NCBI GenBank assembly: GCA_003054665.1
Contig: QAYY01000002.1
Coordinates: 62,001 to 126,000 of the forward strand
Direction: 5' to 3'
Source of the DNA: Opitutaceae bacterium EW11
Lineage (GTDB): Bacteria > Verrucomicrobiota > Verrucomicrobiia > Opitutales > Opitutaceae
Length of the DNA stretch: 64,000 nucleotides
The position numbers and the translations under genes are program-made. The number at the start of each line of letters is the position of its first letter. The first letter of the stretch is position 1. Below the pieces are notes generated by a model that saw only the letters and a list, made by a program, of their open reading frames with translations, was not told where the DNA came from and did not search any database. Positions 1 to 64,000 of the stretch are shown here, piece after piece.

Positions 1-318
1 CATGAACTCGGCTCCTCGGCCGTCGATGAGCCCCGTGCCGGTGATCGCGATATCGTCGGCATCGGTGGCCGAAATCAGCACGGCCGACGGGTAGGCGGCC
101 TGGTCGAGGCTCGCCAGGATTCGCGAGCCGGCCTCGAGGTGAAGACGAACCCGTGCCTTCAGGGCGACCTGTCCGCAGAGCAGGCTGCGACCGGCCGGGA
201 GGGTGACCGTGCCGCCGCCGTTTTTGTGGGCGGCGTCGATTGCGGCCTGGAGGGCCCGGGTATCGTCCGCCACGCCGTCGAGACGAGCGCCGTGGGATTC
301 GGGAGAGAATGCGTTCAT
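1..318 (-). CDS. Glycoside hydrolase family 28-like pectinase, N-terminal part (cut by window edge)
   Basis: The minus strand reads from an ATG at 318 without a stop to base 1, giving 106 residues. The start MNAFSPESHGARLDG, followed by DDTRALQAAIDAA and GGGTVTLPAG, is the typical opening of right-handed beta-helix proteins of the polygalacturonase/GH28 and pectate-lyase-like superfamily, where the first strand follows a D-G-x-x-D-D-T motif. The later stretch ITGTGLIDGRGAEF is the GH28-type 'G.G.IDG.G' turn. There is no signal peptide, so an intracellular or unusually exported enzyme acting on pectin fragments is likely. Its ATG overlaps the stop of the upstream epimerase-like gene (bases 315-318), so the two are translationally coupled. 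The catalytic Asp residues lie beyond the edge, so the exact activity (polygalacturonase versus rhamnogalacturonan hydrolase) cannot be decided. Confidence 0.75.
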   Translation of the reverse strand, partial: MNAFSPESHGARLDGVADDTRALQAAIDAAHKNGGGTVTLPAGRSLLCGQVALKARVRLHLEAGSRILASLDQAAYPSAVLISATDADDIAITGTGLIDGRGAEFM

Positions 319-1166
319 GAAGGGGAAAGAAAATCGTAACGAACCCGCCACTCCCGCCTGCCGCCCGGGGGAAGCGCGGTGTGGAGATAGGGCTCGATGG
401 AGAAAGTCCGGTGATTCGCCCACACCGGCACGGCCGCAGGGACGTAGTCGCAGCGCATGCGGATCCCGCGCAGTCTCGGGTGTGCGACGGTTCCGGCGAG
501 GGGAACAGGCGTCGCCGTGAGCGGCTGGAAATGGCCGGGATCGCCGGGCGGAAATGCGCAGCGCTGCTCCAGTCTGCCGTTCGAGCAAGAGAAGACCGGG
601 TTGTCGTCGACTCCATAGCCGATCGGCACCGCGGCGTTCGTTCGCCCTTCGACGAGGGGAAAAAACGGATGGGGAAACCAGTGTACGGGCAGCTCCGCGG
701 TGCCGAGATTCCGTAGCCGCGTGCACGACGTGAGACTGCGATCCTGGAGCACGATTCGCCGATCCAGCACGGTGTGCCAGTCGGCGAAGCGCTGTTCGCA
801 GGTGAACTCGAGTGCCCCGGGCGACGCGGCGTAACTCCAGCGGGCCGGGGCGAGGAGACGCACCTCGCCATTGTCCGCCACCTCCACGTCTCCGGCTCCG
901 ATGACAAATCCGCGGCTGCCGTGCATCGTGAGCGGATCGCCGGTCTTCTGGCTCCGGCATCGGAACGCCTCCGGGAGTCCCTGGCCGTTGAACGGGTCCG
1001 GGGTCGCGTGCGGGTACTCGGGGCCGGAGAGCAGCCCGCCGGCGGAGTCCTCGACCTGCCAGACGTACCCGCCCCAGCAGAAACGGCTGCCCTGCAATGC
1101 GTATTCGCCGGGCGACGACGGATCGAGGAGCTGAACCGTCAGCTGGGAGTTGGAGAGCGTGAGCAT
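315..1166 (-). CDS. Aldose 1-epimerase-like protein (galactose mutarotase superfamily)
   Basis: A 283-residue protein of the beta-sandwich sugar mutarotase superfamily. Visible family features are the N-terminal strand-rich region with FCWGGYVWQVED, the central VHWFPHPFFPL stretch containing candidate catalytic histidines, and the C-terminal NHRTFSIEPYLHTALPPG, which matches the 'EP...L.PG' end of aldose epimerases. I chose the ATG at 1166 (MLTLSNSQLTV) because the longer reading frame from 1202 runs into the terminator hairpin of the next gene. It overlaps the GH28 gene by four bases, so it probably handles the anomer or uronate released by that pectinase. The exact sugar is unknown. Confidence 0.7.
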   Translation of the reverse strand: MLTLSNSQLTVQLLDPSSPGEYALQGSRFCWGGYVWQVEDSAGGLLSGPEYPHATPDPFNGQGLPEAFRCRSQKTGDPLTMHGSRGFVIGAGDVEVADNGEVRLLAPARWSYAASPGALEFTCEQRFADWHTVLDRRIVLQDRSLTSCTRLRNLGTAELPVHWFPHPFFPLVEGRTNAAVPIGYGVDDNPVFSCSNGRLEQRCAFPPGDPGHFQPLTATPVPLAGTVAHPRLRGIRMRCDYVPAAVPVWANHRTFSIEPYLHTALPPGGRREWRVRYDFLSPS

Positions 1167-1202
1167 CGCGGCGATGTTTCTTCCGTGTCGGACCGGCTGC
1201 AC

Positions 1203-1234
1203 AAAAAGAGCCCGCCGGGCATGCCGGCGGGCTC
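1203..1234 (-). terminator. Rho-independent terminator of the TonB receptor gene
   Basis: Bases 1208-1218 (GAGCCCGCCGG) pair perfectly with 1224-1234 around a 5-base loop. On the minus strand the hairpin is followed by five T (A-run at 1203-1207). It sits just after the stop of the TonB receptor and before the epimerase-like gene, so the two minus-strand genes are separate units. Confidence 0.85.
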
Positions 1235-1248
1235 GCTCGAACCAAGAA

Positions 1249-3621
1249 CTACAGACGAGTGGAGAGGCTCAGGTAGATCATTCGGGATTGGCCGAAGAAG
1301 CCGTCGGAGCCCTCGCGGTACAGCTTGTCGGTGAGGTTCTTCACGTTGAGCTGCGCCTTGAGGTCGCGGTTGAACGCCCGGAAGCTGTACGAGACCATGG
1401 CGTCGAACACGGTGAACGACGGGAGCCGCACGACGTTCTGCGGATCCTGCGAGAGGTTGGTCCCGTCGTTGTGACGGACGCCGAGTCCGAAGGTGAGGCC
1501 CTTCGCGGCGCCGGACGGAATGGAGAAGCGATTCCAGAGCACGTAGGTGTTTTCCGGAATGCCGCCGAAACGCCGGCCGACGAAGGTCGCGTTGTTGGAT
1601 TTCGTCGTCTCGGCCTCGGTGACGTGGCTCCAGCCGGCGATGATCGTGTAGTTGTTCACCGGCGACCAATTCATGTCGAGCTCGATGCCCTTGCTGGCCT
1701 CGGAGTTGCCGAAGACGTAATAGGGGGAGCGGCCGGTCGCGACTTCCCGCGTCGTGTCCCGGTAGGCGAGATTGTCGCGGCTGATGTCGTAGTAGCTGAC
1801 CGTCGAGGTGAGACGCCCCTCCATCAGTTCGGTCTTGATGCCGATGTCCCAGCTCGAGCTCGTCACGGGCTCGGAGGCGACGCCGTCGGCGTCGAGCTGG
1901 AAGTTGGGCTCGATCGACTCGCTGTAGGTGGAGAACGCCGAAAGCTGCGGCAGGATCTTCACGAGCACGCCGGCCTGCGGCGTCCACGCGCCCTTGGCGC
2001 CGATCACGTCGCGGTCGATCAGGCCTCCGGGGGCGGACGCGCTCAACGACGAGTTCGAGACCGGTTTGTCGTAGGTGATCTTGCCGGTGAACTTGTTGTA
2101 GCGGATGCCGCCGAGGACAAAGACGCGGTCGTTGAACAGCTGCGCCTGGTCGACGAGGTAATAGCCGGCGTTGTTCTCCCAGCGCTTGCGGGTGATGTTG
2201 AACGTCTGTCCGCTGCCGTTGTACACGGACCAGATGCTCACCGGGGTCGTGACGCCGGGCAGGAAGTTGGTCACGTACGGATTCGAGGAGGCCGATCCCG
2301 TGTTGCCCGGCGAGTCGTTGTACCGCTTGGCCGCATCCATGTAGCCGGGGCGGGTGAAGATCACGCGCTGGTACTCCTGGGCGAGCTGGATCGTGTGTTT
2401 CGTCGAGAGAACGTTCACGCGCCACGTCAGCTTGTTGTGCACGTTGTACGAATCGCGGATGTTGATGAAATTCTCGCTCCGGAACCGCTCTGTCCCGTCG
2501 GCGTATGGGCGGGTGTCGCCGTCGGACGGCTGGATTCCCGCGGTGTCGTCGAGCGCGTAGTTCAGACTCGTCTGCCAGACCAGGCTGCTGCCGATCTTCA
2601 ACAGGTAGTCGAGGTCGACGGCCCGGCCTTCCATCCACTGTTTCGCGTCCCTCGTCAGGGTGGTGTCGTACCCGTAGGGGGCGAACATGTCATAGAGCGG
2701 ATAGAAGTTCGCCGCGCTCACGGTCCCCGAGTAGCCGAGGCTCGTAAGGTAGGCGCGGTTGGCGCTGTCGGCCGTGGTGGATTGGCGGTTGATGCTGGCC
2801 TGGGCCGCGATCGCGCCGGGTTGGCCGTAGACCTTCGAATTCGCGAGCGCGCGGACCGGATACGAACTGAGATAAAACGCGCGGCGGTTGATCTCCTCGA
2901 CGTCGAGCGTCAGCTGCTGGTTCTCCGTCGGCTTCCAGATCGCGGAGAGCCCGAGGTACGTCTCGTTGAGGTACTCGTACGGCCGCTCTCCGTCGCTCCG
3001 CGAGCCGCCGACGCCCACGCGCAGGGCGAGCGTGTCGCTGAGCTTCAGGTTTTGGTACGCCTCGCCGCGCACGAAACCCTCCGAGCCGACCTGCGCCTTG
3101 AGGTCGGTGAAGTTGCCCGTGAACAGCGGCTTGATCGTGACGTTGTTCACGATGCCGCCCGGGCGGACGGCGCCGAAGAAGATGGCCGCGGGGCCCTTGA
3201 TGACCTCCACGCGATCCATGTTCCAGGTGGTCATCAGCTGCCGCCGATACATGCCGTTGCGGTACGAGATCAGGCCGCCGAACCCGCGGATCGTCACCGC
3301 GGATTCTGAGCGGGGGTTGGTCAGGACGCCGGGCACGAGGTTGAGCGCCTCGCGCATTTCGAAGCCGGAGGTGTCCTGTATCAGCTCGTTGGTGACGACA
3401 CTGATGGCGAGGGGCGTGTCGCCGATCTTGGTTCCGATGCCCGTCGCCGTGACCGCGGTGGTCGCCCGATAACCGCTGACACGTTCCGATGTGACGGTGA
3501 ATTCGGAGAGGGTGATCGTCTCGTCATCCGAGCTTGGGGGCGGGGTGGCGGTCTGGGAAACCGCGATGCCAGTCGTCAGGCAAAAGACGAGGCAGGCACG
3601 AAGACGTGGGGTGTTCTTCAT
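1249..3621 (-). CDS. TonB-dependent receptor, siderophore-receptor type
   Basis: A 790-residue outer-membrane receptor. The ATG at 3621 (MKNTPRLRACLVFCLTTG) gives a normal signal peptide; a longer frame to 3675 lacks one. After the signal comes ETITLSEFTVTSERVSGY, the extension common in Opitutaceae receptors. Next is the plug domain (about residues 50-170) with TPLAISVVTNELI, EALNLVPGVLTNPRSE and the MDRVEVIKGPAAIFFGAVRPGGIVN motif region. A long beta-barrel ends in MIYLSLSTRL, a C-terminal strand with aromatic/hydrophobic alternation. The plug resembles the FhuA/FepA-like siderophore class, but in this phylum such receptors may also import glycans or other ligands. It is monocistronic, with a terminator at 1203-1234, and a near-perfect CTAACCGTTAG palindrome lies 81 bases upstream of the start. 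The substrate is not known. Confidence 0.88.
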   Translation of the reverse strand: MKNTPRLRACLVFCLTTGIAVSQTATPPPSSDDETITLSEFTVTSERVSGYRATTAVTATGIGTKIGDTPLAISVVTNELIQDTSGFEMREALNLVPGVLTNPRSESAVTIRGFGGLISYRNGMYRRQLMTTWNMDRVEVIKGPAAIFFGAVRPGGIVNNVTIKPLFTGNFTDLKAQVGSEGFVRGEAYQNLKLSDTLALRVGVGGSRSDGERPYEYLNETYLGLSAIWKPTENQQLTLDVEEINRRAFYLSSYPVRALANSKVYGQPGAIAAQASINRQSTTADSANRAYLTSLGYSGTVSAANFYPLYDMFAPYGYDTTLTRDAKQWMEGRAVDLDYLLKIGSSLVWQTSLNYALDDTAGIQPSDGDTRPYADGTERFRSENFINIRDSYNVHNKLTWRVNVLSTKHTIQLAQEYQRVIFTRPGYMDAAKRYNDSPGNTGSASSNPYVTNFLPGVTTPVSIWSVYNGSGQTFNITRKRWENNAGYYLVDQAQLFNDRVFVLGGIRYNKFTGKITYDKPVSNSSLSASAPGGLIDRDVIGAKGAWTPQAGVLVKILPQLSAFSTYSESIEPNFQLDADGVASEPVTSSSWDIGIKTELMEGRLTSTVSYYDISRDNLAYRDTTREVATGRSPYYVFGNSEASKGIELDMNWSPVNNYTIIAGWSHVTEAETTKSNNATFVGRRFGGIPENTYVLWNRFSIPSGAAKGLTFGLGVRHNDGTNLSQDPQNVVRLPSFTVFDAMVSYSFRAFNRDLKAQLNVKNLTDKLYREGSDGFFGQSRMIYLSLSTRL

Positions 3622-3701
3622 ACAGGTGTAGGGGTGGAAGTGTGATGCCCGCTGACTTCCCGCTCTCAGTAGCACTGCGGATTCGGCCGGCGATTCCGGC
3701 G

Positions 3702-3720
3702 ATTTCTAACCGTTAGGAAT
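3702..3720. promoter_or_regulatory. LacI-type operator candidate upstream of the TonB receptor (site 1)
   Basis: ATTTCTAACCGTTAGGAAT is an inverted repeat centred on C3711 with a single mismatched pair in the arms. The core TAACCGTTA is shared with palindromes at 9043 and 21127. It lies 81 bases upstream of the receptor start, a normal distance for a repressor site. Confidence 0.6.
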
Positions 3721-3834
3721 CCAGGAGAAGCCCCGGACATCGTATCCAAGGCTCTCCGCGATGACCCGACGCTCGCCCGGCCGCCGCGGACGAAGGCCGG
3801 GACAACGGGCGACGCTATCGTAACGGAACTGTCA

Positions 3835-4398
3835 CTACGGCCGGGGCGGCGCGGCGCGCGCGTCGGCGTTTTTCCCAGGCGCAGTGCGGGATTCCACCGG
3901 CGCCGCTTGCGCAAACCACGCTTCCACCCAGGCCTCGTCGGGCAAGCCGCTGTGGGCCGTGCGACCGCCTTTGCCGTCGAAGAAGTAGGCGCGGGGAAGT
4001 TCGCCGCGCCAGGTCCGGTCGACCGAATAGCGCAGCCGTTCCTCGGGTTCGTCGCCGAACTGCCAGATTTCGAAGCCACCCAGATCGTTGCGGTGAAGAA
4101 AGCGCACGACGATCGGACGGAGCGCCGGCGGATCGGCGGAGACGAGGACGACTCGGACCGCGGGATGAGCTCGGTGCATCCGCTTCAGCACGGCCATCTC
4201 CGCCTTGCAGGGCTCGCAGTTGACCGACCAAAACGAAACCACCAACGGACGCCCTTCGTTCGCGGCGCGGATTTCGGAGAAGCTGCGGCTGGTGAAGAGG
4301 AGCAGCTCGGCCGCGGACGCCGGGAGGAAAAAAACCGCCAGCAGCGGAACGACCGGAATCGCACGCCGGCAGAGACGAAGACAGAGGCGTGTTGTCAT
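3835..4398 (-). CDS. TlpA-like periplasmic thioredoxin-fold protein
   Basis: A 187-residue protein with an N-terminal hydrophobic signal segment (residues about 12-29, ending PASAAE) and one thioredoxin domain. VVSFWSVNCEPCKAEM at residues 53-68 carries the redox motif C61-E-P-C64 in the TlpA/ResA context. Further on, VRVVLVSADP and LPRAYFFDGKGG (cis-Pro region) match the fold. It is probably exported or membrane-anchored and acts as a thiol reductase, for example in cytochrome or metalloprotein maturation. Its ATG at 4398 overlaps the stop of the Asp-box gene (ATGA), so it is the last gene of the operon that starts at 8255. The C-terminus is Pro/Ala rich and poorly conserved-looking. Confidence 0.8.
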   Translation of the reverse strand: MTTRLCLRLCRRAIPVVPLLAVFFLPASAAELLLFTSRSFSEIRAANEGRPLVVSFWSVNCEPCKAEMAVLKRMHRAHPAVRVVLVSADPPALRPIVVRFLHRNDLGGFEIWQFGDEPEERLRYSVDRTWRGELPRAYFFDGKGGRTAHSGLPDEAWVEAWFAQAAPVESRTAPGKNADARAAPPRP

Positions 4399-5573
4399 GG
4401 GAGGGCGAGAACTCCGAGCGGGCGGCTGGCGGTGTTCCATAGGACGTAGAAGCGACCATCGAAGGCGAGCACGCGAGGGTGGCCCGAGGCTCCGTCCGTC
4501 GCCGAGAGGTCCCGCTCGAGCCAGGATTCGCCGCCGTCTTCGGAAACCATGCCGCGGAGGCGCGTGCGTTCGCCGTCGAATTCTTTCCAGGCGATGCCGA
4601 CGCGGCGGCCGGTCGCGGCGAGATCGGCGTGTTCGGCCGTTTCGCCGCCGACGCGCCGGCGGGATTCCGGGCCGTTTGCGTCCAGCCGCGCGTAAAACAC
4701 ACCGGGATCCTGGGGCGCGCCCGTGTGCCAGACGGCGTGGAGCCGCCCGTCCGCATCCGCCCCGAGCCCCGGCCCATGATGCGGGCAGACATCGATCCGC
4801 CAGTCGTCGAACGTCGCGCGGCGGAATCCGGAAACCGTGCCGTCGGCGTGCAGGGTCGCGAGCGCATGGTCCCGGATGTTCGGTTCGAAGACGTGGCGCC
4901 ACAGCGCGACGATGTCGCCGTCCGGCGCGCGCGTGAGCGCGATGCGGCAGCACTCGCAGCTGTGCTCCGCGACTTTGAAGTCGCCCGCAAACGTTGCGCC
5001 CCGGTCGCTCGAGACGGCGAAGTAGATCGCGGCGCCCCGATACGGAGCGTCCTTGCTCGCCGCGACGGCGTCGCGCTTGTCGATCCAGGCAACGAATACG
5101 CGGCCCTGTTCGTCGACTGCGAGGGCGTCGAAACGGTGCGTGATTTCCTGGCGGTCGCGATGCACCACGACCGGCGGGGAAAACGTCCGTCCCTCGTCGA
5201 GCGACCGCGAGAATCGCACTTCCCCCGTGTAGGGTTTGGAGAGGGGGCGGGTCCAGGTGAGATAAACCTCTCCCTTCGGACCGAGCGCGATCTTCGGGCG
5301 GGCGTCGCCGCCGGCGTCGGTTGGCTCCGGGCCGGGCGTGACCAGGACGGGATTCTCCCACGAGCGCCCCCGATCTTCCGACCGGCTGATGGCGATGTGG
5401 CCGCTGACTTTGTGCACGGCCCAGAGCATGCCCTGCCGATCGAAGGCGGCGTCGGCTCCAAGTTCCGTCTGGGCGGAGTTCATCGAACGTCCGTGATGAG
5501 CAGATCCGCCGTCGGCGCCGAAGGCGGCGCGAGCGGCGAGCAATCCGAGAGCGAGGGTGAGTCGAGCTTTCAT
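4395..5573 (-). CDS. Secreted Asp-box (BNR/sialidase-like) beta-propeller with CECC motif
   Basis: A 392-residue protein with signal peptide MKARLTLALGLLAARAAFGA. It contains Asp-box repeats S-x-D-x-G-x-x-W/F at about residues 65-72 (SEDRGRSW), 124-131 (SLDEGRTF) and 188-195 (SSDRGATF), and another near the C-terminus (SEDGGESW). This is the signature of a six-bladed propeller of the sialidase superfamily. The usual sialidase Arg triad is not evident, so hydrolase activity should not be assumed. The striking feature is EHSCECCRIAL at 203-213, with C206, C208 and C209 placed like a metal site. Start chosen at 5573 because the signal peptide begins there. It lies 13 bases after the TonB receptor gene and overlaps the TlpA-like gene, so a joint role in metal or redox handling outside the cytoplasm is inferred. 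Confidence 0.75.
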   Translation of the reverse strand: MKARLTLALGLLAARAAFGADGGSAHHGRSMNSAQTELGADAAFDRQGMLWAVHKVSGHIAISRSEDRGRSWENPVLVTPGPEPTDAGGDARPKIALGPKGEVYLTWTRPLSKPYTGEVRFSRSLDEGRTFSPPVVVHRDRQEITHRFDALAVDEQGRVFVAWIDKRDAVAASKDAPYRGAAIYFAVSSDRGATFAGDFKVAEHSCECCRIALTRAPDGDIVALWRHVFEPNIRDHALATLHADGTVSGFRRATFDDWRIDVCPHHGPGLGADADGRLHAVWHTGAPQDPGVFYARLDANGPESRRRVGGETAEHADLAATGRRVGIAWKEFDGERTRLRGMVSEDGGESWLERDLSATDGASGHPRVLAFDGRFYVLWNTASRPLGVLALP

Positions 5574-5586
5574 TCCGGGGTGGCTC

Positions 5587-7731
5587 CTACCAGGAGAGTT
5601 CGGCGCCGCCGTAGACCGCACGGGGCAAGCCGGGACTGAAGACGGGCGTGTTGGAGGCGACCGAGGCACTGTCGGCGAAACGTTTGTCCGCCGCGTTCAA
5701 GACCCGTGCGAAGACGCTCAGGTTCTTGTTCACCGCGTAGGCGGCGCGGAGGTTCAGCAGATCGTGGCCGGGGTATTTGCCGAAGACCGGCGAGTTTCCG
5801 GCCTCGAGCCAGTACGCGCCGACACGCACCCACTCGAGCTGGAGCATGGCCGCCCGGGTGGGCCGCCAGGTGAGCCGGGAGTTGGCCAGCACCTTGGGCG
5901 CGGCTTCGATTTCCCGGCCGCTGTAGTTCGCCGTGGCGGTGGCCCAGTCGACGTAACGCTGATGGGAATACGACATGGCGGTGTCGAAACGGAGCCCGCG
6001 GAAGAGCGGCCCTCCGACGCCCAACTCGACGCCACGGTGTTCGGTTTTCCCGGCGTTGACGTTGACGCTGACGTTGGTCGCCAGGTCCCGCTGGCTGACG
6101 AGGTCGTCGCGTTTCACGAGATCGTAAGCCGCGAGATCGTAGGTCCAGCTTCCGAGTTCGCCGCGCAGGCCGGCTTCCACCTGGCTGGCCTTGATCGGCT
6201 TCAGGCCGAGGGCGAACTGGGCCTTGGCCAGGGCGCCGGCCGCGCTGGCGTCGTTGCCGGCCCGATACAACTGGCTTTCGGACGGGGCGCGAAAACCGAA
6301 GTTGTACGACGAGTAGAGGTGCGCGTGAGGAGTGAGCCGGTAGGTGGCGCCGAGTTTGGGACTCAGCCGGGTGAAACGGCGGCTGTTCTCCGACAGCTGC
6401 CCGTAGTACCGCGTGGCGCCGAGCACGTTTGCCCGGACGGCGCCGGCAGGCAGCCGGTTGCTGAGGTCGAAATCGAGCGTGTCGTAACGTGCGCCTGCCG
6501 TGAATCGCAGCCGGTCCGTCGGCGAGAACTCGGCGTGCACATACTGCGAGAGGCTCCGAAAGCGCACGCGGTAGTCGTAGATCCGGGTGCCGAGCGTGTA
6601 CGCGCTGTAGAGCGTGTTGGCGCCGCTTCCGGAGCGGGTGACGAGCAGATTGTCCTCCTGCCGCGAACCGGGGCTGTAGTCGAAGTCGACCCCGGCGATC
6701 ACGCGTGTCCGCCACGGTGCGAAGTCCTTCCGCCACTTCGCCATCAGGCCGTACGAGACGTTGTGCGTGGTCTCGATGCGGGGGTCGAAGTTCAGGTTGT
6801 AGGAGCCGTTCAACTCCATCGCGTTGTCCCGGAAATACGGAATGAACGACAGCAGACCGGTGCCGAGGCGCTGCTCGTATTCGACCGACAGGCGGACGGC
6901 GCTGACCTTGCGGTACGCGATGGGAAGGAGGTTGCGCGTCGGATTGTTTTGGTAATCGGCGAACGTCAGCGGCGAGTTCGCGCCGGTCTGCTGGTCGATC
7001 TTCGAATAGCCTACGATCGTCTTCAGCATGCCGGTTTCTCCCACCGGTTGATCGATACGGACGCTGGCGCTGGTGCGGTCGTAAGCGGTGTGTTCGCGCC
7101 ACCCGTCGGTGTGGGTCGCGTTCAAGCCGGCGTCGAAGGCGCCGGTTTCCATCAGCGCACTGCCGCCCGAGAGCATCGTGCGCCACGTGCCGAACGAGCC
7201 GAATTCGCCGGAGACGCCGGCGTGCGGCTGGGGCGTCGGAGCGCGCGACAGGACGTTGATCACGCCGCCGATCGCATCGGAACCGTACAGGGCGGTGGCA
7301 GGGCCGCGGACCACCTCAATGCCGCCGGCCATCGGGATGTTCACTTCGTACAGGGCGTTGTGATTGAAAAAACCGGTGGCGCGGATCGGGATTCCGTCCT
7401 CGAGGAAAAGGTAAACCGGGCTGGTGGTGAACGGCTGGCGGATGGCCGTGGTGTGACCTTCGCCGTTGGTCACGGCGACCGCCACTCCGGGAATCTGGCC
7501 CAGGATCTGCCCGGGATGGAGCGGCGCGGTTTCGCGCACGGTTTCCGAGGAAATCGTGCCCACGGACGCGGGCGTTTCGGAGAGCAGGGCTTTTTCGCGC
7601 GTTCCAGTGACGGTCACGGGCGACAACTCCGTGGCTCCGGGATCCGGAGGCGCCTCGGCGGACGAGGCTGTCAGCGCCGCAACGCCGACTGCGTGGAATA
7701 CGAAGAGGGGAATGAGATGGGAAAGTTTCAC
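5587..7731 (-). CDS. TonB-dependent receptor (BtuB/CirA-like), possible metal receptor
   Basis: A 714-residue outer-membrane receptor starting at a GTG (7731). The signal segment is KLSHLIPLFVFHAVGVAALTASSAEA. The TonB-box-like segment ELSPVTVTGTREKA precedes a plug domain with TPASVGTISSETV, LGQIPGVAVAVTNGEG and GGIEVVRGPATALYGSDAIGGVINVLS, the classical BtuB/CirA type. The C-terminal barrel ends VYGGAELSW with a terminal aromatic residue. A frame open further upstream to 8091 runs through Arg/Pro-rich translation without a signal, so the GTG is preferred. It follows the small CPLC protein gene (131-base gap) and is followed after 13 bases by the CECC Asp-box gene and then a TlpA-like thioredoxin. 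That company favours a metal (possibly copper) substrate, but the sequence alone does not prove it. Confidence 0.85.
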   Translation of the reverse strand: MKLSHLIPLFVFHAVGVAALTASSAEAPPDPGATELSPVTVTGTREKALLSETPASVGTISSETVRETAPLHPGQILGQIPGVAVAVTNGEGHTTAIRQPFTTSPVYLFLEDGIPIRATGFFNHNALYEVNIPMAGGIEVVRGPATALYGSDAIGGVINVLSRAPTPQPHAGVSGEFGSFGTWRTMLSGGSALMETGAFDAGLNATHTDGWREHTAYDRTSASVRIDQPVGETGMLKTIVGYSKIDQQTGANSPLTFADYQNNPTRNLLPIAYRKVSAVRLSVEYEQRLGTGLLSFIPYFRDNAMELNGSYNLNFDPRIETTHNVSYGLMAKWRKDFAPWRTRVIAGVDFDYSPGSRQEDNLLVTRSGSGANTLYSAYTLGTRIYDYRVRFRSLSQYVHAEFSPTDRLRFTAGARYDTLDFDLSNRLPAGAVRANVLGATRYYGQLSENSRRFTRLSPKLGATYRLTPHAHLYSSYNFGFRAPSESQLYRAGNDASAAGALAKAQFALGLKPIKASQVEAGLRGELGSWTYDLAAYDLVKRDDLVSQRDLATNVSVNVNAGKTEHRGVELGVGGPLFRGLRFDTAMSYSHQRYVDWATATANYSGREIEAAPKVLANSRLTWRPTRAAMLQLEWVRVGAYWLEAGNSPVFGKYPGHDLLNLRAAYAVNKNLSVFARVLNAADKRFADSASVASNTPVFSPGLPRAVYGGAELSW

Positions 7732-7862
7732 GGACGTGAGGAAGCGGCGCGCCGAGCGCGCAGGGAGGTGGCCTGGGCCGATAAAACGCCGCGCCTGCGG
7801 ACAGCATCGACCAAACGTCGCGTTCGGGAGGTCCGGACGGGCGCAGCGGACTGCGTGGGGAC

Positions 7863-8255
7863 TCAGGCCACCGCTCGCGGCGGCGGAAGCGGCGGTGCGG
7901 TCCGTTCCCGGCCCGCGGAACAGGCGGGCTCCGGGACAAGGCCGAGGATGCGGCGCCGGGGAGAAACCACGGCGTTCTCCGCCCGGAAGGCGGCGCAGAC
8001 AGCTTTGGTTTCGCTCTTCGCGGTGGCGGACTTGGGAGTGTTCTCCTCTTCCGCCTGCTTCGCCTTGCTCACGGCCCGGCAGAGCGGGCACATCTCGCCG
8101 GTGAACGTCTTTTCAGCCGCGGCGGCCAGGGACATTTCCTGAGAGTAGCCGGCGAGCATACGGCTCCAGGCGGCGACCTGCACCAGATCCCACGGGCAAC
8201 CCGTGGCCACGAGCCACGCGAAGACGCAGCTGAAAATCTGGATACGGCGCCGCAC
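7863..8255 (-). CDS. Small membrane/exported protein with CPLC motif, unknown function
   Basis: 130 residues from a GTG at 8255 (an in-frame ATG at 8417 gives a less likely 184-residue version). An N-terminal hydrophobic segment IQIFSCVFAWLVATGCPW is followed by DLVQVAAWSRMLAGYSQEM, then EKTFTGEMCPLCRAVSKAK with C56-P-L-C59, and a variable Pro-rich tail. Small proteins of this layout (one hydrophobic helix, then a short segment ending in a C-x-x-C within 'FTGE.CPLC') occur in Verrucomicrobia and relatives and have no established function known to me. As first gene of an operon with a TonB receptor, a CECC propeller and a TlpA-like thioredoxin, a role in metal sensing or binding is plausible. 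Confidence 0.6.
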   Translation of the reverse strand: MRRRIQIFSCVFAWLVATGCPWDLVQVAAWSRMLAGYSQEMSLAAAAEKTFTGEMCPLCRAVSKAKQAEEENTPKSATAKSETKAVCAAFRAENAVVSPRRRILGLVPEPACSAGRERTAPPLPPPRAVA

Positions 8256-8433
8256 CCTCGCACTGAGTGAAGCAACGAAGTGGGCGCAAGTGCGGCCGGC
8301 GGAATTAACGGCGGGTCCGTGCGTCGGGGAAAGTCCCGCGACGGTGGACGGCCGCGGCTCGTCCCGCGAAGTGTCCTCTCCCGGTTCGGACTCCTGACAG
8401 ACCGTTGTCAGCGGCATGGGGTAGGATTGCGGG

Positions 8434-9003
8434 ATGCAGGGCGCAAAAACTCAGTACTACACGGCGGCGAGCCTGGATGGATTCATCGCGACGAAAGACG
8501 ACTCGCTCGACTGGCTGCTCCAGTTCACCACCGGTGCGGGCGACAGCTACGAAACCTTCATCCGCGACGTCGGTGCGATCGCGATGGGGTCGGCGACGTA
8601 CGAATGGCTGCTCCGGAATCACCTCCGGCTCGACTCCGACAAACCTCAGCCGTGGCCCTACGACATTCCGAGTTGGGTCTTCACCTCGCGGCAACGTCGG
8701 CCGGTTCCCGGCGCCGACGTGCGATTCGTCGCGGGCGACGTCGCTCCCGTTCACCGCCAGATGGCGGAGATCGCGGCGGGGAGAAACGTCTGGGTCGCGG
8801 GAGGCGGCGAACTCGCGGGGCAGTTTTACGACGCCGGGCTGCTGGACGAGCTGATCGTGCAGGTCACCTCGGTCACTCTGGGTGCGGGCAAACCTTTGTT
8901 TCCCCGGGCGATTCAATCCCCGGCGTTGAAGCTCACCTCGGTCGTCCGGTACGGCGACGCGTTTGCCGAGCTGCGCTACGAGTTGCCGCGTCCGGGCAGG
9001 TGA
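8434..9003 (+). CDS. RibD C-terminal domain / dihydrofolate-reductase-like oxidoreductase
   Basis: A 189-residue single-domain protein. TQYYTAASLDGFIATKDDSLDWL at the N-terminus, GAIAMGSATYEWLL, PSWVFTSRQ, NVWVAGGGELAGQFYDAGLLDELIV and TLGAGKPLFP are all hallmarks of the YwjB/YyaP-like branch of the RibD C-terminal domain family. It has a DHFR fold and binds NADPH through the GGG loop. Real substrates of these stand-alone proteins are unknown. It is transcribed alone, divergently from the CPLC operon with 178 bases between the two starts; nothing diagnostic is seen in that gap beyond GC-rich sequence. Confidence 0.82.
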   Translation: MQGAKTQYYTAASLDGFIATKDDSLDWLLQFTTGAGDSYETFIRDVGAIAMGSATYEWLLRNHLRLDSDKPQPWPYDIPSWVFTSRQRRPVPGADVRFVAGDVAPVHRQMAEIAAGRNVWVAGGGELAGQFYDAGLLDELIVQVTSVTLGAGKPLFPRAIQSPALKLTSVVRYGDAFAELRYELPRPGR

Positions 9004-9042
9004 GGTTCCGGGAGGATCCTTCGGCGCCGGAAGCGAGAGGCA

Positions 9043-9055
9043 TCTAACGGTTAAA
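9043..9055. promoter_or_regulatory. LacI-type operator candidate (site 2)
   Basis: TCTAACGGTTAAA carries the TAACSGTTA core; one arm position differs from the full palindrome at 21127. It lies 312 bases before the next gene, so any promoter must be well upstream of that start, with the structured region 9138-9330 in the leader. Confidence 0.5.
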
Positions 9056-9137
9056 CCTGCGCGCGGTCGCCGCGCGGAGGAGGTTGTCGATTGTGGCAGA
9101 AACTCTGCTCGTTCCTGCCCCCGTTCGTATGATGTGC

Positions 9138-9330
9138 GCGCTTAACGGCAACGGCTGGCTTCAAGGCCACGTGGTGTATTCACAACCGCGCCAGGCCGGT
9201 CCTGCTGCGGCCACGGGGGACCCCTTTCCTATGCACGACCTTGGGGGGATATCACCGGGGTATACGTTTGTCTGTGCCAAGACGTGCATTTGACTAAGCG
9301 CCGGCGCCGAATCGACTACGGCGCCGGCGC
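9138..9330 (+). ncRNA. Candidate structured RNA or leader, family unknown
   Basis: The gap 9004-9366 holds no convincing gene but has nested inverted repeats. GCGCTTA (9138-9144) can pair with TAAGCGC (9295-9301), closing about 160 bases. Inside, ATGCACG (9231-9237) pairs with CGTGCAT (9283-9289) and continues with CTTGG (9240-9244)/CCAAG (9277-9281). A very strong 12-base-pair hairpin, 9298-9309 with 9319-9330, follows and competes with the closing stem. TATGAT at 9129-9134 could be a -10 box. The overall size and closed shape are compatible with a small RNA or a switch-like leader for the gene at 9367. No known riboswitch motif was recognised, and the strand is inferred from the gene direction. 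Confidence 0.3.
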
Positions 9331-9366
9331 GAAGCAGAATCCTCCAACCCACTTCTTTCGCCTCGC

Positions 9367-10920
9367 ATGTCACCCCGCTTCGAGAGACTCGCCGCACGGC
9401 GCGACGGCTTCATCCGTTTCCCGCGGCTCACCTTGGGCCTTGCCGCGATGCTGTTTGTCCTCGCTCCGCTGCAGACCTCGCGCGCCGAGCCGGTCGATCG
9501 TGCGAAGGCGATGATTCAGACCTCGGTGGCGTTGAGCGACCCCTTGTGGGACGACCGCTCCGCGTTTATCTGGGGCGTGCCTTCGCGGGAGCATCCGTCG
9601 GCCCAGAAACTGTCGGTCCGCGGCACCGCTTGGTACGCGTTCGGACTTCTCGCGCGCGACGGCGAAGGCGATCGGGCCCGCGCGGCCCGCGCGATCGAGG
9701 CGGTGCTCCGCCAGCAGATCGACGCGCCGGACGAGCCCTGGGACGGCACCTTTTACCGCAGCCCCGACGAACCCAATCCGCCTCTGTTCGCCCGGGTTTG
9801 GGATGACTACGATCCCAACTGGCGCCAGTTCATCGGCACCACCTGGGCGCTGATCCTCCTTCGGTTTCCCGACCGCATCCCGGCGGCGCTCGTGCCCCGG
9901 CTGGAGGATTCGATGCGCCGAGCCCTTGAAGGCGAACTCGCCCAGACGCGGCTCAAGCCCGAATACACCAACATCGCCCTGATGCAGGCGTTTCTTCAGT
10001 CGTATCTCGGAGGGCGTCTCGAGCGGCCCGAATGGGTGAAGGGAGGCGAAGAATGGGCCCGGCGGATACACGAGTTGTACCTGAAGCACGGCACGTTTGA
10101 GGAATACAACGCGCCGACCTATTACGGCGTCGATCTCTACGGCCTCGCGCTCTGGCGCGAGTTTGGGCCGACGAAAGCGTTCCGCGAGTGGGGCGCGGAA
10201 ATGGAAGCCGGACTCTGGCGGGAGATCGCGAAGTATTACCACGCCGGTCTCCACAATCTCTGCGGACCTTACGATCGTACTTACGGCATGGATATGCAGC
10301 GCTACGTCAGCCTGACCGGCGTTTGGATGGCCCTGGTGCTCGACGGCCCCGAGGCGCCGCTGCCCGCCCCGGGACCGGAGATGGAGCACGGGCATGATTT
10401 TCAGTTTGCCCCGCTTTTTGCGGTTCTCGGCGCCCGCGTCCCCGACGACGCGATGCGGGACTTCACCGCCTTTCGCGGCGAGCGAACCATCGAGCGGACG
10501 ATTGCGCGCCGGCGGACCGCGACGGCCTGGCTCGGGCAGGACATCATGATCGGCGGTGAACTGACTGCGCTCTCCCGCTCGGCGGGCGGGCCCTACAGCC
10601 AGTTCTGTCCGGCCACCGTCCACTGGAAAACGCCCTCCGGTAAAACGGGTTGGGTTGCGCTCGCGAAATGTCCGCGGGTCGACGCACGCGCCTCGGCAAA
10701 CCGCCTGGAGATTCAGGCCATCGGCGATTCCATCTTCCGCCTCTCGGCCCCGGAGCTCGACGCTTCGCAGCTGACCCGCGACGCGTGGCGCCTCCCGGGG
10801 TTGAACGTGCAGGTCGAAACGGACGCGCGCGACTTCAATGTGCGGCCCGGCAAATACTGGGTGGAGGTGGAGTACGGCAACGCCACGCACCTCGTCCTGA
10901 AAACCGAAAAGATTCCATGA
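9367..10920 (+). CDS. Secreted protein of unknown function, probable alpha/alpha-toroid
   Basis: A 517-residue protein with an N-terminal signal-type segment (residues about 20-41, ending TSRAEP). The body is rich in helices with conserved-looking aromatic motifs: WDDRSAFIWGVPSREHPSAQ, TWALILLRFPDRIP, EEYNAPTYYGVDLYGLALW and GPYDRTYGMDMQRYVSLTGVWM, followed by a beta-rich C-terminal part from about residue 390. This helical-then-beta order resembles alpha/alpha-toroid polysaccharide lyases and related hydrolases, but I cannot assign a family or catalytic residues. It heads an operon with a phosphatase and an acyltransferase (ATGA overlap at its end), and an operator-like palindrome lies upstream at 9043. 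A role in processing an extracellular or periplasmic glycan is inferred from this only. Confidence 0.6.
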   Translation: MSPRFERLAARRDGFIRFPRLTLGLAAMLFVLAPLQTSRAEPVDRAKAMIQTSVALSDPLWDDRSAFIWGVPSREHPSAQKLSVRGTAWYAFGLLARDGEGDRARAARAIEAVLRQQIDAPDEPWDGTFYRSPDEPNPPLFARVWDDYDPNWRQFIGTTWALILLRFPDRIPAALVPRLEDSMRRALEGELAQTRLKPEYTNIALMQAFLQSYLGGRLERPEWVKGGEEWARRIHELYLKHGTFEEYNAPTYYGVDLYGLALWREFGPTKAFREWGAEMEAGLWREIAKYYHAGLHNLCGPYDRTYGMDMQRYVSLTGVWMALVLDGPEAPLPAPGPEMEHGHDFQFAPLFAVLGARVPDDAMRDFTAFRGERTIERTIARRRTATAWLGQDIMIGGELTALSRSAGGPYSQFCPATVHWKTPSGKTGWVALAKCPRVDARASANRLEIQAIGDSIFRLSAPELDASQLTRDAWRLPGLNVQVETDARDFNVRPGKYWVEVEYGNATHLVLKTEKIP

Positions 10921-12650
10921 GCGATCGCTTCTCCACCGTTCTCTTCAACCGGGTTCCGCCGAATGACGGAAACGGTTTTGCCTCCTCCCCGTTTCGCGCC
11001 TGTCGCTCGCTGCTTTTGGGACTGTTTCTGGGTGCCGTGCTGGTCGCCGCGGCCGCGGAGGAGCCGAAGGCGCCGCCACCGCTGGCGGTGGTGATCAGCA
11101 TCGACCAGTGCCGCGCGGATTACCTGGAGCGCTTCCGTCCCTTCTTCGGCCAGGGCGGCTTCGAACGCCTGCTCGGCGCCGGTATGGACTTCACCGAGTG
11201 CCATCAGCGTCATGCCGTGACCAATACGGCGCCCGGGCATGCGACGATTCTGACGGGAGTTCACGCCAATATTCACGGCATCATTTCGAACGAGTGGCGC
11301 GATCCCGTGACGCTGGCGCCCGTCGGCGCGGTGGAGGATCCGAACTCTCCGCTGGTGGGGTACAACCCGGCCCCCGGAGAAAAGCCCCGTCCGGGTCGTT
11401 CGCCGCACCGCCTGCTGGCCACGACCGTGGGCGATCAGCTGAAACTGCGGTTTCCCGCCACGAGCCATGTCGTCGCATTGTCGGCGAAGGACCGGCAGGC
11501 GATCCTGCTCGGCGGGCGTCTGGCTGATGCGGCGTACTGGCTCGAAGCCGGGCAGTTCGTCACCTCGACGTACTACCGCAAGGAGCTGCCGGCGTGGGTG
11601 GCGGAATTCAATCGCGGTCAGCACGTCGAGAAGGACTTCGGTCGCGTGTGGGACCGGGCGCTGCCGGAAGACGCCTACAACCGCGTGCAGGGCGCCGACG
11701 ATGCCCCCGGCGAGGAGAGCCGCCTAGGGCTCGGCACGACGTTCCCTCGCAAGGTCGATGGCGGCTCGGCACAGCTGACGTCCAAGTTCTACGACGCGTA
11801 CCGGCTCACGCCCTTCCTCGGGGACTTGATCGTTGAGTTCGCGAAACAGGCGATTGCGGCCGAAAAGCTGGGCCGCCACGAGACCTCCGACCTCCTCTGC
11901 ATCGGCTTTCCCCAGGTCGACTACGCGGGGCATTCCTACGGACCCGACAGTCACGAGGTCATGGATCTTCTGATACGTCTCGATCGTTCGCTCGCGGAGC
12001 TGTTCGGCTATCTCGACCGCGAGGTTGGCGCCGGACGCTACGTGGTGGTCCTGACGGCAGACCACGGTGTGACCCCGCTGCCGGAACGCGTGCAGGCGTT
12101 TGGCCGCGGCGTGGCCGCCGGGCGCTTCGCCCCGGCGGACCTCGTGCATGGCATCGAACTCGAACTCACCCGGCTCCACGGCTCCCCCGCACCCGCAAGT
12201 TCCTGGGTGGTGCGCGATAGCTACGGCCTCCGGATCGTGCCGGCGGCGCTGCAGGGAAAAAAAGTACGACGCGACGAGTTGACGAAGGAGATCCGCGATC
12301 TGGCCGCGGCTTTTCCCCAGATCCAGCAGGCGTTCACCCGCGAGGAGGTGCTGGCGACGCCGCCAGGCGATCAATCGGTGCTCGGGCGCATCCGCCTCAG
12401 CTACTATCCGCAACAAAGCCAGGACGTCGTGTTTTTCCTGAAGCCGTACGTCGTCGACCGCGATCCGGCGGGCACGAATCACGGCTGCCCCTACGACTGC
12501 GACGACCACGTCCCGCTGCTCTTCTTCGGCCCCGGCGTGCCGCACGGAACTCGTACGGACCGAGTCGGCGTGGACAACCTGGCGCCGACGCTTTCGGCGC
12601 TGCTCAAGATCCCGACTCCGCCGCAAGCTCAAGCCGGACGCCTTTTCTGA
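10917..12650 (+). CDS. PafA-type alkaline phosphatase / phosphodiesterase superfamily enzyme
   Basis: A 577-residue exported enzyme with a hydrophobic signal segment at about residues 31-47. Metal-binding and catalytic motifs of the alkaline phosphatase superfamily are visible. SIDQCRADY has D63; VTNTAPGHATILTG has the presumed nucleophile Thr104 followed by the PafA-like APGHA; IGFPQVDYAGHSYGPDS supplies a D and H; LTADHGVTPLPE supplies another D-H pair; and the C-terminal CPYDCDDHVPLLFFGPG holds the last His. The layout matches PafA-type monoesterases rather than PhoA. It would release phosphate from sugar or inositol phosphates or related esters in the periplasm. The start ATG at 10917 overlaps the stop of the previous gene, and the next gene begins two bases after its stop, so the three genes form one operon. 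Confidence 0.85.
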   Translation: MSDRFSTVLFNRVPPNDGNGFASSPFRACRSLLLGLFLGAVLVAAAAEEPKAPPPLAVVISIDQCRADYLERFRPFFGQGGFERLLGAGMDFTECHQRHAVTNTAPGHATILTGVHANIHGIISNEWRDPVTLAPVGAVEDPNSPLVGYNPAPGEKPRPGRSPHRLLATTVGDQLKLRFPATSHVVALSAKDRQAILLGGRLADAAYWLEAGQFVTSTYYRKELPAWVAEFNRGQHVEKDFGRVWDRALPEDAYNRVQGADDAPGEESRLGLGTTFPRKVDGGSAQLTSKFYDAYRLTPFLGDLIVEFAKQAIAAEKLGRHETSDLLCIGFPQVDYAGHSYGPDSHEVMDLLIRLDRSLAELFGYLDREVGAGRYVVVLTADHGVTPLPERVQAFGRGVAAGRFAPADLVHGIELELTRLHGSPAPASSWVVRDSYGLRIVPAALQGKKVRRDELTKEIRDLAAAFPQIQQAFTREEVLATPPGDQSVLGRIRLSYYPQQSQDVVFFLKPYVVDRDPAGTNHGCPYDCDDHVPLLFFGPGVPHGTRTDRVGVDNLAPTLSALLKIPTPPQAQAGRLF

Positions 12651-12652
12651 CC

Positions 12653-13813
12653 ATGAGCGCCGAAACCGTTTCCGGAAGTCCTGTCGCCGCAGCAGCGCCT
12701 GCACCGGCGGCAAAACCGCCGCGACTCGTCTCGCTGGATGCGCTTCGGGGGTTCGACATGTTCTGGATCATCGGCGGGGACGCTTTTGCCGGCGCGTTTC
12801 GCAATCTGAACGGCGGACCGGTAGCCCGCTGGCTCGGCTACGAACTGGGGCACAGCGACTGGGCCGGCTTCACCTTCTACGACCTCATCTTTCCTCTGTT
12901 CGTCTTTATGATCGGCGTCTCGATCACGCTCTCGCTGGGCCGGCTGATCGAGCGCCAGGGCCGCGCCGGCGCGGTCAACCGGATCGTGCGCCGGACCGTG
13001 CTGCTCTTTGCGCTCGGCATCGTCTACTACGGCGGATTTTCGCGGGGCGTGGACCAGATCCGGCTTCTCGGCGTGCTGCAGCGCCTTGCGCTCTGCTACT
13101 TTTTCGCCTCGCTGGTGTTCGTCTTCCTGAAACCGCGGCTGTGGTTTCCTGTGTTTGCCGGCCTGCTCGTCGGCTACTGGGCGCTGATGACCTTTGTTCC
13201 AGTTCCCGGATACGGAGCGGGCGATTTCGCGGAGCGTCACAACCTGGCCAACTGGATCGACAAACTCTACCTGCCGCTTCACCAGCACGACGGCGACTAC
13301 GACCCGGAAGGGCTGCTCAGCACGATTCCCGCCGTCGCCACCTGCCTGCTCGGACTGATGGCGGGGCGGTTCATTCAGGACGTTCGGCGTGCGCCGATCC
13401 AGCGTGCCACGTGGCTGGTGGGCGCCGGCGTTGCGGCGATTCTTCTCGGCACGCTTTGGGGACTTCAGTTTCCCGTCATCAAGAAGATCTGGACCTCGAG
13501 CTTCGTCCTGGTTGCCGGCGGCTGGAGCTTGGTGCTGCTGGGCGTGTTTTATCTGTTGATCGACGTCTGGAATCGGAAGACCTGGGCGCTGCCGTTTGTC
13601 TGGATCGGAACGAACGCCCTGACGATTTACCTCCTCAGCCACTTCATCGATTTCGGCCATCTTTCGGCCGCGCTCGCCGGTGGCCCGATCGCCGCCGCCT
13701 TCGATTCGCTTGTCGGAGGACTGGGTGGCGTCGTTCTGGCCTTCCTGGGCGTCGGCCTCTGCACGCTGATTTGCCGCTTCCTGTATCAGCGCAGCGTGTT
13801 TTTGCGGCTCTGA
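12653..13813 (+). CDS. HGSNAT/NagX-like integral membrane acyltransferase
   Basis: A 386-residue polytopic membrane protein with about ten hydrophobic segments. LVSLDALRGFDMFWIIGGD near the N-terminus, HSDWAGFTFYDLIFPLFVFMIGVSI and the later RLGVLQRLALCYFF-like region are typical of the heparan-alpha-glucosaminide N-acetyltransferase/DUF5009 family. In that family, acetyl groups are passed from cytoplasmic acetyl-CoA to an amino sugar outside. The conserved His of the family is probably the one in GHSDWAG. Bacterial relatives (NagX) occur with amino-sugar catabolic genes. It closes the operon started at 9367. Acetylation of a glucosamine-containing glycan before transport would fit the NagB/PIG-L and mannosidase genes that follow, but this is inference. 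Confidence 0.8.
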   Translation: MSAETVSGSPVAAAAPAPAAKPPRLVSLDALRGFDMFWIIGGDAFAGAFRNLNGGPVARWLGYELGHSDWAGFTFYDLIFPLFVFMIGVSITLSLGRLIERQGRAGAVNRIVRRTVLLFALGIVYYGGFSRGVDQIRLLGVLQRLALCYFFASLVFVFLKPRLWFPVFAGLLVGYWALMTFVPVPGYGAGDFAERHNLANWIDKLYLPLHQHDGDYDPEGLLSTIPAVATCLLGLMAGRFIQDVRRAPIQRATWLVGAGVAAILLGTLWGLQFPVIKKIWTSSFVLVAGGWSLVLLGVFYLLIDVWNRKTWALPFVWIGTNALTIYLLSHFIDFGHLSAALAGGPIAAAFDSLVGGLGGVVLAFLGVGLCTLICRFLYQRSVFLRL

Positions 13814-13829
13814 ACGCTGAGCGCCTCGA

Positions 13830-13858
13830 AACGGGCGGGCCGCCGGGTCGGCCCGTCA
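13830..13858. terminator. Possible bidirectional terminator between convergent genes
   Basis: The 93-base gap between the convergent acyltransferase and GH38 genes holds ACGGGC at 13831 that can pair with GCCCGT ending at 13857, flanked by very GC-rich sequence. There is no T-tract. The right part of the gap (13855-13888) is a copy of the repeat also seen at 35964-35996. Confidence 0.3.
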
Positions 13859-13888
13859 AGGGCGGCGCCGGTGCGCTGCACTCCAGAA
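13855..13888. repeat. Copy of extragenic GC-rich repeat (GGGCGGCGCC...CTGCACTCCAG)
   Basis: The stretch from CGTCAAGGGCGGCGCC to GCACTCCAG closely matches the right arm of the palindromic element ending at 35991, differing by a handful of bases. Here only one arm is recognisable, between two convergent genes. Confidence 0.5.
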
Positions 13889-13906
13889 CGAACCGGCCCG
13901 CTTACG

Positions 13907-16900
13907 TCACCGGCTGCGCTTCGAAATCCGCAGGCTGACGATTTCGTACGGGCGGAAATGTACACGCGTCGTCGTGCTTCGGCGAAGCGGCGTGCCGTCG
14001 AGACTGCACGGCGTGGCGGTCCAGCCTTCGGCGAGCCGCATCGTCGCGTATCCGCGTTGTCCGCACGTCTCGTGCAGCCGCAGGACCCAGACTCCCGGAG
14101 CCACGGGCATGGCCCACGCGGGAATCAGGGACTCGCCGCCGTCGATGGCCAGCAACCCTGCAGTCAGGCCCTTTCCGCTGCAGGGCAGGGGCTCGCAGAA
14201 CAACAGGTCCGCCAGAGCCGCAGGCTGCTCGCGGCGGGGGGCGCCGAGATCGTGGGCTGCGAGAGCAAGGCGAATCCGGTGGTGGCCTTGGTCCGAGAAA
14301 GCGTCCGCGCCTGCGAGCCGGCTCAAAACCCGCGGGGCAGCCTTGTCGTGATTGTCGAAGCCGACGACGCGGGCGCCTCGTACCAGTGAGACGGATAAAT
14401 CGCCGTCGCGCGCAGCGAAGCCGAACTTCGCCTCCGAAATCAGGGCCAGCCCCTCTCGTTCGCCGTCGTCCGCGATCGCGGCCCAGCGGCTCGCGGGGAC
14501 TTCCCACTGAGCTTCCGCCGCGGCGGTTCCCGGCTGCTGGACGCGGAGAACGCTCCCGAAGGGTGCGCCGAAACGAGCCTGGCGACCTTGGTAACGCGTC
14601 GGAAAATGAAGCTTCAGAAGCGTGTTTCGCTCGTGCCAGTCGAGATCGGCTTCGATCCGCAGAACGGATTCTCCAGCCACGAGCACGAAACGAAGGTCGA
14701 GGGTGCTATCCCGTCCGATCTTTCCGGATACCACAAGCACGGCCCGATCGGTTTCCTCCCGGACTTCCACGGTAGGCGCGGTCGCGAAGGCGGGTTTTCC
14801 CGTCGCGAGCGCATTCCGATCGATATCCCAGGCTTCGTAGGCGGCCGGAGTATCGGAATAGAGGACCGGGACCGCTGCGGGCCCGGAAAATGGAACGGAC
14901 TGCCCGCGCAGTTCGAGACTCCGTAGCCGTCCGTGTCCATCGAACCCTGCGCGGACAAGTCCGTTGTCGAGTGTGCGGCGGCTCGCGCGGGCCGGGGCGG
15001 GGGACTGCGGAGCGGCGACAAGCGGCGCGCTGGAAAGGGGGAGAATCTCCAGCCAGACGGGAGAGGCGGTGCGTGTTTTCCGAACCCAACCCTGCCAGGG
15101 GAGGGGGAGGGGATTGAACACGGCTTCCGTCGTTTTGGCATCGGCTCGGTTCAGCTCGGAAGCGGCCGCGGAGAGATGCTCGGCCTCGATCCGGCGGAGT
15201 TCAGGAAGCGTCTCCGCGTAGACTTCAGGCACGGAGCTTCCGGGGAGACAGTCGTGAAACTGGGTGAACACGACCCGGCGCCACGGAGCGCGCAGATCGG
15301 CGGCGGTTCCGAGCGCGCACGCAACCGCTTCCCGAACCTGCAGGGCGCGCTCGGCGCGGCGGTAGGCTTCCTTCACCGCACTGTGCGTCGTGTAGGTCCC
15401 GCGGTGATACTCGAGGTAACATTCGCCCTGGAAGACGGGCAGCCGGGAGCGGAGCCGATCGAGCCGTTCGAAAAACGCCTCCGGCTGGTCCCAGACGATT
15501 TCGGGCGTGTCGCCCAAGCTCGAGAGCCGGCGGGCGCGTTCGCACATCTCCTCGGTCGGGCCTCCGCCGCCGTCGCCATAGCCGGTGGGATGCAGGTACT
15601 CGGGGTGAACGTCGGACTGGCCGTGGCCGTCTGCGCCCGCGTGCAGGCGCGGAAGATCGACGAGGTTGTTGTAGCCGCAGTCTTGGGTGACGTGGGCGAC
15701 GACCTCGCTGCCGTCGTTGCCGCGCCAGACAAAGCTGCTGAAGGGAAAACGGTTCATCGCGCTCCAGGTGAGTTTGGTCGTGAAAAACCACGGCACACCC
15801 ACCAGCCGCATCAGCTGCGGCAGACAGGCGCTGTAGCCAAACACGTCCGGCAGCCAGCAGAGCCGCGCCGGATTCCCTCGGAGTTCGCGAAACGCTTCCT
15901 GGCCCAGCACAAAACTCCGCGCGAGCGCTTCGCCGCACGGCAACTGGGTGTCGCTCTCCACCTGCATCGCGCCTGTGGGTTCCCAGCGGCGCTCGCGTAA
16001 TCGCTCCAGCACGGCGCGGTGAAGCCGGGGCTGGAGGCGAGCGACGGCCTGGTAGCTCGCCGGTTGGCTGTACGCGAAACGGAATTCCGGATACAGGCTC
16101 ATCAACCGGTTGACGGTGGCGAAGGTGTGAACCGCTTTGGCCTCGCCGACCCGTTCCGGCCAGAGCCAGACGAGGTCGATGTGGGCGTGGCCGGTGAGCA
16201 CGGCTCGGACGAGGGGACGCTCGGTGTGGAGTTCCGCCATCGCGGTCCGCAGGGACCGCTGGAGGGCAGCGAGGCCGTCCCGATCGAAAACATCCACCGC
16301 TTCGTCGAGCAGCCGCAGAACCCGACGATAGAGCGGGGTGACGCGTGCGACGCTCGGTTGAGGTCCGACGGCGGCGATGTCAGGGACAGGGCCGCCGGCC
16401 TGGGCGGCCCGGAGGTGGACCATCAGGTCCGCAAGGCACTGCAGGTCGTGAAAAGTGTTCCAGGCAAGATCGTCCCGGCCGACGAGAAAGGCGCCCTCGA
16501 AGACGCTGCCGGAAGGTGAGAGCCCCGTCGCCTTCGGATGCCAGATCGCGGATTGGCAGCACCAACTCTCGACCCAGAGTTTCTTCGCACCTTGCGGAAG
16601 CGCGACGCGGCGGTGAGCGACGTCGAAACCGTAGAACGGCAGGCCGTCGACGTGGAGCGTGGCTTCGCCCTGGTCGCGCCATTCGAGATAGCGCGGGGCG
16701 GCGCTCGCGCCACGCCGCCCGGGCAGCTCGAGCCGGCACCAGCGCTGGTCGTAGAGCTTTCCCCACGACGAACCGGGCCGAACGCGGCGCAGCGGCAGGT
16801 GTCGGGCGTTCTCCAGCGAAACGGGTTCGGCCGAGGCTTCGGTGGCGAACACCTCGACCGGCTCCGCGCTCGGCCAGACAAGCGCCTCCAGCCGGCGCAC

Positions 16901-16957
16901 GGCGGCGAGAACACGATTCGGCGTGAGCTCCAGCAGCGGGAAATAAGGCGTGGTCAT
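13907..16957 (-). CDS. GH38 alpha-mannosidase
   Basis: A 1016-residue enzyme without a signal peptide. An N-terminal domain with RHLPLRRVRPGSSWGKLYDQRW precedes the GH38 catalytic domain. That domain begins at VLTGHAHIDLVWLWP, where the H-x-H-x-D is the zinc/substrate site, and continues with ARLCWLPDVFGYSACLPQLM, containing the nucleophile Asp in the family's W.PD.FG motif. LVGVPWFFTTKLTWSAMNRFP and the C-terminal all-beta domains complete the usual architecture at the usual length. It would cleave terminal alpha-linked mannose in the cytoplasm. It is last in the operon symporter - NagB/PIG-L - GH38, 21 bases after the previous stop, so its substrate probably enters through that symporter and contains mannose and glucosamine. 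Confidence 0.92.
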   Translation of the reverse strand: MTTPYFPLLELTPNRVLAAVRRLEALVWPSAEPVEVFATEASAEPVSLENARHLPLRRVRPGSSWGKLYDQRWCRLELPGRRGASAAPRYLEWRDQGEATLHVDGLPFYGFDVAHRRVALPQGAKKLWVESWCCQSAIWHPKATGLSPSGSVFEGAFLVGRDDLAWNTFHDLQCLADLMVHLRAAQAGGPVPDIAAVGPQPSVARVTPLYRRVLRLLDEAVDVFDRDGLAALQRSLRTAMAELHTERPLVRAVLTGHAHIDLVWLWPERVGEAKAVHTFATVNRLMSLYPEFRFAYSQPASYQAVARLQPRLHRAVLERLRERRWEPTGAMQVESDTQLPCGEALARSFVLGQEAFRELRGNPARLCWLPDVFGYSACLPQLMRLVGVPWFFTTKLTWSAMNRFPFSSFVWRGNDGSEVVAHVTQDCGYNNLVDLPRLHAGADGHGQSDVHPEYLHPTGYGDGGGGPTEEMCERARRLSSLGDTPEIVWDQPEAFFERLDRLRSRLPVFQGECYLEYHRGTYTTHSAVKEAYRRAERALQVREAVACALGTAADLRAPWRRVVFTQFHDCLPGSSVPEVYAETLPELRRIEAEHLSAAASELNRADAKTTEAVFNPLPLPWQGWVRKTRTASPVWLEILPLSSAPLVAAPQSPAPARASRRTLDNGLVRAGFDGHGRLRSLELRGQSVPFSGPAAVPVLYSDTPAAYEAWDIDRNALATGKPAFATAPTVEVREETDRAVLVVSGKIGRDSTLDLRFVLVAGESVLRIEADLDWHERNTLLKLHFPTRYQGRQARFGAPFGSVLRVQQPGTAAAEAQWEVPASRWAAIADDGEREGLALISEAKFGFAARDGDLSVSLVRGARVVGFDNHDKAAPRVLSRLAGADAFSDQGHHRIRLALAAHDLGAPRREQPAALADLLFCEPLPCSGKGLTAGLLAIDGGESLIPAWAMPVAPGVWVLRLHETCGQRGYATMRLAEGWTATPCSLDGTPLRRSTTTRVHFRPYEIVSLRISKRSR

Positions 16958-16978
16958 GGAGCCTGTCCTGGCGGCGCC

Positions 16979-18937
16979 TCAGAGCGGGGCGCGCGCGACG
17001 AAATCGGCCGGGGCGTAGCGCTTGAACGCCTCCATCGATTCGTATTCGGCAAGCCCGAGGTCGTTGTAGCTGCGGGCGAGGCGCTGGCCGCGCTCATCGG
17101 CGCGTTCCCAGAATTCGCGCTGATCGGGGCCGGGAAACACCACCTCGTCCTTCTGCGTGCTGTGGCGGAAAATCGCCCGCCGGCGGCGTTCGACCTCCTG
17201 CGGGCTCAGCGGCACGGCGAGGTCGATCTCGTCCAGCGGCCATTCGGCCCAGGCTCCCCGGTAGAGCCAGAGTTCGCTTTCGTTGAGCCAGCTTTCCTGC
17301 GCGAGTCCGGCAAGCGCGTCGCGGAGGATGCGAAGACAGAGGCGATGGGTGCCGTGCGGATCGTCGAGGTCCCCCGCGGCGTAAATCAGATGGGGCCGAA
17401 GCTGCGAGAGCAGGGTTCGCGTGATCTCGACATCCGCGGGGCCGAGCCGGCGCGCCCGGGCCGGGCCGCTGTCGTAGAACGGCAGATCGAGGAAGTGCAG
17501 GCGGTCCTTTGGCACGCCGCAAACCCGCGCGGCGGCGGCGGCCTCGTGCCTCCGGATAAGCGCCTTCAGGCGGGCGATCTCGGGCGCCGCCGGAAGCGAG
17601 CCGGTCTCCTCGAAAACGTCGCAGAGCGCCGTGACGCGTTCGTCGCGCCGGCCGTCGGCGTCGCGGAGGAACTGCAGCGAGCGCCAGAGCGCCTCGTCCG
17701 GCACGGCGCCGGATCCGGAAACCTGATACGCGACGTGGACTTCGTGGCCCTGATCCACCAGACGGCAGAGCGTGCCGCCCATGGAAATCACGTCGTCGTC
17801 CGGGTGCGGCGAGAGCACCAGGACTCGTTTGGGAAACACGTTCGCCGACGGGGATTTCAGCGGGCGGACGAGCGCGTCGCCCGGCTTTGTGCGGCTCGGA
17901 TCGCGACCGCCGGGCCAGCCGGTGATCGTGTGCTGCAGCTGGTAGAAACCGACGAGGTTGCAGTCGTAAGCCGAGCCGTGCACCGCCAGCAGGTCCTGGA
18001 GCCCGGCCTCGTTGTAGTCGTCGTCGGTCAGCTTGAGAACCGCTTTGCGGCGCAGGTTGGAGAGCCAGAGGATCGCGCGCCGCGTCATGCGGTCGTCCCA
18101 CGCCAGTTCCTGCTCGGCGAGCGGGCCGAGCAGCCAGGGAGTGCGGAACCGGGTCAGTCCGCTGGCGGCGGCTTGGTCGAGGATGAAGGCCGCATTGTCG
18201 TGTTCCTGAAGAAACGACGCCGTTACCTGCGCCGTCGCATCGCCCTCGATGGCGGTGCGCACGATATCCGCTTTGTGCTGGCCCCATGCCATCAGCACGA
18301 CGCGGCGGGCGGAGAGAATGGTGCGGACGCCCATGGTGAGCGCGGCGCGGGGGGTGTGGGCTTCGCCGCCGAAATCAGCGGCGGCGTCGCGGCGCGTGAG
18401 CGGGTCGAGCGTGACCCGGCGGGTGACGGAGCGCCGGGGGCTGCCGGGCTCGTTGAAACCGATGTGGCCGGTGCGCCCGATGCCGAGGATCTGGAAATCG
18501 ATGCCGCCCGCGGCCTTGATCTGCTCCTCGTACGCGGCGCAGTGGGCTTCGATCCGGTCTTTGGATACGGATCCCGACGGGATGTGGATGGACTCTTTTG
18601 GAACGTCGACGTGATCGAAGAGCTGCGCGCGCATGAACGCGTGGTAACTCTGCGGATGCTCCGGAGGGAGCGGGTGGTATTCGTCGAGGTTGAACGTGAC
18701 GACGTTCGCGAAGCTCAGGCCCTGCTCGCGGTGCAGGCGCACGAGCTCGGCGTAGAGGCTGACGGGCGTCGATCCGGTCGCGAGACCGAGGACCGCCGTG
18801 CGGCCTTCGGTCCGGCGCTGCCGGATCAGCGCGGCGATTTCGGCGGCGACCGCGCGGGATGCCTCCTGGCTGTTGGCAAAAACGGCGAGCCGGGCGTGCT
18901 CGAACCGAGACGAGGGGAGCAGGTGTTCGGAGATCAT
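16979..18937 (-). CDS. nagB: Glucosamine-6-phosphate deaminase fused to a PIG-L-type deacetylase
   Basis: A 652-residue two-domain protein. The N-terminal NagB domain (to about residue 270) shows VLGLATGSTPVSLY (phosphate loop), VVTFNLDEYHPLPPEHPQSYH (catalytic Asp region) and LGIGRTGHIGFNEPGS. After a helical linker, from about residue 370, comes a PIG-L/LmbE domain with RVLVLSPHPDDDVISMGG (zinc-binding H-P-D-D) and DLDDPHGTHRLC (second metal motif). NagB converts glucosamine-6-phosphate to fructose-6-phosphate and ammonia. PIG-L domains remove acetyl from GlcNAc joined to inositol lipids, inositol or other aglycones. The fusion is known in Bacteroidetes and Verrucomicrobia; the substrate of its C-terminal half is not established. 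It sits between the symporter (37-base gap) and the mannosidase. Confidence 0.88.
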   Translation of the reverse strand: MISEHLLPSSRFEHARLAVFANSQEASRAVAAEIAALIRQRRTEGRTAVLGLATGSTPVSLYAELVRLHREQGLSFANVVTFNLDEYHPLPPEHPQSYHAFMRAQLFDHVDVPKESIHIPSGSVSKDRIEAHCAAYEEQIKAAGGIDFQILGIGRTGHIGFNEPGSPRRSVTRRVTLDPLTRRDAAADFGGEAHTPRAALTMGVRTILSARRVVLMAWGQHKADIVRTAIEGDATAQVTASFLQEHDNAAFILDQAAASGLTRFRTPWLLGPLAEQELAWDDRMTRRAILWLSNLRRKAVLKLTDDDYNEAGLQDLLAVHGSAYDCNLVGFYQLQHTITGWPGGRDPSRTKPGDALVRPLKSPSANVFPKRVLVLSPHPDDDVISMGGTLCRLVDQGHEVHVAYQVSGSGAVPDEALWRSLQFLRDADGRRDERVTALCDVFEETGSLPAAPEIARLKALIRRHEAAAAARVCGVPKDRLHFLDLPFYDSGPARARRLGPADVEITRTLLSQLRPHLIYAAGDLDDPHGTHRLCLRILRDALAGLAQESWLNESELWLYRGAWAEWPLDEIDLAVPLSPQEVERRRRAIFRHSTQKDEVVFPGPDQREFWERADERGQRLARSYNDLGLAEYESMEAFKRYAPADFVARAPL

Positions 18938-18974
18938 CGGCGTGCGAGATTGCGGGCGCGGCGGAGTGGGAAGC

Positions 18975-21005
18975 TCAGGGGGCGGTCAGCCGAAGCAGTC
19001 CCCAGAATAGCGCGATGATCGCGCAGGTCACCACGCAACATGCGAGGAATCCCCAGGTATCAACGCGGTCCCACCTTGTGTGTTCCCAGGAGGAATTGGG
19101 GAACAGCTTCTTGCCGTCGAAGCGATGCGGGTCCTTTTGCGTCAGCTCCATCTCCCGCTCGTCGATCAGCGGGGTGTCGCCGACCGGTGTCTTCATTTTT
19201 CCGAAGAACTGATCGACGATGGCGACCGGCGGCGGGCGCGTGACGAAACTGACGCCGAGCAGCAGCACCAGGGGCAGGAGCGCGTCGAAGAAAAAGCGCG
19301 CCGCGAAACGTCCGCTCGGCGTCAGGCCGACGACGTCCACGCCGAGGCAGCGAAGGATGAACAGTTCGCAGTGAAAACGCCCGCTGCCGAGCATCGGGCT
19401 GTCAGCTTCCTCGACGGACGTGCGAGCGACCTGCTCGAAGAAGACCGGCGACGGTTTGCCGGTGGCGTCGGTCGCGCGAATCGTGAGCGAAGGGCTGGAA
19501 CGGATGGCCTCGAATCGCGGCGCGACCATCGGGACGATGATGTTTGTCAGGGCCGAGAGGATGACGGCGGTCCAGACGGCCGGCGCGGTCAGCCGCCGCC
19601 AGAAGAACATCAGGAGGACGGCGATGCCGAAGGGGACGTTCACCGTCAGCATCAGCTGCACGGCGGAGAAAACGCTGTTCATCGTCGTCGCGGCCACGAT
19701 TCCGATGACGAGCACGATCGCGATCGTCCAGCGCCCCGCGCGGATCGCCTCGCGGTCGAGCAGGTTGGGCCGGAAAAGCGCGTGAACATTGCGGACGTAC
19801 AGGGCCGTCACGGCCATCGTCTGCGCCGCGATGGTGGACATGTTGGCCGCGAGCACGCCGGCCAGCATCAATCCGAGCAGCCCCGGACCGAGCAGCTGGC
19901 GGGACATGGCGCCCCAGGTGAGATCCGGATCCGAGAGGGCCTTTTCTCCGGAGAAAAGCGCGATCGCGATCAGACCGGCGAATGCCCACATGATCGTCAT
20001 CAGGCGCTTGGCGAACGTGCCCGACGCGGCGCCGAACCGCGCGGCGAGTTCGTTTTTCGCCGACCCCGCGACCGCCATGTTGCCGGGGATGCCGTTGATC
20101 TGGAAGAGCGCGACGAGGAAGATCGCCGCGAGCGTCCAACCTGTGATTTGCGAGGTCCCGTCGGATCCGAGCAGACGGAAGGCGACTTCGGGCACCTTCT
20201 CCTGAAGTTGATGGAGACCGCCGACGGCCTTGAGCCCGGTCGGAATGAGGATCGAGGAGAAGACGATGATGAGCGCCCCTTGGAACGCCTCGTTGAGGGC
20301 GGTCGCGGCCATGCCTCCCATGACGATATAAGCGCCGACGATGACGGTGTAGACGATGTAGAAGGTCCACGGATTCAGCGCCGTGATATAGCTCTTGAGT
20401 TCTCCGCGCGCCTCGCGCTCGCGCAGGACGGACAGGCGGCTCTTCGATGCCTCCGGGAGCTGTCCCTTGCTCGAGAGGCTCTCGAGTTTCTCCAGCTCGT
20501 GGTATTCCGCCACGGACTGCTTTTCCCCCGCGGTCCACTGTATTTCCGGTTTGGTTACGAGCGAGGCGGAAATCTTGTAGGCGATGAGGTTGCCGTAGCC
20601 GATTGTCACCAGCACGGCGGCGAAGATCTGGAAGCAGGCGTAGAACGTCGCGAGGGAACGGCTCCCCAGGCGGTCGTCGAAGAGGTCCGCCATCGTGGTG
20701 AGACGCACGCGGCGAAACCACGCGTTCATGAACCAGTAATACGGGTTCAGGAAAATCATCTGGAACGCCAGCCACACGCCCGAGACACCCTGCTGGTAAA
20801 CGACGCTCGCCGTGCTTACCGCTCCGTTGGCGTCGGTGGCGTTTCCGAAGTTGAGGAAGAACTGGTAGAGCCGGCCCAGTTTGCGGCCGGCGAGGAAGTA
20901 GCCCTCCTGGCTGTGCGCGCCTTTCGACGCGACCTTTCCGAGGAGAACGACGACGCCCAGGTATCCGACGATGACGAGGTAATCCAGGAGGTGGAAACTA
21001 GACAT
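18975..21005 (-). CDS. Sodium:solute symporter (SSS family)
   Basis: A 676-residue membrane transporter with about 13-14 hydrophobic segments. It starts with HLLDYLVIVGYLGVVVLLG and contains the SSS-type QEGYFLAGRKLG, the unwound first helix region NFGNATDANGAVSTASVVYQQG, and GLLGLMLAGVLAANMSTIAAQTMAV near the sodium-site helix. A hydrophilic insert (about 160-210) and a long C-terminal loop are larger than in typical sugar SSS members. It probably carries a sugar, inositol or glycan fragment with sodium. It is the first gene of the minus-strand operon leading to NagB/PIG-L and GH38. The perfect TCTAACCGTTAGA palindrome lies 122 bases upstream, shared with the divergent LacI gene, so repression by that protein is likely. 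Confidence 0.88.
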   Translation of the reverse strand: MSSFHLLDYLVIVGYLGVVVLLGKVASKGAHSQEGYFLAGRKLGRLYQFFLNFGNATDANGAVSTASVVYQQGVSGVWLAFQMIFLNPYYWFMNAWFRRVRLTTMADLFDDRLGSRSLATFYACFQIFAAVLVTIGYGNLIAYKISASLVTKPEIQWTAGEKQSVAEYHELEKLESLSSKGQLPEASKSRLSVLREREARGELKSYITALNPWTFYIVYTVIVGAYIVMGGMAATALNEAFQGALIIVFSSILIPTGLKAVGGLHQLQEKVPEVAFRLLGSDGTSQITGWTLAAIFLVALFQINGIPGNMAVAGSAKNELAARFGAASGTFAKRLMTIMWAFAGLIAIALFSGEKALSDPDLTWGAMSRQLLGPGLLGLMLAGVLAANMSTIAAQTMAVTALYVRNVHALFRPNLLDREAIRAGRWTIAIVLVIGIVAATTMNSVFSAVQLMLTVNVPFGIAVLLMFFWRRLTAPAVWTAVILSALTNIIVPMVAPRFEAIRSSPSLTIRATDATGKPSPVFFEQVARTSVEEADSPMLGSGRFHCELFILRCLGVDVVGLTPSGRFAARFFFDALLPLVLLLGVSFVTRPPPVAIVDQFFGKMKTPVGDTPLIDEREMELTQKDPHRFDGKKLFPNSSWEHTRWDRVDTWGFLACCVVTCAIIALFWGLLRLTAP

Positions 21006-21126
21006 GGGACGGGGATGGGCCTCGGGACCGGCGCGTGGGAAGGGCGACCTGGAGTTGAGGTAGATGCAGGGTCTGGGGCTGATGGCGAGGATTCGCAGCG
21101 CGAGGGGACTGGCGAACCGGCTTGTG

Positions 21127-21139
21127 TCTAACCGTTAGA
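21127..21139. promoter_or_regulatory. LacI-type operator, perfect palindrome (site 3)
   Basis: TCTAACCGTTAGA is fully symmetric around C21133. It sits in the 227-base divergent region between the symporter (start 21005) and the LacI gene (start 21233), so one repressor dimer could control both. Sites at 3702, 9043 and 31120 share its core. Confidence 0.7.
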
Positions 21140-21232
21140 GGTCGGGAGTTGACGAAAGGCTCGAAGGGGATTCGCTGACGGGCAACGATCGCAACGCGGG
21201 AGTTTCCCCGCCGCGGCGCGAGCCCCCCACCC

Positions 21233-22279
21233 ATGCCGAAGCCTGTGACCATCCGCAGCCTAGCCCGGCAGCTGCGCATCTCCGTCGCGACCGTCTCCGA
21301 AGCGCTGCGCGACAGCCCCCGGGTGAGCGAGCCCACGCGCGAACGCGTTCACAAAGCCGCGGAGAAACTCGGCTACGTGCCGAACCCCCTGCTCGGCGCC
21401 GCGCTCTCCGCGGTGCGGCGTTCCCGCCACCAAAACTACCGCGGCACCCTGGCGCTGGTGGATACGGCGGAGAAAGGCCGCACGGACCTGATGCTTTTCC
21501 ATCGCGAGATCGCGGCGGGCGCGGAGGAGCGTGCGCAGACGCTGGGCTTCAACACGGAGCTTTTCTGGGTGGGCGAACTGCCGCCCGCGGTTTCGCCGGC
21601 GCGGCTCTCGTCGATGCTGTTTGCGCGCGGCATCGCCGGCGTGGTGCTGCTGCCGTTCAACCTCGCGCAGGATTTTTCGAGCTTCGACTTCAGCCGGTTC
21701 TCCGCGGTGCAGATGGACCACTGCCTGATCAAGCCCCGGCTGCACACGGTATTGCCCGATCACTACGTTTCGATGCTCCACGCGCTCGAGCGGCTGACCG
21801 AGCGCGGCTACGAGCGCATCGGACTCTGCATGGAGCGCCGGAAGGACGTGCGCCTCCTGAACAAGTGGAGCTCCGGCTTCCTCGCGTTCTGGCGCATGTA
21901 CGGGAGCAACGCCGGCATCGAGCCGCTGATCATGCCCGAACTGACGCGGGAGGGGTTCCTCGAGTGGTTCGAGAAGAACCGGCCCGATCTCGTCGTGGCG
22001 CACCGGCAGACCACGGTGGACTGGCTCAGGTCCGCCGGCGTGCGCGTGCCGGAGGATGTCGGGTATGCGATCCTCAACTACACGGAGCGCACCGGCCCGT
22101 GCGCGGGCCTGGACCTGCAGCCCCGCCGGATGGGCGCCGCGGCCGTCGAGGCCGTGGTCGGCATGATGCACCGTCACGAACGCGGCATCCCCGAGTGCCC
22201 GCATACGATCACCCTGGAGGCGTCGTGGGTGGAGGGACCCACGCTGCGCGACGCGAGAGCGATGGAGGCGAAGGCGTAG
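21233..22279 (+). CDS. LacI-family transcriptional regulator
   Basis: A 348-residue repressor-type protein. The N-terminal helix-turn-helix reads VTIRSLARQLRISVATVSEALRD, followed by SPRVSEPTRERVHKAAEKLGYVPNPLLGAAL, the hinge-helix region of LacI proteins. The rest (about residues 65-340) is a periplasmic-binding-protein-like sensor with IAGVVLLPFN, ALERLTERGYERIGLCME and VPEDVGYAILNYTE. It is divergent from the symporter-NagB/PIG-L-GH38 operon. The perfect palindrome at 21127-21139 lies 94 bases upstream, consistent with autoregulation. The ligand cannot be read from sequence; a sugar or inositol derivative is likely. Confidence 0.9.
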   Translation: MPKPVTIRSLARQLRISVATVSEALRDSPRVSEPTRERVHKAAEKLGYVPNPLLGAALSAVRRSRHQNYRGTLALVDTAEKGRTDLMLFHREIAAGAEERAQTLGFNTELFWVGELPPAVSPARLSSMLFARGIAGVVLLPFNLAQDFSSFDFSRFSAVQMDHCLIKPRLHTVLPDHYVSMLHALERLTERGYERIGLCMERRKDVRLLNKWSSGFLAFWRMYGSNAGIEPLIMPELTREGFLEWFEKNRPDLVVAHRQTTVDWLRSAGVRVPEDVGYAILNYTERTGPCAGLDLQPRRMGAAAVEAVVGMMHRHERGIPECPHTITLEASWVEGPTLRDARAMEAKA

Positions 22280-22389
22280 GGAGGGGGGCGGAGGTCGGAA
22301 GACAGAGACCAGATGCCAGAACTCGTGGGAGCGCGGGCTTCCTGTCGGTCGCCGACCAGCGGCCGGCGCCCCTCTTCGACTTCTGTCCT

Positions 22390-23754
22390 CTACGCTTCTT
22401 CCTGCGTTTCGCCGAAGTGGAGCGCGCTGTCGTGCATCGTGGCGCGACCGCTCTCCGCGAGGCGGATCATCTCGGTGCCTGCGAGCAGCGTGGGTCCGTA
22501 GCCGTGGGCGGCGAAGGGACTCGTCGGACGGTAGTAGTAAAACATCGGATCGAACGCCAAGCCCGAGCCGACGCACGAGCCGGTCACCTGGCCCGCTTCG
22601 TTCACCTGCGCGGTCAGGGCGTTCCAGCCGAGCTTGGCCATCGGGCCGTAGGCAAGGGGATCGACCCAGCCGCGGTTGATCGCGCGGGCGATGCAGTAGA
22701 CGAAAATCGCCGAAGCCGAGGTCTCCTGGTACGAGTCGTTGCGATCCAGCAGCTGGTGCCAGCGACCTTGTCCGCTCTGGCGTTCCGCGAGGCCGCGGAT
22801 GTGGCGCTGCAGGAGCGCGAGCGCGTCTTCGCGGCCCGAATACGTCTCCGGCAGCGCATCCAGCAGCTCCGTCGTGGCGAGCAGCGCCCAGCCGTTGCAG
22901 CGGGCCCAGTGGTACTCCGGGTGGACTTCCATGTCCTCCACCCAACCGTGGAAATAGAGCCCCTTCGACGGGTTGAAGAGACGGCTGGAGAATTGTTTCA
23001 GCTGCAGGAGGGCCTCGTCGAAATACGAATCCTCGCCGGTGAGGAGCGCCATCTGGGCGAGCGCGGGGACGCTCATGTAGAGATCGTCGAGCCAGAGCGT
23101 GCGCGGCATCGGGCGGTTTCGCGCGAGGGTGCCGTCGGACAGCCGAAACTGCACCGAGGTGATGTGACGGAGATAACGGTCGATCAGGGGGCGTGCGTTC
23201 CGCAGCAGACCTGCGCGCTCCGCCTTGATGAACGACGTCGCCATCGAGCCGGCGTCGTCGAGGTTCCGGGGACGGATCACGGAACGGAACGCGAGCGTCT
23301 TTTCCACCGCGCGGCCCGCTTTCTCGGCCACCTGTTGGAAATACGGTGCGAGATCCGCGATCGCCTGCAGCCGGGTGACGGCGTACCGGCGAAACCGCTC
23401 GTCGCCCGTCGCATCGCTCGCCTGCAGCATGGCGCCGTAGAGCGCGCCCCATTCGTAGCAGATGAGGCGAAACGGTCCGGCCGCGAGGTCCGCGTTCGGG
23501 TTGGGCGAAGCGAAATCGCGGATTTCCTGCTGCGTTGCGGTGTCGATCACGCGCAGCGGAGTCGACGCCTCCAGGTAGTCGTGGATCCGAAAGAGCACGT
23601 CGCGGATTTTCGCCACCGGCGCCGGGCCGTACGGCACCGGATACGCGGGGGCGATCTGTTCCTCGGGCAGCCAGGGACGGTTCGGCGCGGTCGCAGAAGG
23701 TGCGCGCGCTGCGGCGCCGGACGCCGAGGCAGAAGAGGCGGGGGGGCGATTCAT
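22390..23754 (-). CDS. GH105 unsaturated rhamnogalacturonyl/glucuronyl hydrolase-like enzyme
   Basis: A 454-residue alpha/alpha-toroid protein. TLWLDDLYMSVPALAQMALLTGE carries the Asp of the YteR/YesR active site, HPEYHWARCNGWALLATTELLDALP the His/Arg/Trp cleft, and GRWHQLLDRNDSYQETSASAIFVYCIARAINRG the conserved C-terminal cleft residues. GH105 enzymes hydrate and remove the 4,5-unsaturated uronic acid left by polysaccharide lyases. Start at 23754 (MNRPPASSAS), since the frame further upstream overlaps iolA. No clear signal peptide is seen. It follows iolA by 31 bases on the same strand, at the end of the inositol operon. That is an unusual place for this enzyme and suggests a substrate containing both uronate and inositol, or simple co-regulation. 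Confidence 0.85.
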   Translation of the reverse strand: MNRPPASSASASGAAARAPSATAPNRPWLPEEQIAPAYPVPYGPAPVAKIRDVLFRIHDYLEASTPLRVIDTATQQEIRDFASPNPNADLAAGPFRLICYEWGALYGAMLQASDATGDERFRRYAVTRLQAIADLAPYFQQVAEKAGRAVEKTLAFRSVIRPRNLDDAGSMATSFIKAERAGLLRNARPLIDRYLRHITSVQFRLSDGTLARNRPMPRTLWLDDLYMSVPALAQMALLTGEDSYFDEALLQLKQFSSRLFNPSKGLYFHGWVEDMEVHPEYHWARCNGWALLATTELLDALPETYSGREDALALLQRHIRGLAERQSGQGRWHQLLDRNDSYQETSASAIFVYCIARAINRGWVDPLAYGPMAKLGWNALTAQVNEAGQVTGSCVGSGLAFDPMFYYYRPTSPFAAHGYGPTLLAGTEMIRLAESGRATMHDSALHFGETQEEA

Positions 23755-23785
23755 CAGGTAAACGAGCCTCGCATTCAGGAAGACA

Positions 23786-25282
23786 CTACTTGCGCCAGAT
23801 GTCACCCTCGCCGTCGGAGAACCAGCGGACGGTCGTGACTTTCTGCTGCGTGTAGAAGGCGACACCCTCGCGGCCCTGCACGTGCAGGTCGCCGAAGAAC
23901 GACTCCCCCCAACCCGAAAATGGAAAATACGCCATCGCCGCCGGAACGCCGACATTGATACCCACCATGCCGGTCTTGATGCGATGTTTGAATTCGCGCG
24001 CCGCCTTGCCGGAACGCGTGAAGATGGCGGCGCCGTTTCCGTAGACCGAGCGGTTGGCCAGCTCGATGGCGGCGTCGAGGCCGTCCATCGTCAGCACGCT
24101 CAGCACGGGTCCGAACACCTCCTCCCGGAGGAGAATGTTGTCCGTCGGGGAAGCGGGTTGCGCGATGGTGGCTCCGACATAAAAGCCCTTCGGCGCGTCG
24201 GAGACTTTCACTCCGCGGCCGTCGGCGAGGACGCGGGCACCCTGGCTTTCGCCCTGCGCGAGCAGCGAGAGAACGCGGTCGCGGTGTTGCGCGGTGATGA
24301 CCGGGCCCAAGTCGGGCTGCGCGGCTTCGACGTCGGTGCGCCCGACTTTCATCGCGCGAGTGGCCTCGACGAGTGTCGGGAGGATGCGCGTGGCGGCCTC
24401 GCCCACGACGAGGGCCGTGGAGCCGGCCATGCAGCGTTCGCCGGCGCAGCCGAACGCGGCTCCCGTGATGCCTTCCACGGAGCGCGAAACGTCGGCGTCC
24501 GGCATGATCACGAGGTAATTCTTCGCGCCGCCGGCGGCCTGCACGCGTTTGCCGTGGCGCGTGCCGGTTTCGTAAATGTAGCGCGCGATCGGCGTCGACC
24601 CGACAAACGAGATCGCCCGGACGCGCGGATGCGTCAGCAGAGCGTCCACGCAGTCGCGTCCGCCATGCACGACGCTGAACACGCCCTTCGGCACGCCGGC
24701 TTCCACCAGCAGTTCCGCCAGGCGGATCGCGGTGAGCGGCACCTTTTCGCTCGGCTTCAGGATAAAGGTGTTTCCACAGGCGAGCGCGATGGGGAACATC
24801 CAGAGCGGCACCATCGCGGGGAAATTGAACGGCGTGATGCCCACGCAGACGCCGAGCGGCTGCCGCAGCGACTCGCAGTCGATGCCGCGGGCCACGTTTT
24901 CCAGCGTTTCGCCCATGAGGAGCGCCGGGATTCCGGTGGCGTATTCGACCACCTCGAGGCCGCGCTGGAGATCGCCGCGGGATTCCGGGCGTGTCTTGCC
25001 GTGCTCGCGCGAAATCAGCGCGGTGATGGCGTCGAAGTCGCGTAGCAGCAGCTCGCGGAAGCGAAAGAGCACCCGGGCGCGCTCGATGGGCGGCGTATCC
25101 ATCCAGGCCGGGAAGGCCTCGTGGGCCGCGCGAACTGCCGCATCGACGTCGCTGGCATTGCAGAGCGGCGTCTCGGCAATGACTTCGCCCGTCGAGGGAT
25201 TGTGCACCGGACTGCGCGGACGGTCTCCGAGACGGAGCCATTCGCCGCCGATCAGGCAGGAGGCAAGAGGGACTTCAGGCAT
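23786..25282 (-). CDS. iolA: Methylmalonate/malonate-semialdehyde dehydrogenase (CoA-acylating), IolA/MmsA
   Basis: 498 residues, the normal MmsA length. VCVGITPFNFPAMVPLWMFP is the family's NAD-binding and oxyanion region, KPSEKVPLTA the Lys-Pro-Ser motif, SFVGSTPIARYIYETG the Rossmann loop, and GAAFGCAGERCMAGSTA contains catalytic Cys284. MmsA-type enzymes oxidise malonate semialdehyde with CoA to acetyl-CoA and CO2 in the last step of inositol breakdown (or methylmalonate semialdehyde in valine breakdown). The neighbours iolE, iolD, iolB and iolG decide for the inositol role. The gene starts ten bases after the transaldolase-family gene. Confidence 0.92.
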   Translation of the reverse strand: MPEVPLASCLIGGEWLRLGDRPRSPVHNPSTGEVIAETPLCNASDVDAAVRAAHEAFPAWMDTPPIERARVLFRFRELLLRDFDAITALISREHGKTRPESRGDLQRGLEVVEYATGIPALLMGETLENVARGIDCESLRQPLGVCVGITPFNFPAMVPLWMFPIALACGNTFILKPSEKVPLTAIRLAELLVEAGVPKGVFSVVHGGRDCVDALLTHPRVRAISFVGSTPIARYIYETGTRHGKRVQAAGGAKNYLVIMPDADVSRSVEGITGAAFGCAGERCMAGSTALVVGEAATRILPTLVEATRAMKVGRTDVEAAQPDLGPVITAQHRDRVLSLLAQGESQGARVLADGRGVKVSDAPKGFYVGATIAQPASPTDNILLREEVFGPVLSVLTMDGLDAAIELANRSVYGNGAAIFTRSGKAAREFKHRIKTGMVGINVGVPAAMAYFPFSGWGESFFGDLHVQGREGVAFYTQQKVTTVRWFSDGEGDIWRK

Positions 25283-25291
25283 GGGAAGGAT

Positions 25292-26386
25292 TCAGGCGCC
25301 GAGCATGCGCGTGCGGATGTGCGCGAGCAGCTGGTTGTAGCCGTCGATGAACTGGTGAAGGGTGTGAACCGTGGCTCCGTAGCGGAGGAAATCCGCCGCG
25401 CACTGGCCGTCTTCGTCGACCGCGCAGATGAAGTCCGGGAAGGTGGCGCGCAGCTTCGCGACAATCGCGGGATCGACCGGGGTCTCCAGCGTCAGCGCCG
25501 GTTTGCGCGGCGACTCGTTGAACTTCTTCCACCACGTGTACGGGATGGTTTGAAGCACCTCGGGACCGATGATCTCCGCCCAGTGGGCCTCGTGCCGGTA
25601 GGCGGCGGCGAGCAGAGTGCCCGGCAGGCCGCGGCTCTTGAAAAGACGGTGCGCCTCCTTGAAGACGGCGATGCCGGCCCAATCGATGATCGCCGGATCG
25701 ACCGCGAGCTTCTTCGCCTCAACCACCCGGCGAAGATGGTCGTCCACCCGGCCGATCATCAGGGTGATGTACGGCTTGAGATGGCCGACGTCGCGGCCCG
25801 CCGCCTGGGCGCGCTTCATGCCGCGAGAAAGGGCGGCCGAAACGTCGAGCGCCTGGCGCACGGTGAAGCTCACGGTAGCGTTGATCCGGATACCGCGGAA
25901 CGTCAGCTCCTCGATCGCCTTGAGGCCGGCCTCGGTGGTCGGAACCTTGATCGCGATGTTCGGAGCCAGGGCCGCCAGTTCGGTCGCCTGGGCGACCATG
26001 AGCTCGGCATTGGGAAAGAACTTCGGATTCACCTGCATCGATAGGAAGCCCTTCGCGCCGCCCGTCCGGTCGTAGACGGGGCGGAGCTGCGACGCCGCCT
26101 GGATGCCCAGGGCGTGAATCAGTTTCCAGGCGAGATCGTCCTCCGTCGCGGTGGGATTCTCCGCCATCAGCCGGTCGAGCACCGGCAGGCAGACGTCGGG
26201 ATTGTTGCGGACCGCCTGGGAAACGATGACGGGGTTGGACGTGCCGCCGACCGCGCCGTGGCGCACGGCGTCGGCGACTTCGACCGGCATGCCGGAGTCG
26301 TTCCACCAGTCGGCGCCGAGTGCGGTCATTTCGGGCATCCGGCCGCTGGCGGCGGACGAAGATGGGGAGGCAGTCTGGGTGCTCAT
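25292..26386 (-). CDS. Transaldolase-family protein, candidate aldolase of the inositol pathway
   Basis: A 364-residue TIM-barrel protein of the transaldolase superfamily. TALGADWWNDSGMP near the N-terminus, VGGTSNPVIVSQAV (residues 47-59, the T-S/T-N-P motif), NIAIKVPTTEAGLKA with the presumed Schiff-base Lys147, and RINATVSFTVRQAL with N169 all match. It is longer than TalB-type enzymes and diverges from them, so the sugar-phosphate substrate may differ. The gene lies between iolE and iolA, exactly where an operon would need the enzyme that makes malonate semialdehyde. No IolJ-type class II aldolase and no IolC kinase are seen in the operon. I infer that it splits the 2-deoxy-5-keto-gluconate (phosphate) intermediate; ordinary transaldolase activity is the alternative. 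Confidence 0.8.
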   Translation of the reverse strand: MSTQTASPSSSAASGRMPEMTALGADWWNDSGMPVEVADAVRHGAVGGTSNPVIVSQAVRNNPDVCLPVLDRLMAENPTATEDDLAWKLIHALGIQAASQLRPVYDRTGGAKGFLSMQVNPKFFPNAELMVAQATELAALAPNIAIKVPTTEAGLKAIEELTFRGIRINATVSFTVRQALDVSAALSRGMKRAQAAGRDVGHLKPYITLMIGRVDDHLRRVVEAKKLAVDPAIIDWAGIAVFKEAHRLFKSRGLPGTLLAAAYRHEAHWAEIIGPEVLQTIPYTWWKKFNESPRKPALTLETPVDPAIVAKLRATFPDFICAVDEDGQCAADFLRYGATVHTLHQFIDGYNQLLAHIRTRMLGA

Positions 26387-26405
26387 GACGGAAAGGGTTG
26401 GGGGA

Positions 26406-27326
26406 TCAGACGCCGGCGTGCTGGCGCACGAACTCTCGCGCTTTTTTCGCCTTGGGGAGCGCCGGTACGAGACCCGGATCTTCTTCGGCTTCCACCACGA
26501 GCCACCCGCGGTAGGGGAGGGCCGACAATTCCCGGAGAAGGCGGACGTAGTCGACTTCGCCGTCGCCTGGGATCGTGAATACGCCGCTGCTCACGGCCTT
26601 GCAGAACGACCAGCCCTCGCGCCGCGCCTGGGCGACGACGGAAGCGCGGGTGCTCTTCAGGTGGACGTGTCCGATCCGGTCGCCGTGGCGGGAAACGACG
26701 GCGTGCGGATCGATTCCGGCGAAACTCAGGTGCCCGGCATCGAGCACGAGGTGGAGGTTCGGCACGCTCGCGAGAAGCCGGTCCAGCTCGGCCTCCGTTT
26801 GGATCACCGTCCCCATGTGGTGGTGGTAAACGAGCTTCATCCCCTCGGAGGCGCAGGTCGTCGCGAGTTCGCTCAGCCCGGCGACGAGCCTCGTCCACTC
26901 GTCGGAGGTGAGCGTCCTGCGGTCGTCGACGCCGTAACCGAGGGCGGCATTGCGGTCGCCGTGGATCGCGTGGGAGCACTCGGCGACGATCGCGACGGTG
27001 GCACCGAGCGGCTTCAACAGCCGGAGGTGCGCGGCGAACGAGGCGCGTTCCTGCTCGAGCGAACGCGTCGCCAGATAGGTGCTGTGCCACCCGCTGACGA
27101 GCCGGAGCTGGTGCTTTTCCAGGTGGGGGCAGAGCGCCGTCGCGGTGCGTGGATACGCGTGGCCCAGCTCCGTGCCGGAGTAGCCGACCGCGCGCATGTC
27201 GCGGAGAATGGCGTCGAGCGGAACGTCGCCGGCGAGTTCGTTGAAATCGTCGTTGCTCCAGATGATCGGGTTGGCGCCGACCCAGCAGTCGCGCAGATCT
27301 TTCGGGGAATGCTTGGGGGAGTGCAT
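26406..27326 (-). CDS. iolE: Inosose dehydratase IolE-like (xylose-isomerase-like TIM barrel)
   Basis: 306 residues. GANPIIWSNDDFNELAGDVPLDAILRDM and YSGTELGHAYP are characteristic of IolE at the N-terminus, MKLVYHHHMGTVIQTEAELDRLL holds metal-site His residues, and LVLDAGHLSFAGIDPHAV with IGHVHLKSTR supplies the D/H metal ligands of AP-endonuclease-2-like barrels. IolE removes water from 2-keto-myo-inositol to give the diketone used by IolD. Start chosen at 27326 (MHSPKHSPKDL), which overlaps the iolD stop by one base; the longer frame to 27425 is Arg-rich and overlaps iolD. Confidence 0.9.
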   Translation of the reverse strand: MHSPKHSPKDLRDCWVGANPIIWSNDDFNELAGDVPLDAILRDMRAVGYSGTELGHAYPRTATALCPHLEKHQLRLVSGWHSTYLATRSLEQERASFAAHLRLLKPLGATVAIVAECSHAIHGDRNAALGYGVDDRRTLTSDEWTRLVAGLSELATTCASEGMKLVYHHHMGTVIQTEAELDRLLASVPNLHLVLDAGHLSFAGIDPHAVVSRHGDRIGHVHLKSTRASVVAQARREGWSFCKAVSSGVFTIPGDGEVDYVRLLRELSALPYRGWLVVEAEEDPGLVPALPKAKKAREFVRQHAGV

Positions 27327-29200
27327 CAGTAGTGGAAACGGCGGCGGCGAACGGCCTGTTCGTACGAGCGGCGCGCGGCGCGCACCGATGGGACGGAGGA
27401 AATCTCCGCGGGAGGAACGTCCCACCAGGAGAAGCCCTGCATCACGGAGCCCGGCGTGACGGGGACGTAGACGAAGCAGGTGTTGGATTCCTCGCGCGCG
27501 GCGGCGAGCGCCTCCTTCAGCGAGGCTTCGTCGTGGGCGGTGAAGACCGTCGCGCCGAGGCTGCGCGCGTTGGCCGCATAGTCGACCGGCACGGGCTCAC
27601 CGGTGAGCCGGTGGTCGCCGGAGGCACGCTTGCGAAACTCGTTGCCGAAGCTGCGACCGCCGCAGGCGCGCTGCAGATTGTGGATGCAGCCGAAGCCGTG
27701 GTTGTCGTTGAGAACGACCGTGATCTTCAGCCCCTCCTGGACCGCGGTGACGATCTCGTGGTTGAGCATCAGGTAGCTGCCGTCGCCAAGAAACGCATAC
27801 ACTTCGCGTTCCGGGGCGGCCAGCTTCACCCCCAGCGCGCCGGCGATCTCGTACCCCATGCAGGAGTAGCCGTACTCGGAGTGGTAGTCGGTCTCGCTCT
27901 TGCCGCGCCAGAGCTTGTGGATGTCGCCGGGAATCCCCCCGGATGCATGGACTACCGTGCTGTTGGCGTCGATGTGCTCGTTCAGAATCCGGACGACCTC
28001 GCTCTGGTACATCAGGCCGTCGGGGCTGGGGCGCGCGGGAGAGGTCATTTCCCTCCAGGGCGTCTCCCAGTCTCTCCGAGCCGCGGCGATCGCGCGCTGG
28101 TGGGTAGAAGGAACCTTCCAGCCGCGGATGCCGCGGCCCAGAGCCTGAAGCACGGCCCGGGCATCGCCCACGAGAGGTAGTGCGCCGTGTTTGGCGGCGT
28201 CGAAGGCGTTGACGTTGATGCTGACGAACCGGACTTCGGAATTCTGGAATTGGGTTTTGGAGGCGGTGGTGAAATCCGAAAGGCGCGTGCCGACAACCAC
28301 CACGACGTCGGCTTCGGCGGCGAGCCGGTTGGCCGCGAGCGTGCCGGTGACGCCGACGCCGCCCAGCGCCAGGGCGTGACTCTCGAGCAATGCGCCTTTT
28401 CCGGCCTGGGTGACCGCGACGGGAATGCCGGTCGCCTCGGCGAACGTCCGCAGCGCCGCACAGGCGTCGGAATAATGCACGCCGCCGCCGGCGACGATCA
28501 GGGGCCGTTTCGCCGTGCGGAGCAGAGCCGCGGCTTCCTTGAGCCGTTCGGGCGTGGGCAGGGTGCGTTCGATCTCGTAAACTCGTTTCTCGAAAAAGTG
28601 CGCCGGGCAGTCGAAGGCCTCCGCCTGGACGTCCTCCGGGAGGGCCAGAGTGACGGCGCCGGTTTCCGCGGGGCTGGCTAGGACGCGCATCGCCTCAGGC
28701 AACGCGCTCAGGATCTGCTCCGGACGTTGAATACGGTCCCAGTAGCGCGAGACCGGGCGGAAACAGTCGTTCACGCTCACCTCGAGCGAGCCCGGGTATT
28801 CGAGCTGCTGGAGGACCGGCGCGGGTCCGCGGTTGGCGAACACGTCGCTGGGAAACAGGAGCACGGGAAGCCGGTTGACCGTGGCGGTCGCCGCCCCGGT
28901 GACCATGTTGGTTGCTCCCGGGCCGACGGAGGTCGCGCAGGCCAGTGTTCCGAGGCGGCGGCGCGTTTTTGCGTAGGCGATCGCGGTGTGAACCATCGCC
29001 TGCTCGTTTTTGGGCTGAAGGTAGGGGAGCGACGTGCCGCCGATTTCCTCCAGGGCCTGACCGAGGCCGGCCACGTTGCCATGTCCGAAGATGCCGCACA
29101 CGCCGTTGATCAAGCGGTGCTCGACGCCGTCGCGGCGGACGTATTGCGCCTGGAGAAAGCGGACGATCGCGGCCGCCGTGGTGATTCGGACCGTTTTCAT
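27326..29200 (-). CDS. iolD: Trihydroxycyclohexane-1,2-dione hydrolase IolD (TPP enzyme)
   Basis: 624 residues, the full length of IolD. The N-terminal pyrimidine-binding domain starts with MKTVRITTAAAIVRFLQAQY and contains INGVCGIFGHGNVAGLGQAL with the catalytic Glu region just after (EIGGTSLPYLQPKNEQAMVH). The central domain shows RPLIVAGGGVHYSDA. The C-terminal TPP domain has the GDG...N motif, FLGDGSYLMLNHEIVTAVQE then VVLNDNHGFGCIHNLQ. It opens the ring of the cyclohexanedione to 5-deoxy-glucuronate. The ATG at 29200 overlaps the iolB stop (ATGA). Confidence 0.95.
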   Translation of the reverse strand: MKTVRITTAAAIVRFLQAQYVRRDGVEHRLINGVCGIFGHGNVAGLGQALEEIGGTSLPYLQPKNEQAMVHTAIAYAKTRRRLGTLACATSVGPGATNMVTGAATATVNRLPVLLFPSDVFANRGPAPVLQQLEYPGSLEVSVNDCFRPVSRYWDRIQRPEQILSALPEAMRVLASPAETGAVTLALPEDVQAEAFDCPAHFFEKRVYEIERTLPTPERLKEAAALLRTAKRPLIVAGGGVHYSDACAALRTFAEATGIPVAVTQAGKGALLESHALALGGVGVTGTLAANRLAAEADVVVVVGTRLSDFTTASKTQFQNSEVRFVSINVNAFDAAKHGALPLVGDARAVLQALGRGIRGWKVPSTHQRAIAAARRDWETPWREMTSPARPSPDGLMYQSEVVRILNEHIDANSTVVHASGGIPGDIHKLWRGKSETDYHSEYGYSCMGYEIAGALGVKLAAPEREVYAFLGDGSYLMLNHEIVTAVQEGLKITVVLNDNHGFGCIHNLQRACGGRSFGNEFRKRASGDHRLTGEPVPVDYAANARSLGATVFTAHDEASLKEALAAAREESNTCFVYVPVTPGSVMQGFSWWDVPPAEISSVPSVRAARRSYEQAVRRRRFHY

Positions 29201-30048
29201 GCCTTGGTTTCCTTTTCGATGCCCGGCTGCCAGCCCTGCTTTTTCGGATCGAGCAGCCACCGGTGCTCGGGCGTGAAGGTGAAACCCTTGTACGGCCGCC
29301 GCGGCAGATGCCGCACGACCCAGAGATAATACATGCCGTAGCCGGGGGCGGAGACTTGGGCGTGGTCGAGTCCGCCCGGGATCAGCATCGTGTCGCCGTT
29401 GCCCACCTTGAAAACCGAATCGCCGAGCTCGGCGTGGCCATAGCCCTGAGGGAGCGTGAAGCGGTAATGGTAGATTTCCGGCTGCGGATGATGGTGGGGC
29501 GGATAGCTCGACCAGCGGCCGGGGAAATTCACCACCTCGCCGACGACCAGGTTCGAATCGGGACGTGTGCTGTAGTCGAAGATCGTGCGAACGATGCGCC
29601 GGCAGGCGCCCTGCACCAACCCGGCGCCGCGGTCCTCGCTCGTGAATTCATCGTTCCGATACAACCGCGGCTTCAGCTTGCGCGGGTTCTGGGTCCGGAT
29701 GAAGGCCCATTCGCAGCCGCCGCGCCCAGCGGTGACGGAAAACTCGCCGCGGTCGCCGACGTGCACCGCATACGGACCCTCGTCGAAGAGGGAGCGTCGG
29801 GAAACGGTTTCGTCAGTTGCGCCCACCTTCACCCGCGCCTGGCCGGAGAGCAGCACGAGCAGCGTTTCTTTTCGGCACGCCTCGCGGTGCTCCTGCCCCC
29901 CGCGCAGACGCAGAATCCCGAAGTCCATCAGCGCATCGAGGCCGTGCAGCGTGTTGGCGCCGCCCTCGCTGGCGATGACACTATAGCCGTCGGGAAAGGC
30001 AGGCTGGGGCGGGCGGAGATGGCACGCCCGCAGGAAGAGGTCGTTCAT
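29197..30048 (-). CDS. iolB: 5-deoxy-glucuronate isomerase IolB
   Basis: 283 residues in two cupin halves. GFGILRLRGGQEH-like strands, KETLLVLLSGQARVKVG and FDEGPYAVHVGDR form the first half. RWSSYPPHHHPQPEIYHYRF, with the metal-binding His cluster, NGDTMLIPGGLDHAQVSAPGYGMYYLWVVRHL and the end FTPEHRWL form the second; all are typical of IolB. It isomerises 5-deoxy-glucuronate to 2-deoxy-5-keto-D-gluconate. It starts seven bases after the iolG stop and overlaps iolD by four bases. Confidence 0.95.
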   Translation of the reverse strand: MNDLFLRACHLRPPQPAFPDGYSVIASEGGANTLHGLDALMDFGILRLRGGQEHREACRKETLLVLLSGQARVKVGATDETVSRRSLFDEGPYAVHVGDRGEFSVTAGRGGCEWAFIRTQNPRKLKPRLYRNDEFTSEDRGAGLVQGACRRIVRTIFDYSTRPDSNLVVGEVVNFPGRWSSYPPHHHPQPEIYHYRFTLPQGYGHAELGDSVFKVGNGDTMLIPGGLDHAQVSAPGYGMYYLWVVRHLPRRPYKGFTFTPEHRWLLDPKKQGWQPGIEKETKA

Positions 30049-30055
30049 CGGCAAA

Positions 30056-31057
30056 TCAGACGGTTTCGGACTTTCCGGAGTGGAGTGAGCGCGTCGCGGC
30101 GAGCGCGATCTTCTGGGCCGCGATGCCGTCGTCACAGGTGATTGGAGCCGGACGGCCGAGGCGGAGATTGCCGACGAAATCCTCCAGCTGCGTGAGGTAC
30201 GCCGGATCGAAGCGCTCGAGGAAGCCGGGCACGGTGTCGTGCGAAATGGAGCCGGGCGTCATCACGAGCACGGCGGTTTCCCTATCGTAGCCGATCTGGA
30301 GCGTTCCCTTCGTGCCGACGATCTCGGTGTTGATCGCGTAGCCGTAGATGCCAGTGCGGCTCAGGCTGATGCAGCCGATTTTACCGGAGGCGAAATGCAG
30401 GGTGGTGAAGGCGTTGTCGACATCGCCGACCTTCGCGATTTCCGGGTCCGCCACGGCGGCGCCGCAGCTGTTCACGCTTTTCACCTCGCCCATGTACCAG
30501 CGGGCGAGATCGAAATCGTGGATACCCATGTCGATGAACAGGCCGCCGCTGTTGACCGGCTTGAGGTATTCGATCGGCGGCGCGTATTGGTCGCGCGAGG
30601 CCGACTTGAAGACGATCGGCGTACCGATCAACCCGTTCTCGATTTTCTTTTTCGCCGCGGCGTAGGCGTTGTCGAAGCGGCGCATGAAACCGAGTTGGAA
30701 GAATACGGCGTTGCGGGCGACCGAGGCCTTCATCGCTTCCGCCTCCTTGAGATCGAGGGAGAGCGGCTTTTCGCAGAAGATCGCTTTTTTCGCCTCGGCG
30801 GCGGCGATGACCACCTCGGCGTGGAGCTTCGTCGGCGTCATCACCACGACGGCGTCGAGCTGCGGGTCTTTGACCAAATCGTGGTACGTGGCAAACGGCT
30901 TCGCGCCGGTGCTCGCGGCGATGGCCTGGGTGACGTCCGCGCGGACATCCGTGACGGAGTGGAGCCGCGCGCCGGGCAGGCGGGTGGCAAAGTGTTTGGC
31001 GTAGAGGCTGCCGAGGCGGCCGAGCCCGACCACGCCGACGTTGAGAGGGGTATTCAT
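30056..31057 (-). CDS. iolG: myo-inositol 2-dehydrogenase IolG (Gfo/Idh/MocA family)
   Basis: 333 residues. The Rossmann motif VGVVGLGRLGSLYAKHF is at the N-terminus, FCEKPLSLDL carries Lys97 of the EKP motif, and GGLFIDMGIHDFDLARWYMG gives D176 and H180, completing the catalytic triad of IolG. The remainder (EIVGTKGTLQIGYDRE and so on) is the Gfo/Idh C-terminal sheet. It oxidises myo-inositol to scyllo-inosose with NAD as the first step of the operon. It is the promoter-proximal gene; an operator-like site lies 63-75 bases upstream. Start at 31057 because the longer frame reads through the intergenic repeat region. Confidence 0.92.
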   Translation of the reverse strand: MNTPLNVGVVGLGRLGSLYAKHFATRLPGARLHSVTDVRADVTQAIAASTGAKPFATYHDLVKDPQLDAVVVMTPTKLHAEVVIAAAEAKKAIFCEKPLSLDLKEAEAMKASVARNAVFFQLGFMRRFDNAYAAAKKKIENGLIGTPIVFKSASRDQYAPPIEYLKPVNSGGLFIDMGIHDFDLARWYMGEVKSVNSCGAAVADPEIAKVGDVDNAFTTLHFASGKIGCISLSRTGIYGYAINTEIVGTKGTLQIGYDRETAVLVMTPGSISHDTVPGFLERFDPAYLTQLEDFVGNLRLGRPAPITCDDGIAAQKIALAATRSLHSGKSETV

Positions 31058-31119
31058 GGTTCGGTCAGTGCACCGCATGCCATGATCCCGTTTCCGGGCC
31101 GTCACAATTGCCCCTAAAT

Positions 31120-31132
31120 CAGAACCGTTAGA
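31120..31132. promoter_or_regulatory. LacI-type operator-like site upstream of iolG (site 4, imperfect)
   Basis: CAGAACCGTTAGA matches the perfect site at 21127 in the ten right-hand bases (AACCGTTAGA) and differs in the three left-hand ones. It lies in the promoter position for the iol operon, so it may be a weaker site for the same regulator. Confidence 0.4.
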
Positions 31133-31162
31133 TTGCCAGGTTTCAGAGGGAGCGCAGGCGGA

Positions 31163-31545
31163 GAAGGGCTGAAGGGCGGAAAGGCTGAAAGGCTGAAGGA
31201 AGACGCCGGCGCGGAGCAGGGACGTATTCATTCCTGTCCGGCATCCTCCGGGGTGGCGCGACACGTCCCGTGGCGCGGTGAGTTTCGGGCCTGCGGTGAT
31301 ACGCCATCCCGCCGCGGGAGGCTGCCGGCCGACAGGTGCCCCGGTGCGACGCGTCCGGAGTCCGCAGTCGGCTCGACCTATCCGCAAAGAGGAGGACAGC
31401 CTCTCAACCGAAGCCATCCTGCATGCGGACATCTCGTGCGGATGGAGCGCAACGTGTCGTCGCGAGGGCGCGCCGACCGACCCGCGAGCGTGGCAAACGG
31501 TTCGCCCGTTCAGCCCTTCGGCCTTTCAGCCCTTCAGCCCTTCGC
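31163..31545. repeat. Intergenic region flanked by inverted GGCTGAA-unit repeats
   Basis: The 493-base gap between lutC and iolG has no gene I can support. Its left part (31163-31199) is built of GAAGGGCTGAA / GGAAAGGCTGAA units. Its right part (31509-31545) has the same units inverted (TTCAGCCCTTC, CCTTTCAGCCC), so the two ends could pair over about 35 bases. The roughly 310 bases between show no recognised motif. It may be a small non-autonomous element or a folded spacer between the lut and iol transcription units. Confidence 0.5.
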
Positions 31546-31550
31546 CTTCT

Positions 31551-32162
31551 CTACGCTAGAACGGTGATTTGCACGCCGGGGCCGTGGACGCCTTGGATCA
31601 GGATGCCTTCGACGTCGGCGGTCTTCGAGGGGCCGGTGCACCAGATCACGTTCGGATCGGAGCCGAGCGAACGCACGGCGGCGGCGACGTCGGGAAAGAT
31701 CTGCTCGCGCTTGAGCACCGCGATGTGGACCCACGGAGCGAGGGCGGCCAGGCGGCTGGCGGTCGTGGCGTCCTTCAGGATCACGCTGCCGGTCTCGGCG
31801 AGGGCGCCGGCGGCGTGCGTGATTCCGAACTGGTAGGTGTCGATCTGGGAGCGGTCGAAAACGCGTTCGACGTGGAAATCGTCCCCGAAGGAGCCGCCGA
31901 TCTCGGCCCAGAGCGCAGGGTCACAGTAGCCTCGGAGGTGCTTTTTCTCGCGGAGCCAGTCGACGAGCGCCGCGACGTTGTCGAAGGCGAGACCGTTGAC
32001 CAGCTGGGTGCGCACCTTGAACGCGGTCCAGAGGTCGGCGGCGGCGCCGGCTCCGGCGAGAGTCGCGACATTGTCGGGATACTCCGGATACGGAGCGCGG
32101 TCGTGGAGCGGCTGGAGCGCGCCGCGGATGCGGGAGAAAATGGCTTCGCGGGATTCGCTCAT
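31551..32162 (-). CDS. lutC: LutC-like LUD-domain protein, L-lactate utilization
   Basis: 203 residues from ATG 32162. EAIFSRIRGAL at the N-terminus, YQFGITHAAGALAETGSVIL (the LUD/DUF162 core) and the final DPNVIWCTGPSKTADVEGILIQGVHGP, the conserved signature in which GPSKTADIE is diagnostic of LutC/YkgG. With LutA and LutB it forms the iron-sulfur L-lactate oxidation complex making pyruvate. It overlaps lutB by four bases. As the end of the deoxyhexose cluster it would consume the lactate made from lactaldehyde. Confidence 0.9.
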   Translation of the reverse strand: MSESREAIFSRIRGALQPLHDRAPYPEYPDNVATLAGAGAAADLWTAFKVRTQLVNGLAFDNVAALVDWLREKKHLRGYCDPALWAEIGGSFGDDFHVERVFDRSQIDTYQFGITHAAGALAETGSVILKDATTASRLAALAPWVHIAVLKREQIFPDVAAAVRSLGSDPNVIWCTGPSKTADVEGILIQGVHGPGVQITVLA

Positions 32163-33553
32163 GACGTTTTCCGGTGATTTTTCATCCAGGCGCGGAATTT
32201 GCCGCCGCGCCAGGGCGGAAGGCCGCGCGTTTCCACCCAGGTCTTGGCCGCCTGCGGGAGGAGCGGCGTGGGCACGTGGTTGGCGATCCCGCCCAGGGCG
32301 AGAGCCGTTTTCCACGCGGCCGGTTGGGAGGCCAGGATGGCGTAACCGCCCATCGGCGGCATTCCGGCCGCAGCCGCTTCGCTTCCCTCCTGTTTGCCGC
32401 GGTCGCGGAGACGGAGGAGCAGGTCGGGAATGGGAATGTTGACCGGGCAGACCTCGTTGCAGGCGCCGCAGAGGCTCGACGCCTTCGGCAGGTCGGCCAG
32501 CTCCGGGAATTTTTTCCCTGCGAGCAGCGGCGAGAGCACGGCGCCGACCGGACCCGGATACACGCTGCGATAGGCGTGGCCACTGGCCTGGCGGTAAACC
32601 GGGCAGACGTTCAGGCAAGCGCCGCAGCGAATGCAGCGGAGGATCTCGCGGCAATCGCTGGCGAGGACGTCGGTGCGCCCGTTGTCGACGAAGATGACGT
32701 GCATCTCCTCCGGCCCGTCCGGCTGCGCCGCGCTGCGCGGCCCCTGGATGAATTCGGTGTAGACGGTGAGCTGCTGGCCCGTGCCGGAGCGCGCGAGGAG
32801 GTTGAGGAAAACGGCGAGGTCCCGGTCGCGCGGGAGGATCTTCTCGATGCCGATGAGCGCGATGTGAACCTTGGTCGCGGCGAGGCAGAAGCGCGAGTTG
32901 CCCTCGTTGGTCACGAGCACGATGCGGCCGCTCTCGGCGGAGACGAAATTGGCGCCGGTCAGGCCGATATCCGCCTCGAGGTATTTCTGCCGCAAATACT
33001 GGCGGGCCCGGCGGGTGATGACCTCGGGCTCGTCGTTGTAGTCGCCCAGACCGTTCTTCTCGAAGAGCGTGGCGATCTCGCGGCGGTTCTTGTGGATGAT
33101 CGGCTTGACGATGTGCGAGGGGTGGTCGTGGCCGATCTGGACGATGAATTCGCCGAGATCGGTCTCGAGGCACTCCATTCCGTTTTTCTCCAGGAACGGC
33201 GTCAGCTCGATCTCCTCGCTGACCATCGTCTTCGCCTTGACGATCTTCCTGGCCTGGCGCGCCTGCATGATCGCGAGCACCTCGCGGCAGGCCGCTTCGC
33301 CGTCCGTCGCCCAGTGGACCTTGACGCCGTTGGCCTGCATGCGGGCTTCCACCTGCGGCAGATACGTATCCAGGTTCTCGATCGTGTGCTGCTTGATCCG
33401 GCCGGCGAGCCGCCGGAGATCGTCGGGATTCTGGTACTGCGTGAAAAGCGCCTTCAGCCGGCTGTCGTAGCCGGACTTCGACCCATCGTAGACCGCCGCA
33501 CGTTTCTCTTGGCTGATCTTGGCGGCGTACTGGTCAATTTGTTGGTACTTCAT
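32159..33553 (-). CDS. lutB: LutB-like iron-sulfur protein, L-lactate utilization
   Basis: 464 residues. The N-terminal LUD domain includes KAKTMVSEEIELTPFLEKNGMECLETDLGEFIVQI and VTNEGNSRFCLAATKVHIALIGIEKI. Two 4Fe-4S motifs follow, CIRCGACLNVCPVYR and CGACNEVCPVNIP. This order is that of LutB/YkgF. It is the electron-carrying subunit of the LutABC lactate dehydrogenase. It starts 43 bases after lutA and overlaps lutC. Confidence 0.93.
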   Translation of the reverse strand: MKYQQIDQYAAKISQEKRAAVYDGSKSGYDSRLKALFTQYQNPDDLRRLAGRIKQHTIENLDTYLPQVEARMQANGVKVHWATDGEAACREVLAIMQARQARKIVKAKTMVSEEIELTPFLEKNGMECLETDLGEFIVQIGHDHPSHIVKPIIHKNRREIATLFEKNGLGDYNDEPEVITRRARQYLRQKYLEADIGLTGANFVSAESGRIVLVTNEGNSRFCLAATKVHIALIGIEKILPRDRDLAVFLNLLARSGTGQQLTVYTEFIQGPRSAAQPDGPEEMHVIFVDNGRTDVLASDCREILRCIRCGACLNVCPVYRQASGHAYRSVYPGPVGAVLSPLLAGKKFPELADLPKASSLCGACNEVCPVNIPIPDLLLRLRDRGKQEGSEAAAAGMPPMGGYAILASQPAAWKTALALGGIANHVPTPLLPQAAKTWVETRGLPPWRGGKFRAWMKNHRKTS

Positions 33554-33596
33554 GTCGGGCGGCGGAACGGGGCGGACTCGGGTGCGCGGGCGGCAG

Positions 33597-34364
33597 TCAC
33601 GCTTTCCGGTTTTTGAGCGAATCGCGGAGAATCTGGGCGACGTGGAGCGTCTTGATCGGCCGTGCGCCTTTCTCGGCGAGCCCGGTCATGTGCATGAGGC
33701 AGCTCATGTCGACGCCCACGATGTAGTCGGGCTTCGTCGCGAGGATGTGATCCAGCTTCAGGTTGCCCATCGCTTGGGAAATGTGCGGGAAGGTCACGGA
33801 GAACGTGCCGCCAAAACCGCAGCACTGTTCGGGTTCGCCGAACGGCACGACCTTGAGGCCCTCGATCGAATTGAGCAGCGTCAGCGCGGCTTCGCCGGTG
33901 GGCGTGCCGCGGGCATGGCAGCTGCGGTGAAACGCGACCGTGGCCTCGAAACGTCCCGGCCAGCTCTTCACGCCGAGGCTGTTGACGATGAAATCCGTGA
34001 GTTCCCACGTACGGCGCCCGAGCTGCTCGACGGCGGGGAGATCGGCTTCCTTTTCGAACTCCAGCAGCGCGCCGTGAAACATCATCGCGGCGCAGGAGCT
34101 CGACGGCACCACCACGGGCGCCTCGCCGGCGAAGGTTTTCACGGTGTGCCGGACAACCTTGCGTGAGGACGGCCAATCGCCGCCGTTGAACGCGGGCTGG
34201 CCGCAGCACGTCTGCCCTTCGGGAAACTCGACCTGACAGCCGAGGTGCTCGAGCACCTCGACAGTGGCCGCCGCGGCGTCGTCGTAAAACGCGTCGCACA
34301 GGCAGGTCGCCATCAACTGAAGCCGGCGGTCGGCGCCGGGCCGGATGCGTTCGGAGAGGTTCAC
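33597..34364 (-). CDS. lutA: LutA-like CCG-domain protein, L-lactate utilization
   Basis: 255 residues from a GTG at 34364; an internal ATG at 34313 would cut off residues of the first beta-strand (LQLMATCLCDAFYDDAA), so the GTG, which overlaps the rhamnulokinase stop as GTGA, is preferred. Cysteine-rich CCG motifs: EGQTCCGQPAFNGGDW, VVPSSSCAAMM, HRSCHARG and PEQCCGFGGTFSV. These bind an iron-sulfur cluster of the glycolate/heterodisulfide-reductase-like type. It works with LutB and LutC in oxidising L-lactate to pyruvate. Translational coupling to the kinase links lactate use to rhamnose catabolism. Confidence 0.88.
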   Translation of the reverse strand: MNLSERIRPGADRRLQLMATCLCDAFYDDAAAATVEVLEHLGCQVEFPEGQTCCGQPAFNGGDWPSSRKVVRHTVKTFAGEAPVVVPSSSCAAMMFHGALLEFEKEADLPAVEQLGRRTWELTDFIVNSLGVKSWPGRFEATVAFHRSCHARGTPTGEAALTLLNSIEGLKVVPFGEPEQCCGFGGTFSVTFPHISQAMGNLKLDHILATKPDYIVGVDMSCLMHMTGLAEKGARPIKTLHVAQILRDSLKNRKA

Positions 34365-35785
34365 TTTGAGCGGGGCTCGTAGGTTTTCTTTTCGAGGGTG
34401 CGCCCGAGCAGCTGACGGAAGGTGGCGAGATCCTTGACCGCGCGCAACGCGATCAGCTGGGAAGCGATATTCCCCACCGCGGTGCCTTCGAGCTGGTACG
34501 AGACCACCGGCACGCCCGAAGCGTCGGCCGTGGCCTGGCACATCAGGCGGTTTTTCGAGCCGCCGCCCACGATAAGGATGCGGTTGAACTTGCGGTTCGC
34601 GAGGCGCTCGAACGTGCGCAGGGCGTTGGCGTGCGCGTGGCCGAGCGAGTCGCAGATCAGGCGGACGTAGCCGGCGAGATCCTTCGGAGCCTTGGCCTTC
34701 CGCTTCTTCAGGTGCGCGTCGATCGCGGCCCGCATCGAGGGAGGATTGGCGAAGACCGGGTCGGAGCAGTCGAGGAGCGTGGCCGGCGCGGGCAGCTTGG
34801 CCGCGGCGTTGTTGAGCTTCACCCACTCGCTCTCCTTCTGCGGACGCGAGGGGAAGTCCTTCATCGTCTGCTCCAGTAGCCAGAAACCAATGACGTTCGT
34901 CAGCGGGCGGTAGCGTCCGTCGCCGGTGCGCTCGTTGGCCACGCGGGCCTTCAGGGCCTCGTCGCCGAGCACCGGGACGTCGCTCTCGAAGCCGACCAGC
35001 GACCAGGTCCCGGAGCTGATGTAGAGGTCGGAGCCGTCCGGGTTGGCCGGCATGGCGTCGTACGCGGCGGCGGTATCGTGGCCCGGGACCGCGATGACCT
35101 GGGTGTCTTTCAGCGCCGGAAGATCCTTCACCTTGCCGAGCTTGGTGCCGGACAGGACGGGCTTGCCGAACCACTGCGCCGGAAGGTGGAAGTAGTCCAG
35201 CGCCTGGCGGGACCAGTCGGTCGAGTGAACGTCGATCAGCTGGGTCGTGCTCGCGATCGTGAACTCGTTCTCCATCCGGCCGGAGAGCAGGTAATTGAAG
35301 TAGTCGGGGAGAAAGAGGCAGCGGGCGGCGAGATCCTCGACGGCGGGGCAGCTCGCGACGACCTCGGCGAGCTGCAGGCTGGAGTTGTAGAAGACGTTCG
35401 GGATGCCCGTCGCGGCGTAAACGCGGGAGAGCGCGGCCCGGGTGTTGGCGAGCTTTTCCAGCCCGGCCTGGGTGCGCGCGTCGCGGTAGGCATGCACCGG
35501 ATACACCAGGCGGCCGTCCGCGTTCACCAGGGCGTAATCGACGCCCCACGTGTCCACGCCGACCGAGGCGAGCTGGGGAAACTGGGCCGCGGCCTTCTCG
35601 AGGCCGGTCTTCACCTCGTTCCAGAGGCCGGCGATGTTCCAATAGTCGTGTTTGCCGAGCGACTGGAAGGCGTTCCGGAAGCGGTGGACCTCGGTGAGCG
35701 TGAGCTTGTTGTTGGCCCACGTACCGACGATCACGCGACCCGAGGTCGCGCCGAGATCAACCGCTGCGCAGTGGAGGGATTTCAT
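34361..35785 (-). CDS. rhaB: Rhamnulokinase-like FGGY sugar kinase
   Basis: 474 residues. HCAAVDLGATSGRVIVGTW is the first phosphate loop in the form typical of rhamnulokinases. HRFRNAFQSLGKHDYWNIAGLWNEVKTGL, SVGVDTWGVDYALVNADGRLVYPVHAYRD and FLPDYFNYLLSG also fit RhaB. IAVPGHDTAAAYDAMP carries the catalytic Asp (GHD), and GGGSKNRLMCQATADASGVPVV is the adenosine loop. It phosphorylates L-rhamnulose (or L-fuculose) at C1, giving the aldolase substrate. It is separated from the upstream dehydrogenase gene by 258 bases containing a palindromic repeat, so it may have its own promoter. Confidence 0.87.
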   Translation of the reverse strand: MKSLHCAAVDLGATSGRVIVGTWANNKLTLTEVHRFRNAFQSLGKHDYWNIAGLWNEVKTGLEKAAAQFPQLASVGVDTWGVDYALVNADGRLVYPVHAYRDARTQAGLEKLANTRAALSRVYAATGIPNVFYNSSLQLAEVVASCPAVEDLAARCLFLPDYFNYLLSGRMENEFTIASTTQLIDVHSTDWSRQALDYFHLPAQWFGKPVLSGTKLGKVKDLPALKDTQVIAVPGHDTAAAYDAMPANPDGSDLYISSGTWSLVGFESDVPVLGDEALKARVANERTGDGRYRPLTNVIGFWLLEQTMKDFPSRPQKESEWVKLNNAAAKLPAPATLLDCSDPVFANPPSMRAAIDAHLKKRKAKAPKDLAGYVRLICDSLGHAHANALRTFERLANRKFNRILIVGGGSKNRLMCQATADASGVPVVSYQLEGTAVGNIASQLIALRAVKDLATFRQLLGRTLEKKTYEPRSK

Positions 35786-35877
35786 AGGGGAAAAGCGCGA
35801 TCAATTTGGCCCAGAGAAGACACGAAGTGAATCCCGGAAACAGCCCGCAAGCGGTGCGGGATCTGACGGTGTGAACT

Positions 35878-35991
35878 TGGAGTGCGGCGGCCCGACGCCA
35901 CCCTTCGTGCGCGAGCCCTGGCTCGCGCGGATCGTGCGATGCGCGCCGTCAGGCCGGCGCGTCGAGGGCGGCGCCAGGTCGCCGCACTCCA
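35878..35991. repeat. Palindromic extragenic element with 22-base terminal inverted repeats
   Basis: The gap 35786-36043 contains an element whose left end TGGAGTGCGGCGGCCCGACG (35878 on) pairs with its right end GGCGCCAGGTCGCCGCACTC (to 35991), with about 19 of 22 positions matching. Inside, GCGCGAGC (35909-35916) and GCTCGCGC (35921-35928) form another hairpin. The right arm recurs at 13855-13888. This is MITE- or REP-like; no coding potential or target duplication is evident. Confidence 0.6.
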
Positions 35992-36043
35992 GGAATGAAG
36001 GTTGCACTGCAGGGTCGAACCGGCTCGCCTGCACCAAACCCCA

Positions 36044-36976
36044 TCAGCTCTTCGGCCGAACCTTCGACCAGATCTCCTGGAGCGCGCGGGCGCTGCCTTG
36101 CAGGCCCTGCAGCTCTTTCGGCCAGAGGGGGACCTCGACCTGCTGGAGAACGCCGGCGCGGCCGACCACCGTCGGAACGCTGATCGAGACGTCGCGCAGA
36201 CCGTAGAGACCCTGCTGGAGCGAAGAAACGGGAAGGAGACGGCGCTGGTCGAGCGCGATGGCGTGCACGACTTCCGCGATCGTCACCGCGACGGCCCAGC
36301 CGGCGCCGCCCTTGCGACGGATGACCTCGGCTCCGCTGGTCTTCGTGCGCTCGAACACCTGCGACTGGAAATTGCCCGTCACGCCGGGGAGCTTGTCGAG
36401 CGGCAGGCCGGCGGCGGTCGCGCTGGACCAGATCGGCACCATCGTGTCGCCGTGTTCGCCGAGGATCAGGGCCTTGACCTGTGTGGGCGCGAGTTTGAGC
36501 GATTCCGCGATCAGCGAACGGAAACGGGCCGTGTCGAGCATCGTGCCGAGGCCGAGCACTTGATTCCAGGGCAGGCCCAGGCGCACGACGGCGAGCTGGG
36601 TGAGGATGTCGACCGGATTGGATACGACAAAGACGAGCGCGTCCTTGCGCAGTCCGGCGCCCTTGATTGACGTCAGGATGCCGTCGAAGAGGGCGACGTT
36701 GCGGTTGATCAGGTCGAGGCGCGACTCGTCGGGTTTCCGGCGCAGGCCGGCGGTGATGAGGTAAATGTCGCTGTCGGCCGCGCGGGCGTAGTCGCCGGCG
36801 TAGATGCGCTGGTCGGCGACCGACGACGTCCCGTGGAGGAGGTCGAGCGCTTCGCCGGCCGCGAGGTCGGCATTGGCGTCAAGAAGTTGAATCTCCGATA
36901 CAATGCCACCGCACTGGAGCGCGAAAGCTGCGTTGGAACCGACGCGGCCGCCGCCGCCGATGATCGTGACTTTCAT
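36044..36976 (-). CDS. Lactate/malate dehydrogenase family protein
   Basis: 310 residues. VTIIGGGGRVGSNAAFAL is the NAD-binding motif, VVSNPVDILTQLAV and LGTMLDTARFRSLIAE the core, and GEHGDTMVP supplies catalytic His175. The specificity loop reads AGLRRKPDESRLDL, with Arg80 where lactate dehydrogenases have Gln and malate dehydrogenases Arg; the end of the loop is LDH-like. Family members at this position in PVM microcompartment loci are thought to recycle NAD. Here the loop leaves lactate, malate or another 2-oxo/hydroxy acid open. It is 112 bases downstream of the encapsulated aldolase on the same strand. Confidence 0.85.
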   Translation of the reverse strand: MKVTIIGGGGRVGSNAAFALQCGGIVSEIQLLDANADLAAGEALDLLHGTSSVADQRIYAGDYARAADSDIYLITAGLRRKPDESRLDLINRNVALFDGILTSIKGAGLRKDALVFVVSNPVDILTQLAVVRLGLPWNQVLGLGTMLDTARFRSLIAESLKLAPTQVKALILGEHGDTMVPIWSSATAAGLPLDKLPGVTGNFQSQVFERTKTSGAEVIRRKGGAGWAVAVTIAEVVHAIALDQRRLLPVSSLQQGLYGLRDVSISVPTVVGRAGVLQQVEVPLWPKELQGLQGSARALQEIWSKVRPKS

Positions 36977-36982
36977 GATGGG

Positions 36983-37050
36983 CCGCCTTCGGCGGAGTAG
37001 TTTGGACCGCCTGCGGCGGAGTAGTTGGAAGTTGGTAGTTGGAAGTTCGG
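36983..37050. repeat. Intergenic direct repeats CCGCCTKCGGCGGAGTAGTT plus GTTGGAAGTTGG units
   Basis: CCGCCTTCGGCGGAGTAGTT (36983 on) is repeated as CCGCCTGCGGCGGAGTAGTT (37008 on), each with its own small hairpin, followed by GGAAGTTGGTAGTTGGAAGTT. The GCGGAGTAGTTGG part recurs in inverted orientation around 55927 and 56008-56027, so it is a dispersed family. Confidence 0.6.
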
Positions 37051-37088
37051 GGGCGCTGCCCGAAGCGGGCGCGCGCTTGCGTGGTCGG

Positions 37089-38204
37089 CTACTTCCCGGC
37101 GTTGAGCTGCTTCAGAATCTCCTCGGTGAGCTTCTGCACGAGGGCTTCGATCTCGGGGACCTGCTGGGGCTCGGGGGCCGGGGCGGCAACCTGCGGAGCG
37201 GGCGTCGCGCAGACCACGGCGGGCCGAAACTCGCTGTTGTCGTCGCAGAGCTCGCACTCCTTCAGATTGGCGCGCGGGTCGGGCATGCCGAGTTTCTGGC
37301 GGAGATTGATCAGGTCCTTCAGCTTCTCGGCGCTGAAGCGGTGGAGTCCGCTGCCCAGGCCGGCGGCGATCGCGACGGTGCGGCAGTAGGCGTCGATGTT
37401 CTCCATCTTCCAGTAGGCGTCCTCGACGTCCTTGCCCCACACGATCACGCCGTGGTTCTGCATCAGGATCGCCTGGTGATCGACGCCGAGGCGGCCGACC
37501 TCGTCGGCGTTCTCCGGCGTGCCGGGGGTCTGGTACTGCGCGACGCCGATCTTTCCGAGAAACACCTCGGCCTCGGGAATCAGGCAGGACGGAATGGATA
37601 CGTTTGCGATCGCGAAAGCGGTGGCGTGCGGGGGATGGGCGTGCACGCAGGCCTTGGCCGCGGGCTGGCGTTTCATGATCCCGAGGTGGGTCATGGCTTC
37701 GCTGGTGCGCTTGCGGGTGCCTGCGAGCTGCTTTCCGTTCAGGTCGATCAGCGCCATGTCCTCCGGCGTCATGAAGCCCTTGCAGATGAGCGTGGGCGTG
37801 CAGAGGACGAGATTGTCGCCGACGCGGACGGTGATGTTGCCGCCGTTGCCGTCGGTGTAGTCCTTGACCCAGAGGCGCCGGCCCATGTCGCAAATGCGCG
37901 CCTTCAGCTCCTCGAGCGCGGGGGAGCGGAAGAACCGTTCGATTTCCGCGGGCGTCTTCGGGTCGGAGCCCGGCGTCCACTTGAACTCGAAGTCGGGCAC
38001 GATCGGCTCGCTCGGCGCCGAGGCGGCGGGAGCGGCCACCAGGGTGGTCGCGGCCACCTTGACGGGCGCGGCGGCGGAGCGCTGAGCGCGTTTCTGGTCC
38101 TCCAGGAAATCGCGGGCCGAGGGCGTGAGAAGCGCGCCTTCGGGGAGCGGTTGACCCGAGCGGATCAGGGTTTCGACTTCACGGGCGGTGAGAACTTGCG
38201 GCAT
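37089..38204 (-). CDS. Microcompartment class II aldolase (fuculose/rhamnulose-1-phosphate) with terminal targeting helices
   Basis: 371 residues. The central class II aldolase/adducin domain (about 85-310) has GNGGNITVRVGDNLVLCTPT, VHAHPPHATAFAI (two zinc His) and ILMQNHGVIVWGKDVEDAYWKMENID (third zinc His). A short N-terminal segment (PQVLTAREVETLIRSGQ) and a Pro/Ala linker precede it. After another Pro/Ala linker the protein ends in an amphipathic helix EIEALVQKLTEEILKQLNA (about 352-370), the typical microcompartment encapsulation peptide. It would split L-rhamnulose- or L-fuculose-1-phosphate to DHAP and L-lactaldehyde at or inside the shell. It follows the BMC-P gene at 38251 by 46 bases. 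Confidence 0.9.
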   Translation of the reverse strand: MPQVLTAREVETLIRSGQPLPEGALLTPSARDFLEDQKRAQRSAAAPVKVAATTLVAAPAASAPSEPIVPDFEFKWTPGSDPKTPAEIERFFRSPALEELKARICDMGRRLWVKDYTDGNGGNITVRVGDNLVLCTPTLICKGFMTPEDMALIDLNGKQLAGTRKRTSEAMTHLGIMKRQPAAKACVHAHPPHATAFAIANVSIPSCLIPEAEVFLGKIGVAQYQTPGTPENADEVGRLGVDHQAILMQNHGVIVWGKDVEDAYWKMENIDAYCRTVAIAAGLGSGLHRFSAEKLKDLINLRQKLGMPDPRANLKECELCDDNSEFRPAVVCATPAPQVAAPAPEPQQVPEIEALVQKLTEEILKQLNAGK

Positions 38205-38250
38205 GAAAGTGAAAGGTTGGATACGGTTTTAGAAAGGGGGGGCGGGCGGC

Positions 38251-38547
38251 TCAGACCGGCGGCTGGTACAGGATCTTGTCCACGATGCACGCCACATAGG
38301 CGTCGACCGGCGCATCTCCGGTGAACGGCTGCGTGGCTTCGGCGCCCTCGGTGAATCCCACGATGCTGCCCTGGCCCGCTCCGAGTTCGTCGTACACCAC
38401 GAGGCTCGAGCCCTTGGGCAGCTGCTGCATGTTTTTCCCGGCGAACTGCTCGCGGGAAAGCGGCTGCACGATCAGGAGGCGGCCGCCGGTGTAGACGGGT
38501 TCCTTGTGGGAGAGGGTGACGCGGCCGATGACCGTTCCGAGGCGCAT
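38251..38547 (-). CDS. BMC-P shell vertex protein (EutN/CcmL family), copy 3
   Basis: 98 residues, single Pfam EutN_CcmL-type domain. MRLGTVIGRVTLSHKEPVYTGGRLLIVQPL is the canonical start (GxVIGxVxxTxK...LxxxKLLxVxP). VVYDELGAGQGSIVGFTEGAEA is the central loop with the conserved D-x-x-G-A-G-x-G-x-x-V, and VDAYVACIVDKI the last strand. It would form a pentamer capping shell vertices. It starts three bases after the previous BMC-P gene; with those at 38551 and 40332 it makes three different pentamer genes in the operon. Confidence 0.95.
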   Translation of the reverse strand: MRLGTVIGRVTLSHKEPVYTGGRLLIVQPLSREQFAGKNMQQLPKGSSLVVYDELGAGQGSIVGFTEGAEATQPFTGDAPVDAYVACIVDKILYQPPV

Positions 38548-38550
38548 GGA

Positions 38551-38820
38551 TCAGGTTTTCGCAGTCGGATCGACGACTCCGATGATCAGGTTGCGCAGCG
38601 GGCTCTTCGGATCGCCCACGAGTTCGCGGGTCGCCGAGCCGTCGGTGGAAAGAATCACGCGCTGGTGCAGGCCGGCACCCAGGGGATCGATCGCGAGCAC
38701 CGGCACGCCCTCCTCCTTGCCGTTCTCGTCCAGCGGCTGACAGATCACGGTGCGGTACTTCCCCATGCTCGGGTGGCATGCGGAAGAAACGATCGTTCCG
38801 TCGACGCGGGCGTAGTTCAT
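38551..38820 (-). CDS. BMC-P shell vertex protein (EutN/CcmL family), copy 2
   Basis: 89 residues. MNYARVDGTIVSSACHPSMGKYRTVICQPL, then VLAIDPLGAGLHQRVILSTDGSATRELVGD and NLIIGVVD match the EutN/CcmL fold with the D-x-x-G-A-G loop. The N-terminal strand ARVDGTIVSS differs from the GxVIGxV consensus of copies 1 and 3, so a specialised vertex is possible. It lies between the aldehyde dehydrogenase gene (46-base gap) and BMC-P copy 3. Confidence 0.92.
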   Translation of the reverse strand: MNYARVDGTIVSSACHPSMGKYRTVICQPLDENGKEEGVPVLAIDPLGAGLHQRVILSTDGSATRELVGDPKSPLRNLIIGVVDPTAKT

Positions 38821-38866
38821 TTCAGAGGTCGGATTGGTGGAAGCGTTGAAACCCCAAAGGGGTGGC

Positions 38867-40327
38867 TCAGTAGATTCGCAGGTTGTCCACCATCACGCAG
38901 CGGCGGGTGCGGGTGAACGTACGCGGATTCGTGATACCTTCGCCGGTGGTCGTCGCGATGGAGTAGCTGAGGTAACCTTCGCCGCCGAGTCCGAGGCCGG
39001 TCGTGCAGGGGCCGTTCTTGACGAAGAGCGTCGTGTCGAGGGCCCGGGCCATGAGCGTCATGTGATCGACGTTGAGCGAGTGGATGATGGCGGAGTGCTT
39101 GTAGCCGTGCTCGGCCTTCGAGGCGGCGGCGATGGCCTGCTCGATGCCCTTCACGCGGACGATCGGAATCATCGGCATCATCTGTTCCTCGTAGACGAAG
39201 ACGTGGTTCGCGTCGGTCTCGGCGAAGAGCAGCGGCGTGTTGGCCGGGACTTCGATGCCGGCATGACGCGCGAGGACGGCGGCGTCGGCTCCGACCAGGC
39301 TCCGGTTCAGCACCGGATGCGAGCAGCCGCCGGCGTCGGGCTTGTTGGTGAAGGCGACGGAGGTCAGCTTCGCGAGCTGCGCGTCATTCAGCTGACGGGC
39401 GCCGGCGCGGTTCATCGCGGCGATGAACTTGTCCGCGACGTGATCGAGCACGAAGACTTCCTTCTCGCCGATGCAGAGGAGATTGTTGTCGTAGGCGCCG
39501 CCCTGGATGATGTCGCGGGCGGCCTTGTCGAGACAGCCGGTGCCGTCGACGACGACGGGCGGGTTGCCCGGACCGGCGCAGATCGCGCGTTTGCCGGACT
39601 TCATCGCGGCCGCGACCACGGCCGGGCCGCCGGTGACGCAGAGCACCTTCACTTCGGGGGCCTTGCAGAGAGCGTCGAAGGAATCGAGCGAGGGCTGCTC
39701 GATCGTGCAGACGAGGTTTTCGATTCCGATCTCGGCCTTGATCGCCTCGTTGTAGGCGGCGACGGCGAGGGCGGCGGAGCGGGCGCCTCCCGGATGCGGG
39801 TTGAAGACGACCGAATTACCGGCGGCGACGATGTTGATGATGTTGCCGGAGAGGGTGGGGATCGAATGCGTCATCGGCAGAATCGCCGCGATGACGCCGA
39901 AAGGCGTGTATTCCTCGAGCGTGATGCCGTGGTCGCCGCTGCGCGCGTCGGGCCGGAGCCACTCGACGCCCGGGACCAGCTTCACGATCTGGAGCTTTTC
40001 GATCTTGTGGTCGAGGCGGCCGATCTTGGTCTCGGCGAACTCGAACTTGCCCCATTCCTCCGCGTTCTGGGAGCTGAGGCGCTTCACGATGTCGACGACC
40101 TTCGCGCGGGCGGCGACGCCCTTTTCCTTCAGCTGCTCGTAGGCGGCCTGCGCGGCGGCGACGGCGCTGGGGGCGTCCGGAAACACGCCGGGGCGGCGCG
40201 ATGGGGCGCTGATGATCGAGGGTCCGCTCGAGAAACTCGCCGAGCCGTTGGTGCGTCCGAAGCTGCGGACGACCTGCTCGACGACGCTGCGCACGAGGGC
40301 TTCGTCAATGGTTACGGAAGAGGACAT
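38867..40327 (-). CDS. CoA-acylating aldehyde dehydrogenase of the microcompartment (PduP/EutE-like)
   Basis: 486 residues. The N-terminal helix EALVRSVVEQVVRSFG (about 9-24) followed by a Ser/Gly/Pro linker is an encapsulation peptide. The dehydrogenase domain shows EEYTPFGVIAAILPMTHSIPT, VFNPHPGGARSAALA, VTGGPAVVAAAMKSGKRAICAGPGN and GGAYDNNLLCIGEKEVFV with catalytic Cys285, all as in PduP/EutE. It would oxidise L-lactaldehyde with NAD and CoA to lactyl-CoA, feeding PduL. It follows BMC-P copy 1 by four bases. Confidence 0.93.
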   Translation of the reverse strand: MSSSVTIDEALVRSVVEQVVRSFGRTNGSASFSSGPSIISAPSRRPGVFPDAPSAVAAAQAAYEQLKEKGVAARAKVVDIVKRLSSQNAEEWGKFEFAETKIGRLDHKIEKLQIVKLVPGVEWLRPDARSGDHGITLEEYTPFGVIAAILPMTHSIPTLSGNIINIVAAGNSVVFNPHPGGARSAALAVAAYNEAIKAEIGIENLVCTIEQPSLDSFDALCKAPEVKVLCVTGGPAVVAAAMKSGKRAICAGPGNPPVVVDGTGCLDKAARDIIQGGAYDNNLLCIGEKEVFVLDHVADKFIAAMNRAGARQLNDAQLAKLTSVAFTNKPDAGGCSHPVLNRSLVGADAAVLARHAGIEVPANTPLLFAETDANHVFVYEEQMMPMIPIVRVKGIEQAIAAASKAEHGYKHSAIIHSLNVDHMTLMARALDTTLFVKNGPCTTGLGLGGEGYLSYSIATTTGEGITNPRTFTRTRRCVMVDNLRIY

Positions 40328-40331
40328 GGGA

Positions 40332-40631
40332 TCAGAGGACGCGTTTGCCTAGGACTTCCACGGAATCGACGTGGCCGACGACGGCGGCATCGACCGGAAG
40401 CGTTTTCATGCCGGTGGCCTGGCGGGCGGAGCTGCCCTGGCAGAAGAGAACGAGGTCGCCGACACCTGCGCCGAGCGCATCGACGGCGACGATGGTGTTC
40501 GCACCCGGGCGGAGCGCGGCCGGATTGGCCTCGTCGACCAACATCGGGCGGAGGAGGAGCAGCTTTCGGCCATGCATGGTCTCATCCTTTTTCGTGGAGA
40601 CCACCGAACCGATGACGCGGGCGAGGAACAT
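40332..40631 (-). CDS. BMC-P shell vertex protein (EutN/CcmL family), copy 1
   Basis: 99 residues. MFLARVIGSVVSTKKDETMHGRKLLLLRPM is a textbook EutN/CcmL N-terminus. NTIVAVDALGAGVGDLVLFCQGSSARQATG holds the D-x-x-G-A-G-x-G-D-x-V loop, and VDAAVVGHVDSVEV the final strand. A pentameric vertex of the shell. The gene is followed after four bases by the aldehyde dehydrogenase gene. It is preceded by a 172-base gap holding a large hairpin (40721-40780). Confidence 0.95.
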   Translation of the reverse strand: MFLARVIGSVVSTKKDETMHGRKLLLLRPMLVDEANPAALRPGANTIVAVDALGAGVGDLVLFCQGSSARQATGMKTLPVDAAVVGHVDSVEVLGKRVL

Positions 40632-40720
40632 GGAACGAGGAGATGAGGGTTGGAACGCGGGGCGCCGGGCGGCGGCGCGAGGGAGTCGAGCGGGCCCGGC
40701 GTGCGGAAGAAGTCCAATAT

Positions 40721-40780
40721 GGGCGGAGTGCCCTCACCCCGCAGGGAACCGAGTCGGAGCGGGGTGAGGGCACCCCGCCC
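40721..40780. repeat. Large hairpin between BMC-H and BMC-P genes
   Basis: GTGCCCTCACCCCGC (40728-40742) pairs perfectly with GCGGGGTGAGGGCAC (40759-40773) around a 16-base loop, and after one mismatch GGGCGG/CCGCCC extends the stem to 40721/40780. There is no T-tract, so it looks like an mRNA-stability or attenuation element or an extragenic palindrome rather than a simple terminator. A related shorter hairpin lies at 41157-41176. Confidence 0.65.
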
Positions 40781-40803
40781 ACATCAGACCGTGACGAACG
40801 GAG

Positions 40804-41097
40804 TTATTTCTTCGGAGCGACCGGCTTCGGCAGCACGTTCACCACGTCGTCGTGCGGACGGGCGATGACCTGCACCGTGACGACTTCGCCGTACTGGCGG
40901 GCGGCGGCGGCACCGGCTTCGGTCGCGGCCTTGACGGCGGCGACGTCACCCGTGACGACGGCGGTGACCAGCGCGTTGCCGACCTGTTTCATCGGACCGA
41001 CCAACGTGACGTTGGCGGACTTGAGCATCGCGTCGGTACCGGCGACCAGGGCCGTCAGACCGCGGGTTTCGAGGAGTCCAAGAGCGGATTGTGCCAT
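40804..41097 (-). CDS. BMC-H hexameric shell protein, copy 3
   Basis: 97 residues. [31 protein letters not shown] is the BMC domain start, [48 protein letters not shown] the rest. The pore-loop position reads GNA, unlike GGG and GSG in the other two BMC-H proteins of this operon. It has a short Pro/Lys C-terminal tail. It lies between the acetate kinase gene (87-base gap with a hairpin) and BMC-P copy 1. Confidence 0.95.
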
Positions 41098-41156
41098 AAG
41101 AGGGGAGGGTTGGAGTTGAGGTTGTTTGAGAAAAAGGAGGATCGGTTCCGATGGGG

Positions 41157-41176
41157 GCGGGGTGCTCTCACCCCGC
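41157..41176. repeat. Hairpin upstream of BMC-H copy 3
   Basis: GCGGGGTG (41157-41164) pairs with CACCCCGC (41169-41176) around the loop CTCT, immediately after the acetate kinase stop. No T-tract follows on the minus strand. Its sequence matches parts of the hairpin at 40721-40780, so both belong to one extragenic palindrome type. Confidence 0.5.
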
Positions 41177-41184
41177 AGCGCGCG

Positions 41185-42375
41185 TCAGCCGTTGACCTTT
41201 CGCGCCGCGAGCAGCCGGGCCGCTTCGCGTGCGACGACGAGTTCTTCGTTGGCGGGAATCACGATCACCTGCGTGCGCGAGTCCGGGGCAGCGAGATTGC
41301 TTTCGAACGGCGCGGAGCCGTTGGTCGCGACGTCGAGGGTGAGTCCGATCTCGGAGAGCCCGGCGCAGACCGCTTCGCGCAGCCAGGCGTTGTTCTCGCC
41401 GATGCCGGCGGTGAAAACGAGGGCGTCGCAGCCGCCGAGATCGAGCCAGAAGGCCCCGATCCAGTGGCGTATGCTGTGAACAAATACGTTGATCGCGAGC
41501 TGGGCGCGGGCGTCGCCGCGATCGGCGGCGGCCTTGATGTCGCGCAGATCGTTGCTCACGCCGGAGAGCCCTTGCAGCCCGCTTTCCTTGCAGAGCTGCT
41601 TTTCCGCCTGTTCGACGCTGAGGCCGAGCCGGCGCATCGCGCAGGGCACGGCGGCGGAGTCGAGGTCGCCCACGCGGTTGCTCTGCGGCAGTCCCGATTG
41701 CGGGCTGAGACCCATGCTCGTGCCGACGGCGACGCCGTCGGAGATCGCGGTCACGGAACTCGAACCGCCGAGGTGGCAGGAGACCACGCGGAGCGGCGCG
41801 CCGGGAATCGTGCGCGGTCCGTCGAGATAAAGACGGCGGGCGACTTCAGCCACGTCGGGCCGGCCGAGCAGCTCGGCCGAGCGCTCCGCGACGAACTTGT
41901 GGCTCGCGCCGTGGAAGCCGTAGCGGCGGATGCCCGCCTTGTACCAGGCCTCCGGCACCGCGTAACGCCGCGCGTAGTCCGGGACCCACTGGTAAAACGC
42001 CGTTTCGAAGAGCGCCACGCGCGGCACGCCGGGATGGCGTTCGCGGAAAAGGCGCAGGCCCTCGGCGTAGGGCGGATTGTGCGCGGGCGCCAGGTCGGCG
42101 GTGTCGCGCAGGGCCTTCTCGACGCTTTCGTCGGCGAGGACGCAGCCCGTCAGCTCGCCGGCGAAAACCGTCTTGAAACCCACTCCATCGAGATCCTTGG
42201 CGCTGCGGACGTGGCCGGCTCCGGCGAGTTCGCCGAGGGCCTTGTCGATCGCCGCGCCGTAGTCCGTCACCCGCTCCGAGCCGCCGCGTGCGATCATCGA
42301 GGCCGAGCTGCCCTCGAGGGAGAACAGCCGGTACTTGAACGACGTGGAGCCGAGGTTGGCGACGAGGATCTTCAT
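41185..42375 (-). CDS. Acetate/propionate kinase homologue (microcompartment-associated)
   Basis: 396 residues of the acetokinase family. ILVANLGSTSFKYRLF is the N-terminal phosphate motif. IRRYGFHGASHKFVAERSAELL is the acetokinase signature 2. VVSCHLGGSSSVTAISDGVAVGTSMG, NVFVHSIRHWIGAFWLDLGGCDALVFTAGIGENNAWLRE and VIPANEELVVARE complete the fold. The usual TPLEG...MGTRSGDIDP stretch is replaced by SPQSGLPQSNRVGDLDSA, so substrate preference may differ from acetate; lactyl-phosphate to lactate plus ATP is inferred from PduL and the aldehyde dehydrogenase. It lies between BMC-H copies 2 and 3. Confidence 0.88.
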   Translation of the reverse strand: MKILVANLGSTSFKYRLFSLEGSSASMIARGGSERVTDYGAAIDKALGELAGAGHVRSAKDLDGVGFKTVFAGELTGCVLADESVEKALRDTADLAPAHNPPYAEGLRLFRERHPGVPRVALFETAFYQWVPDYARRYAVPEAWYKAGIRRYGFHGASHKFVAERSAELLGRPDVAEVARRLYLDGPRTIPGAPLRVVSCHLGGSSSVTAISDGVAVGTSMGLSPQSGLPQSNRVGDLDSAAVPCAMRRLGLSVEQAEKQLCKESGLQGLSGVSNDLRDIKAAADRGDARAQLAINVFVHSIRHWIGAFWLDLGGCDALVFTAGIGENNAWLREAVCAGLSEIGLTLDVATNGSAPFESNLAAPDSRTQVIVIPANEELVVAREAARLLAARKVNG

Positions 42376-42406
42376 TCTGATCTGTTAGCGCCGGTAAACG
42401 GATCGC

Positions 42407-42685
42407 TCAGGCGAGCCACTTGCCGAGGTTCGCGAGGTCTTCGTGCGGACGCGGAATCACCTGGACGGCGATGACCTCGCCGACGCGCTTGGCGGCTTCC
42501 GCGCCGGCGTCGACCGCGGCCTTGAGGGAAGCGACGTCGCCGCGGAAGAAAGCCGCGACGTGGCCGGAGCCGACCGCTTCGTAGCCGGTCATCGTGACGT
42601 TGGCCGCCTTGAGAGCGGCGTCGGAGGCCTCCAGCAGCGAGCAGAGACCTTTGGTTTCAATCATGCCGAGTGCTTCTTGAGCCAT
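42407..42685 (-). CDS. BMC-H hexameric shell protein, copy 2
   Basis: 92 residues. [34 protein letters not shown] opens the BMC fold, and [46 protein letters not shown] completes it. The pore position reads GSG. It starts 25 bases after BMC-H copy 1 and is followed after 31 bases by the acetate kinase gene. Confidence 0.95.
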
Positions 42686-42710
42686 GGAAGGGAAGAGTTG
42701 AGGTGGAGGT

Positions 42711-42980
42711 TCAGACGCCGAAGTGCTTCAGGAGCTCGGCATGGGGCCGGGCGATGACATGCGCGCAGACCAGCTCGCCGACGCGCTTGGCCGCGTCCGC
42801 GCCGGCCTCGACGGCCGCCTTGACGCTGCCGACGTCGCCCTTGACGAGGATCGTCACGAGGCCGCCGCCGATCTGGACCTGCTTGGCGAGCGTCACGCCC
42901 GCCGCTTTCACCATGGCGTCGGTCGCCTCGATGGAGCCGACGTAGCCCTTGGTTTCGATCATGCCGAGAGAATCATTCAT
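42711..42980 (-). CDS. BMC-H hexameric shell protein, copy 1
   Basis: 89 residues, the most compact BMC-H here. [32 protein letters not shown], then [48 protein letters not shown]. The pore position reads GGG as in common metabolosome hexamers, so this is probably the bulk facet protein. It follows pduL by 64 bases. Confidence 0.95.
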
Positions 42981-43044
42981 GAATGAATGGGGTTTGAGTT
43001 AGATGGAGTGAGTTTTGCGGTTGGAGGAAAGGGACGCGGAGCGC

Positions 43045-43722
43045 TCAGGGGAGCAGTTCCACCGGCACGCCGGGCGCGAGGCCGCAGGCGTTGCCTTCGT
43101 CGGTGTCGATGTGTGCCTCGAGTTTGAAGTCGGGCGAAACGCGAACGAGGATCTTGTCGAACGTCATCGCGCACGGACCGCCGACGCGCAGCTTGGCGAA
43201 GGAGCCGTGCTTCATGCCGTAGAATTCGGCGTCGTCGGGATGCATGTGCACGTGCGGCGCGGCGCGGATCACGCCCTCGGGCAGCTCGAGGAAGCCCGCG
43301 GGGCCCATCAGCATGCAACCGGGAGTGCCCTTGATGTTGCCGGATGCGCGGACCGGGATGTTGAACCCGAGCGAGATCGCATCGGTGAACGCCAGCTCGA
43401 CCTGGTTGAGATCGCGGCAGGGGCCGAGGATGCGGAGATTGGAGATGATGCGGCTGCGGGGGCCGATCAGGGTGACGCTTTCCTGGGCGGCGTATTGGCC
43501 GTCCTGGTACAGCCATTTCATCGGCTGCAGCTGGTGGCCCTTGCCGAACAGGATCTCGACCGCCTCGGGCGTGAGATGGCAGTGGCGGGCGCTGACGTTG
43601 ACGACCAGCGGGCGGGGTGCGCGCACGGAGCGCGGCATGGGCCGCTGCAGGCGCTCGTAGAGCATCCGGCGGACGACGTGCTCGATTTCGGCACGATGAG
43701 GCGTAGCGGGGGCAGGCGACAT
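43045..43722 (-). CDS. pduL: PduL-type phosphotransacylase of the microcompartment
   Basis: 225 residues from ATG 43722. The N-terminal amphipathic helix AEIEHVVRRMLYERL (about 11-25) is a candidate encapsulation peptide. The catalytic domain has VNVSARHCHLTPEAVEILFG with zinc ligands H47 and H49, and APHVHMHPDDAEFYG with H157, H159 and H161. NQVELAFTDAISLGFNIPVRASGNI and the C-terminal AHIDTDEGNACGL also match PduL. It would exchange CoA for phosphate on lactyl-CoA, releasing CoA inside the shell. It is the first gene of the BMC operon; a TATAAT box and operator lie 62-88 bases upstream. A longer frame to 44073 reads through that promoter and is rejected. Confidence 0.93.
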   Translation of the reverse strand: MSPAPATPHRAEIEHVVRRMLYERLQRPMPRSVRAPRPLVVNVSARHCHLTPEAVEILFGKGHQLQPMKWLYQDGQYAAQESVTLIGPRSRIISNLRILGPCRDLNQVELAFTDAISLGFNIPVRASGNIKGTPGCMLMGPAGFLELPEGVIRAAPHVHMHPDDAEFYGMKHGSFAKLRVGGPCAMTFDKILVRVSPDFKLEAHIDTDEGNACGLAPGVPVELLP

Positions 43723-43783
43723 CGGGGTTGAGTTTGCCAGGTTCGTGGCGCAGGGGCTCGGCGGAATTTGCCAGAACCTGCGC

Positions 43784-43812
43784 ATTATATGAGCTGTTTC
43801 GATCATATAAAT
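43784..43812 (-). promoter_or_regulatory. Promoter and DeoR-type operator of the BMC operon
   Basis: On the minus strand a perfect TATAAT (-10, bases 43789-43784) is preceded at 16 bases by TTTATA (43811-43806) as a weak -35. Over both lies an inverted repeat, TTATATGA (43785-43792) and TCATATAA (43803-43810), separated by ten bases. The inner part TATGA-N10-TCATA is repeated exactly upstream of the RhaEW gene. Binding would block polymerase. Confidence 0.75.
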
Positions 43813-43995
43813 CGACGCCGGCCCGGCGGGGCAAGCCCGAAGTGGAGATGCGCCTGAGAAGCGTTCGCCGGGGGAGAAGACGGCGGGTCGACTTGCGAGG
43901 CCGTCACTTGAGAGACGCCGCCCCATGCGCACGTCTCTCTCAGGGGACGGAAGGCAACAGAGGGAACGAAGCGCCTCGGGGACACGAATCCCCGC

Positions 43996-44051
43996 GGAGC
44001 GCCGGCCGCTGGCCGGCGTTTCCAGGGCCGTCGGCCAGCGGCCGACGCTCC
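43996..44051. repeat. Extragenic hairpin upstream of the BMC promoter
   Basis: GGAGCGCCGGCCGCTGGCCG (43996-44015) pairs with CGGCCAGCGGCCGACGCTCC (44032-44051) with a single mismatched position. It occupies the middle of the 396-base gap between the DeoR stop (44119) and pduL (43722). It may terminate or stabilise the DeoR transcript; there is no T-tract. A half-site TATATGATCG lies at 44097-44106, next to the DeoR stop. Nothing else was recognised in 43813-44118. Confidence 0.55.
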
Positions 44052-44118
44052 CGAACGCGCGGGCTTCCGGCACTTCGATCCTCCACTCCTGCCGGCTATA
44101 TGATCGGTTCCGCGCGAA

Positions 44119-44901
44119 TCAGCGGGCGGTCACGAGCTGCTCGGGTTTCAGGTCGACGCCGGCTTTGCGCAAGGCGCTCCCGGGGGCGTCCGTCACCAGC
44201 GTGATCGGAGCGTCCCAGCCGACGACGCGGTGGGGCGTGGCGCGGCCGACCTTCGAGCCGTCGAGGCAGAAATAGGTTTTGGCCGTCCGCCGGAGCACCG
44301 CTTGCTGGAACGCCGCGATGTTGGCGTGCGAGTTGGTGATCCCGTTCGCGTCCAGGCCTTCGCCGCCGAGAAAAACGGCGTCGAAGCGCCAGGCTTCCAG
44401 GGCCTTCACCGACTGCGCGCCGATCAGGATGGCCTGGCGGTGGAGGAATATCCCGCCGAGCACGTGCAGTTCGATCCCCGGCGCGCCGCCCAGCATGCTC
44501 GCGATCGGCAGGCTGTTGGTGACGACGATCAGTTCGGAAAACGGGTGCCGCCGCACGAGCGCGCGGGCGACCGCCTGGACCGTCGTCCCGGCATCGAGGA
44601 AGATGACGCCGGAGCGGGGACAGAGCGCCGCCGCGGCCACGGCGATGCGTCCCTTGGCCGTGCGGGCGCGGTGCGCGCGCTGCGTCATCGACGCGAAATC
44701 AGCGTTGTAGTCGGCGAGCGCGCCTCCGCGGGTGCGGGTGATGAGACCGTTGGCGGCGATCACGGCGAGGTCGCGCCGGGCCGTGGCTTCGGACACGTTG
44801 AGCTGGCGGCAGATCTCCGCGACGGGGAGAAAACCGTCGGTGCGGATCAGATTCCGCAGACGCTCGCGGCGTTGCTCAACGATATGAAGCGGGACGCGCA
44901 T
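44119..44901 (-). CDS. DeoR-family transcriptional regulator of the deoxyhexose/BMC genes
   Basis: 260 residues. The N-terminal winged helix EQRRERLRNLIRTDGFLPVAEICRQLNVSEATARRDLAVIAANGLITRTRGGAL is classic DeoR. The sensor domain has SGVIFLDAGTTVQAVARAL (sugar-phosphate site), ELIVVTNSLPIASML, ELHVLGGIFL and FDAVFLGGEGLDANGITNS. Such proteins usually repress until a sugar phosphate is bound; here rhamnulose-1-phosphate, DHAP or a related compound is plausible. Start at 44901 (MRVPLHIVEQRRERL); the longer frame to 45087 overlaps the preceding gene. It sits between the catabolic genes and the BMC operon. The TATGA-N10-TCATA operators at 43788 and 48655 are its likely targets. Confidence 0.9.
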   Translation of the reverse strand: MRVPLHIVEQRRERLRNLIRTDGFLPVAEICRQLNVSEATARRDLAVIAANGLITRTRGGALADYNADFASMTQRAHRARTAKGRIAVAAAALCPRSGVIFLDAGTTVQAVARALVRRHPFSELIVVTNSLPIASMLGGAPGIELHVLGGIFLHRQAILIGAQSVKALEAWRFDAVFLGGEGLDANGITNSHANIAAFQQAVLRRTAKTYFCLDGSKVGRATPHRVVGWDAPITLVTDAPGSALRKAGVDLKPEQLVTAR

Positions 44902-45079
44902 GGGAAAATTGGGCGGTGGAAGTGGGCCCGTGGTTCGGGGCCGCGGCGGGCGCTGGAAGCGCGGGAGGGAGACCGGAATCGAGGGGCGATCCGCGGAATG
45001 GCCGCGGACCATACTCGTTCCGAACGTCTCCTGACAGACTTTTCTGGGCTTCCGGCGCTTTTTGCGGCCGCCCCCTCCG

Positions 45080-46360
45080 TCACGCAATCTTGAATACCTT
45101 CTTCAGTTCGTCGATCGCCGAGGAGGGCATGTGCACGACGGGACCGAGCGGCTTCGCCAGGAGAAGCGCCTCGGCCGTGGCCTCGAGCACCTCGAGCCGG
45201 TCGAAGGCTTCCAGGATGGTCCGGCCGACCACCAACGCTCCTTCGTTGGCGATCAGGACGACGGGCCGTTTCGCCGGGTGAATCTCCGCGGCGATCTCCG
45301 CGGCGTCCTCGACGATTCGGCGGAAGGGGAGTTTCGGAGCGTTGTTCAACACCACGAAACTCTCGGGGATCGTGTGCGTGCTCAGCGGCTCGGCCGTGAC
45401 GCAGTACGCGGAGGCGTGGGCCGGCTGGGCGTTGATGATCGCTCCGACCTCGGGGTGCCGGGCGTAGATTTCGGCGTGCAGCCGCGCCGTGCGGCTCGGT
45501 CCGCGGCCGTTGGACGCGGCGTCTCCGCGAACGCGAACGATGCCGCGAGGCGTGAGTTCCAGCCGGTCGCGGCGCCGGGGCGTGATGAGGAATTCGTCGC
45601 GGCCGAGCCGGGCCGAGAAGCTTCCCGCCGTGCTGATCAGCAGGCGCTGCTGATAACCGCGTTGCACGAAGCGGCAGATCTGGTTGCGCAGATCCTTCTC
45701 CTCGTTGCTCGGCGGCTGGGGCGGCAGTTCCTTGAAGGTCGGGACCGTGTTCGCCAACTGCTCCGGCTTCAGCGTCTGCACCCGACCGAGCGTCGCGGCG
45801 CGGATGAGCGTCTGGGCGGCGAACTCCAGCGTCTCGAAACGCTGGAACGCCTCCTGGAGATCGCGCCCGCCGATCACCACGCCGTGATTCTCGAGCAGCA
45901 CGCAATCGGCTCCCGCGGCGAACGTCTCGGCGATGTGGTCGCCCAGCGCCTGGGTCCCGGGGCACGCGTAGGGAGCGATTGCGACCCGTCCGCAGACTTC
46001 GTGGACGTGCGACTGCAACCGTGTATCCGGAATCTGGCGGCAGATCGAGAACGCCACCAGCGCTCCCGGATGGGCGTGCACGATCGCGCGCAGGTCCGGA
46101 CGGCGGCGGTAGATCTCGCGGTGGAAGGGAAACTCCGACGACGGCGGGTGCGCGCCATCGCGGCGGTCGTCGGGCCAGACGCGGACGATGTCCGCCGGCG
46201 TCAGGGCGCCCTTGTCGACGCGCGACGGCGTGATCCAGATGCTTCCGTCGGGATCGAGGATCGAGAGATTCCCTCCCGACGTCGTGGTCATCCGGTAGCG
46301 GTAGATCCGCTGCATCGTTGCGACGAGTTCGTCACGTGGGTGTAGCCAGCTTGATTCCAT
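45080..46360 (-). CDS. Tandem class II aldolase/adducin-domain protein with a degenerate second domain
   Basis: 426 residues made of two class II aldolase folds. Domain 1 (about 1-210) has TTTSGGNLSILDPDGSIWITPS, the zinc motif IVHAHPGALVAF and VLLENHGVVIGGRDLQEAF, so it looks metal-binding and active. Domain 2 (about 225-426) keeps the fold (STAGSFSARLGRDEFLITP, YARHPEVGAIINAQPAHASAY, VVLIANEGALVVGRTILEAF), but the zinc His residues are replaced: H-x-H by A-Q-P and N-H-G by N-E-G. The second domain is therefore probably structural or regulatory. The substrate is probably a deoxyhexulose phosphate, judging from the RhaEW gene 22 bases upstream. Whether it complements the encapsulated aldolase is unknown. 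Confidence 0.82.
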   Translation of the reverse strand: MESSWLHPRDELVATMQRIYRYRMTTTSGGNLSILDPDGSIWITPSRVDKGALTPADIVRVWPDDRRDGAHPPSSEFPFHREIYRRRPDLRAIVHAHPGALVAFSICRQIPDTRLQSHVHEVCGRVAIAPYACPGTQALGDHIAETFAAGADCVLLENHGVVIGGRDLQEAFQRFETLEFAAQTLIRAATLGRVQTLKPEQLANTVPTFKELPPQPPSNEEKDLRNQICRFVQRGYQQRLLISTAGSFSARLGRDEFLITPRRRDRLELTPRGIVRVRGDAASNGRGPSRTARLHAEIYARHPEVGAIINAQPAHASAYCVTAEPLSTHTIPESFVVLNNAPKLPFRRIVEDAAEIAAEIHPAKRPVVLIANEGALVVGRTILEAFDRLEVLEATAEALLLAKPLGPVVHMPSSAIDELKKVFKIA

Positions 46361-46382
46361 GGGAAATCGGGAGGGGTGGAGG

Positions 46383-48578
46383 TTAGCGGAGAAACGCTTC
46401 GTGCAGACCGCCGTCGACGGTGAGGGTTTGGCCGGTGGTCTTGCAGAGGCGCGATGAGACGAGGAGGAAATACGCTTCGGCCTGGTCGGCCGGCGTGATC
46501 GGTGCCTTCGTCAGGGTACGATCCGCGTAGAATTGCGCGAGCTTGGAGACGAGGGACTCCGTCGGCTCGTCGTCGCGATAGTCGATACCGTACTTGGCGA
46601 GAGAACCGATGACCCGCTCGCGGGGAAACATCGCCGAGCCTTGCACGACCGTCGCGGGGGCGACGCCGTTCACCCGCACCAAGGGCGCGAGTTCGACGGC
46701 GAGTTCGCGGACGAGGTGGCTGGCGGCGGCCTTCGAGGTGTCGTACGCGAGCGAACCCTTCTTGGACACGACCGCGTTGGCGGAGGTGGTGAGCACGAGG
46801 TTTCCGCGCAGCCCCTGGTCGCGCCAGGTCTTCGCCGCCTCGTCGGCCACGAGGTAGCTGCCGGTGACGTTGATCGAGAACGTGAGCGCCCATTTGTCGT
46901 CCGGAATGTGGCCGGTCGTGTCGCTCGGGACGAAGATGCCCGCGGTGACGCAGATCGAATCGAAGCCGCCGTAGGCGATCGCGACGTCGTCGAGCATGCG
47001 GCGGATCGAGGTGCGATCCGTGATGTTGGCGGCGAGGCCGAGGGCCGGGCCGCAGGACGAGAGGCCCGTGCCGGCGACGCCGATGCCGAGACCGAGTTTG
47101 TCGGTGATCTCTTTCGCGGTGGCCTGCGCGGCGGCTTCGTTGAGGTCCACGCAGACGACGTGCGCGCCGTCCTTCACCAGGCGGTGGGCGGTTTCGCGTC
47201 CGATGCCGGAGCCCGCGCCGACGACCACGACGACCTGCCGGGCGAGTTCCTTCTCCGCCGGCATGCGCTTCAGTTTCGCCTCCTCGAGCAGCCAGTATTC
47301 GATGTCGAACGCCTCCTGCTGCGGGAGCGAGACGTAGCGGTCGATCGCCTCTGCGCCCCGCATCACCTCGACGGCGCAGTTGTAGAACTCGGCGGTCACG
47401 CGGCTTTCGGACTTGTCCTTGCCCCACGCGATCATGCCCAGGCCGGGGATCAGAACCACCGTCGGGTTCGGATCCCGCATCGCCGGCGAGTCCGGGTGTT
47501 TGCACGCCTGGTAATACGCGGCGTAGTCGGCGCGGTACTTGTCAAGCCCGCGGGAGAGCTTGGCCTTGAGCGCGGAGAGATCCTCGGCCTGCGGATTCCA
47601 GTCGACGTAGAGCGGCTTGATTTTCGTCCGGAGAAAATGATCCGGGCACGACGTGCCGAGTTCGGCGAGGCGCGCAGCCTCGTGGGAATTGACGAACCTC
47701 AGGATCTTCGCGTCGTCCTGCACGGTGCCGACGAAACGCTTCTGCCGGGAGACCTGGCCGCGCAGCCAGGGGAGGATGGCGGCGAAGGTCGCGCGGCGCG
47801 GAGCCTCGTCGAGCGTGGCGTATTTCTGTCCGCCGAACGCCGCGGCGTCGCCGCCCTTGGCCGCGTACTTCGCCTCGATGAAGGCGGAGGCTTTTTCGAT
47901 GAACTCCAGCGTCGCGGTGTAACACTGCTTGTCGTCGTCGGACCACGAAATGAACCCGTGCTGCCCCATCATGATGGCGCGGACCTTCGGATTCTTGCGG
48001 GCGATTCCCTGCATCGCCAGACCGAGTTCGAAACCGGGCCGCATCCAGGGCACGTAGGCCATCTCGCCGCCGAAGATCTCCCTCGTCAGCTCCTCGCAGC
48101 GCGCCGAGGCCGCGATGGCGATGATCGCGTTGGGGTGCATGTGATCGACGTGCCGGCCCGGCAGGAAGGCGTGCAGCGGCGTGTCGATCGAGGAGGCGCG
48201 GGGGTTGAGGTTGAACGTCGCATGCGTGTACATGCCGACCATGTCGTCCTCCGCGTGGGATTTCAGGCCCTTGTCGCCACGCGCTGCATACAGTTTCTGC
48301 AGGTTCAGCAGCTTTTGCTGGTAGAGAGAGGAGAAATTCTCGCGGGTGCTCGTGCGCAGGTCGCCGCCGGAGCCCTTGACCCAGAGCACCTCGACGGTTT
48401 CGCCGCTGAGCGGGTCCTTTTCCGCGGTCTTCGACGAGGTGTTGCCCCCGCCCGTGTTGGTGATGCGTTGGTCGCTGCCGAGCAGGTTGGAGCGGTAGAC
48501 GAGGCGGCCAACCGGATCGAGGGTGGCGGCCTGGGCGTCGTCCCAGAGGTGATTCACATAACGAAACGAATTGGGCAT
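46383..48578 (-). CDS. rhaEW: Bifunctional rhamnulose-1-phosphate aldolase / short-chain dehydrogenase (RhaEW-like)
   Basis: 731 residues. The N-terminal class II aldolase half contains LGSDQRITNTGGGNTSSKT, LPGRHVDHMHPNAIIAIAAS (zinc His) and IMMGQHGFISWSDDD. The C-terminal half, from about residue 450, is a short-chain dehydrogenase with VVVVVGAGSGIGRETAHRL (NAD site) and the catalytic Y-x-x-x-K in SLAYDTSKAAASH, ending GQTLTVDGGLHEAFLR. In Bacillus-type RhaEW the first half cleaves rhamnulose-1-phosphate to DHAP and L-lactaldehyde and the second oxidises lactaldehyde to L-lactate; I infer the same here. It is the first gene of the cluster, with a TATGA-N10-TCATA operator 77 bases upstream. 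Confidence 0.92.
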   Translation of the reverse strand: MPNSFRYVNHLWDDAQAATLDPVGRLVYRSNLLGSDQRITNTGGGNTSSKTAEKDPLSGETVEVLWVKGSGGDLRTSTRENFSSLYQQKLLNLQKLYAARGDKGLKSHAEDDMVGMYTHATFNLNPRASSIDTPLHAFLPGRHVDHMHPNAIIAIAASARCEELTREIFGGEMAYVPWMRPGFELGLAMQGIARKNPKVRAIMMGQHGFISWSDDDKQCYTATLEFIEKASAFIEAKYAAKGGDAAAFGGQKYATLDEAPRRATFAAILPWLRGQVSRQKRFVGTVQDDAKILRFVNSHEAARLAELGTSCPDHFLRTKIKPLYVDWNPQAEDLSALKAKLSRGLDKYRADYAAYYQACKHPDSPAMRDPNPTVVLIPGLGMIAWGKDKSESRVTAEFYNCAVEVMRGAEAIDRYVSLPQQEAFDIEYWLLEEAKLKRMPAEKELARQVVVVVGAGSGIGRETAHRLVKDGAHVVCVDLNEAAAQATAKEITDKLGLGIGVAGTGLSSCGPALGLAANITDRTSIRRMLDDVAIAYGGFDSICVTAGIFVPSDTTGHIPDDKWALTFSINVTGSYLVADEAAKTWRDQGLRGNLVLTTSANAVVSKKGSLAYDTSKAAASHLVRELAVELAPLVRVNGVAPATVVQGSAMFPRERVIGSLAKYGIDYRDDEPTESLVSKLAQFYADRTLTKAPITPADQAEAYFLLVSSRLCKTTGQTLTVDGGLHEAFLR

Positions 48579-48654
48579 GAACGGACGGTCAGGAAGGTTG
48601 TTGTTGTGATGTGTGTGTGGCCGCGCGGGCGGCGGCCGGGCACAGTCCGGCCTT

Positions 48655-48674
48655 TATGATCGAAGTCAATCATA
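48655..48674 (-). promoter_or_regulatory. DeoR-type operator upstream of the RhaEW gene
   Basis: TATGA (48655-48659) and TCATA (48670-48674) form an inverted repeat with a ten-base spacer, the same arrangement as at 43788-43807. A TTGACT hexamer on the minus strand lies between the arms and could be a -35 element. The rest of the 347-base gap 48579-48925 shows no gene; it also holds the promoter region for the divergent gspG, not resolved. Confidence 0.65.
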
Positions 48675-48925
48675 TCGCCGCGTTTTGAGAGGCAGGCGGA
48701 CGCCGGCGATGAGGCACCGACGGGCGGAATCTTCTCCGCGGGGCCTCGCGGCGGGGGCGGTCCGCGGGCGCGTCAACCTCGCCGTTCGCCGGGTCGGCGG
48801 GACGCCGCCGTCGCCTGCGTCCCATTCCCGCCAGGATCTCGCAACTTTACCCGGCCTTCCGCGTCTAGGCCTGTCGGACACATCCTCGACAAACCCGGGG
48901 GGGCGCCGCTTACATTATCCACTCT

Positions 48926-49375
48926 ATGACCCTGCTTTCTCGCGACTCCATGCCGCGCACCGCGATTCGCTCCGCGCGCGGCTTCACGCTTCTCGAAATC
49001 CTCGTGGTCCTCGCGATCATCGGGCTGCTGATGTCGCTCGCCATCACCAACACCGACAAAATCTTCGGCGACGCAAAGGTGAAGACGGCGGAGATCTTCG
49101 TGAAGCAGAGCATCAAGGTTCCGCTCACCAGCTACCGCATGCAGATGGGCGACTTCCCGTCGACGGCCGAGGGGCTTCAGGCGCTGATCACGCCGCCCGC
49201 GAACAAGGCTGACCGCTGGCGCGGCCCGTACCTGCAGGACCCCAAGGTTCCGATGGATCCCTGGGAGCGGCCTTATCAGTACCGTTATCCCGGCACGCAC
49301 AATAAAACCGGATACGATCTCTTCTCGCTCGGGCCCGACGGCCAGGAGAGCGAGGACGATATCAAGAACTGGTGA
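48926..49375 (+). CDS. gspG: Type II secretion major pseudopilin GspG
   Basis: 149 residues. The prepilin cleavage motif R-G/F-T-L-L-E-I (SARGFTLLEILVVLAIIGLLM) is followed by a hydrophobic helix. QMGDFPSTAEGLQALI and RWRGPYLQDPKVPMDPWERPYQYRYPG are the conserved GspG core, and DLFSLGPDGQESEDDIKNW the calcium-binding C-terminus. A second ATG at 48950 would give a shorter leader. It forms the pseudopilus that pushes exoproteins through the outer membrane. It is the first of seven overlapping or closely packed genes. Confidence 0.95.
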   Translation: MTLLSRDSMPRTAIRSARGFTLLEILVVLAIIGLLMSLAITNTDKIFGDAKVKTAEIFVKQSIKVPLTSYRMQMGDFPSTAEGLQALITPPANKADRWRGPYLQDPKVPMDPWERPYQYRYPGTHNKTGYDLFSLGPDGQESEDDIKNW

Positions 49376-49941
49376 TGTCTCTGCGCAGAGCGCACGTGCG
49401 GGAGGGAACCGCCGCCCGGCGGGGTAGACGCCGGGGCTTCACCTTGCTGGAGGTGCTGCTCACGCTCGCCCTCATCGGCCTCATGGCGGGAGTCTTAATC
49501 ACGATGTCGATCCACCTGACGGAGCCGAGGTCGGCCACCGTGGAGGACGTCTTCTGGAAGGCGGTCGGCGAGGCGCGCAAGGAAGCGTTGCTCACCGGTC
49601 GCGAGGTCCGGCTTCGCTTCCAGCCTGGGCGGGAAAAATCGGTGGCTACCTTTGTCACCAACGGTCCCGATGGCGCACAACGGTTTCCGCTCGAAAACGA
49701 GGCCGAGGTGACGGTGGACTTTCTCTCCACGCAGAAGGCGACCAGCGCGATTCTGATCCGAAGCCAGTTGGTCGAGACTCAGACGATTCCTTTCGTCACC
49801 TTCTACGGCGACGGTTCGTGCACGCCGTTCCGCGTCCAGATCCGCACCGGCGGTCCGGCGCGCTCCCTCTCGATCGATCCGTGGACCTGTGCGCAGGTGC
49901 TCGCGGCCAACCCGGCGCCCAACGGAGGAGCGGCCCAATGA
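49375..49941 (+). CDS. gspH: GspH-like minor pseudopilin
   Basis: 188 residues from the ATG at 49375, which shares one base with the gspG stop; a GTG three bases earlier is the alternative. RRRGFTLLEVLLTLALIGLMAGVLITM is the prepilin peptidase site and helix. The globular part (EARKEALLTGREVRLRFQPGRE and so on) fits GspH by its N-K/R-E-A-L...GxxVxL pattern. The C-terminus TFYGDGSCTPFRVQI also matches GspH-type pseudopilins. It is a component of the pseudopilus. Confidence 0.8.
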   Translation: MSLRRAHVREGTAARRGRRRGFTLLEVLLTLALIGLMAGVLITMSIHLTEPRSATVEDVFWKAVGEARKEALLTGREVRLRFQPGREKSVATFVTNGPDGAQRFPLENEAEVTVDFLSTQKATSAILIRSQLVETQTIPFVTFYGDGSCTPFRVQIRTGGPARSLSIDPWTCAQVLAANPAPNGGAAQ

Positions 49942-50396
49942 AGGCGCGGGTCCGGTCCGGCTTCACGCTGCTCGAGGTGCTGATCGCGCTGGCGATTTTC
50001 GCCATGGCCGCGGTCGTGCTCGGCGCCTCCTACATCAACGTCCTGATGAGCTACGAGAGCGCCGACAAGGCGGTGCAGCGAAACGAGGACGTGGAGTTCG
50101 CGCGCGCCGCGCTTCTGACCGAGACGGACCGCGAGACGGTGGAGAAGGGCGCGGATTTCGAGAGCGGGCCCAACCGCCACGTCACCTGGAAGGCCACTCT
50201 CGAACAGACGGAAACGCCGGACGTCTTTCTGGTGAATTTCGAGTGCACGATCACGAGCCCCGACCTGAAACAGCCGGAGAAAATCCTGCAGACCTTTCGG
50301 GTGCTCCGGCCGACTTGGTCCAAGGGCGACGAACGCGATACCCTGCGCGCGAAAACGCGCGATCGTATCACCAAGATCATTACGACGCAGAAATGA
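49938..50396 (+). CDS. gspI: GspI-like minor pseudopilin
   Basis: 152 residues from ATG 49938, overlapping the gspH stop (ATGA). VRSGFTLLEVLIALAIFAMAAVVLGASYINVL is a GspI-type prepilin start (E-V-L-I-A-L-A-I-F-A-x-A). The rest is a small domain with EFARAALLTETDRE and a Lys/Arg-rich tail. By operon position it is the tip component that binds GspJ and GspK. Confidence 0.82.
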   Translation: MKARVRSGFTLLEVLIALAIFAMAAVVLGASYINVLMSYESADKAVQRNEDVEFARAALLTETDRETVEKGADFESGPNRHVTWKATLEQTETPDVFLVNFECTITSPDLKQPEKILQTFRVLRPTWSKGDERDTLRAKTRDRITKIITTQK

Positions 50397-51145
50397 GGCG
50401 CGCCGGCACAGCTCTCGATCCCGTTTTGGCTCTCCCTGGGAGCGCAGCCATCCGGCCCGCGGCGCACGGGGGGCGGTCGGGACGTCCGCATTTCCGCCGG
50501 GTTGTTTCCACCAACGGGTTCACCCTCCTCGAAATCCTCGTCGCGCTCGCGCTGGTCGCCCTCGTGCTCGTGGCGATGAACACGTTCATCTTTTCGATGG
50601 GCGAGCTCTGGGGGCGAAACAACGACGTGCGTCTCTTCGACCAGCATGTGCGCAACGTCACCCGGTTCCTGCAGAACGAGCTGCGCTCCGCGTCGCTTCC
50701 TCCGGCGGTCACCCCGAGCGAAACGGCCATCGCACCGAAGGAGATCAAAAACCGGTCCGGCACGACCGAGCCGCTGCTGACCTTCGAGCTTCCGGCTGGC
50801 AGCCGCCTGCTCACCTGGCCGGACCGGCCGCTGCCGGACGTCGTCTGTTCGCTGGCGGTGAGGCCGCGGGACGGTCTGGTGTTGCTGTGGCATTCGCGGT
50901 TGGAGAAGCGCTTCGACCAGGATCCGCCGCGAGAAACCGTCATTACGCCGCTGGTCACCGCGATCGGCTACGACTACTACAACGCGGATTTCAAGAACTG
51001 GCGCAGCGAAAGCACGCTGGTGAAGGAGGCCAACGGCGAACTCAAGACGCCCCAGCGGCTCCGCCTGACGTTCACCTATGGCAAGCTGAAGCGCGAGACG
51101 GTCGTGATGCTGCCCGTGCCGGTGGAGGGGCTCCCGCTGTTCTAG
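50393..51145 (+). CDS. gspJ: GspJ-like minor pseudopilin
   Basis: 250 residues from ATG 50393, overlapping the gspI stop. An unusually long, roughly 40-residue leader precedes STNGFTLLEILVALALVALVLVAMNTFIF, the prepilin motif. The domain contains RNVTRFLQNELRSAS and SLAVRPRDGLVLLWHSRLE and ends KRETVVMLPVPVEGLPLF. GspJ is a tip pseudopilin. An internal start closer to the cleavage motif cannot be excluded, since no clear one is visible. Confidence 0.8.
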   Translation: MRRAGTALDPVLALPGSAAIRPAAHGGRSGRPHFRRVVSTNGFTLLEILVALALVALVLVAMNTFIFSMGELWGRNNDVRLFDQHVRNVTRFLQNELRSASLPPAVTPSETAIAPKEIKNRSGTTEPLLTFELPAGSRLLTWPDRPLPDVVCSLAVRPRDGLVLLWHSRLEKRFDQDPPRETVITPLVTAIGYDYYNADFKNWRSESTLVKEANGELKTPQRLRLTFTYGKLKRETVVMLPVPVEGLPLF

Positions 51146-51148
51146 CCC

Positions 51149-52297
51149 ATGCGCCGCTCGCTCCAGAAGCTCCGCCGAGGGTCGGTGATCCTGATCGTCC
51201 TGATCACGATCCTGTTCGCGACGCTCGCTCTCACCGTCTTCATCGAGAAGGCGAGCAACGACCTGCTTGTCGACGCGCGGCAGGCGGACGCCAACCGGCT
51301 GAGACTCGAGGCATTTTCGGCGCTGGAAACGACCTTGGGCGTTCTCGAGGATTTTCGTCTCGTGCTCGGCGCGCTGCACAGCCCGTCGGAAGGGTGGGGC
51401 GATCCGCTCGACTTTGCCGGATACACGCCGGGGGAGGGACGCACGATCGACATTCAGTTCGTGGACGAAAGCGCGAAGGTGTCGCTGCCGAAGGCGTCGC
51501 CGACCCAGTTGGTCGACCTCTTCAAGTCCTGGGGACTGATGCAGAACGACGCCGAGAAGCTCCGCGACGCACTCCTCGGCTGGATGCAGAAGGATTACGT
51601 TCCCTCCAGCGCCAGTTCGCCGCGCGCCGAGGATTACGATCGCGGCGACTTGCCCATCGCGCCGCCGGGGCGCTTGCTCCGGTCGTTTCAGGAATTGGCG
51701 TCGATCGAATACGCGCGCACCGTTTTTTACGACGAAAACGGCGAGCCCAACCCGCTCTGGCACCGCTTCGTCGAGGCGTTTTCGCTGTTCGCCTACGACA
51801 AGGCCAACATCAACGGCGGCAATCCCGAGGCGCTGGCGGCCCTGGGCATCACCGACGAAGGCCAGCGCCGGCGCGTGGCCGACTACATCCACGGCACCGG
51901 CAGCTACGCCCGGCAGGGCCCCGGTTATTTCAAGAACGCGGGGGACGTCGGCACGATCCTCGGCGGCAACTCTCCGGCCTCGGAACTCAGCACGCAGATC
52001 AGCGCGCTGCGCATCATCATCACGGTGTGGGAAGGCCATTCGTCCTACCGTTTGAACGCCGTCGTGGCCCCCCAGGGTGGAGCGACGATCGCGGCCACCA
52101 ACCGCAGCCAGACCGACGCGACCAAGTCCGGAGATCAGGTGAAACAAAACAACACGCAGGCCGCGGTTCCGAAGACCAGCGCCGCCGCCGGGATGAGCGG
52201 GGGCAAATCGCTGAACTATCCCTTTACGATCTTGGAAATCCGTGAAAATGATGAGGTCGCATCCACTCCAACGGGAAGCCCCGAAGAAACGCCCTGA
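51149..52297 (+). CDS. gspK: GspK-like tip pseudopilin
   Basis: 382 residues. RRGSVILIVLITILFATLALTVFIEKASNDL is a GspK-type N-terminus, which lacks Glu+5 of other pseudopilins. The large alpha-domain includes IQFVDESAKVSLPKASPTQLVDLFKSWGL, DALLGWMQKDYVPSS and ANINGGNPEALAALGITDEGQRRRVADYI, resembling GspK's helix-hairpin-like region (the D-E-x-x-K-x-x-x N segment and 'IN.N.A....L'). The C-terminal 60 residues are Gln/Thr/Ala rich. It starts three bases after gspJ. Confidence 0.82.
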   Translation: MRRSLQKLRRGSVILIVLITILFATLALTVFIEKASNDLLVDARQADANRLRLEAFSALETTLGVLEDFRLVLGALHSPSEGWGDPLDFAGYTPGEGRTIDIQFVDESAKVSLPKASPTQLVDLFKSWGLMQNDAEKLRDALLGWMQKDYVPSSASSPRAEDYDRGDLPIAPPGRLLRSFQELASIEYARTVFYDENGEPNPLWHRFVEAFSLFAYDKANINGGNPEALAALGITDEGQRRRVADYIHGTGSYARQGPGYFKNAGDVGTILGGNSPASELSTQISALRIIITVWEGHSSYRLNAVVAPQGGATIAATNRSQTDATKSGDQVKQNNTQAAVPKTSAAAGMSGGKSLNYPFTILEIRENDEVASTPTGSPEETP

Positions 52298-52299
52298 GC

Positions 52300-53436
52300 A
52301 TGGCCCTATCGCTTAATCGATTTTCCCTGAAGGCGCCGCCGCCGCGCGTCGTCCTGCTCCCGGATGCGCTTTTTTTCGTGCGCACGATCCCGATCGCGCC
52401 TTCGGCGACCGCGGCCGATGTCGCGGGCCAGGTGGAACTCGCCCTGGAGAGCCTGGCGCCGTTTCCCCTGTCGCACATGTACTACGCCCATCACTGGGTG
52501 CCCGGTGCGACCGCCGCCGTCGTTTACGCGGCGTATCGGAAACGGTTCACGACTGAAGAAGCGGAAAGCTGGTCCGACGCCGCGATGGTCCTGCCGCGTT
52601 TTGCGACGCTGCTCACCGCGCGGGTTGACCGCGCTTCGACGGTGATCCTGACCCTGCCCGACGGTTTGACGGCGATCCACTGGGGCGACCACGCCGACGT
52701 TCCCTCCACGATCGTCACGCGTAGTTGGAGCGAGGAGACGGAGCCGGGCGAAAAGGCCCGCATCCGCGACGAATTGCTTCGTTCCCTCGGAGGCACGAAG
52801 TCGGTGATCGACATCGACGAGGCGCCGCAGATCGAGACGCACAGCGGCGGCACCGAATACGTTTTCCGGGCCCGGAATCTCGCCGGAACCTTCACGCGCG
52901 AGCAGATCGATGCGCTCGACGTGCGCGACAAGGAGGATCTCGCCGCGCGGCGCCGCGCCCGTTCCCGCGACCTGCTGCTCTGGCGCACGTTTGTCGCCTG
53001 CGCCGCGGGCGTCGTCCTCGCCGGAGCGCTCGAACTCGGGCTCATCGGCGGCCGCTTCTGGCAACGCTCCCAGCAGTCGGTGATCGCCCGCCAGGCTCCC
53101 GTCGTTTCCGACATCCAGCGCGCACAGACGCTCGCGACGCGGATCGAGGAGCTGTCGACCAAACGCCTCCGGCCTTTCGAGATGATCACGATCGTCGGGG
53201 CGAAGCGTCCTTCGACCGTCGTATTCCTCCGCACCACCACCCGTTCGCTCTACACGATGGAGATCGAGGCCACGGCTAATTCTCCGGCGGACGTCGGCGC
53301 CTTCCAGGCTGCGCTCCGACAGATGCAGGAGATCGCCAAGGTGGATATCGAACGCCAGGGCACGCGCGACGGCACCTCGAATTTCGTCATGGCGGTCACG
53401 TTCAAACCCGAAGCTTTTTCCGCGCCCCGCACATGA
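52300..53436 (+). CDS. gspL: GspL-like assembly-platform protein
   Basis: 378 residues. A cytoplasmic actin-like N-terminal domain (VVLLPDALFFVRTIPIAPSATAADVAGQVELALESLAPFPL) resembles the GspL/PilM fold. A single membrane segment LLLWRTFVACAAGVVLAGALELGLIGG (about 225-252) and a periplasmic ferredoxin-like domain ending SNFVMAVTFKP follow. It would link the GspE ATPase to GspM. The start is two bases after the gspK stop. Similarity is by layout rather than clear motif, so PilM/PilN-like naming is possible. Confidence 0.65.
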   Translation: MALSLNRFSLKAPPPRVVLLPDALFFVRTIPIAPSATAADVAGQVELALESLAPFPLSHMYYAHHWVPGATAAVVYAAYRKRFTTEEAESWSDAAMVLPRFATLLTARVDRASTVILTLPDGLTAIHWGDHADVPSTIVTRSWSEETEPGEKARIRDELLRSLGGTKSVIDIDEAPQIETHSGGTEYVFRARNLAGTFTREQIDALDVRDKEDLAARRRARSRDLLLWRTFVACAAGVVLAGALELGLIGGRFWQRSQQSVIARQAPVVSDIQRAQTLATRIEELSTKRLRPFEMITIVGAKRPSTVVFLRTTTRSLYTMEIEATANSPADVGAFQAALRQMQEIAKVDIERQGTRDGTSNFVMAVTFKPEAFSAPRT

Positions 53437-53960
53437 AAGCGTTTTTTCTCAGCCGCCTTCTCCGCGAGAAACTGCTCCTCCTCGGCCTGGTGGCGATCGC
53501 CGCCGCGATGTGGCTTTCGAGTGTGGCTCGCCGCGTGAACACGTTCTGGATGGAGGCGCGGGTCGCTTCCGCCGAATTGGCCGACCAGAAACGCTGGCTG
53601 GCCGAACGCGGACGGATCGAAAAGGAGGCGAAAACCGCGATCGAACACCTCGATCCGGGTCATACGTTCGATGCCGTGCGGCTTCAGGCCGAACTCGACT
53701 CCATCGCCCGCGGCGCCGGGATTTCGAAGGACACGTCGATCGACGACACGCAGGTTTCGTCCGGACCGCAGTTCTCGATCAATTCCGTGCGTTTTGTGAT
53801 CCGGAACGCCGAATACGCCTCGCTCGTCCGCTTTTACGAGGAGCTTTCCAAGCGGTCGCCGTACATCGGCATCGAGGAGTTCACGCTCGTTTCGAACCGC
53901 GCGGCGCCGTCGCAGCTGACGGCATCGTTGCGGGTTTCGTCGGTCGAGGTGACGCGCTGA
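53433..53960 (+). CDS. gspM: GspM-like assembly-platform protein
   Basis: 175 residues, one N-terminal membrane helix (EKLLLLGLVAIAAAMWLSSVARRV) followed by a coiled-coil-like stretch (SAELADQKRWLAERGRIEKEAKTAIEHLD). A small periplasmic domain with FVIRNAEYASLVRFYEELSKRSPYIGIEEFTLVSNR has the ferredoxin-like pattern of GspM/PilO. The ATG overlaps the gspL stop (ATGA). It is the last gene of the operon; GspD, E, F, C and the prepilin peptidase are not in the window. The gap 53961-54221 after it has no gene. Confidence 0.68.
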   Translation: MKAFFLSRLLREKLLLLGLVAIAAAMWLSSVARRVNTFWMEARVASAELADQKRWLAERGRIEKEAKTAIEHLDPGHTFDAVRLQAELDSIARGAGISKDTSIDDTQVSSGPQFSINSVRFVIRNAEYASLVRFYEELSKRSPYIGIEEFTLVSNRAAPSQLTASLRVSSVEVTR

Positions 53961-54106
53961 GCCCGCGGCCGCTACGCGCGGTCTGCGGAGGAGTTGGCGG
54001 TTTCTCGTTGGGAGTCTGAGGCCTTGCTGCGGGCGGCGCATTAATCGCCTCCGGCGTGGACCGCGGCGGCTCTTCAGCCCGGCGGGGAAGCGGTCCCAGC
54101 CGGTCG

Positions 54107-54122
54107 GTAACGGCGGCGTTAC
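54107..54122. promoter_or_regulatory. Palindrome GTAACG-N4-CGTTAC, possible operator
   Basis: A perfect six-base inverted repeat with four-base spacer lies 100-115 bases upstream of the Ig-domain protein gene. Its arms resemble half-sites of LacI-type operators but with different spacing from the TAACSGTTA sites. No promoter boxes were recognised. Confidence 0.3.
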
Positions 54123-54221
54123 GGTTCTCTCGTGGAGAATTCCGCCGACCGGAGCACTGGTTGGTTTGCCGGCGGAACGAGGTACGGTCCGTCCGGCGCC
54201 AACTTTCTGCCGTATTGCGCC

Positions 54222-55871
54222 ATGAACCTTCGGATTGTTTTCGCCTCTCTCTCCCGCCGGCTCGGGCTTCCCACCGCCGTATTGATGGCGTTCCTACAAC
54301 GCATGCCTGCCGTGAAGGCGCTTGTCGCCTCGGGCGAGTATGTCCTTTCCAGTCCCGCTTCCGACGTCCTGCGATTGTCCGCGGCGACCGCGGCCGTGCT
54401 CGGCGCGGTGGATACGCTTGCGGGAGCGACCATGCTGAGCTCCACGGCGCCGAGCCCGCTCAGCGCGAAGGTCGGCACGGCCGTCTCCGTGGCGTTCAGC
54501 GTGACGGGCACGGTCAGCAGCGCCGACTCCTGGAAAATCTCGGGCAGCGTCCCTCCGGGTCTCGAGTTCGCGGCCAGGGAGAGTGGCGGGGCGTCCGTGA
54601 CCAGCGGCTTGATCAACGCGACGACTCTCTACCTCCGGGGCACGCCGACGACCGCGGGCGCCTACACGATCAACCTGCTCGCCTACAACGATCCGAACGG
54701 CGGCAGCTTCCAGTCGCCACTTTTCTCCTACACGGTGAACGTTTCAGAGGACACAACTCCGCCGCCACCGCCACCACCGCCCCCGCCGCCAGGTTCGGGC
54801 CCGGCCTTTACGCAGCAGCCGGCGAGTCAGACCGTCGCGCCCGGCGGTTCCGCGACCTTCACCGCCTCGGCCACCGGAGGCACCGTCACGTATCAATGGC
54901 GGAAGAACGGCACGGCGATCGCCGGTGCGACGGATTCGATGCTGACGCTCTCGAATCTGACGACTGCCGATGCCGCGGACTACACGGTCGTCGCCTCCAG
55001 CTCTTCCGGCCAGACGACGAGCCGGTTTGCCCGCCTGATCGTGGAGAATCCTCATCCCGGAAACCTCACCAACATGTCGGTCCGCGCCGTCGCGGGCTTC
55101 GGCGGACAGCCGCTTATCGTCGGGTTTGTCGCCTCGGGGACCGGAAAGCAGATCCTTGTTCGTGCGATCGGCCCCACGCTCGGCTCGATGTTCGGCGTGC
55201 CGGGTTCGCTCGCCGACCCGATCATGGAGGTTCACCTGCCCAACGCCGATCTGGCGGCGACCAACGACGACTGGGGCGCCAACGGCATGGCGGCGCAGAT
55301 GATGCAGATTTTCGCCAGCGTCGGCGCCTTCGTTCCGGCGAGCCAGGCGAGCAAGGACTCGGCTGCGGTCGTCACGGCGGAAGGCGCGAGAACGGTTCAC
55401 GTCAACGGCGTGGGTGGCACGAACGGTGTCGTGCTCGTGGAATGCTACGACCTCGGCGCCGGCTCCGGAGCGTTGGTGAACGTGTCCGCCCGAAATCACG
55501 TGGGCACGGGCGGCGACATCCTCATCGCGGGCTTCATCATCGGAGGAAACACGCCGCGCCGCGTCCTCGTTCGCGCCCTCGGGCCGAGATTGCAGGACTT
55601 CGGCGTGAACGGCGTGCTGGCCGATCCGCAGCTGGAGGTCCACGCGACCGTCAACGGTCAGGACATGGTCTTTGCCGCGAACGACAACTGGGGCGACGAG
55701 GCCAACGCCGCCGAGATGAACCCGCTCACGCCGACGCTGACGCTGCCGGCCGGCAGCAAGGACTCCGCTGTCCTGATCACACTTCCTCCCGGCGCCTTCA
55801 CCGCCCAGGTGAAAGGCCCCGGCACGAGCACCGGCGAAGCGTTGGTCGAAATCTACGACGTGACGCAGTGA
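54222..55871 (+). CDS. Secreted Ig-domain protein with tandem C-terminal modules
   Basis: 549 residues from ATG 54222. The N-terminus RIVFASLSRRLGLPTAVLMAFLQRMPAV and ASDVLRLSAATAAVLGAVDTLAGAT has two hydrophobic stretches rather than a classic signal. A putative Ig domain (about 73-175) is followed by an eleven-Pro linker (about 180-190). An Ig-like domain (about 195-275) has TVTYQWRKNGTAIAGATD and SNLTTADAADYTVVA. Two copies of a roughly 130-residue module (about 284-415 and 416-549) are recognised by ILVRAIGPTLGSMFGVPGSL / VLVRALGPRLQDFGVNGVLA and ATNDDWG / AANDNWG. The same tandem module ends the GH10 enzyme at 61687. The function is unknown; surface or matrix attachment is plausible. Confidence 0.75.
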   Translation: MNLRIVFASLSRRLGLPTAVLMAFLQRMPAVKALVASGEYVLSSPASDVLRLSAATAAVLGAVDTLAGATMLSSTAPSPLSAKVGTAVSVAFSVTGTVSSADSWKISGSVPPGLEFAARESGGASVTSGLINATTLYLRGTPTTAGAYTINLLAYNDPNGGSFQSPLFSYTVNVSEDTTPPPPPPPPPPPGSGPAFTQQPASQTVAPGGSATFTASATGGTVTYQWRKNGTAIAGATDSMLTLSNLTTADAADYTVVASSSSGQTTSRFARLIVENPHPGNLTNMSVRAVAGFGGQPLIVGFVASGTGKQILVRAIGPTLGSMFGVPGSLADPIMEVHLPNADLAATNDDWGANGMAAQMMQIFASVGAFVPASQASKDSAAVVTAEGARTVHVNGVGGTNGVVLVECYDLGAGSGALVNVSARNHVGTGGDILIAGFIIGGNTPRRVLVRALGPRLQDFGVNGVLADPQLEVHATVNGQDMVFAANDNWGDEANAAEMNPLTPTLTLPAGSKDSAVLITLPPGAFTAQVKGPGTSTGEALVEIYDVTQ

Positions 55872-55926
55872 CCGCGGTGCGGCGAATGGTTCGTGCGCCG
55901 GCGTGCGGTGATGAAGCCGCCGCGCC

Positions 55927-56027
55927 GCGGAGAAGTTGGTAATTGGTAACTGGAAGTTGGGTACGGACCTCGAGCCCCGCGGAAATATGCTCGGGCCCCC
56001 GGTGTCACCAACTACCAACTACTCCGC
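55927..56027. repeat. Inverted repeat of GCGGAGTAGTTGGTAGTTGG units
   Basis: GCGGAGAAGTTGGTAATTGG (55927-55946) and CCAACTACCAACTACTCCGC (56008-56027) are complementary at 18 of 20 positions and could form a long hairpin between the convergent Ig-protein and transporter genes. The unit is the same as at 37014 and so belongs to a dispersed intergenic family. It may serve as a bidirectional terminator. Confidence 0.6.
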
Positions 56028-56040
56028 ACCGCTGGCGCGG

Positions 56041-57519
56041 TTATACCTTTCCGCGCTTTGCCTCGAGTCGCCGGCGGATGTCGGCCACGACCTGCGGCGT
56101 GAGGGGAAAACGCAGGACGAGCAGGAGGGCGACGGTGACGCCGAAGAGCGGGAGGCCGATGAGGATCGTTTTGATTCCGATGATCGTCTGCGCCGTCTGC
56201 ATGCCGCCTTCGCGTTTCGCATCGAAATGGACCAGCGGGAGGAGCCAGCCGGGAATGCCGGCGCCGAGGGAGAGCCCGAGCTTCTGCGTGTAGGACGAAC
56301 AGGCCGAGAAGGAGCCTTCGCGGCGTTTGCCCGTGTCGAGTTCGTCGTAATCCATCGCGTCGGCGCCCATCGAGCCCGAGAGCATCCAGAATCCGGCGCA
56401 TACGAACGCGACCGCGCCCGAATAAAACACCTGCAGCCACTGGACCGCCGGCGTGTAGAGCCACCATCCGGAAGCGTAGGCGACGTAGGCCAGGAGGCAG
56501 GTGGCGATGGCCGCCGAACGCTTGCCCAACCGGTGTGCGATCTGGGCGATCAGCGTGGCGCCGAGAATGCCGCCGATCGAGGCGGCGACACCCATCCACG
56601 TGTTCCACTCGGCGGCCGGCGCTTCCGCGCCGTTGCAGACGATGTAGCGGGTCGCGATGTAGCCGAGGCCGCCCACGACCGAGTTGCCGAGGGCAAAGGC
56701 GAGGGTAAAGAGAAGCTGGATACGGAACGGCTTGCACTTGAGCGTGGTGAAGAACGCCTCGCTCAGTTTCACCCGCTCCTGCTTCGCGGTGATCACGTAG
56801 TCGTAGTACCGCTCCCGGATGGAGAAGAACATCGTGACGCTGAAGATGATCATGATCGCGCCGAGTGCGCAGGTGTAGATCTGGATGCCGAGCAGCGTGT
56901 CGGTTTTCACCGCGCCGGTGTCGCTCGCCGTCGCCCACCGGGTGCCCGCCCACGTCGCGACCTGCAAGGAGGAGAAGTTGGCGATCTCCATCACCTTTTG
57001 AATGGCGCCCTTCACGGACATCACCCGTGTCCGCTCGTTGTAGTCGGGCGACATCTCCGCTCCGAGGCTCTGGAACGGCATGTTGAACGAACTCATGATC
57101 GGCACGTACAGGATCGAGGAGACGAGCATGTACGCGAAGATCTGTTTCTCCGTCCAACCCGCGGAGCAGAAAAGAAAGAGCATCGGCAAGCCGAGGCCGG
57201 CCGCGATGCCGCCAAAAAGGAGGAAGGGCCGGCGCCGGCCCCAGCGCGTGCGGGTGTTGTCCGAGAGCCAGCCGAAGAACGGATCCGACATCGCGTCCAG
57301 CAGCCGGTTGAGCATCAGCGCGGTGCCCACCCACTCCGGGCGGACGCCGAGGTACGCCATGAACACGGCGTAAGCGACTCCAGGATACAGCCAGTGGCCC
57401 CACATATCGAGTCCGGTGCCAAGGCCGTAGGCGACCTTGCTGAGCAACGGCACCCGGTCCTCGGGGCGCGTTTGTGTCGGATTGGCCTGATCGGGAACGG
57501 GGGCGGCGACGGTTTGCAT
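56041..57519 (-). CDS. GPH-family glycoside:cation symporter (MFS)
   Basis: 492 residues with about 12 membrane segments. VAYGLGTGLDMWGHWLYPGVAYAVFMAYLGVRPEWVGTALML and the diagnostic LLDAMSDPFFGWLSDNTRTRWGRRRPFLLFGG are hallmarks of the melibiose/lactose/glucuronide (GPH) family. ALGAEMSPDYNERTRVMS is also typical. It imports an oligosaccharide or glycoside with a cation. Start at 57519 (MQTVAAPVP). It follows the Gfo/Idh gene on the same strand after a 299-base gap (57520-57818) in which I see no gene, operator or terminator. With the nearby GH2 beta-mannosidase a beta-mannoside is a possible substrate. Confidence 0.87.
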   Translation of the reverse strand: MQTVAAPVPDQANPTQTRPEDRVPLLSKVAYGLGTGLDMWGHWLYPGVAYAVFMAYLGVRPEWVGTALMLNRLLDAMSDPFFGWLSDNTRTRWGRRRPFLLFGGIAAGLGLPMLFLFCSAGWTEKQIFAYMLVSSILYVPIMSSFNMPFQSLGAEMSPDYNERTRVMSVKGAIQKVMEIANFSSLQVATWAGTRWATASDTGAVKTDTLLGIQIYTCALGAIMIIFSVTMFFSIRERYYDYVITAKQERVKLSEAFFTTLKCKPFRIQLLFTLAFALGNSVVGGLGYIATRYIVCNGAEAPAAEWNTWMGVAASIGGILGATLIAQIAHRLGKRSAAIATCLLAYVAYASGWWLYTPAVQWLQVFYSGAVAFVCAGFWMLSGSMGADAMDYDELDTGKRREGSFSACSSYTQKLGLSLGAGIPGWLLPLVHFDAKREGGMQTAQTIIGIKTILIGLPLFGVTVALLLVLRFPLTPQVVADIRRRLEAKRGKV

Positions 57520-57818
57520 GCTGGGGCTGGGAACCAAGGGTGGGCGGAACTAAGGAGAGAACTCACTCCGGCGTTTACCCGCGTTCGGAAAAACCGCGCG
57601 GTGCGTGAGCTCGCTCGCCCCGAGCACACAAGAGCCCGCGGACCTGCTCAAGGCGCGAATCCAAAAGTACAGCTCCCAAACAAAGGATCTCAGCGGTTTC
57701 GAGGGTCGGTGCAGACGCCCGTGTGATCCGGAAAAGGATACTCATGCCGCTTCGAGGCTGTTGCTGACGCGGAGCCAACAAAGCGGGGGGCTCTGGCCCG
57801 CCTCGCCGCGGATCCGGT

Positions 57819-58910
57819 TTACGGGCGTGCTGGTTTCACCACGGTTTGCGGCTGCCCGCTCTCGGCGGAGGCGTAGATTGCGCAGAGAATCCTGAAGTTG
57901 AACCAAGCCTGCTCGTCTCGGATGAGGTCCGCCTCCCGGCCCTCCAGAAACGCGACGAAGCGGAGCACCGGACGATGAAGGCTCGTCTCGCGCGGGTCGT
58001 CCGGAATCTGCACGATTTCCTGCGCATCCACACCCGCCGAGTCGGCAAAGACTCTCAGCGTGTTGCCCTGCCATTCCAGCCAGTCCCAGTTGATCGCGCC
58101 GCGCGGTCCTTCGATCTGGTAAAGCTCCGATCTCCCGCCGAAACACGCGGCGGAACGCTCGTAATCGACGCGGATGCGTTCGCCCTTCGCCGTGACGAGC
58201 GTGAGCGCGGCGCAGGCGTGGTGCTCGACGTCGCAGGTTACGCCCGCAGGCAATTCCGGTCCGCGCTGCAGCGGAGAAATCCAGGCGTTTTCCACCACGA
58301 CCGCCGCGGGATCGAAGACGGCGTTCCAGGTCAGCACGTCGTACGGTCCCCAATCCAGGACGCAGCCGCCGCCGGCCAGGCTGCGATCGAGAAACCAGCG
58401 GGAACCCGGCTGGTATTCGATCCCCGGACGCGCTCCGGTGAGGCGCGCCTGCCATTTCACGTGCAGGGGCGAACCGAGCACCCCGCTCGAGATCCGGCGT
58501 TTGACCTCCGCCAGGATCGGCCGGCCGAGGTAACGAACGCTGCAGCAGGCAAAATGGAGCCGGTGCGCCCGGGCCGCGGCGAGGATTTCGTCGCTCTCCG
58601 CGACGTTAATGCCGAGCGGCTTCTCGCAGAGGACGTGCCGCCCCGTCGCAAACGCGGCGAGCGCGTACTGGCGGTGAAGCCAGGGAGGCGTCGCCACCAC
58701 CACGACCTCGTCCCCCGTTCTCGGCGCGGCGAGCATCTCTGCGGCGTCGGCGTACACGCTCGCTTCCGGAAACTCCGAGGCGAACGAAGCGCGCGTCGCC
58801 GGATTCGGATCCGCCGCGGCCAGTTGGGGCACGTGGGGCAGAAGGCGGGTGGCGGCGGCGTGATTGCGGGCGATCACGCCCGCTCCGACGATGAGGATGC
58901 GTTGGATCAT
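57819..58910 (-). CDS. Gfo/Idh/MocA-family oxidoreductase
   Basis: 363 residues. RILIVGAGVIARNHAAAT is the NAD(P)-binding motif, HVLCEKPLGINVAES the EKP motif, and the C-terminal sheet includes SLAGGGCVLDWGPYDVLTW, where a Trp-Gly-Pro-Tyr stretch replaces the usual GIHxxD/H motif. The catalytic His of the family is therefore not obvious. It could oxidise or epimerise a sugar or sugar acid, but the substrate is unknown. It is divergent from the GH2 beta-mannosidase gene (247-base gap), and a LacI-like palindrome lies 48-60 bases upstream. Confidence 0.8.
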   Translation of the reverse strand: MIQRILIVGAGVIARNHAAATRLLPHVPQLAAADPNPATRASFASEFPEASVYADAAEMLAAPRTGDEVVVVATPPWLHRQYALAAFATGRHVLCEKPLGINVAESDEILAAARAHRLHFACCSVRYLGRPILAEVKRRISSGVLGSPLHVKWQARLTGARPGIEYQPGSRWFLDRSLAGGGCVLDWGPYDVLTWNAVFDPAAVVVENAWISPLQRGPELPAGVTCDVEHHACAALTLVTAKGERIRVDYERSAACFGGRSELYQIEGPRGAINWDWLEWQGNTLRVFADSAGVDAQEIVQIPDDPRETSLHRPVLRFVAFLEGREADLIRDEQAWFNFRILCAIYASAESGQPQTVVKPARP

Positions 58911-58957
58911 GGCTTGAGCCGTCCGGCGGAGGTCGTGGCGGCGGACGATGTAAGGGG

Positions 58958-58970
58958 GAAACGGTTACAC
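58958..58970. promoter_or_regulatory. LacI-like operator candidate between Gfo/Idh and beta-mannosidase genes
   Basis: GAAACGGTTACAC (reverse GTGTAACCGTTTC) has the AACSGTT core but outer bases TG/TC unlike the TCTAAC arms of sites 1-3, so it may bind another LacI paralogue. It lies in the divergent region between 58910 and 59158. Confidence 0.4.
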
Positions 58971-59157
58971 GGGGCGCGCCCAGCATTAGCCGCAATCCGC
59001 GCCGGGGCAACTGGGCCGACGTTCTTACGTTTGGACGCGCGAGCCCGCGCCGGCCGCGAAGCGTTCCTCAACACCCGGATAACGTTTCTCATTAGCGGAA
59101 TCCGCCGCTTCGGCTACGATGCTGGCGAGGCGCTGAGCGCCGTCCGCACCTTTTGCC

Positions 59158-61638
59158 ATGCACATTTTCCCTCTCTCTTCCGCGTCCTGGCGTTTTCGGG
59201 ACTGCGCCGAAAAATCCTGGCTCCCGGCCTGCGTGCCCGGCTGCGTCCATACCGATTTGTTGGCGTCGGGCAAAATCCCGGACCCCTTCTGGGCGGGAAA
59301 CGAGGAGCGGCTCCAATGGATCGAGGAGCGCGACTGGGAATACCAGACGAGTTTTGTCGTGCCTACCGCGCTGCGAAAGGAGGAGGTCGTGGAACTCGTC
59401 GCCGACGGACTCGACACGGTTGCGATCGTGGCGGTCAACGGACGGGAGGTGGCGCGAACGGAAAACATGTTCGTCGGATACCGCTGGGACGTGAAACCGT
59501 TGCTCCGCCCCGGAAAGAACGAGCTTCGCATCCGGTTCCAGAGCGCGATGCGGTACATCCGCAGCCACCGCCTGGAGCACGTTCCGCGGGAACTCAACGA
59601 CCCGGTGGGGCGCTGCACCGTCATCCGTAAACAGCAGTGCCAGTTCGGCTGGGATTGGGGGCCGCGCTTCGTGACCGCCGGAATCTGGCGCGATATCCGC
59701 CTGGAGGGCTGGACCGGCAACCGGCTCGAGGGCGTGCGCGTTTCCCAGACGCATCGGGCGGACGGCAGCGTGCGTCTCGAACTCGCGCCGGAGCTGGCGC
59801 GGGCCGACGGAAACGCGACGTGCCGCTGGCGACTCTCGCTCAATCAGGTGGTGGTCAACGAGGGCGTCGGCCGCGAGATCGAGGTCCCGCATCCGCAGCT
59901 TTGGTGGCCCAACGGCCACGGGGCGCAGCCGCTCTATCGGCTCGAAGTCGATGTCACTGCGGCGAACGGAGCCGGCTGCGGCAGCTGGTCGCGCCGGATC
60001 GGTCTGCGCACGATCGAACTCGACCGGCACGCGGACGAGTGGGGCGAGTCCTTTCAGTTCGTCGTGAACGGTCGCCCGATCTTCGCCAAGGGGGCCGACT
60101 GGATTCCGGCCCACTGTTTCGTCGCGGGCCTGGCGCGTCCCGACTACGAGCGCGATCTCTGCTCCGCGGCGGCGTCGCACATGAACATGATCCGGGTGTG
60201 GGGCGGCGGCATCTACGAGAGCGAGGATTTCTACGATCTCTGCGACGAGCTCGGATTGCTCGTCTGGCAGGACTTCATGTTTGCCTGCACCCTCTATCCG
60301 GGAGACGAGGCCTTTGTCGCCTCGGTCCGCGAGGAGGTCGCCTTCCAGGTCCGCCGGATCCGCCATCGCGCGTGCCTCGCCCTCTGGTGCGGGAACAACG
60401 AGGTGTTCATGTGCAACGTGAGCGAGCTGACGGACCCGGCGAAGCGCCCGCTGATGGAGGCGTACGAGACGGTTTTCCACCGGGCGATCCCGGAGGAGCT
60501 GCGCCGTCACGACTCCACGACGGCGTGGTGGCCGAGTTCTCCGTGGCGGGGCGGCACCGGCGCGGACCATGCCGCGGGCGAGCGCTCCGGCGACACGCAT
60601 TATTGGGACGTCTGGCACGGGCGTTTTCCGGTGAAGGACTATGAGCGGTGGAATTTCCGCTTCGTATCCGAGTTCGGGATGCAGAGTTACTCCTCGCCGG
60701 AAACGCAGGCGACGTTCTGCCCGGAGGACGACGCCAACGTCTTCGGCCCCTCGATGGAGAATCACCAGAAGAACCGGGGCGGCAACCAGGTCATCCTCGA
60801 CTACGTGTCCCGGCGGTACCGCTTCCCCAAGGACCAGGCCTCGCTCGTCTACCTCTCGCAGCTCAATCAGGCGGACTGCATGCAGGTGGGCGTGGACCAC
60901 TACCGGCGCCAGATGCCGCGCTGCATGGGCGCGCTGTATTGGCAACTCAACGACTGCTGGCCGGTGGCGTCATGGAGTTCGATCGAGTTCACCGGACGCT
61001 GGAAGGCGACGCAGTATGCCGCGCGGCGGTTTTTCGCGCCGGTCGTCGTCTCCGCGCACGTGCCGGGAGACGAGTCCCCGGGCATCGGCAACTATCGCCG
61101 GTCCACGGTGCGCGAGGTTCACCTCTACACCGTTTCGGAGCTCATCGAGCCGGCCCGCGCCGTGCTGCGCTGGGATCTGTTTCACGTGGACGGTTGGAAG
61201 CTCCTCTCGGGGCGGAAGAGCGTGACGCTTCGGTACGGCGAGAGCGTGCGGCAGGCGACGCTCGACCTGGCGAAAGCGCTGGAGAAACACCATCGCGACA
61301 ACCTCGTGCTGCGCATCGCTCTCGATCTCGGCGAGAAACGGGTCAGGGAGGAAACCGTGTTCCTAACCCCGCCGCGTTTCGTCAATCTGCCCAAGCCGGC
61401 GACGAAGGCCATCGTGCGCTCGACGGGCCCGCGCGAATTCCGGCTGACCTTCACCTCGAAGACGTTCCAGCACCGGTTTCTCTTCGATCTGCCGGGGATG
61501 CAGTACCAGGCCTCGGACAACTTCTTCGAGTTGTATCCGAACGAGCCGAAAACGGTGCTCGTCCAAACGGCGCGAAACCTGACGCTCGGCGCCGCGCGGA
61601 AGAGACTCAGCTGGATGTCCCTCGCGGATACTTTCTGA
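59158..61638 (+). CDS. GH2 beta-mannosidase
   Basis: 826 residues with no signal peptide. The N-terminal sugar-binding domain starts HIFPLSSASWRFRDCAEKSWLPACVPGCVHTDLL, as in beta-mannosidases (V-P-G-x-V-H). QQCQFGWDWGPRFVTAGIWRDIRLEGW is the diagnostic mannosidase segment. In the barrel, IFAKGADWIPAHCF and MNMIRVWGGGIYESEDFYDLCDELGLLVWQDFMFAC lead to LALWCGNNEVF with acid/base Glu415; RFVSEFGMQSYSS carries nucleophile Glu505. ALYWQLNDCWPVASWSSIEF is also typical. It removes terminal beta-linked mannose from oligosaccharides in the cytoplasm, probably fed by the GPH transporter nearby. Confidence 0.94.
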   Translation: MHIFPLSSASWRFRDCAEKSWLPACVPGCVHTDLLASGKIPDPFWAGNEERLQWIEERDWEYQTSFVVPTALRKEEVVELVADGLDTVAIVAVNGREVARTENMFVGYRWDVKPLLRPGKNELRIRFQSAMRYIRSHRLEHVPRELNDPVGRCTVIRKQQCQFGWDWGPRFVTAGIWRDIRLEGWTGNRLEGVRVSQTHRADGSVRLELAPELARADGNATCRWRLSLNQVVVNEGVGREIEVPHPQLWWPNGHGAQPLYRLEVDVTAANGAGCGSWSRRIGLRTIELDRHADEWGESFQFVVNGRPIFAKGADWIPAHCFVAGLARPDYERDLCSAAASHMNMIRVWGGGIYESEDFYDLCDELGLLVWQDFMFACTLYPGDEAFVASVREEVAFQVRRIRHRACLALWCGNNEVFMCNVSELTDPAKRPLMEAYETVFHRAIPEELRRHDSTTAWWPSSPWRGGTGADHAAGERSGDTHYWDVWHGRFPVKDYERWNFRFVSEFGMQSYSSPETQATFCPEDDANVFGPSMENHQKNRGGNQVILDYVSRRYRFPKDQASLVYLSQLNQADCMQVGVDHYRRQMPRCMGALYWQLNDCWPVASWSSIEFTGRWKATQYAARRFFAPVVVSAHVPGDESPGIGNYRRSTVREVHLYTVSELIEPARAVLRWDLFHVDGWKLLSGRKSVTLRYGESVRQATLDLAKALEKHHRDNLVLRIALDLGEKRVREETVFLTPPRFVNLPKPATKAIVRSTGPREFRLTFTSKTFQHRFLFDLPGMQYQASDNFFELYPNEPKTVLVQTARNLTLGAARKRLSWMSLADTF

Positions 61639-61646
61639 TTCGGACT

Positions 61647-61679
61647 GCCGTTCCGTCGCGAGATCTCGCGACGGCCGGC
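61647..61679. terminator. Bidirectional hairpin between convergent genes
   Basis: A perfect 22-base palindrome (CCGTCGCGAGATCTCGCGAC plus GG, 61653-61674), extended by GCC/GGC outer pairs, fills the 48-base gap between the GH2 and GH10 stops. There is no T-tract, but its position suits a two-way transcription stop. Confidence 0.55.
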
Positions 61680-61686
61680 AAGGAGG

Positions 61687-63756
61687 TCAGTTCTCCTCGT
61701 AGACTTCGACGAGCGCGACGCCGGTGCCGTTGTCTTTTCCCGAGACGATTGCGGTGTAGTCGCCCGGGTTGAGCGTGAGCACCAAAGCCGCGTCTTTCGA
61801 TCCGACGGCCCAGTTGTCGATGCCGCATTTCTGGAAATCCGGACGGATGGCCGCGTCCCAGTCGTCGTTTTTCGCCACGAGGTCGTTCCCGTGGCGGACC
61901 TCGATCATCGGGTTTTCCAGGACGCCGGGCACACCGTACTTCGTGAGCGCGGGGCCGGAGGCGCGGATGACGACTTTCTTCGGCGTGTCGCCGCGGACAA
62001 TGAAGCCCGCGATCTGCACGCCGTCGTTGCTGAGCACGACCGAGCGCGTGGAAACGTTGTAGAAGTGCGTGGCGCCAGCGCCCACCTCGAAGCCCTCGAT
62101 CAGCGACACGCCCGTCGTCCGGCCCTTGCCCGAGACGATCGCGGTGTAGTCGCCGGGTTCGAGCGTGACGAGCAGCGCGGCTTCCTTGCTCCCGTCGGGC
62201 CAGTGGTACGCGCCGACCTGCTGGGCGGCCTGGAGAATCGCGGCTTTCGTGCCGGCTTCGCCGCCCCAGTTGTCGTTCGACGCGAGGGAAACGTCGCCCT
62301 GGAAAAGTGTGAGCACCGGATCGGCAAGAGAGCCGGCGACGTTGAACGGTTGTTGCGCGAGCGTCGGGCCCCAGGCGCGGAGCAGTACGGTCTTCGGACT
62401 GTCGCCGCTGACGATGAAACCGGCGATCATGACGTTGCCGTCCGTGCCGACCTGCGACCGCGTCGAGATGTTGAAAAGACGGTTGGCGCGCGGTTCGGCG
62501 ACGGACACGGCGGCGGCATCGCTCAGGGCCGAGCCACCGGGGCCGGCGACCTCGACCCGATAGCTTCCGGCATCGGCGGCGGAGACGGAGTCGATCTTCA
62601 GCGAGGCGCCGGTGGCGCCTGCGATCGGTGCGCCGTCCTTGTACCACTGATACGACGTCACGCCGGCGGCCGAGACTTTGAGCGTGGCGGCCTCGCCGCG
62701 GGTGGCAGTGAGACCGCGCGGGTGGTTCCAGATCAACGGCGCTCCGTTGGCGCTCGCCTGAAGGTAGTCGCGCAGCCAGACGAGGGCGGGTCGCTCGGTG
62801 CCGTCGGCCTGGACGATGTACGCGCCTTGGTCCTGGCGCCAAAGGCCGGGGCGGAAGCCCCAGAGCGTGATGCCTTTCACGGACGGGTGCTCCCAGAAGA
62901 GCGGGAAGAGCCGCTTGTAGTCGTCGAGCTGGACCTGGTCCGTCGGCCCGTCGACGTCCATCTCCGTGATGTAGATCGGCAGTCCGGCGGCGGCGATGAT
63001 GTCGAGATTGGCCTTCAGCGTCGCATTCGGCGGGGTGGTCGAGAAGGCGTGGCCCTGGATGCCGACGGCGTCGATCAGGCCGCGATCTTTCAGGAGCTTG
63101 ATGAGCGTGACGTAGGATTGGGCCCGCTGCGTGAAGTTGGTCACGTTGTATTCGTTGACCAGCAGCTTGGCCCGCGGGAAGTGGAACCGCGCCATCTGGA
63201 ACGCCCTGATCACCCAGTCGTAACCGGTGGTGCCGGTGCCCCCGAGGGCTTTGATATAGTTTCCGCCACCTTCACCGGGCCTGTCGGGCGGGTCGCTCAT
63301 CGGCTCGTTGACGACGTCGATCATGTCGACGTCCGGGTAACGGGCCGCGAGCGCCGCGAACCACTCCTGGATCTCCTGCAGCTGCTCCTCGGTGGAGAGC
63401 GTTTCGACCCACGAGGGCTGCTGGGCGCCCCAGATCAGCGTGTGCAGCTTGAACGAAAAGTGGTTCGTCTTGGCGAGCTGGTAGGCGGCGTCGAGTTCGG
63501 TCCAGTTCATCACATCGCGGACGTATTCGACGCTGCCCCATTTGGCGGCGTTTCCGGGCGTGATCTGGTTGAAGTATTTCTCGAAATCCAGGCCCTGCGT
63601 GGCGGTGTCGTAACCGCAGCCAAGGTATTTTGTTTTGCCGGTGGCCAGCGGCGGACCGGACGGGGTGTAGGCTTCGGCGGATGCGGCCACGAGGGCGGCG
63701 ACGAAAGCGGCGGGTAGAACGCGAGTGATGAAGGTGCGCGCGAAAGCAGCGGTCAT
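61687..63756 (-). CDS. Secreted GH10 xylanase with Ig domain and tandem C-terminal modules
   Basis: 689 residues from ATG 63756, signal peptide MTAAFARTFITRVLPAAFVA to about 29. The GH10 barrel (about 38-335) shows FNQITPGNAAKWGSVE, FKLHTLIWGAQQPSWV, DMIDVVNEPMSDPP with acid/base Glu151, DAVGIQGHAFS and LPIYITEMDVDGP with nucleophile Glu265, and GITLWGFRPGLWR. An Ig-like domain (about 340-420, SYQWYKDGAPIAGAT) and two modules (about 427-557 and 558-689) with VLLRAWGPTL / VVIRASGPALTKYGVPGVLE and ASNDNWG / AKNDDWD follow. It cleaves xylan outside the cell; the modules match those of the protein at 54222. Nothing was recognised in 63757-64000 beyond its presumed promoter region. Confidence 0.93.
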   Translation of the reverse strand: MTAAFARTFITRVLPAAFVAALVAASAEAYTPSGPPLATGKTKYLGCGYDTATQGLDFEKYFNQITPGNAAKWGSVEYVRDVMNWTELDAAYQLAKTNHFSFKLHTLIWGAQQPSWVETLSTEEQLQEIQEWFAALAARYPDVDMIDVVNEPMSDPPDRPGEGGGNYIKALGGTGTTGYDWVIRAFQMARFHFPRAKLLVNEYNVTNFTQRAQSYVTLIKLLKDRGLIDAVGIQGHAFSTTPPNATLKANLDIIAAAGLPIYITEMDVDGPTDQVQLDDYKRLFPLFWEHPSVKGITLWGFRPGLWRQDQGAYIVQADGTERPALVWLRDYLQASANGAPLIWNHPRGLTATRGEAATLKVSAAGVTSYQWYKDGAPIAGATGASLKIDSVSAADAGSYRVEVAGPGGSALSDAAAVSVAEPRANRLFNISTRSQVGTDGNVMIAGFIVSGDSPKTVLLRAWGPTLAQQPFNVAGSLADPVLTLFQGDVSLASNDNWGGEAGTKAAILQAAQQVGAYHWPDGSKEAALLVTLEPGDYTAIVSGKGRTTGVSLIEGFEVGAGATHFYNVSTRSVVLSNDGVQIAGFIVRGDTPKKVVIRASGPALTKYGVPGVLENPMIEVRHGNDLVAKNDDWDAAIRPDFQKCGIDNWAVGSKDAALVLTLNPGDYTAIVSGKDNGTGVALVEVYEEN

Positions 63757-64000
63757 GCGGGGTATCGGCCTGGGTAGGACCGAGGGGAGGGGGCCCGTCG
63801 GCGACACGGCGAAGACGTCGTGTGGGGAACACCGTCGGGGGGACGGCTCCAGCTTTGCCGGTCCCTCGGAGCGCACAAATCCGGCTCCGTTCTAACAATC
63901 GTCCGAAATCCTCTGCATCAGCCGCTTCAGGGATTGCCCGCGAATCGGCCGCCGCCAAAGCTCCGGGGGCATGGGACGTCAATGGCTCCACGCAAAACGC

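Follow-up and report, generated by a model that had tools for sequence, protein, structure and literature searches.

The Bacillus-type pathway of myo-inositol catabolism is encoded by the gene set IolG-E-D-B-C-J-A. Other described systems that resemble parts of the locus presented here are the glycan utilization loci that pair a TonB receptor with LacI control and the routes of GlcNAc use that employ NagX and NagB-PIG-L. GIPCs are described as the major subclass of plant sphingolipids (PMC8099651), and a study of Botrytis reports that this fungus releases Man-GlcA-Ino-P from plant GIPCs (PMC11496612). Among the titles and abstract openings of those open-licence papers that our text searches brought up, we found no description of a bacterial pathway for GIPC head groups.

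We analyzed a 64,000-nucleotide stretch (the window) of Opitutaceae bacterium EW11 (GTDB lineage Bacteria; Verrucomicrobiota; Verrucomicrobiia; Opitutales; Opitutaceae), positions 62,001 to 126,000 of the forward strand of contig QAYY01000002.1, assembly GCA_003054665.1. It holds a putative regulon whose purpose seems to be feeding on the sugar-inositol-phosphate head groups that membrane lipids of plants or fungi carry. The EW11 genome is denoted G000; labels in G and L denote genomes and loci of the comparison set, and those in C denote contigs of the EW11 genome.

Gene content of the locus

Family searches confirmed the GH38, NagB-PIG-L, PafA-type, HGSNAT-like, symporter, GH105, and iol genes where an earlier note on this DNA had placed them. 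The TonB receptor that the note included is also present, but it lies at 1249 to 3675, outside the range of 9367 to 31057 to which the system had been assigned. The features are as follows.

315 to 1202, reverse strand: 295-aa protein, family not assigned (no Pfam or NCBIfam match), 46 bp downstream of the gene at 1249 to 3675
1249 to 3675, reverse strand: TonB-dependent receptor (TBDT1; PF00593/PF07715), putative regulon member
3705 to 3717: operator TCTAACCGTTAGG, one mismatch, upstream of TBDT1
9043 to 9055: operator TCTAACGGTTAAA, one mismatch, upstream of the 9367 operon
9367 to 10920, forward strand: unnamed protein, predicted (alpha/alpha) toroid plus beta-sandwich (AF2 model, Foldseek), putative uronate lyase
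11061 to 12650 (matched part; the open reading frame opens at 10650, start not fixed), forward strand: PafA-type alkaline phosphatase (PF01663, PafA)
12653 to 13813, forward strand: NagX/HGSNAT-like transmembrane amino-sugar acetyltransferase
13907 to 16957, reverse strand: GH38 alpha-mannosidase (family match, solved relatives)
16979 to 18937, reverse strand: NagB-PIG-L fusion (PRK02122; HPDD motif in the translation)
18975 to 21005, reverse strand: sodium:solute symporter (SSF; family match), first gene of the SSF/NagB-PIG-L/GH38 operon
21127 to 21139: operator TCTAACCGTTAGA, exact, between SSF and LacI; identical site in G013 (L053:13120)
21233 to 22279, forward strand: LacI-family regulator (PF00356/PF13377)
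22390 to 23754 (the open reading frame opens at 23955, start guessed), reverse strand: GH88/GH105-family protein (PF07470), last gene of the iol operon
23786 to 25282, reverse strand: IolA, CoA-acylating (methyl)malonate-semialdehyde dehydrogenase (TIGR01722, above cut-off)
25292 to 26386, reverse strand: transaldolase/FSA-family protein (PF00923; KVPTTEAG motif), putative replacement of IolC plus IolJ
26406 to 27425, reverse strand: IolE, myo-inosose-2 dehydratase (TIGR04379, above cut-off)
27326 to 29260, reverse strand: IolD (TIGR04377, above cut-off)
29197 to 30135, reverse strand: IolB/KduI-family isomerase (PF04962; TIGR04378, below cut-off)
30056 to 31057, reverse strand: IolG, inositol 2-dehydrogenase (TIGR04380)
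31120 to 31132: weak operator CAGAACCGTTAGA, three mismatches, upstream of iolG; kept as GAGAACCGTTAGA in G013 (L099:4513)

The NagB-PIG-L protein matched PRK02122 with 905 bits against a cut-off of 384, a full-length subfamily score that takes in both domains, and the nearest solved relatives of the GH38 protein are Ams1 and other alpha-mannosidases. Gaps of 37 and 21 bp separate SSF from NagB-PIG-L and NagB-PIG-L from GH38. The PafA-type protein (10650 to 12650) scored 382 bits with the PafA equivalog, below the cut-off of 650; aligned to 5tj3, it keeps the Thr, Asn, and KxR positions, which we take to be catalytic in PafA. The HGSNAT-like protein likewise fell below the cut-off of its equivalog (NagX, 318 versus 480 bits) and matched human HGSNAT at an E value of 1e-21. 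The GH105-type protein matched PF07470 (254 bits), PDB 3k11 (449 bits), YteR, and other GH105 proteins. Its LWLDD segment, aligned to 3k11, contains the WLDD motif, presumably functional in GH105; the title of its nearest solved relative names no substrate.

The iol operon was said in the earlier note to encode a full myo-inositol pathway, a description that has to be withdrawn. IolA, IolE, and IolD exceed their NCBIfam cut-offs, IolG falls just below (344 versus 355 bits), and IolB has a KduI/IolB Pfam match with a TIGR04378 score well below the cut-off (107 versus 205 bits). No gene of the operon matched IolC or IolJ in Pfam or NCBIfam, and the best IolC match in the whole genome reached 102 bits against a cut-off of 300. 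Judged by sequence, the pathway therefore lacks IolC and is incomplete. In place of IolC there is a conserved protein of the transaldolase family, which occurs in 12 of the 13 other iol loci that we inspected. Of 18 genomes found to have IolD, 15 were tested for IolC, and 14 of these had no match above the cut-off. The KVPTTEAG motif of the EW11 protein aligned with transaldolases, and the protein may replace both IolC and IolJ.

The protein encoded at 9367 to 10920 had no Pfam or NCBIfam match and none among PDB sequences up to an E value of 10. Its AF2 model (pLDDT, 88) comprises helices followed by strands, and the predicted fold is an (alpha/alpha) toroid plus a beta-sandwich. Foldseek placed GAGase II, PL17, and heparinase III first, with low TM scores of about 0.39, and VIA-align ranked sugar epimerases and GH8 first. 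Because of this ranking and the low TM scores, the protein is a weak candidate for a uronate lyase of the heparinase/PL17 type; no polysaccharide lyase was among the best 50 VIA-align matches, an absence that by VIA-align's own note excludes nothing.

A common operator and a conserved LacI regulator

The operator TCTAACnGTTAGA lies upstream of the TonB receptor (3705, one mismatch), the 9367 operon (9043, one mismatch), and the symporter-NagB/PIG-L-GH38 operon (21127, exact), and a weak form with three mismatches precedes the iol operon (31120). The window-wide count at up to three mismatches is unremarkable (10 sites versus 5.2 ± 2.3 in shuffles, with 3 of 100 shuffles reaching 10). At no more than one mismatch, however, the 6.4-Mb genome holds five sites, three of them within these 17.4 kb (post hoc binomial, 2e-7), and the site at 21127 is its sole exact copy. 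A further one-mismatch site lies at C5:477713. The weak site upstream of iolG has a counterpart at the same place in the relative G013. A second TonB receptor and a BNR-repeat gene (4395 to 8091) were left out of the regulon because no operator with up to three mismatches accompanies them.

The same operator recurs with the regulator in other genomes. With up to two mismatches and an intact core, 15 operators (14 distinct) occurred in 13 loci (253 kb) of the other seven LacI genomes, versus three in 70 other loci (1.25 Mb). The segment SVATVSEALR is common to seven of the eight LacI orthologs, with STATISEALR in G020, and paralogs differ. Sequence comparison supports the proposal that one operator, accompanied by conserved LacI orthologs, is common to the iol, mannosidase, and phosphatase operons, as the earlier note had suggested; the direction of regulation and the inducer are presumed.

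Distribution in related genomes

Gene content of the relatives was determined by tblastn, since GC3-based calling had missed some overlapping genes as well as genes in the low-GC loci L136 to L138 and L163, the last of which was read from its open frames. Orthologs of the LacI regulator (at least 57%) were found in 8 of 372 genomes of the order, and seven of the eight also have IolD and operators; G025 had no IolD match and no operator. These seven fall among 18 genomes with IolD at E ≤ 1e-150 (hypergeometric, 1.3e-9, kinship ignored). LacI and iol genes lie together in five genomes, EW11 included; elsewhere they are on separate contigs, as in G036 and G338, or iol is absent. NagB-PIG-L is present in two of the eight LacI clusters and intact GH38 in one. 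GH105 is likewise in two, within the iol operon in both EW11 and G013, and we regard the mannose and glucosamine parts of the regulon as accessory.

The recurring partners are TBDT1 (orthologs of 44 to 70% near the LacI ortholog in G020, G036, G338, and G370), the PafA-type phosphatase, the NagX/HGSNAT-like protein, and the 9367 protein, joined in two genomes by a PI-PLC (PF16670 in G370; a copy with 65% identity to it in G364). No match to PF16670, the family of Ca-dependent PI-PLC, was found in the EW11 genome. G370 has a single run, LacI-TBDT1-TBDT1-9367 type-PafA-MFS-NagX-PI-PLC-U602-iolB-D-E-TAL-iolA, plus a 40% iolG homolog, and in G013 the genes NagB-PIG-L-SSF-LacI-GH105-iol are also joined. 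Homology between U602 (G020 and G370) and the 9367 family was considered and rejected (profile comparison probability, 0.6%). A 52-aa C-terminal piece of GH38 (54%) follows SSF in G370, where no full GH38 was found at E ≤ 1e-30, so that G370 may have lost the gene.

Several components also occur apart from inositol genes. Symporters of this SSF subfamily are often found away from inositol loci, and only 4 of the order's 10 strong carriers of the 9367 family (E ≤ 1e-150) have IolD. GH38 stands beside the 9367 family in three of the ten: in EW11, in G322, where the two adjoin, and in G021, with three genes between; the last two genomes lack IolD. This pairing was sought in all 125 loci from L039 to L163, and outside L154 to L158, which had been picked for GH38, only L159 and L162 matched; with the discovery window left out, the link comes to two loci. 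In other phyla, members of the 9367 family have as their neighbor either a GH78 gene or one of a sugar-transporter type.

Proposed function and alternative explanations

The recurrence of TBDT1, the phosphatase, the NagX-like protein, the 9367 protein, and PI-PLC indicates that the core of the regulon probably serves the scavenging of inositol from phosphorylated conjugates, and on this point the target proposed in the earlier note stands. Our confidence was lowered slightly because both phytase-bearing iol loci (L125 of G036 and L122 of G338), which also hold the PafA-type gene of G338, have no operator. From the gene families, operators, LacI orthology, and conserved clusters read from the sequence, we infer enzyme localization, lyase activity, and substrate as follows. 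The TonB receptor would take up phosphorylated inositol conjugates, probably soluble phosphoglycans cut from their lipid beforehand. Trimming outside the inner membrane would fall to the PafA-type phosphatase, the 9367 protein, and the NagX-like acetyltransferase; SSF would bring the product inward, and GH38, NagB-PIG-L, and GH105 would complete the trimming in the cytosol. Inositol would then be burned via IolG-E-D-B, the transaldolase-family aldolase, and IolA.

What the conjugate is can be stated less firmly. The regulon might serve plain inositol phosphates (phytate breakdown products, glycerophosphoinositol, or PI), with GH38, NagB-PIG-L, and GH105 as later additions having small substrates of their own. 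The PI-PLCs encoded in the clusters of G364 and G370, the phytase (PF02333) and PafA-type genes that adjoin iol, without operator, in G338 and G036, and the confinement of the glycan parts to one or two of eight clusters agree with this proposal. We nevertheless consider it rather unlikely, given that the genome's sole exact operator opens the SSF/NagB-PIG-L/GH38 operon and that G013 keeps both NagB-PIG-L and GH105. In a tree of nine rows, for which a motif and length filter kept 9 of 24 loci, the two clusters' NagB-PIG-L copies group as sisters (98/94), which also counts against this alternative. The G013 copy is the sole NagB-PIG-L match of its genome and therefore may be a general GlcNAc enzyme there. 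A chance association, in which separate operons for GlcNAc/mannose and for inositol answer to one LacI but have no common substrate, is favored by the NagX-like genes in 7 of 20 NagB-PIG-L neighborhoods (L048 to L067), all seven without iol genes, and by the second NagB-PIG-L (C11) and two more GH38 genes of EW11. With operators of at most one mismatch so rare and NagB-PIG-L-SSF-LacI-GH105-iol joined in G013 too, this seems very improbable.

The earlier note favored a mannosyl-glucosaminyl-inositol glycan of the GPI type. GPI-anchor or fungal GIPC glycans without uronate (Man-GlcN-Ins-P or Man-Ins-P) would suit a single operator over GH38, NagB-PIG-L, phosphatase, and iol, and fungal cores with Man-Ins-P and GlcN-Ins-P are described (PMC6151786). 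We lowered this reading and now hold it to be improbable, because it leaves GH105 and the possible uronate lyase unexplained and the EW11 genome lacks a PF16670 PI-PLC; the scarcity of NagB-PIG-L and intact GH38 in the clusters and the NagX-like genes beside NagB-PIG-L without iol also weigh against it. Plant GIPCs, which the note had mentioned in passing, fit better: two uronate-type enzymes, GH105 and, as a prediction, the 9367 protein, suggest plant GIPC head groups rather than GPI.

The head group of plant GIPCs (Man/GlcN(Ac)-GlcA-Ins-P) is accordingly our tentative choice of specific substrate, somewhat short of an even chance. Taken as a whole, the best explanation is a LacI catabolic regulon for phosphorylated inositol conjugates, most likely GIPC head-group glycans, and we judge it evenly poised between right and wrong. 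A bolder version is doubtful: a regulon dedicated to GIPC heads, in which the 9367 protein would found a new glucuronate lyase family cutting X-(1-4)-GlcA-Ins, GH105 would free the inositol, and the transaldolase-family aldolase would provide a kinase-free route from 2-deoxy-5-keto-gluconate to dihydroxyacetone and malonate semialdehyde.

Comparison with known systems

The locus brings to light a way of breaking down inositol that lacks IolC and is conserved. It also provides a set of genes that can be put to the test, a regulator whose operator is defined, and a protein family that has no name. As in the Bacillus-type pathway, IolG, IolE, IolD, an IolB-family protein, and IolA are encoded in one operon; it differs in having no IolC above the cut-off, a transaldolase-family protein, a LacI regulator, and a TonB receptor. 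With TonB-receptor glycan utilization loci under LacI it shares the receptor, secreted-type enzymes, a symporter, and a common operator. It departs from them in linking its sugar genes with enzymes for inositol and phosphate, and the window proteins scanned with Pfam gave no SusD match. NagB-PIG-L and a NagX-like gene recall GlcNAc use, but here the operator is held in common with iol, and the NagX-like gene comes after that of the PafA-type protein, not after NagB-PIG-L. Finally, the reported product of the fungal GIPC phospholipase C of Botrytis (PMC11496612), Man-GlcA-Ino-P, is the substrate proposed here; the fungal enzyme frees the glycan from its lipid, whereas EW11 would use the glycan as food.

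Gene content and operator of the putative regulon

Profile matches (Pfam and NCBIfam) in the host genome (6.4 Mb, 45 contigs) bore out the gene families named in the earlier note, except on two points. Neither database gave a match for the gene at 9367, and the myo-inositol pathway described there as full has no IolC match in the inositol operon, where a transaldolase/FSA-family gene (Pfam) sits between IolA and IolE.

1249-3675 (-), TonB receptor TBDT1
9367-10920 (+), unnamed "9367 protein"
18975-21005 (-), SSF symporter
21233-22279 (+), LacI regulator
~22390-31057 (-), iol operon

The window has an exact copy of the candidate operator, TCTAACnGTTAGA, at 21127. The sites at 3705 and 9043 each deviate from it by one mismatch, and the one at 31120, upstream of iolG, by three; this weak iolG site is also kept in a relative, G013. 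Three of the five genomic sites with at most one mismatch lie within the window (post-hoc binomial 2e-7). The other two are C5:497181 and C5:477713; the former (L043:7182) lies upstream of a further TonB receptor, L043:4716-7100, a possible distant regulon member. Loose matching is uninformative, because up to three mismatches gave 10 window sites against 5.2 expected, and genomic counts fell below the reversed-pattern control both for up to two mismatches (27 versus 124) and for TAACNGTTA (13 versus 18). A BNR-repeat protein and second TonB receptor (4395-8091) had no operator match in the scan.

Two further loci were seen in the window. One is of bacterial microcompartment type and probably belongs to the fucose/rhamnose class described from Verrucomicrobia; the other carries type II secretion-type genes.

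32159-46360, EutN-type shell protein, acetate kinase, PduL-type PTAC, class II aldolases, FGGY kinase, DeoR regulator
48926-53960, T2SSG, N_methyl, T2SSK

Conservation across the order

LacI orthologs (at least 57% identity) were found in 8 of 372 Opitutales genomes, the host (G000) included. IolD was found at E≤1e-150 in 18 genomes, 17 of them above the cut-off, and these include every LacI genome except G025 (hypergeometric 1.3e-9, uncorrected for kinship). The segment SVATVSEALR, which we take to be the recognition helix, is shared by seven of the eight orthologs (G020 has STATISEALR), and the LacI paralogs seen differ there (e.g., SRTTVSDAL, STFTVSAAL). The seven other LacI genomes hold 15 operator matches (14 distinct) over 13 loci, with none in L099, L122, L125, and L141; the comparison set gave 3 matches in 70 other loci, including 7 chosen on account of such sites. 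In five genomes (G000, G013, G020, G364, and G370) the LacI gene is clustered with iol genes; G036 and G338 have the two on separate contigs, and their iol loci lack the operator.

Content of the eight LacI genomes (LacI and iol loci of each genome pooled)
IolD, 7/8
SSF symporter, 6/8
TBDT1-type receptor (at least 44%), 5/8: G000, G020, G036, G338, G370
PafA-type, 5/8: G000, G036 (two copies), G338, G364, G370
9367 family, 5/8: G000, G025, G036, G364, G370
NagX-like, 5/8: G000, G025, G036, G364, G370
PF00083-type MFS transporter, 4/8: G013, G036, G364, G370
PI-PLC, 2/8: G364, G370
Phytase, 2/8: G036, G338
NagB-PIG-L, 2/8: G000, G013
GH105, 2/8: G000, G013
Intact GH38, 1/8: G000

The gene set observed in the earlier note stands, and its interpretation as a system for a mannosyl-glucosaminyl-inositol glycan is supported in part. 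By these counts, the theme that recurs is phosphate, uptake across the outer membrane, and inositol; the mannose and glucosamine parts are accessory, present in the window's species and partly in G013. Nearly the whole core lies in a single run in G370, and in G364 a different TonB receptor immediately follows an operator. The G013 cluster comprises MFS, NagB-PIG-L (the sole match in that genome), SSF, LacI, GH105, and iol genes.

Several side observations concern these loci. In G370, a 52-aa GH38 C-terminal piece (54%; L117:11120-11269) directly follows the SSF gene and is possibly the remnant of a lost GH38. U602, a 600-aa protein with no Pfam match (L123:1639-3447, L104:14598-16433), adjoins iolB in G370, with an operator beside it at L123:1605, and lies behind TBDT1 in G020. 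The host has a second NagB-PIG-L at C11:478261-482179 (L039); a stand-alone PIG-L gene lies downstream of it, and genes resembling TonB receptors are close by.

A proposed inositol route without IolC

Of the 18 genomes with IolD, 15 were tested for IolC, and it was above the cut-off in only one (G091). Among the 13 further iol loci compared, a set without the neighborhoods of G049, G083, G091, and G122, 12 encode a transaldolase-family protein (51 to 73% identical); it was not found in G082. The window gene (25292-26386) is kept in iol operons of 12 other genomes, which have no IolC above the cut-off. The lysine of its KVPTTEAG motif is retained.

Enzymes of the FSA type cleave ketoses to give dihydroxyacetone plus an aldehyde. 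Because 2-deoxy-5-keto-gluconate has matching geometry, a simple proposal is that the transaldolase-family protein would split it, kinase-free, into dihydroxyacetone and malonate semialdehyde, the IolA substrate. No such kinase-free pathway was found in the titles and abstract openings of the literature searched.

The 9367 protein

An AF2 model from a 14-row alignment (window plus other genomes' contigs) had a mean pLDDT of 88, with helices followed by strands as in an (alpha/alpha) toroid with a beta-sandwich. Foldseek ranked GAGase II and PL17 alginate lyases best and heparinase III 13th (lyase matches E 7e-7 to 8e-5, TM about 0.39); VIA-align placed cellobiose 2-epimerases, GH8, and GH116 on top (Z 15-17, residues about 35-357). 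Since the two rank different enzymes first, the model makes the predicted fold class clear but not the activity. Asn202 and Tyr252, invariant in 14/14 rows, resemble the Asn and Tyr residues known from lyases of the heparinase type. The 9367-family gene directly follows a GH38 gene in G322, shares a strand with GH38 in G021 (three genes between), precedes a GH78 gene in Pseudactinotalea, and in Terriglobus and an Acidobacteriaceae MAG stands before a gene of sugar-transporter type (PF06800, by eye resembling RhaT). We infer that the protein may act on 4-substituted glucuronate.

Candidate substrates

No description of the joint regulon was found in the literature searched. We consider it likely that its core serves phosphorylated inositol conjugates, a confidence lowered slightly because both phytase-bearing iol loci lack the operator. 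Plain inositol phosphates would account for this recurring core but not for the accessory enzymes, and fit less well than plant glycosylinositol phosphoceramides (GIPCs). So do GPI and fungal cores: these are without uronate, according to PMC6151786, and therefore leave the 9367 protein and GH105 unexplained.

Judged from gene content, plant GIPCs, with head groups of the form Man/GlcN(Ac)-GlcA-Ins-P, are the best-fitting, if unproven, substrate, each head-group part having a candidate enzyme in the regulon. GH38 would act on mannose, NagB-PIG-L and the NagX-like protein on the amino sugar, and the 9367 protein and GH105 on glucuronate; the PafA-type enzyme would remove phosphate, and the iol enzymes would consume inositol. 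In a known system, as PMC11496612 describes, Botrytis frees Man-GlcA-Ino-P from Arabidopsis material.
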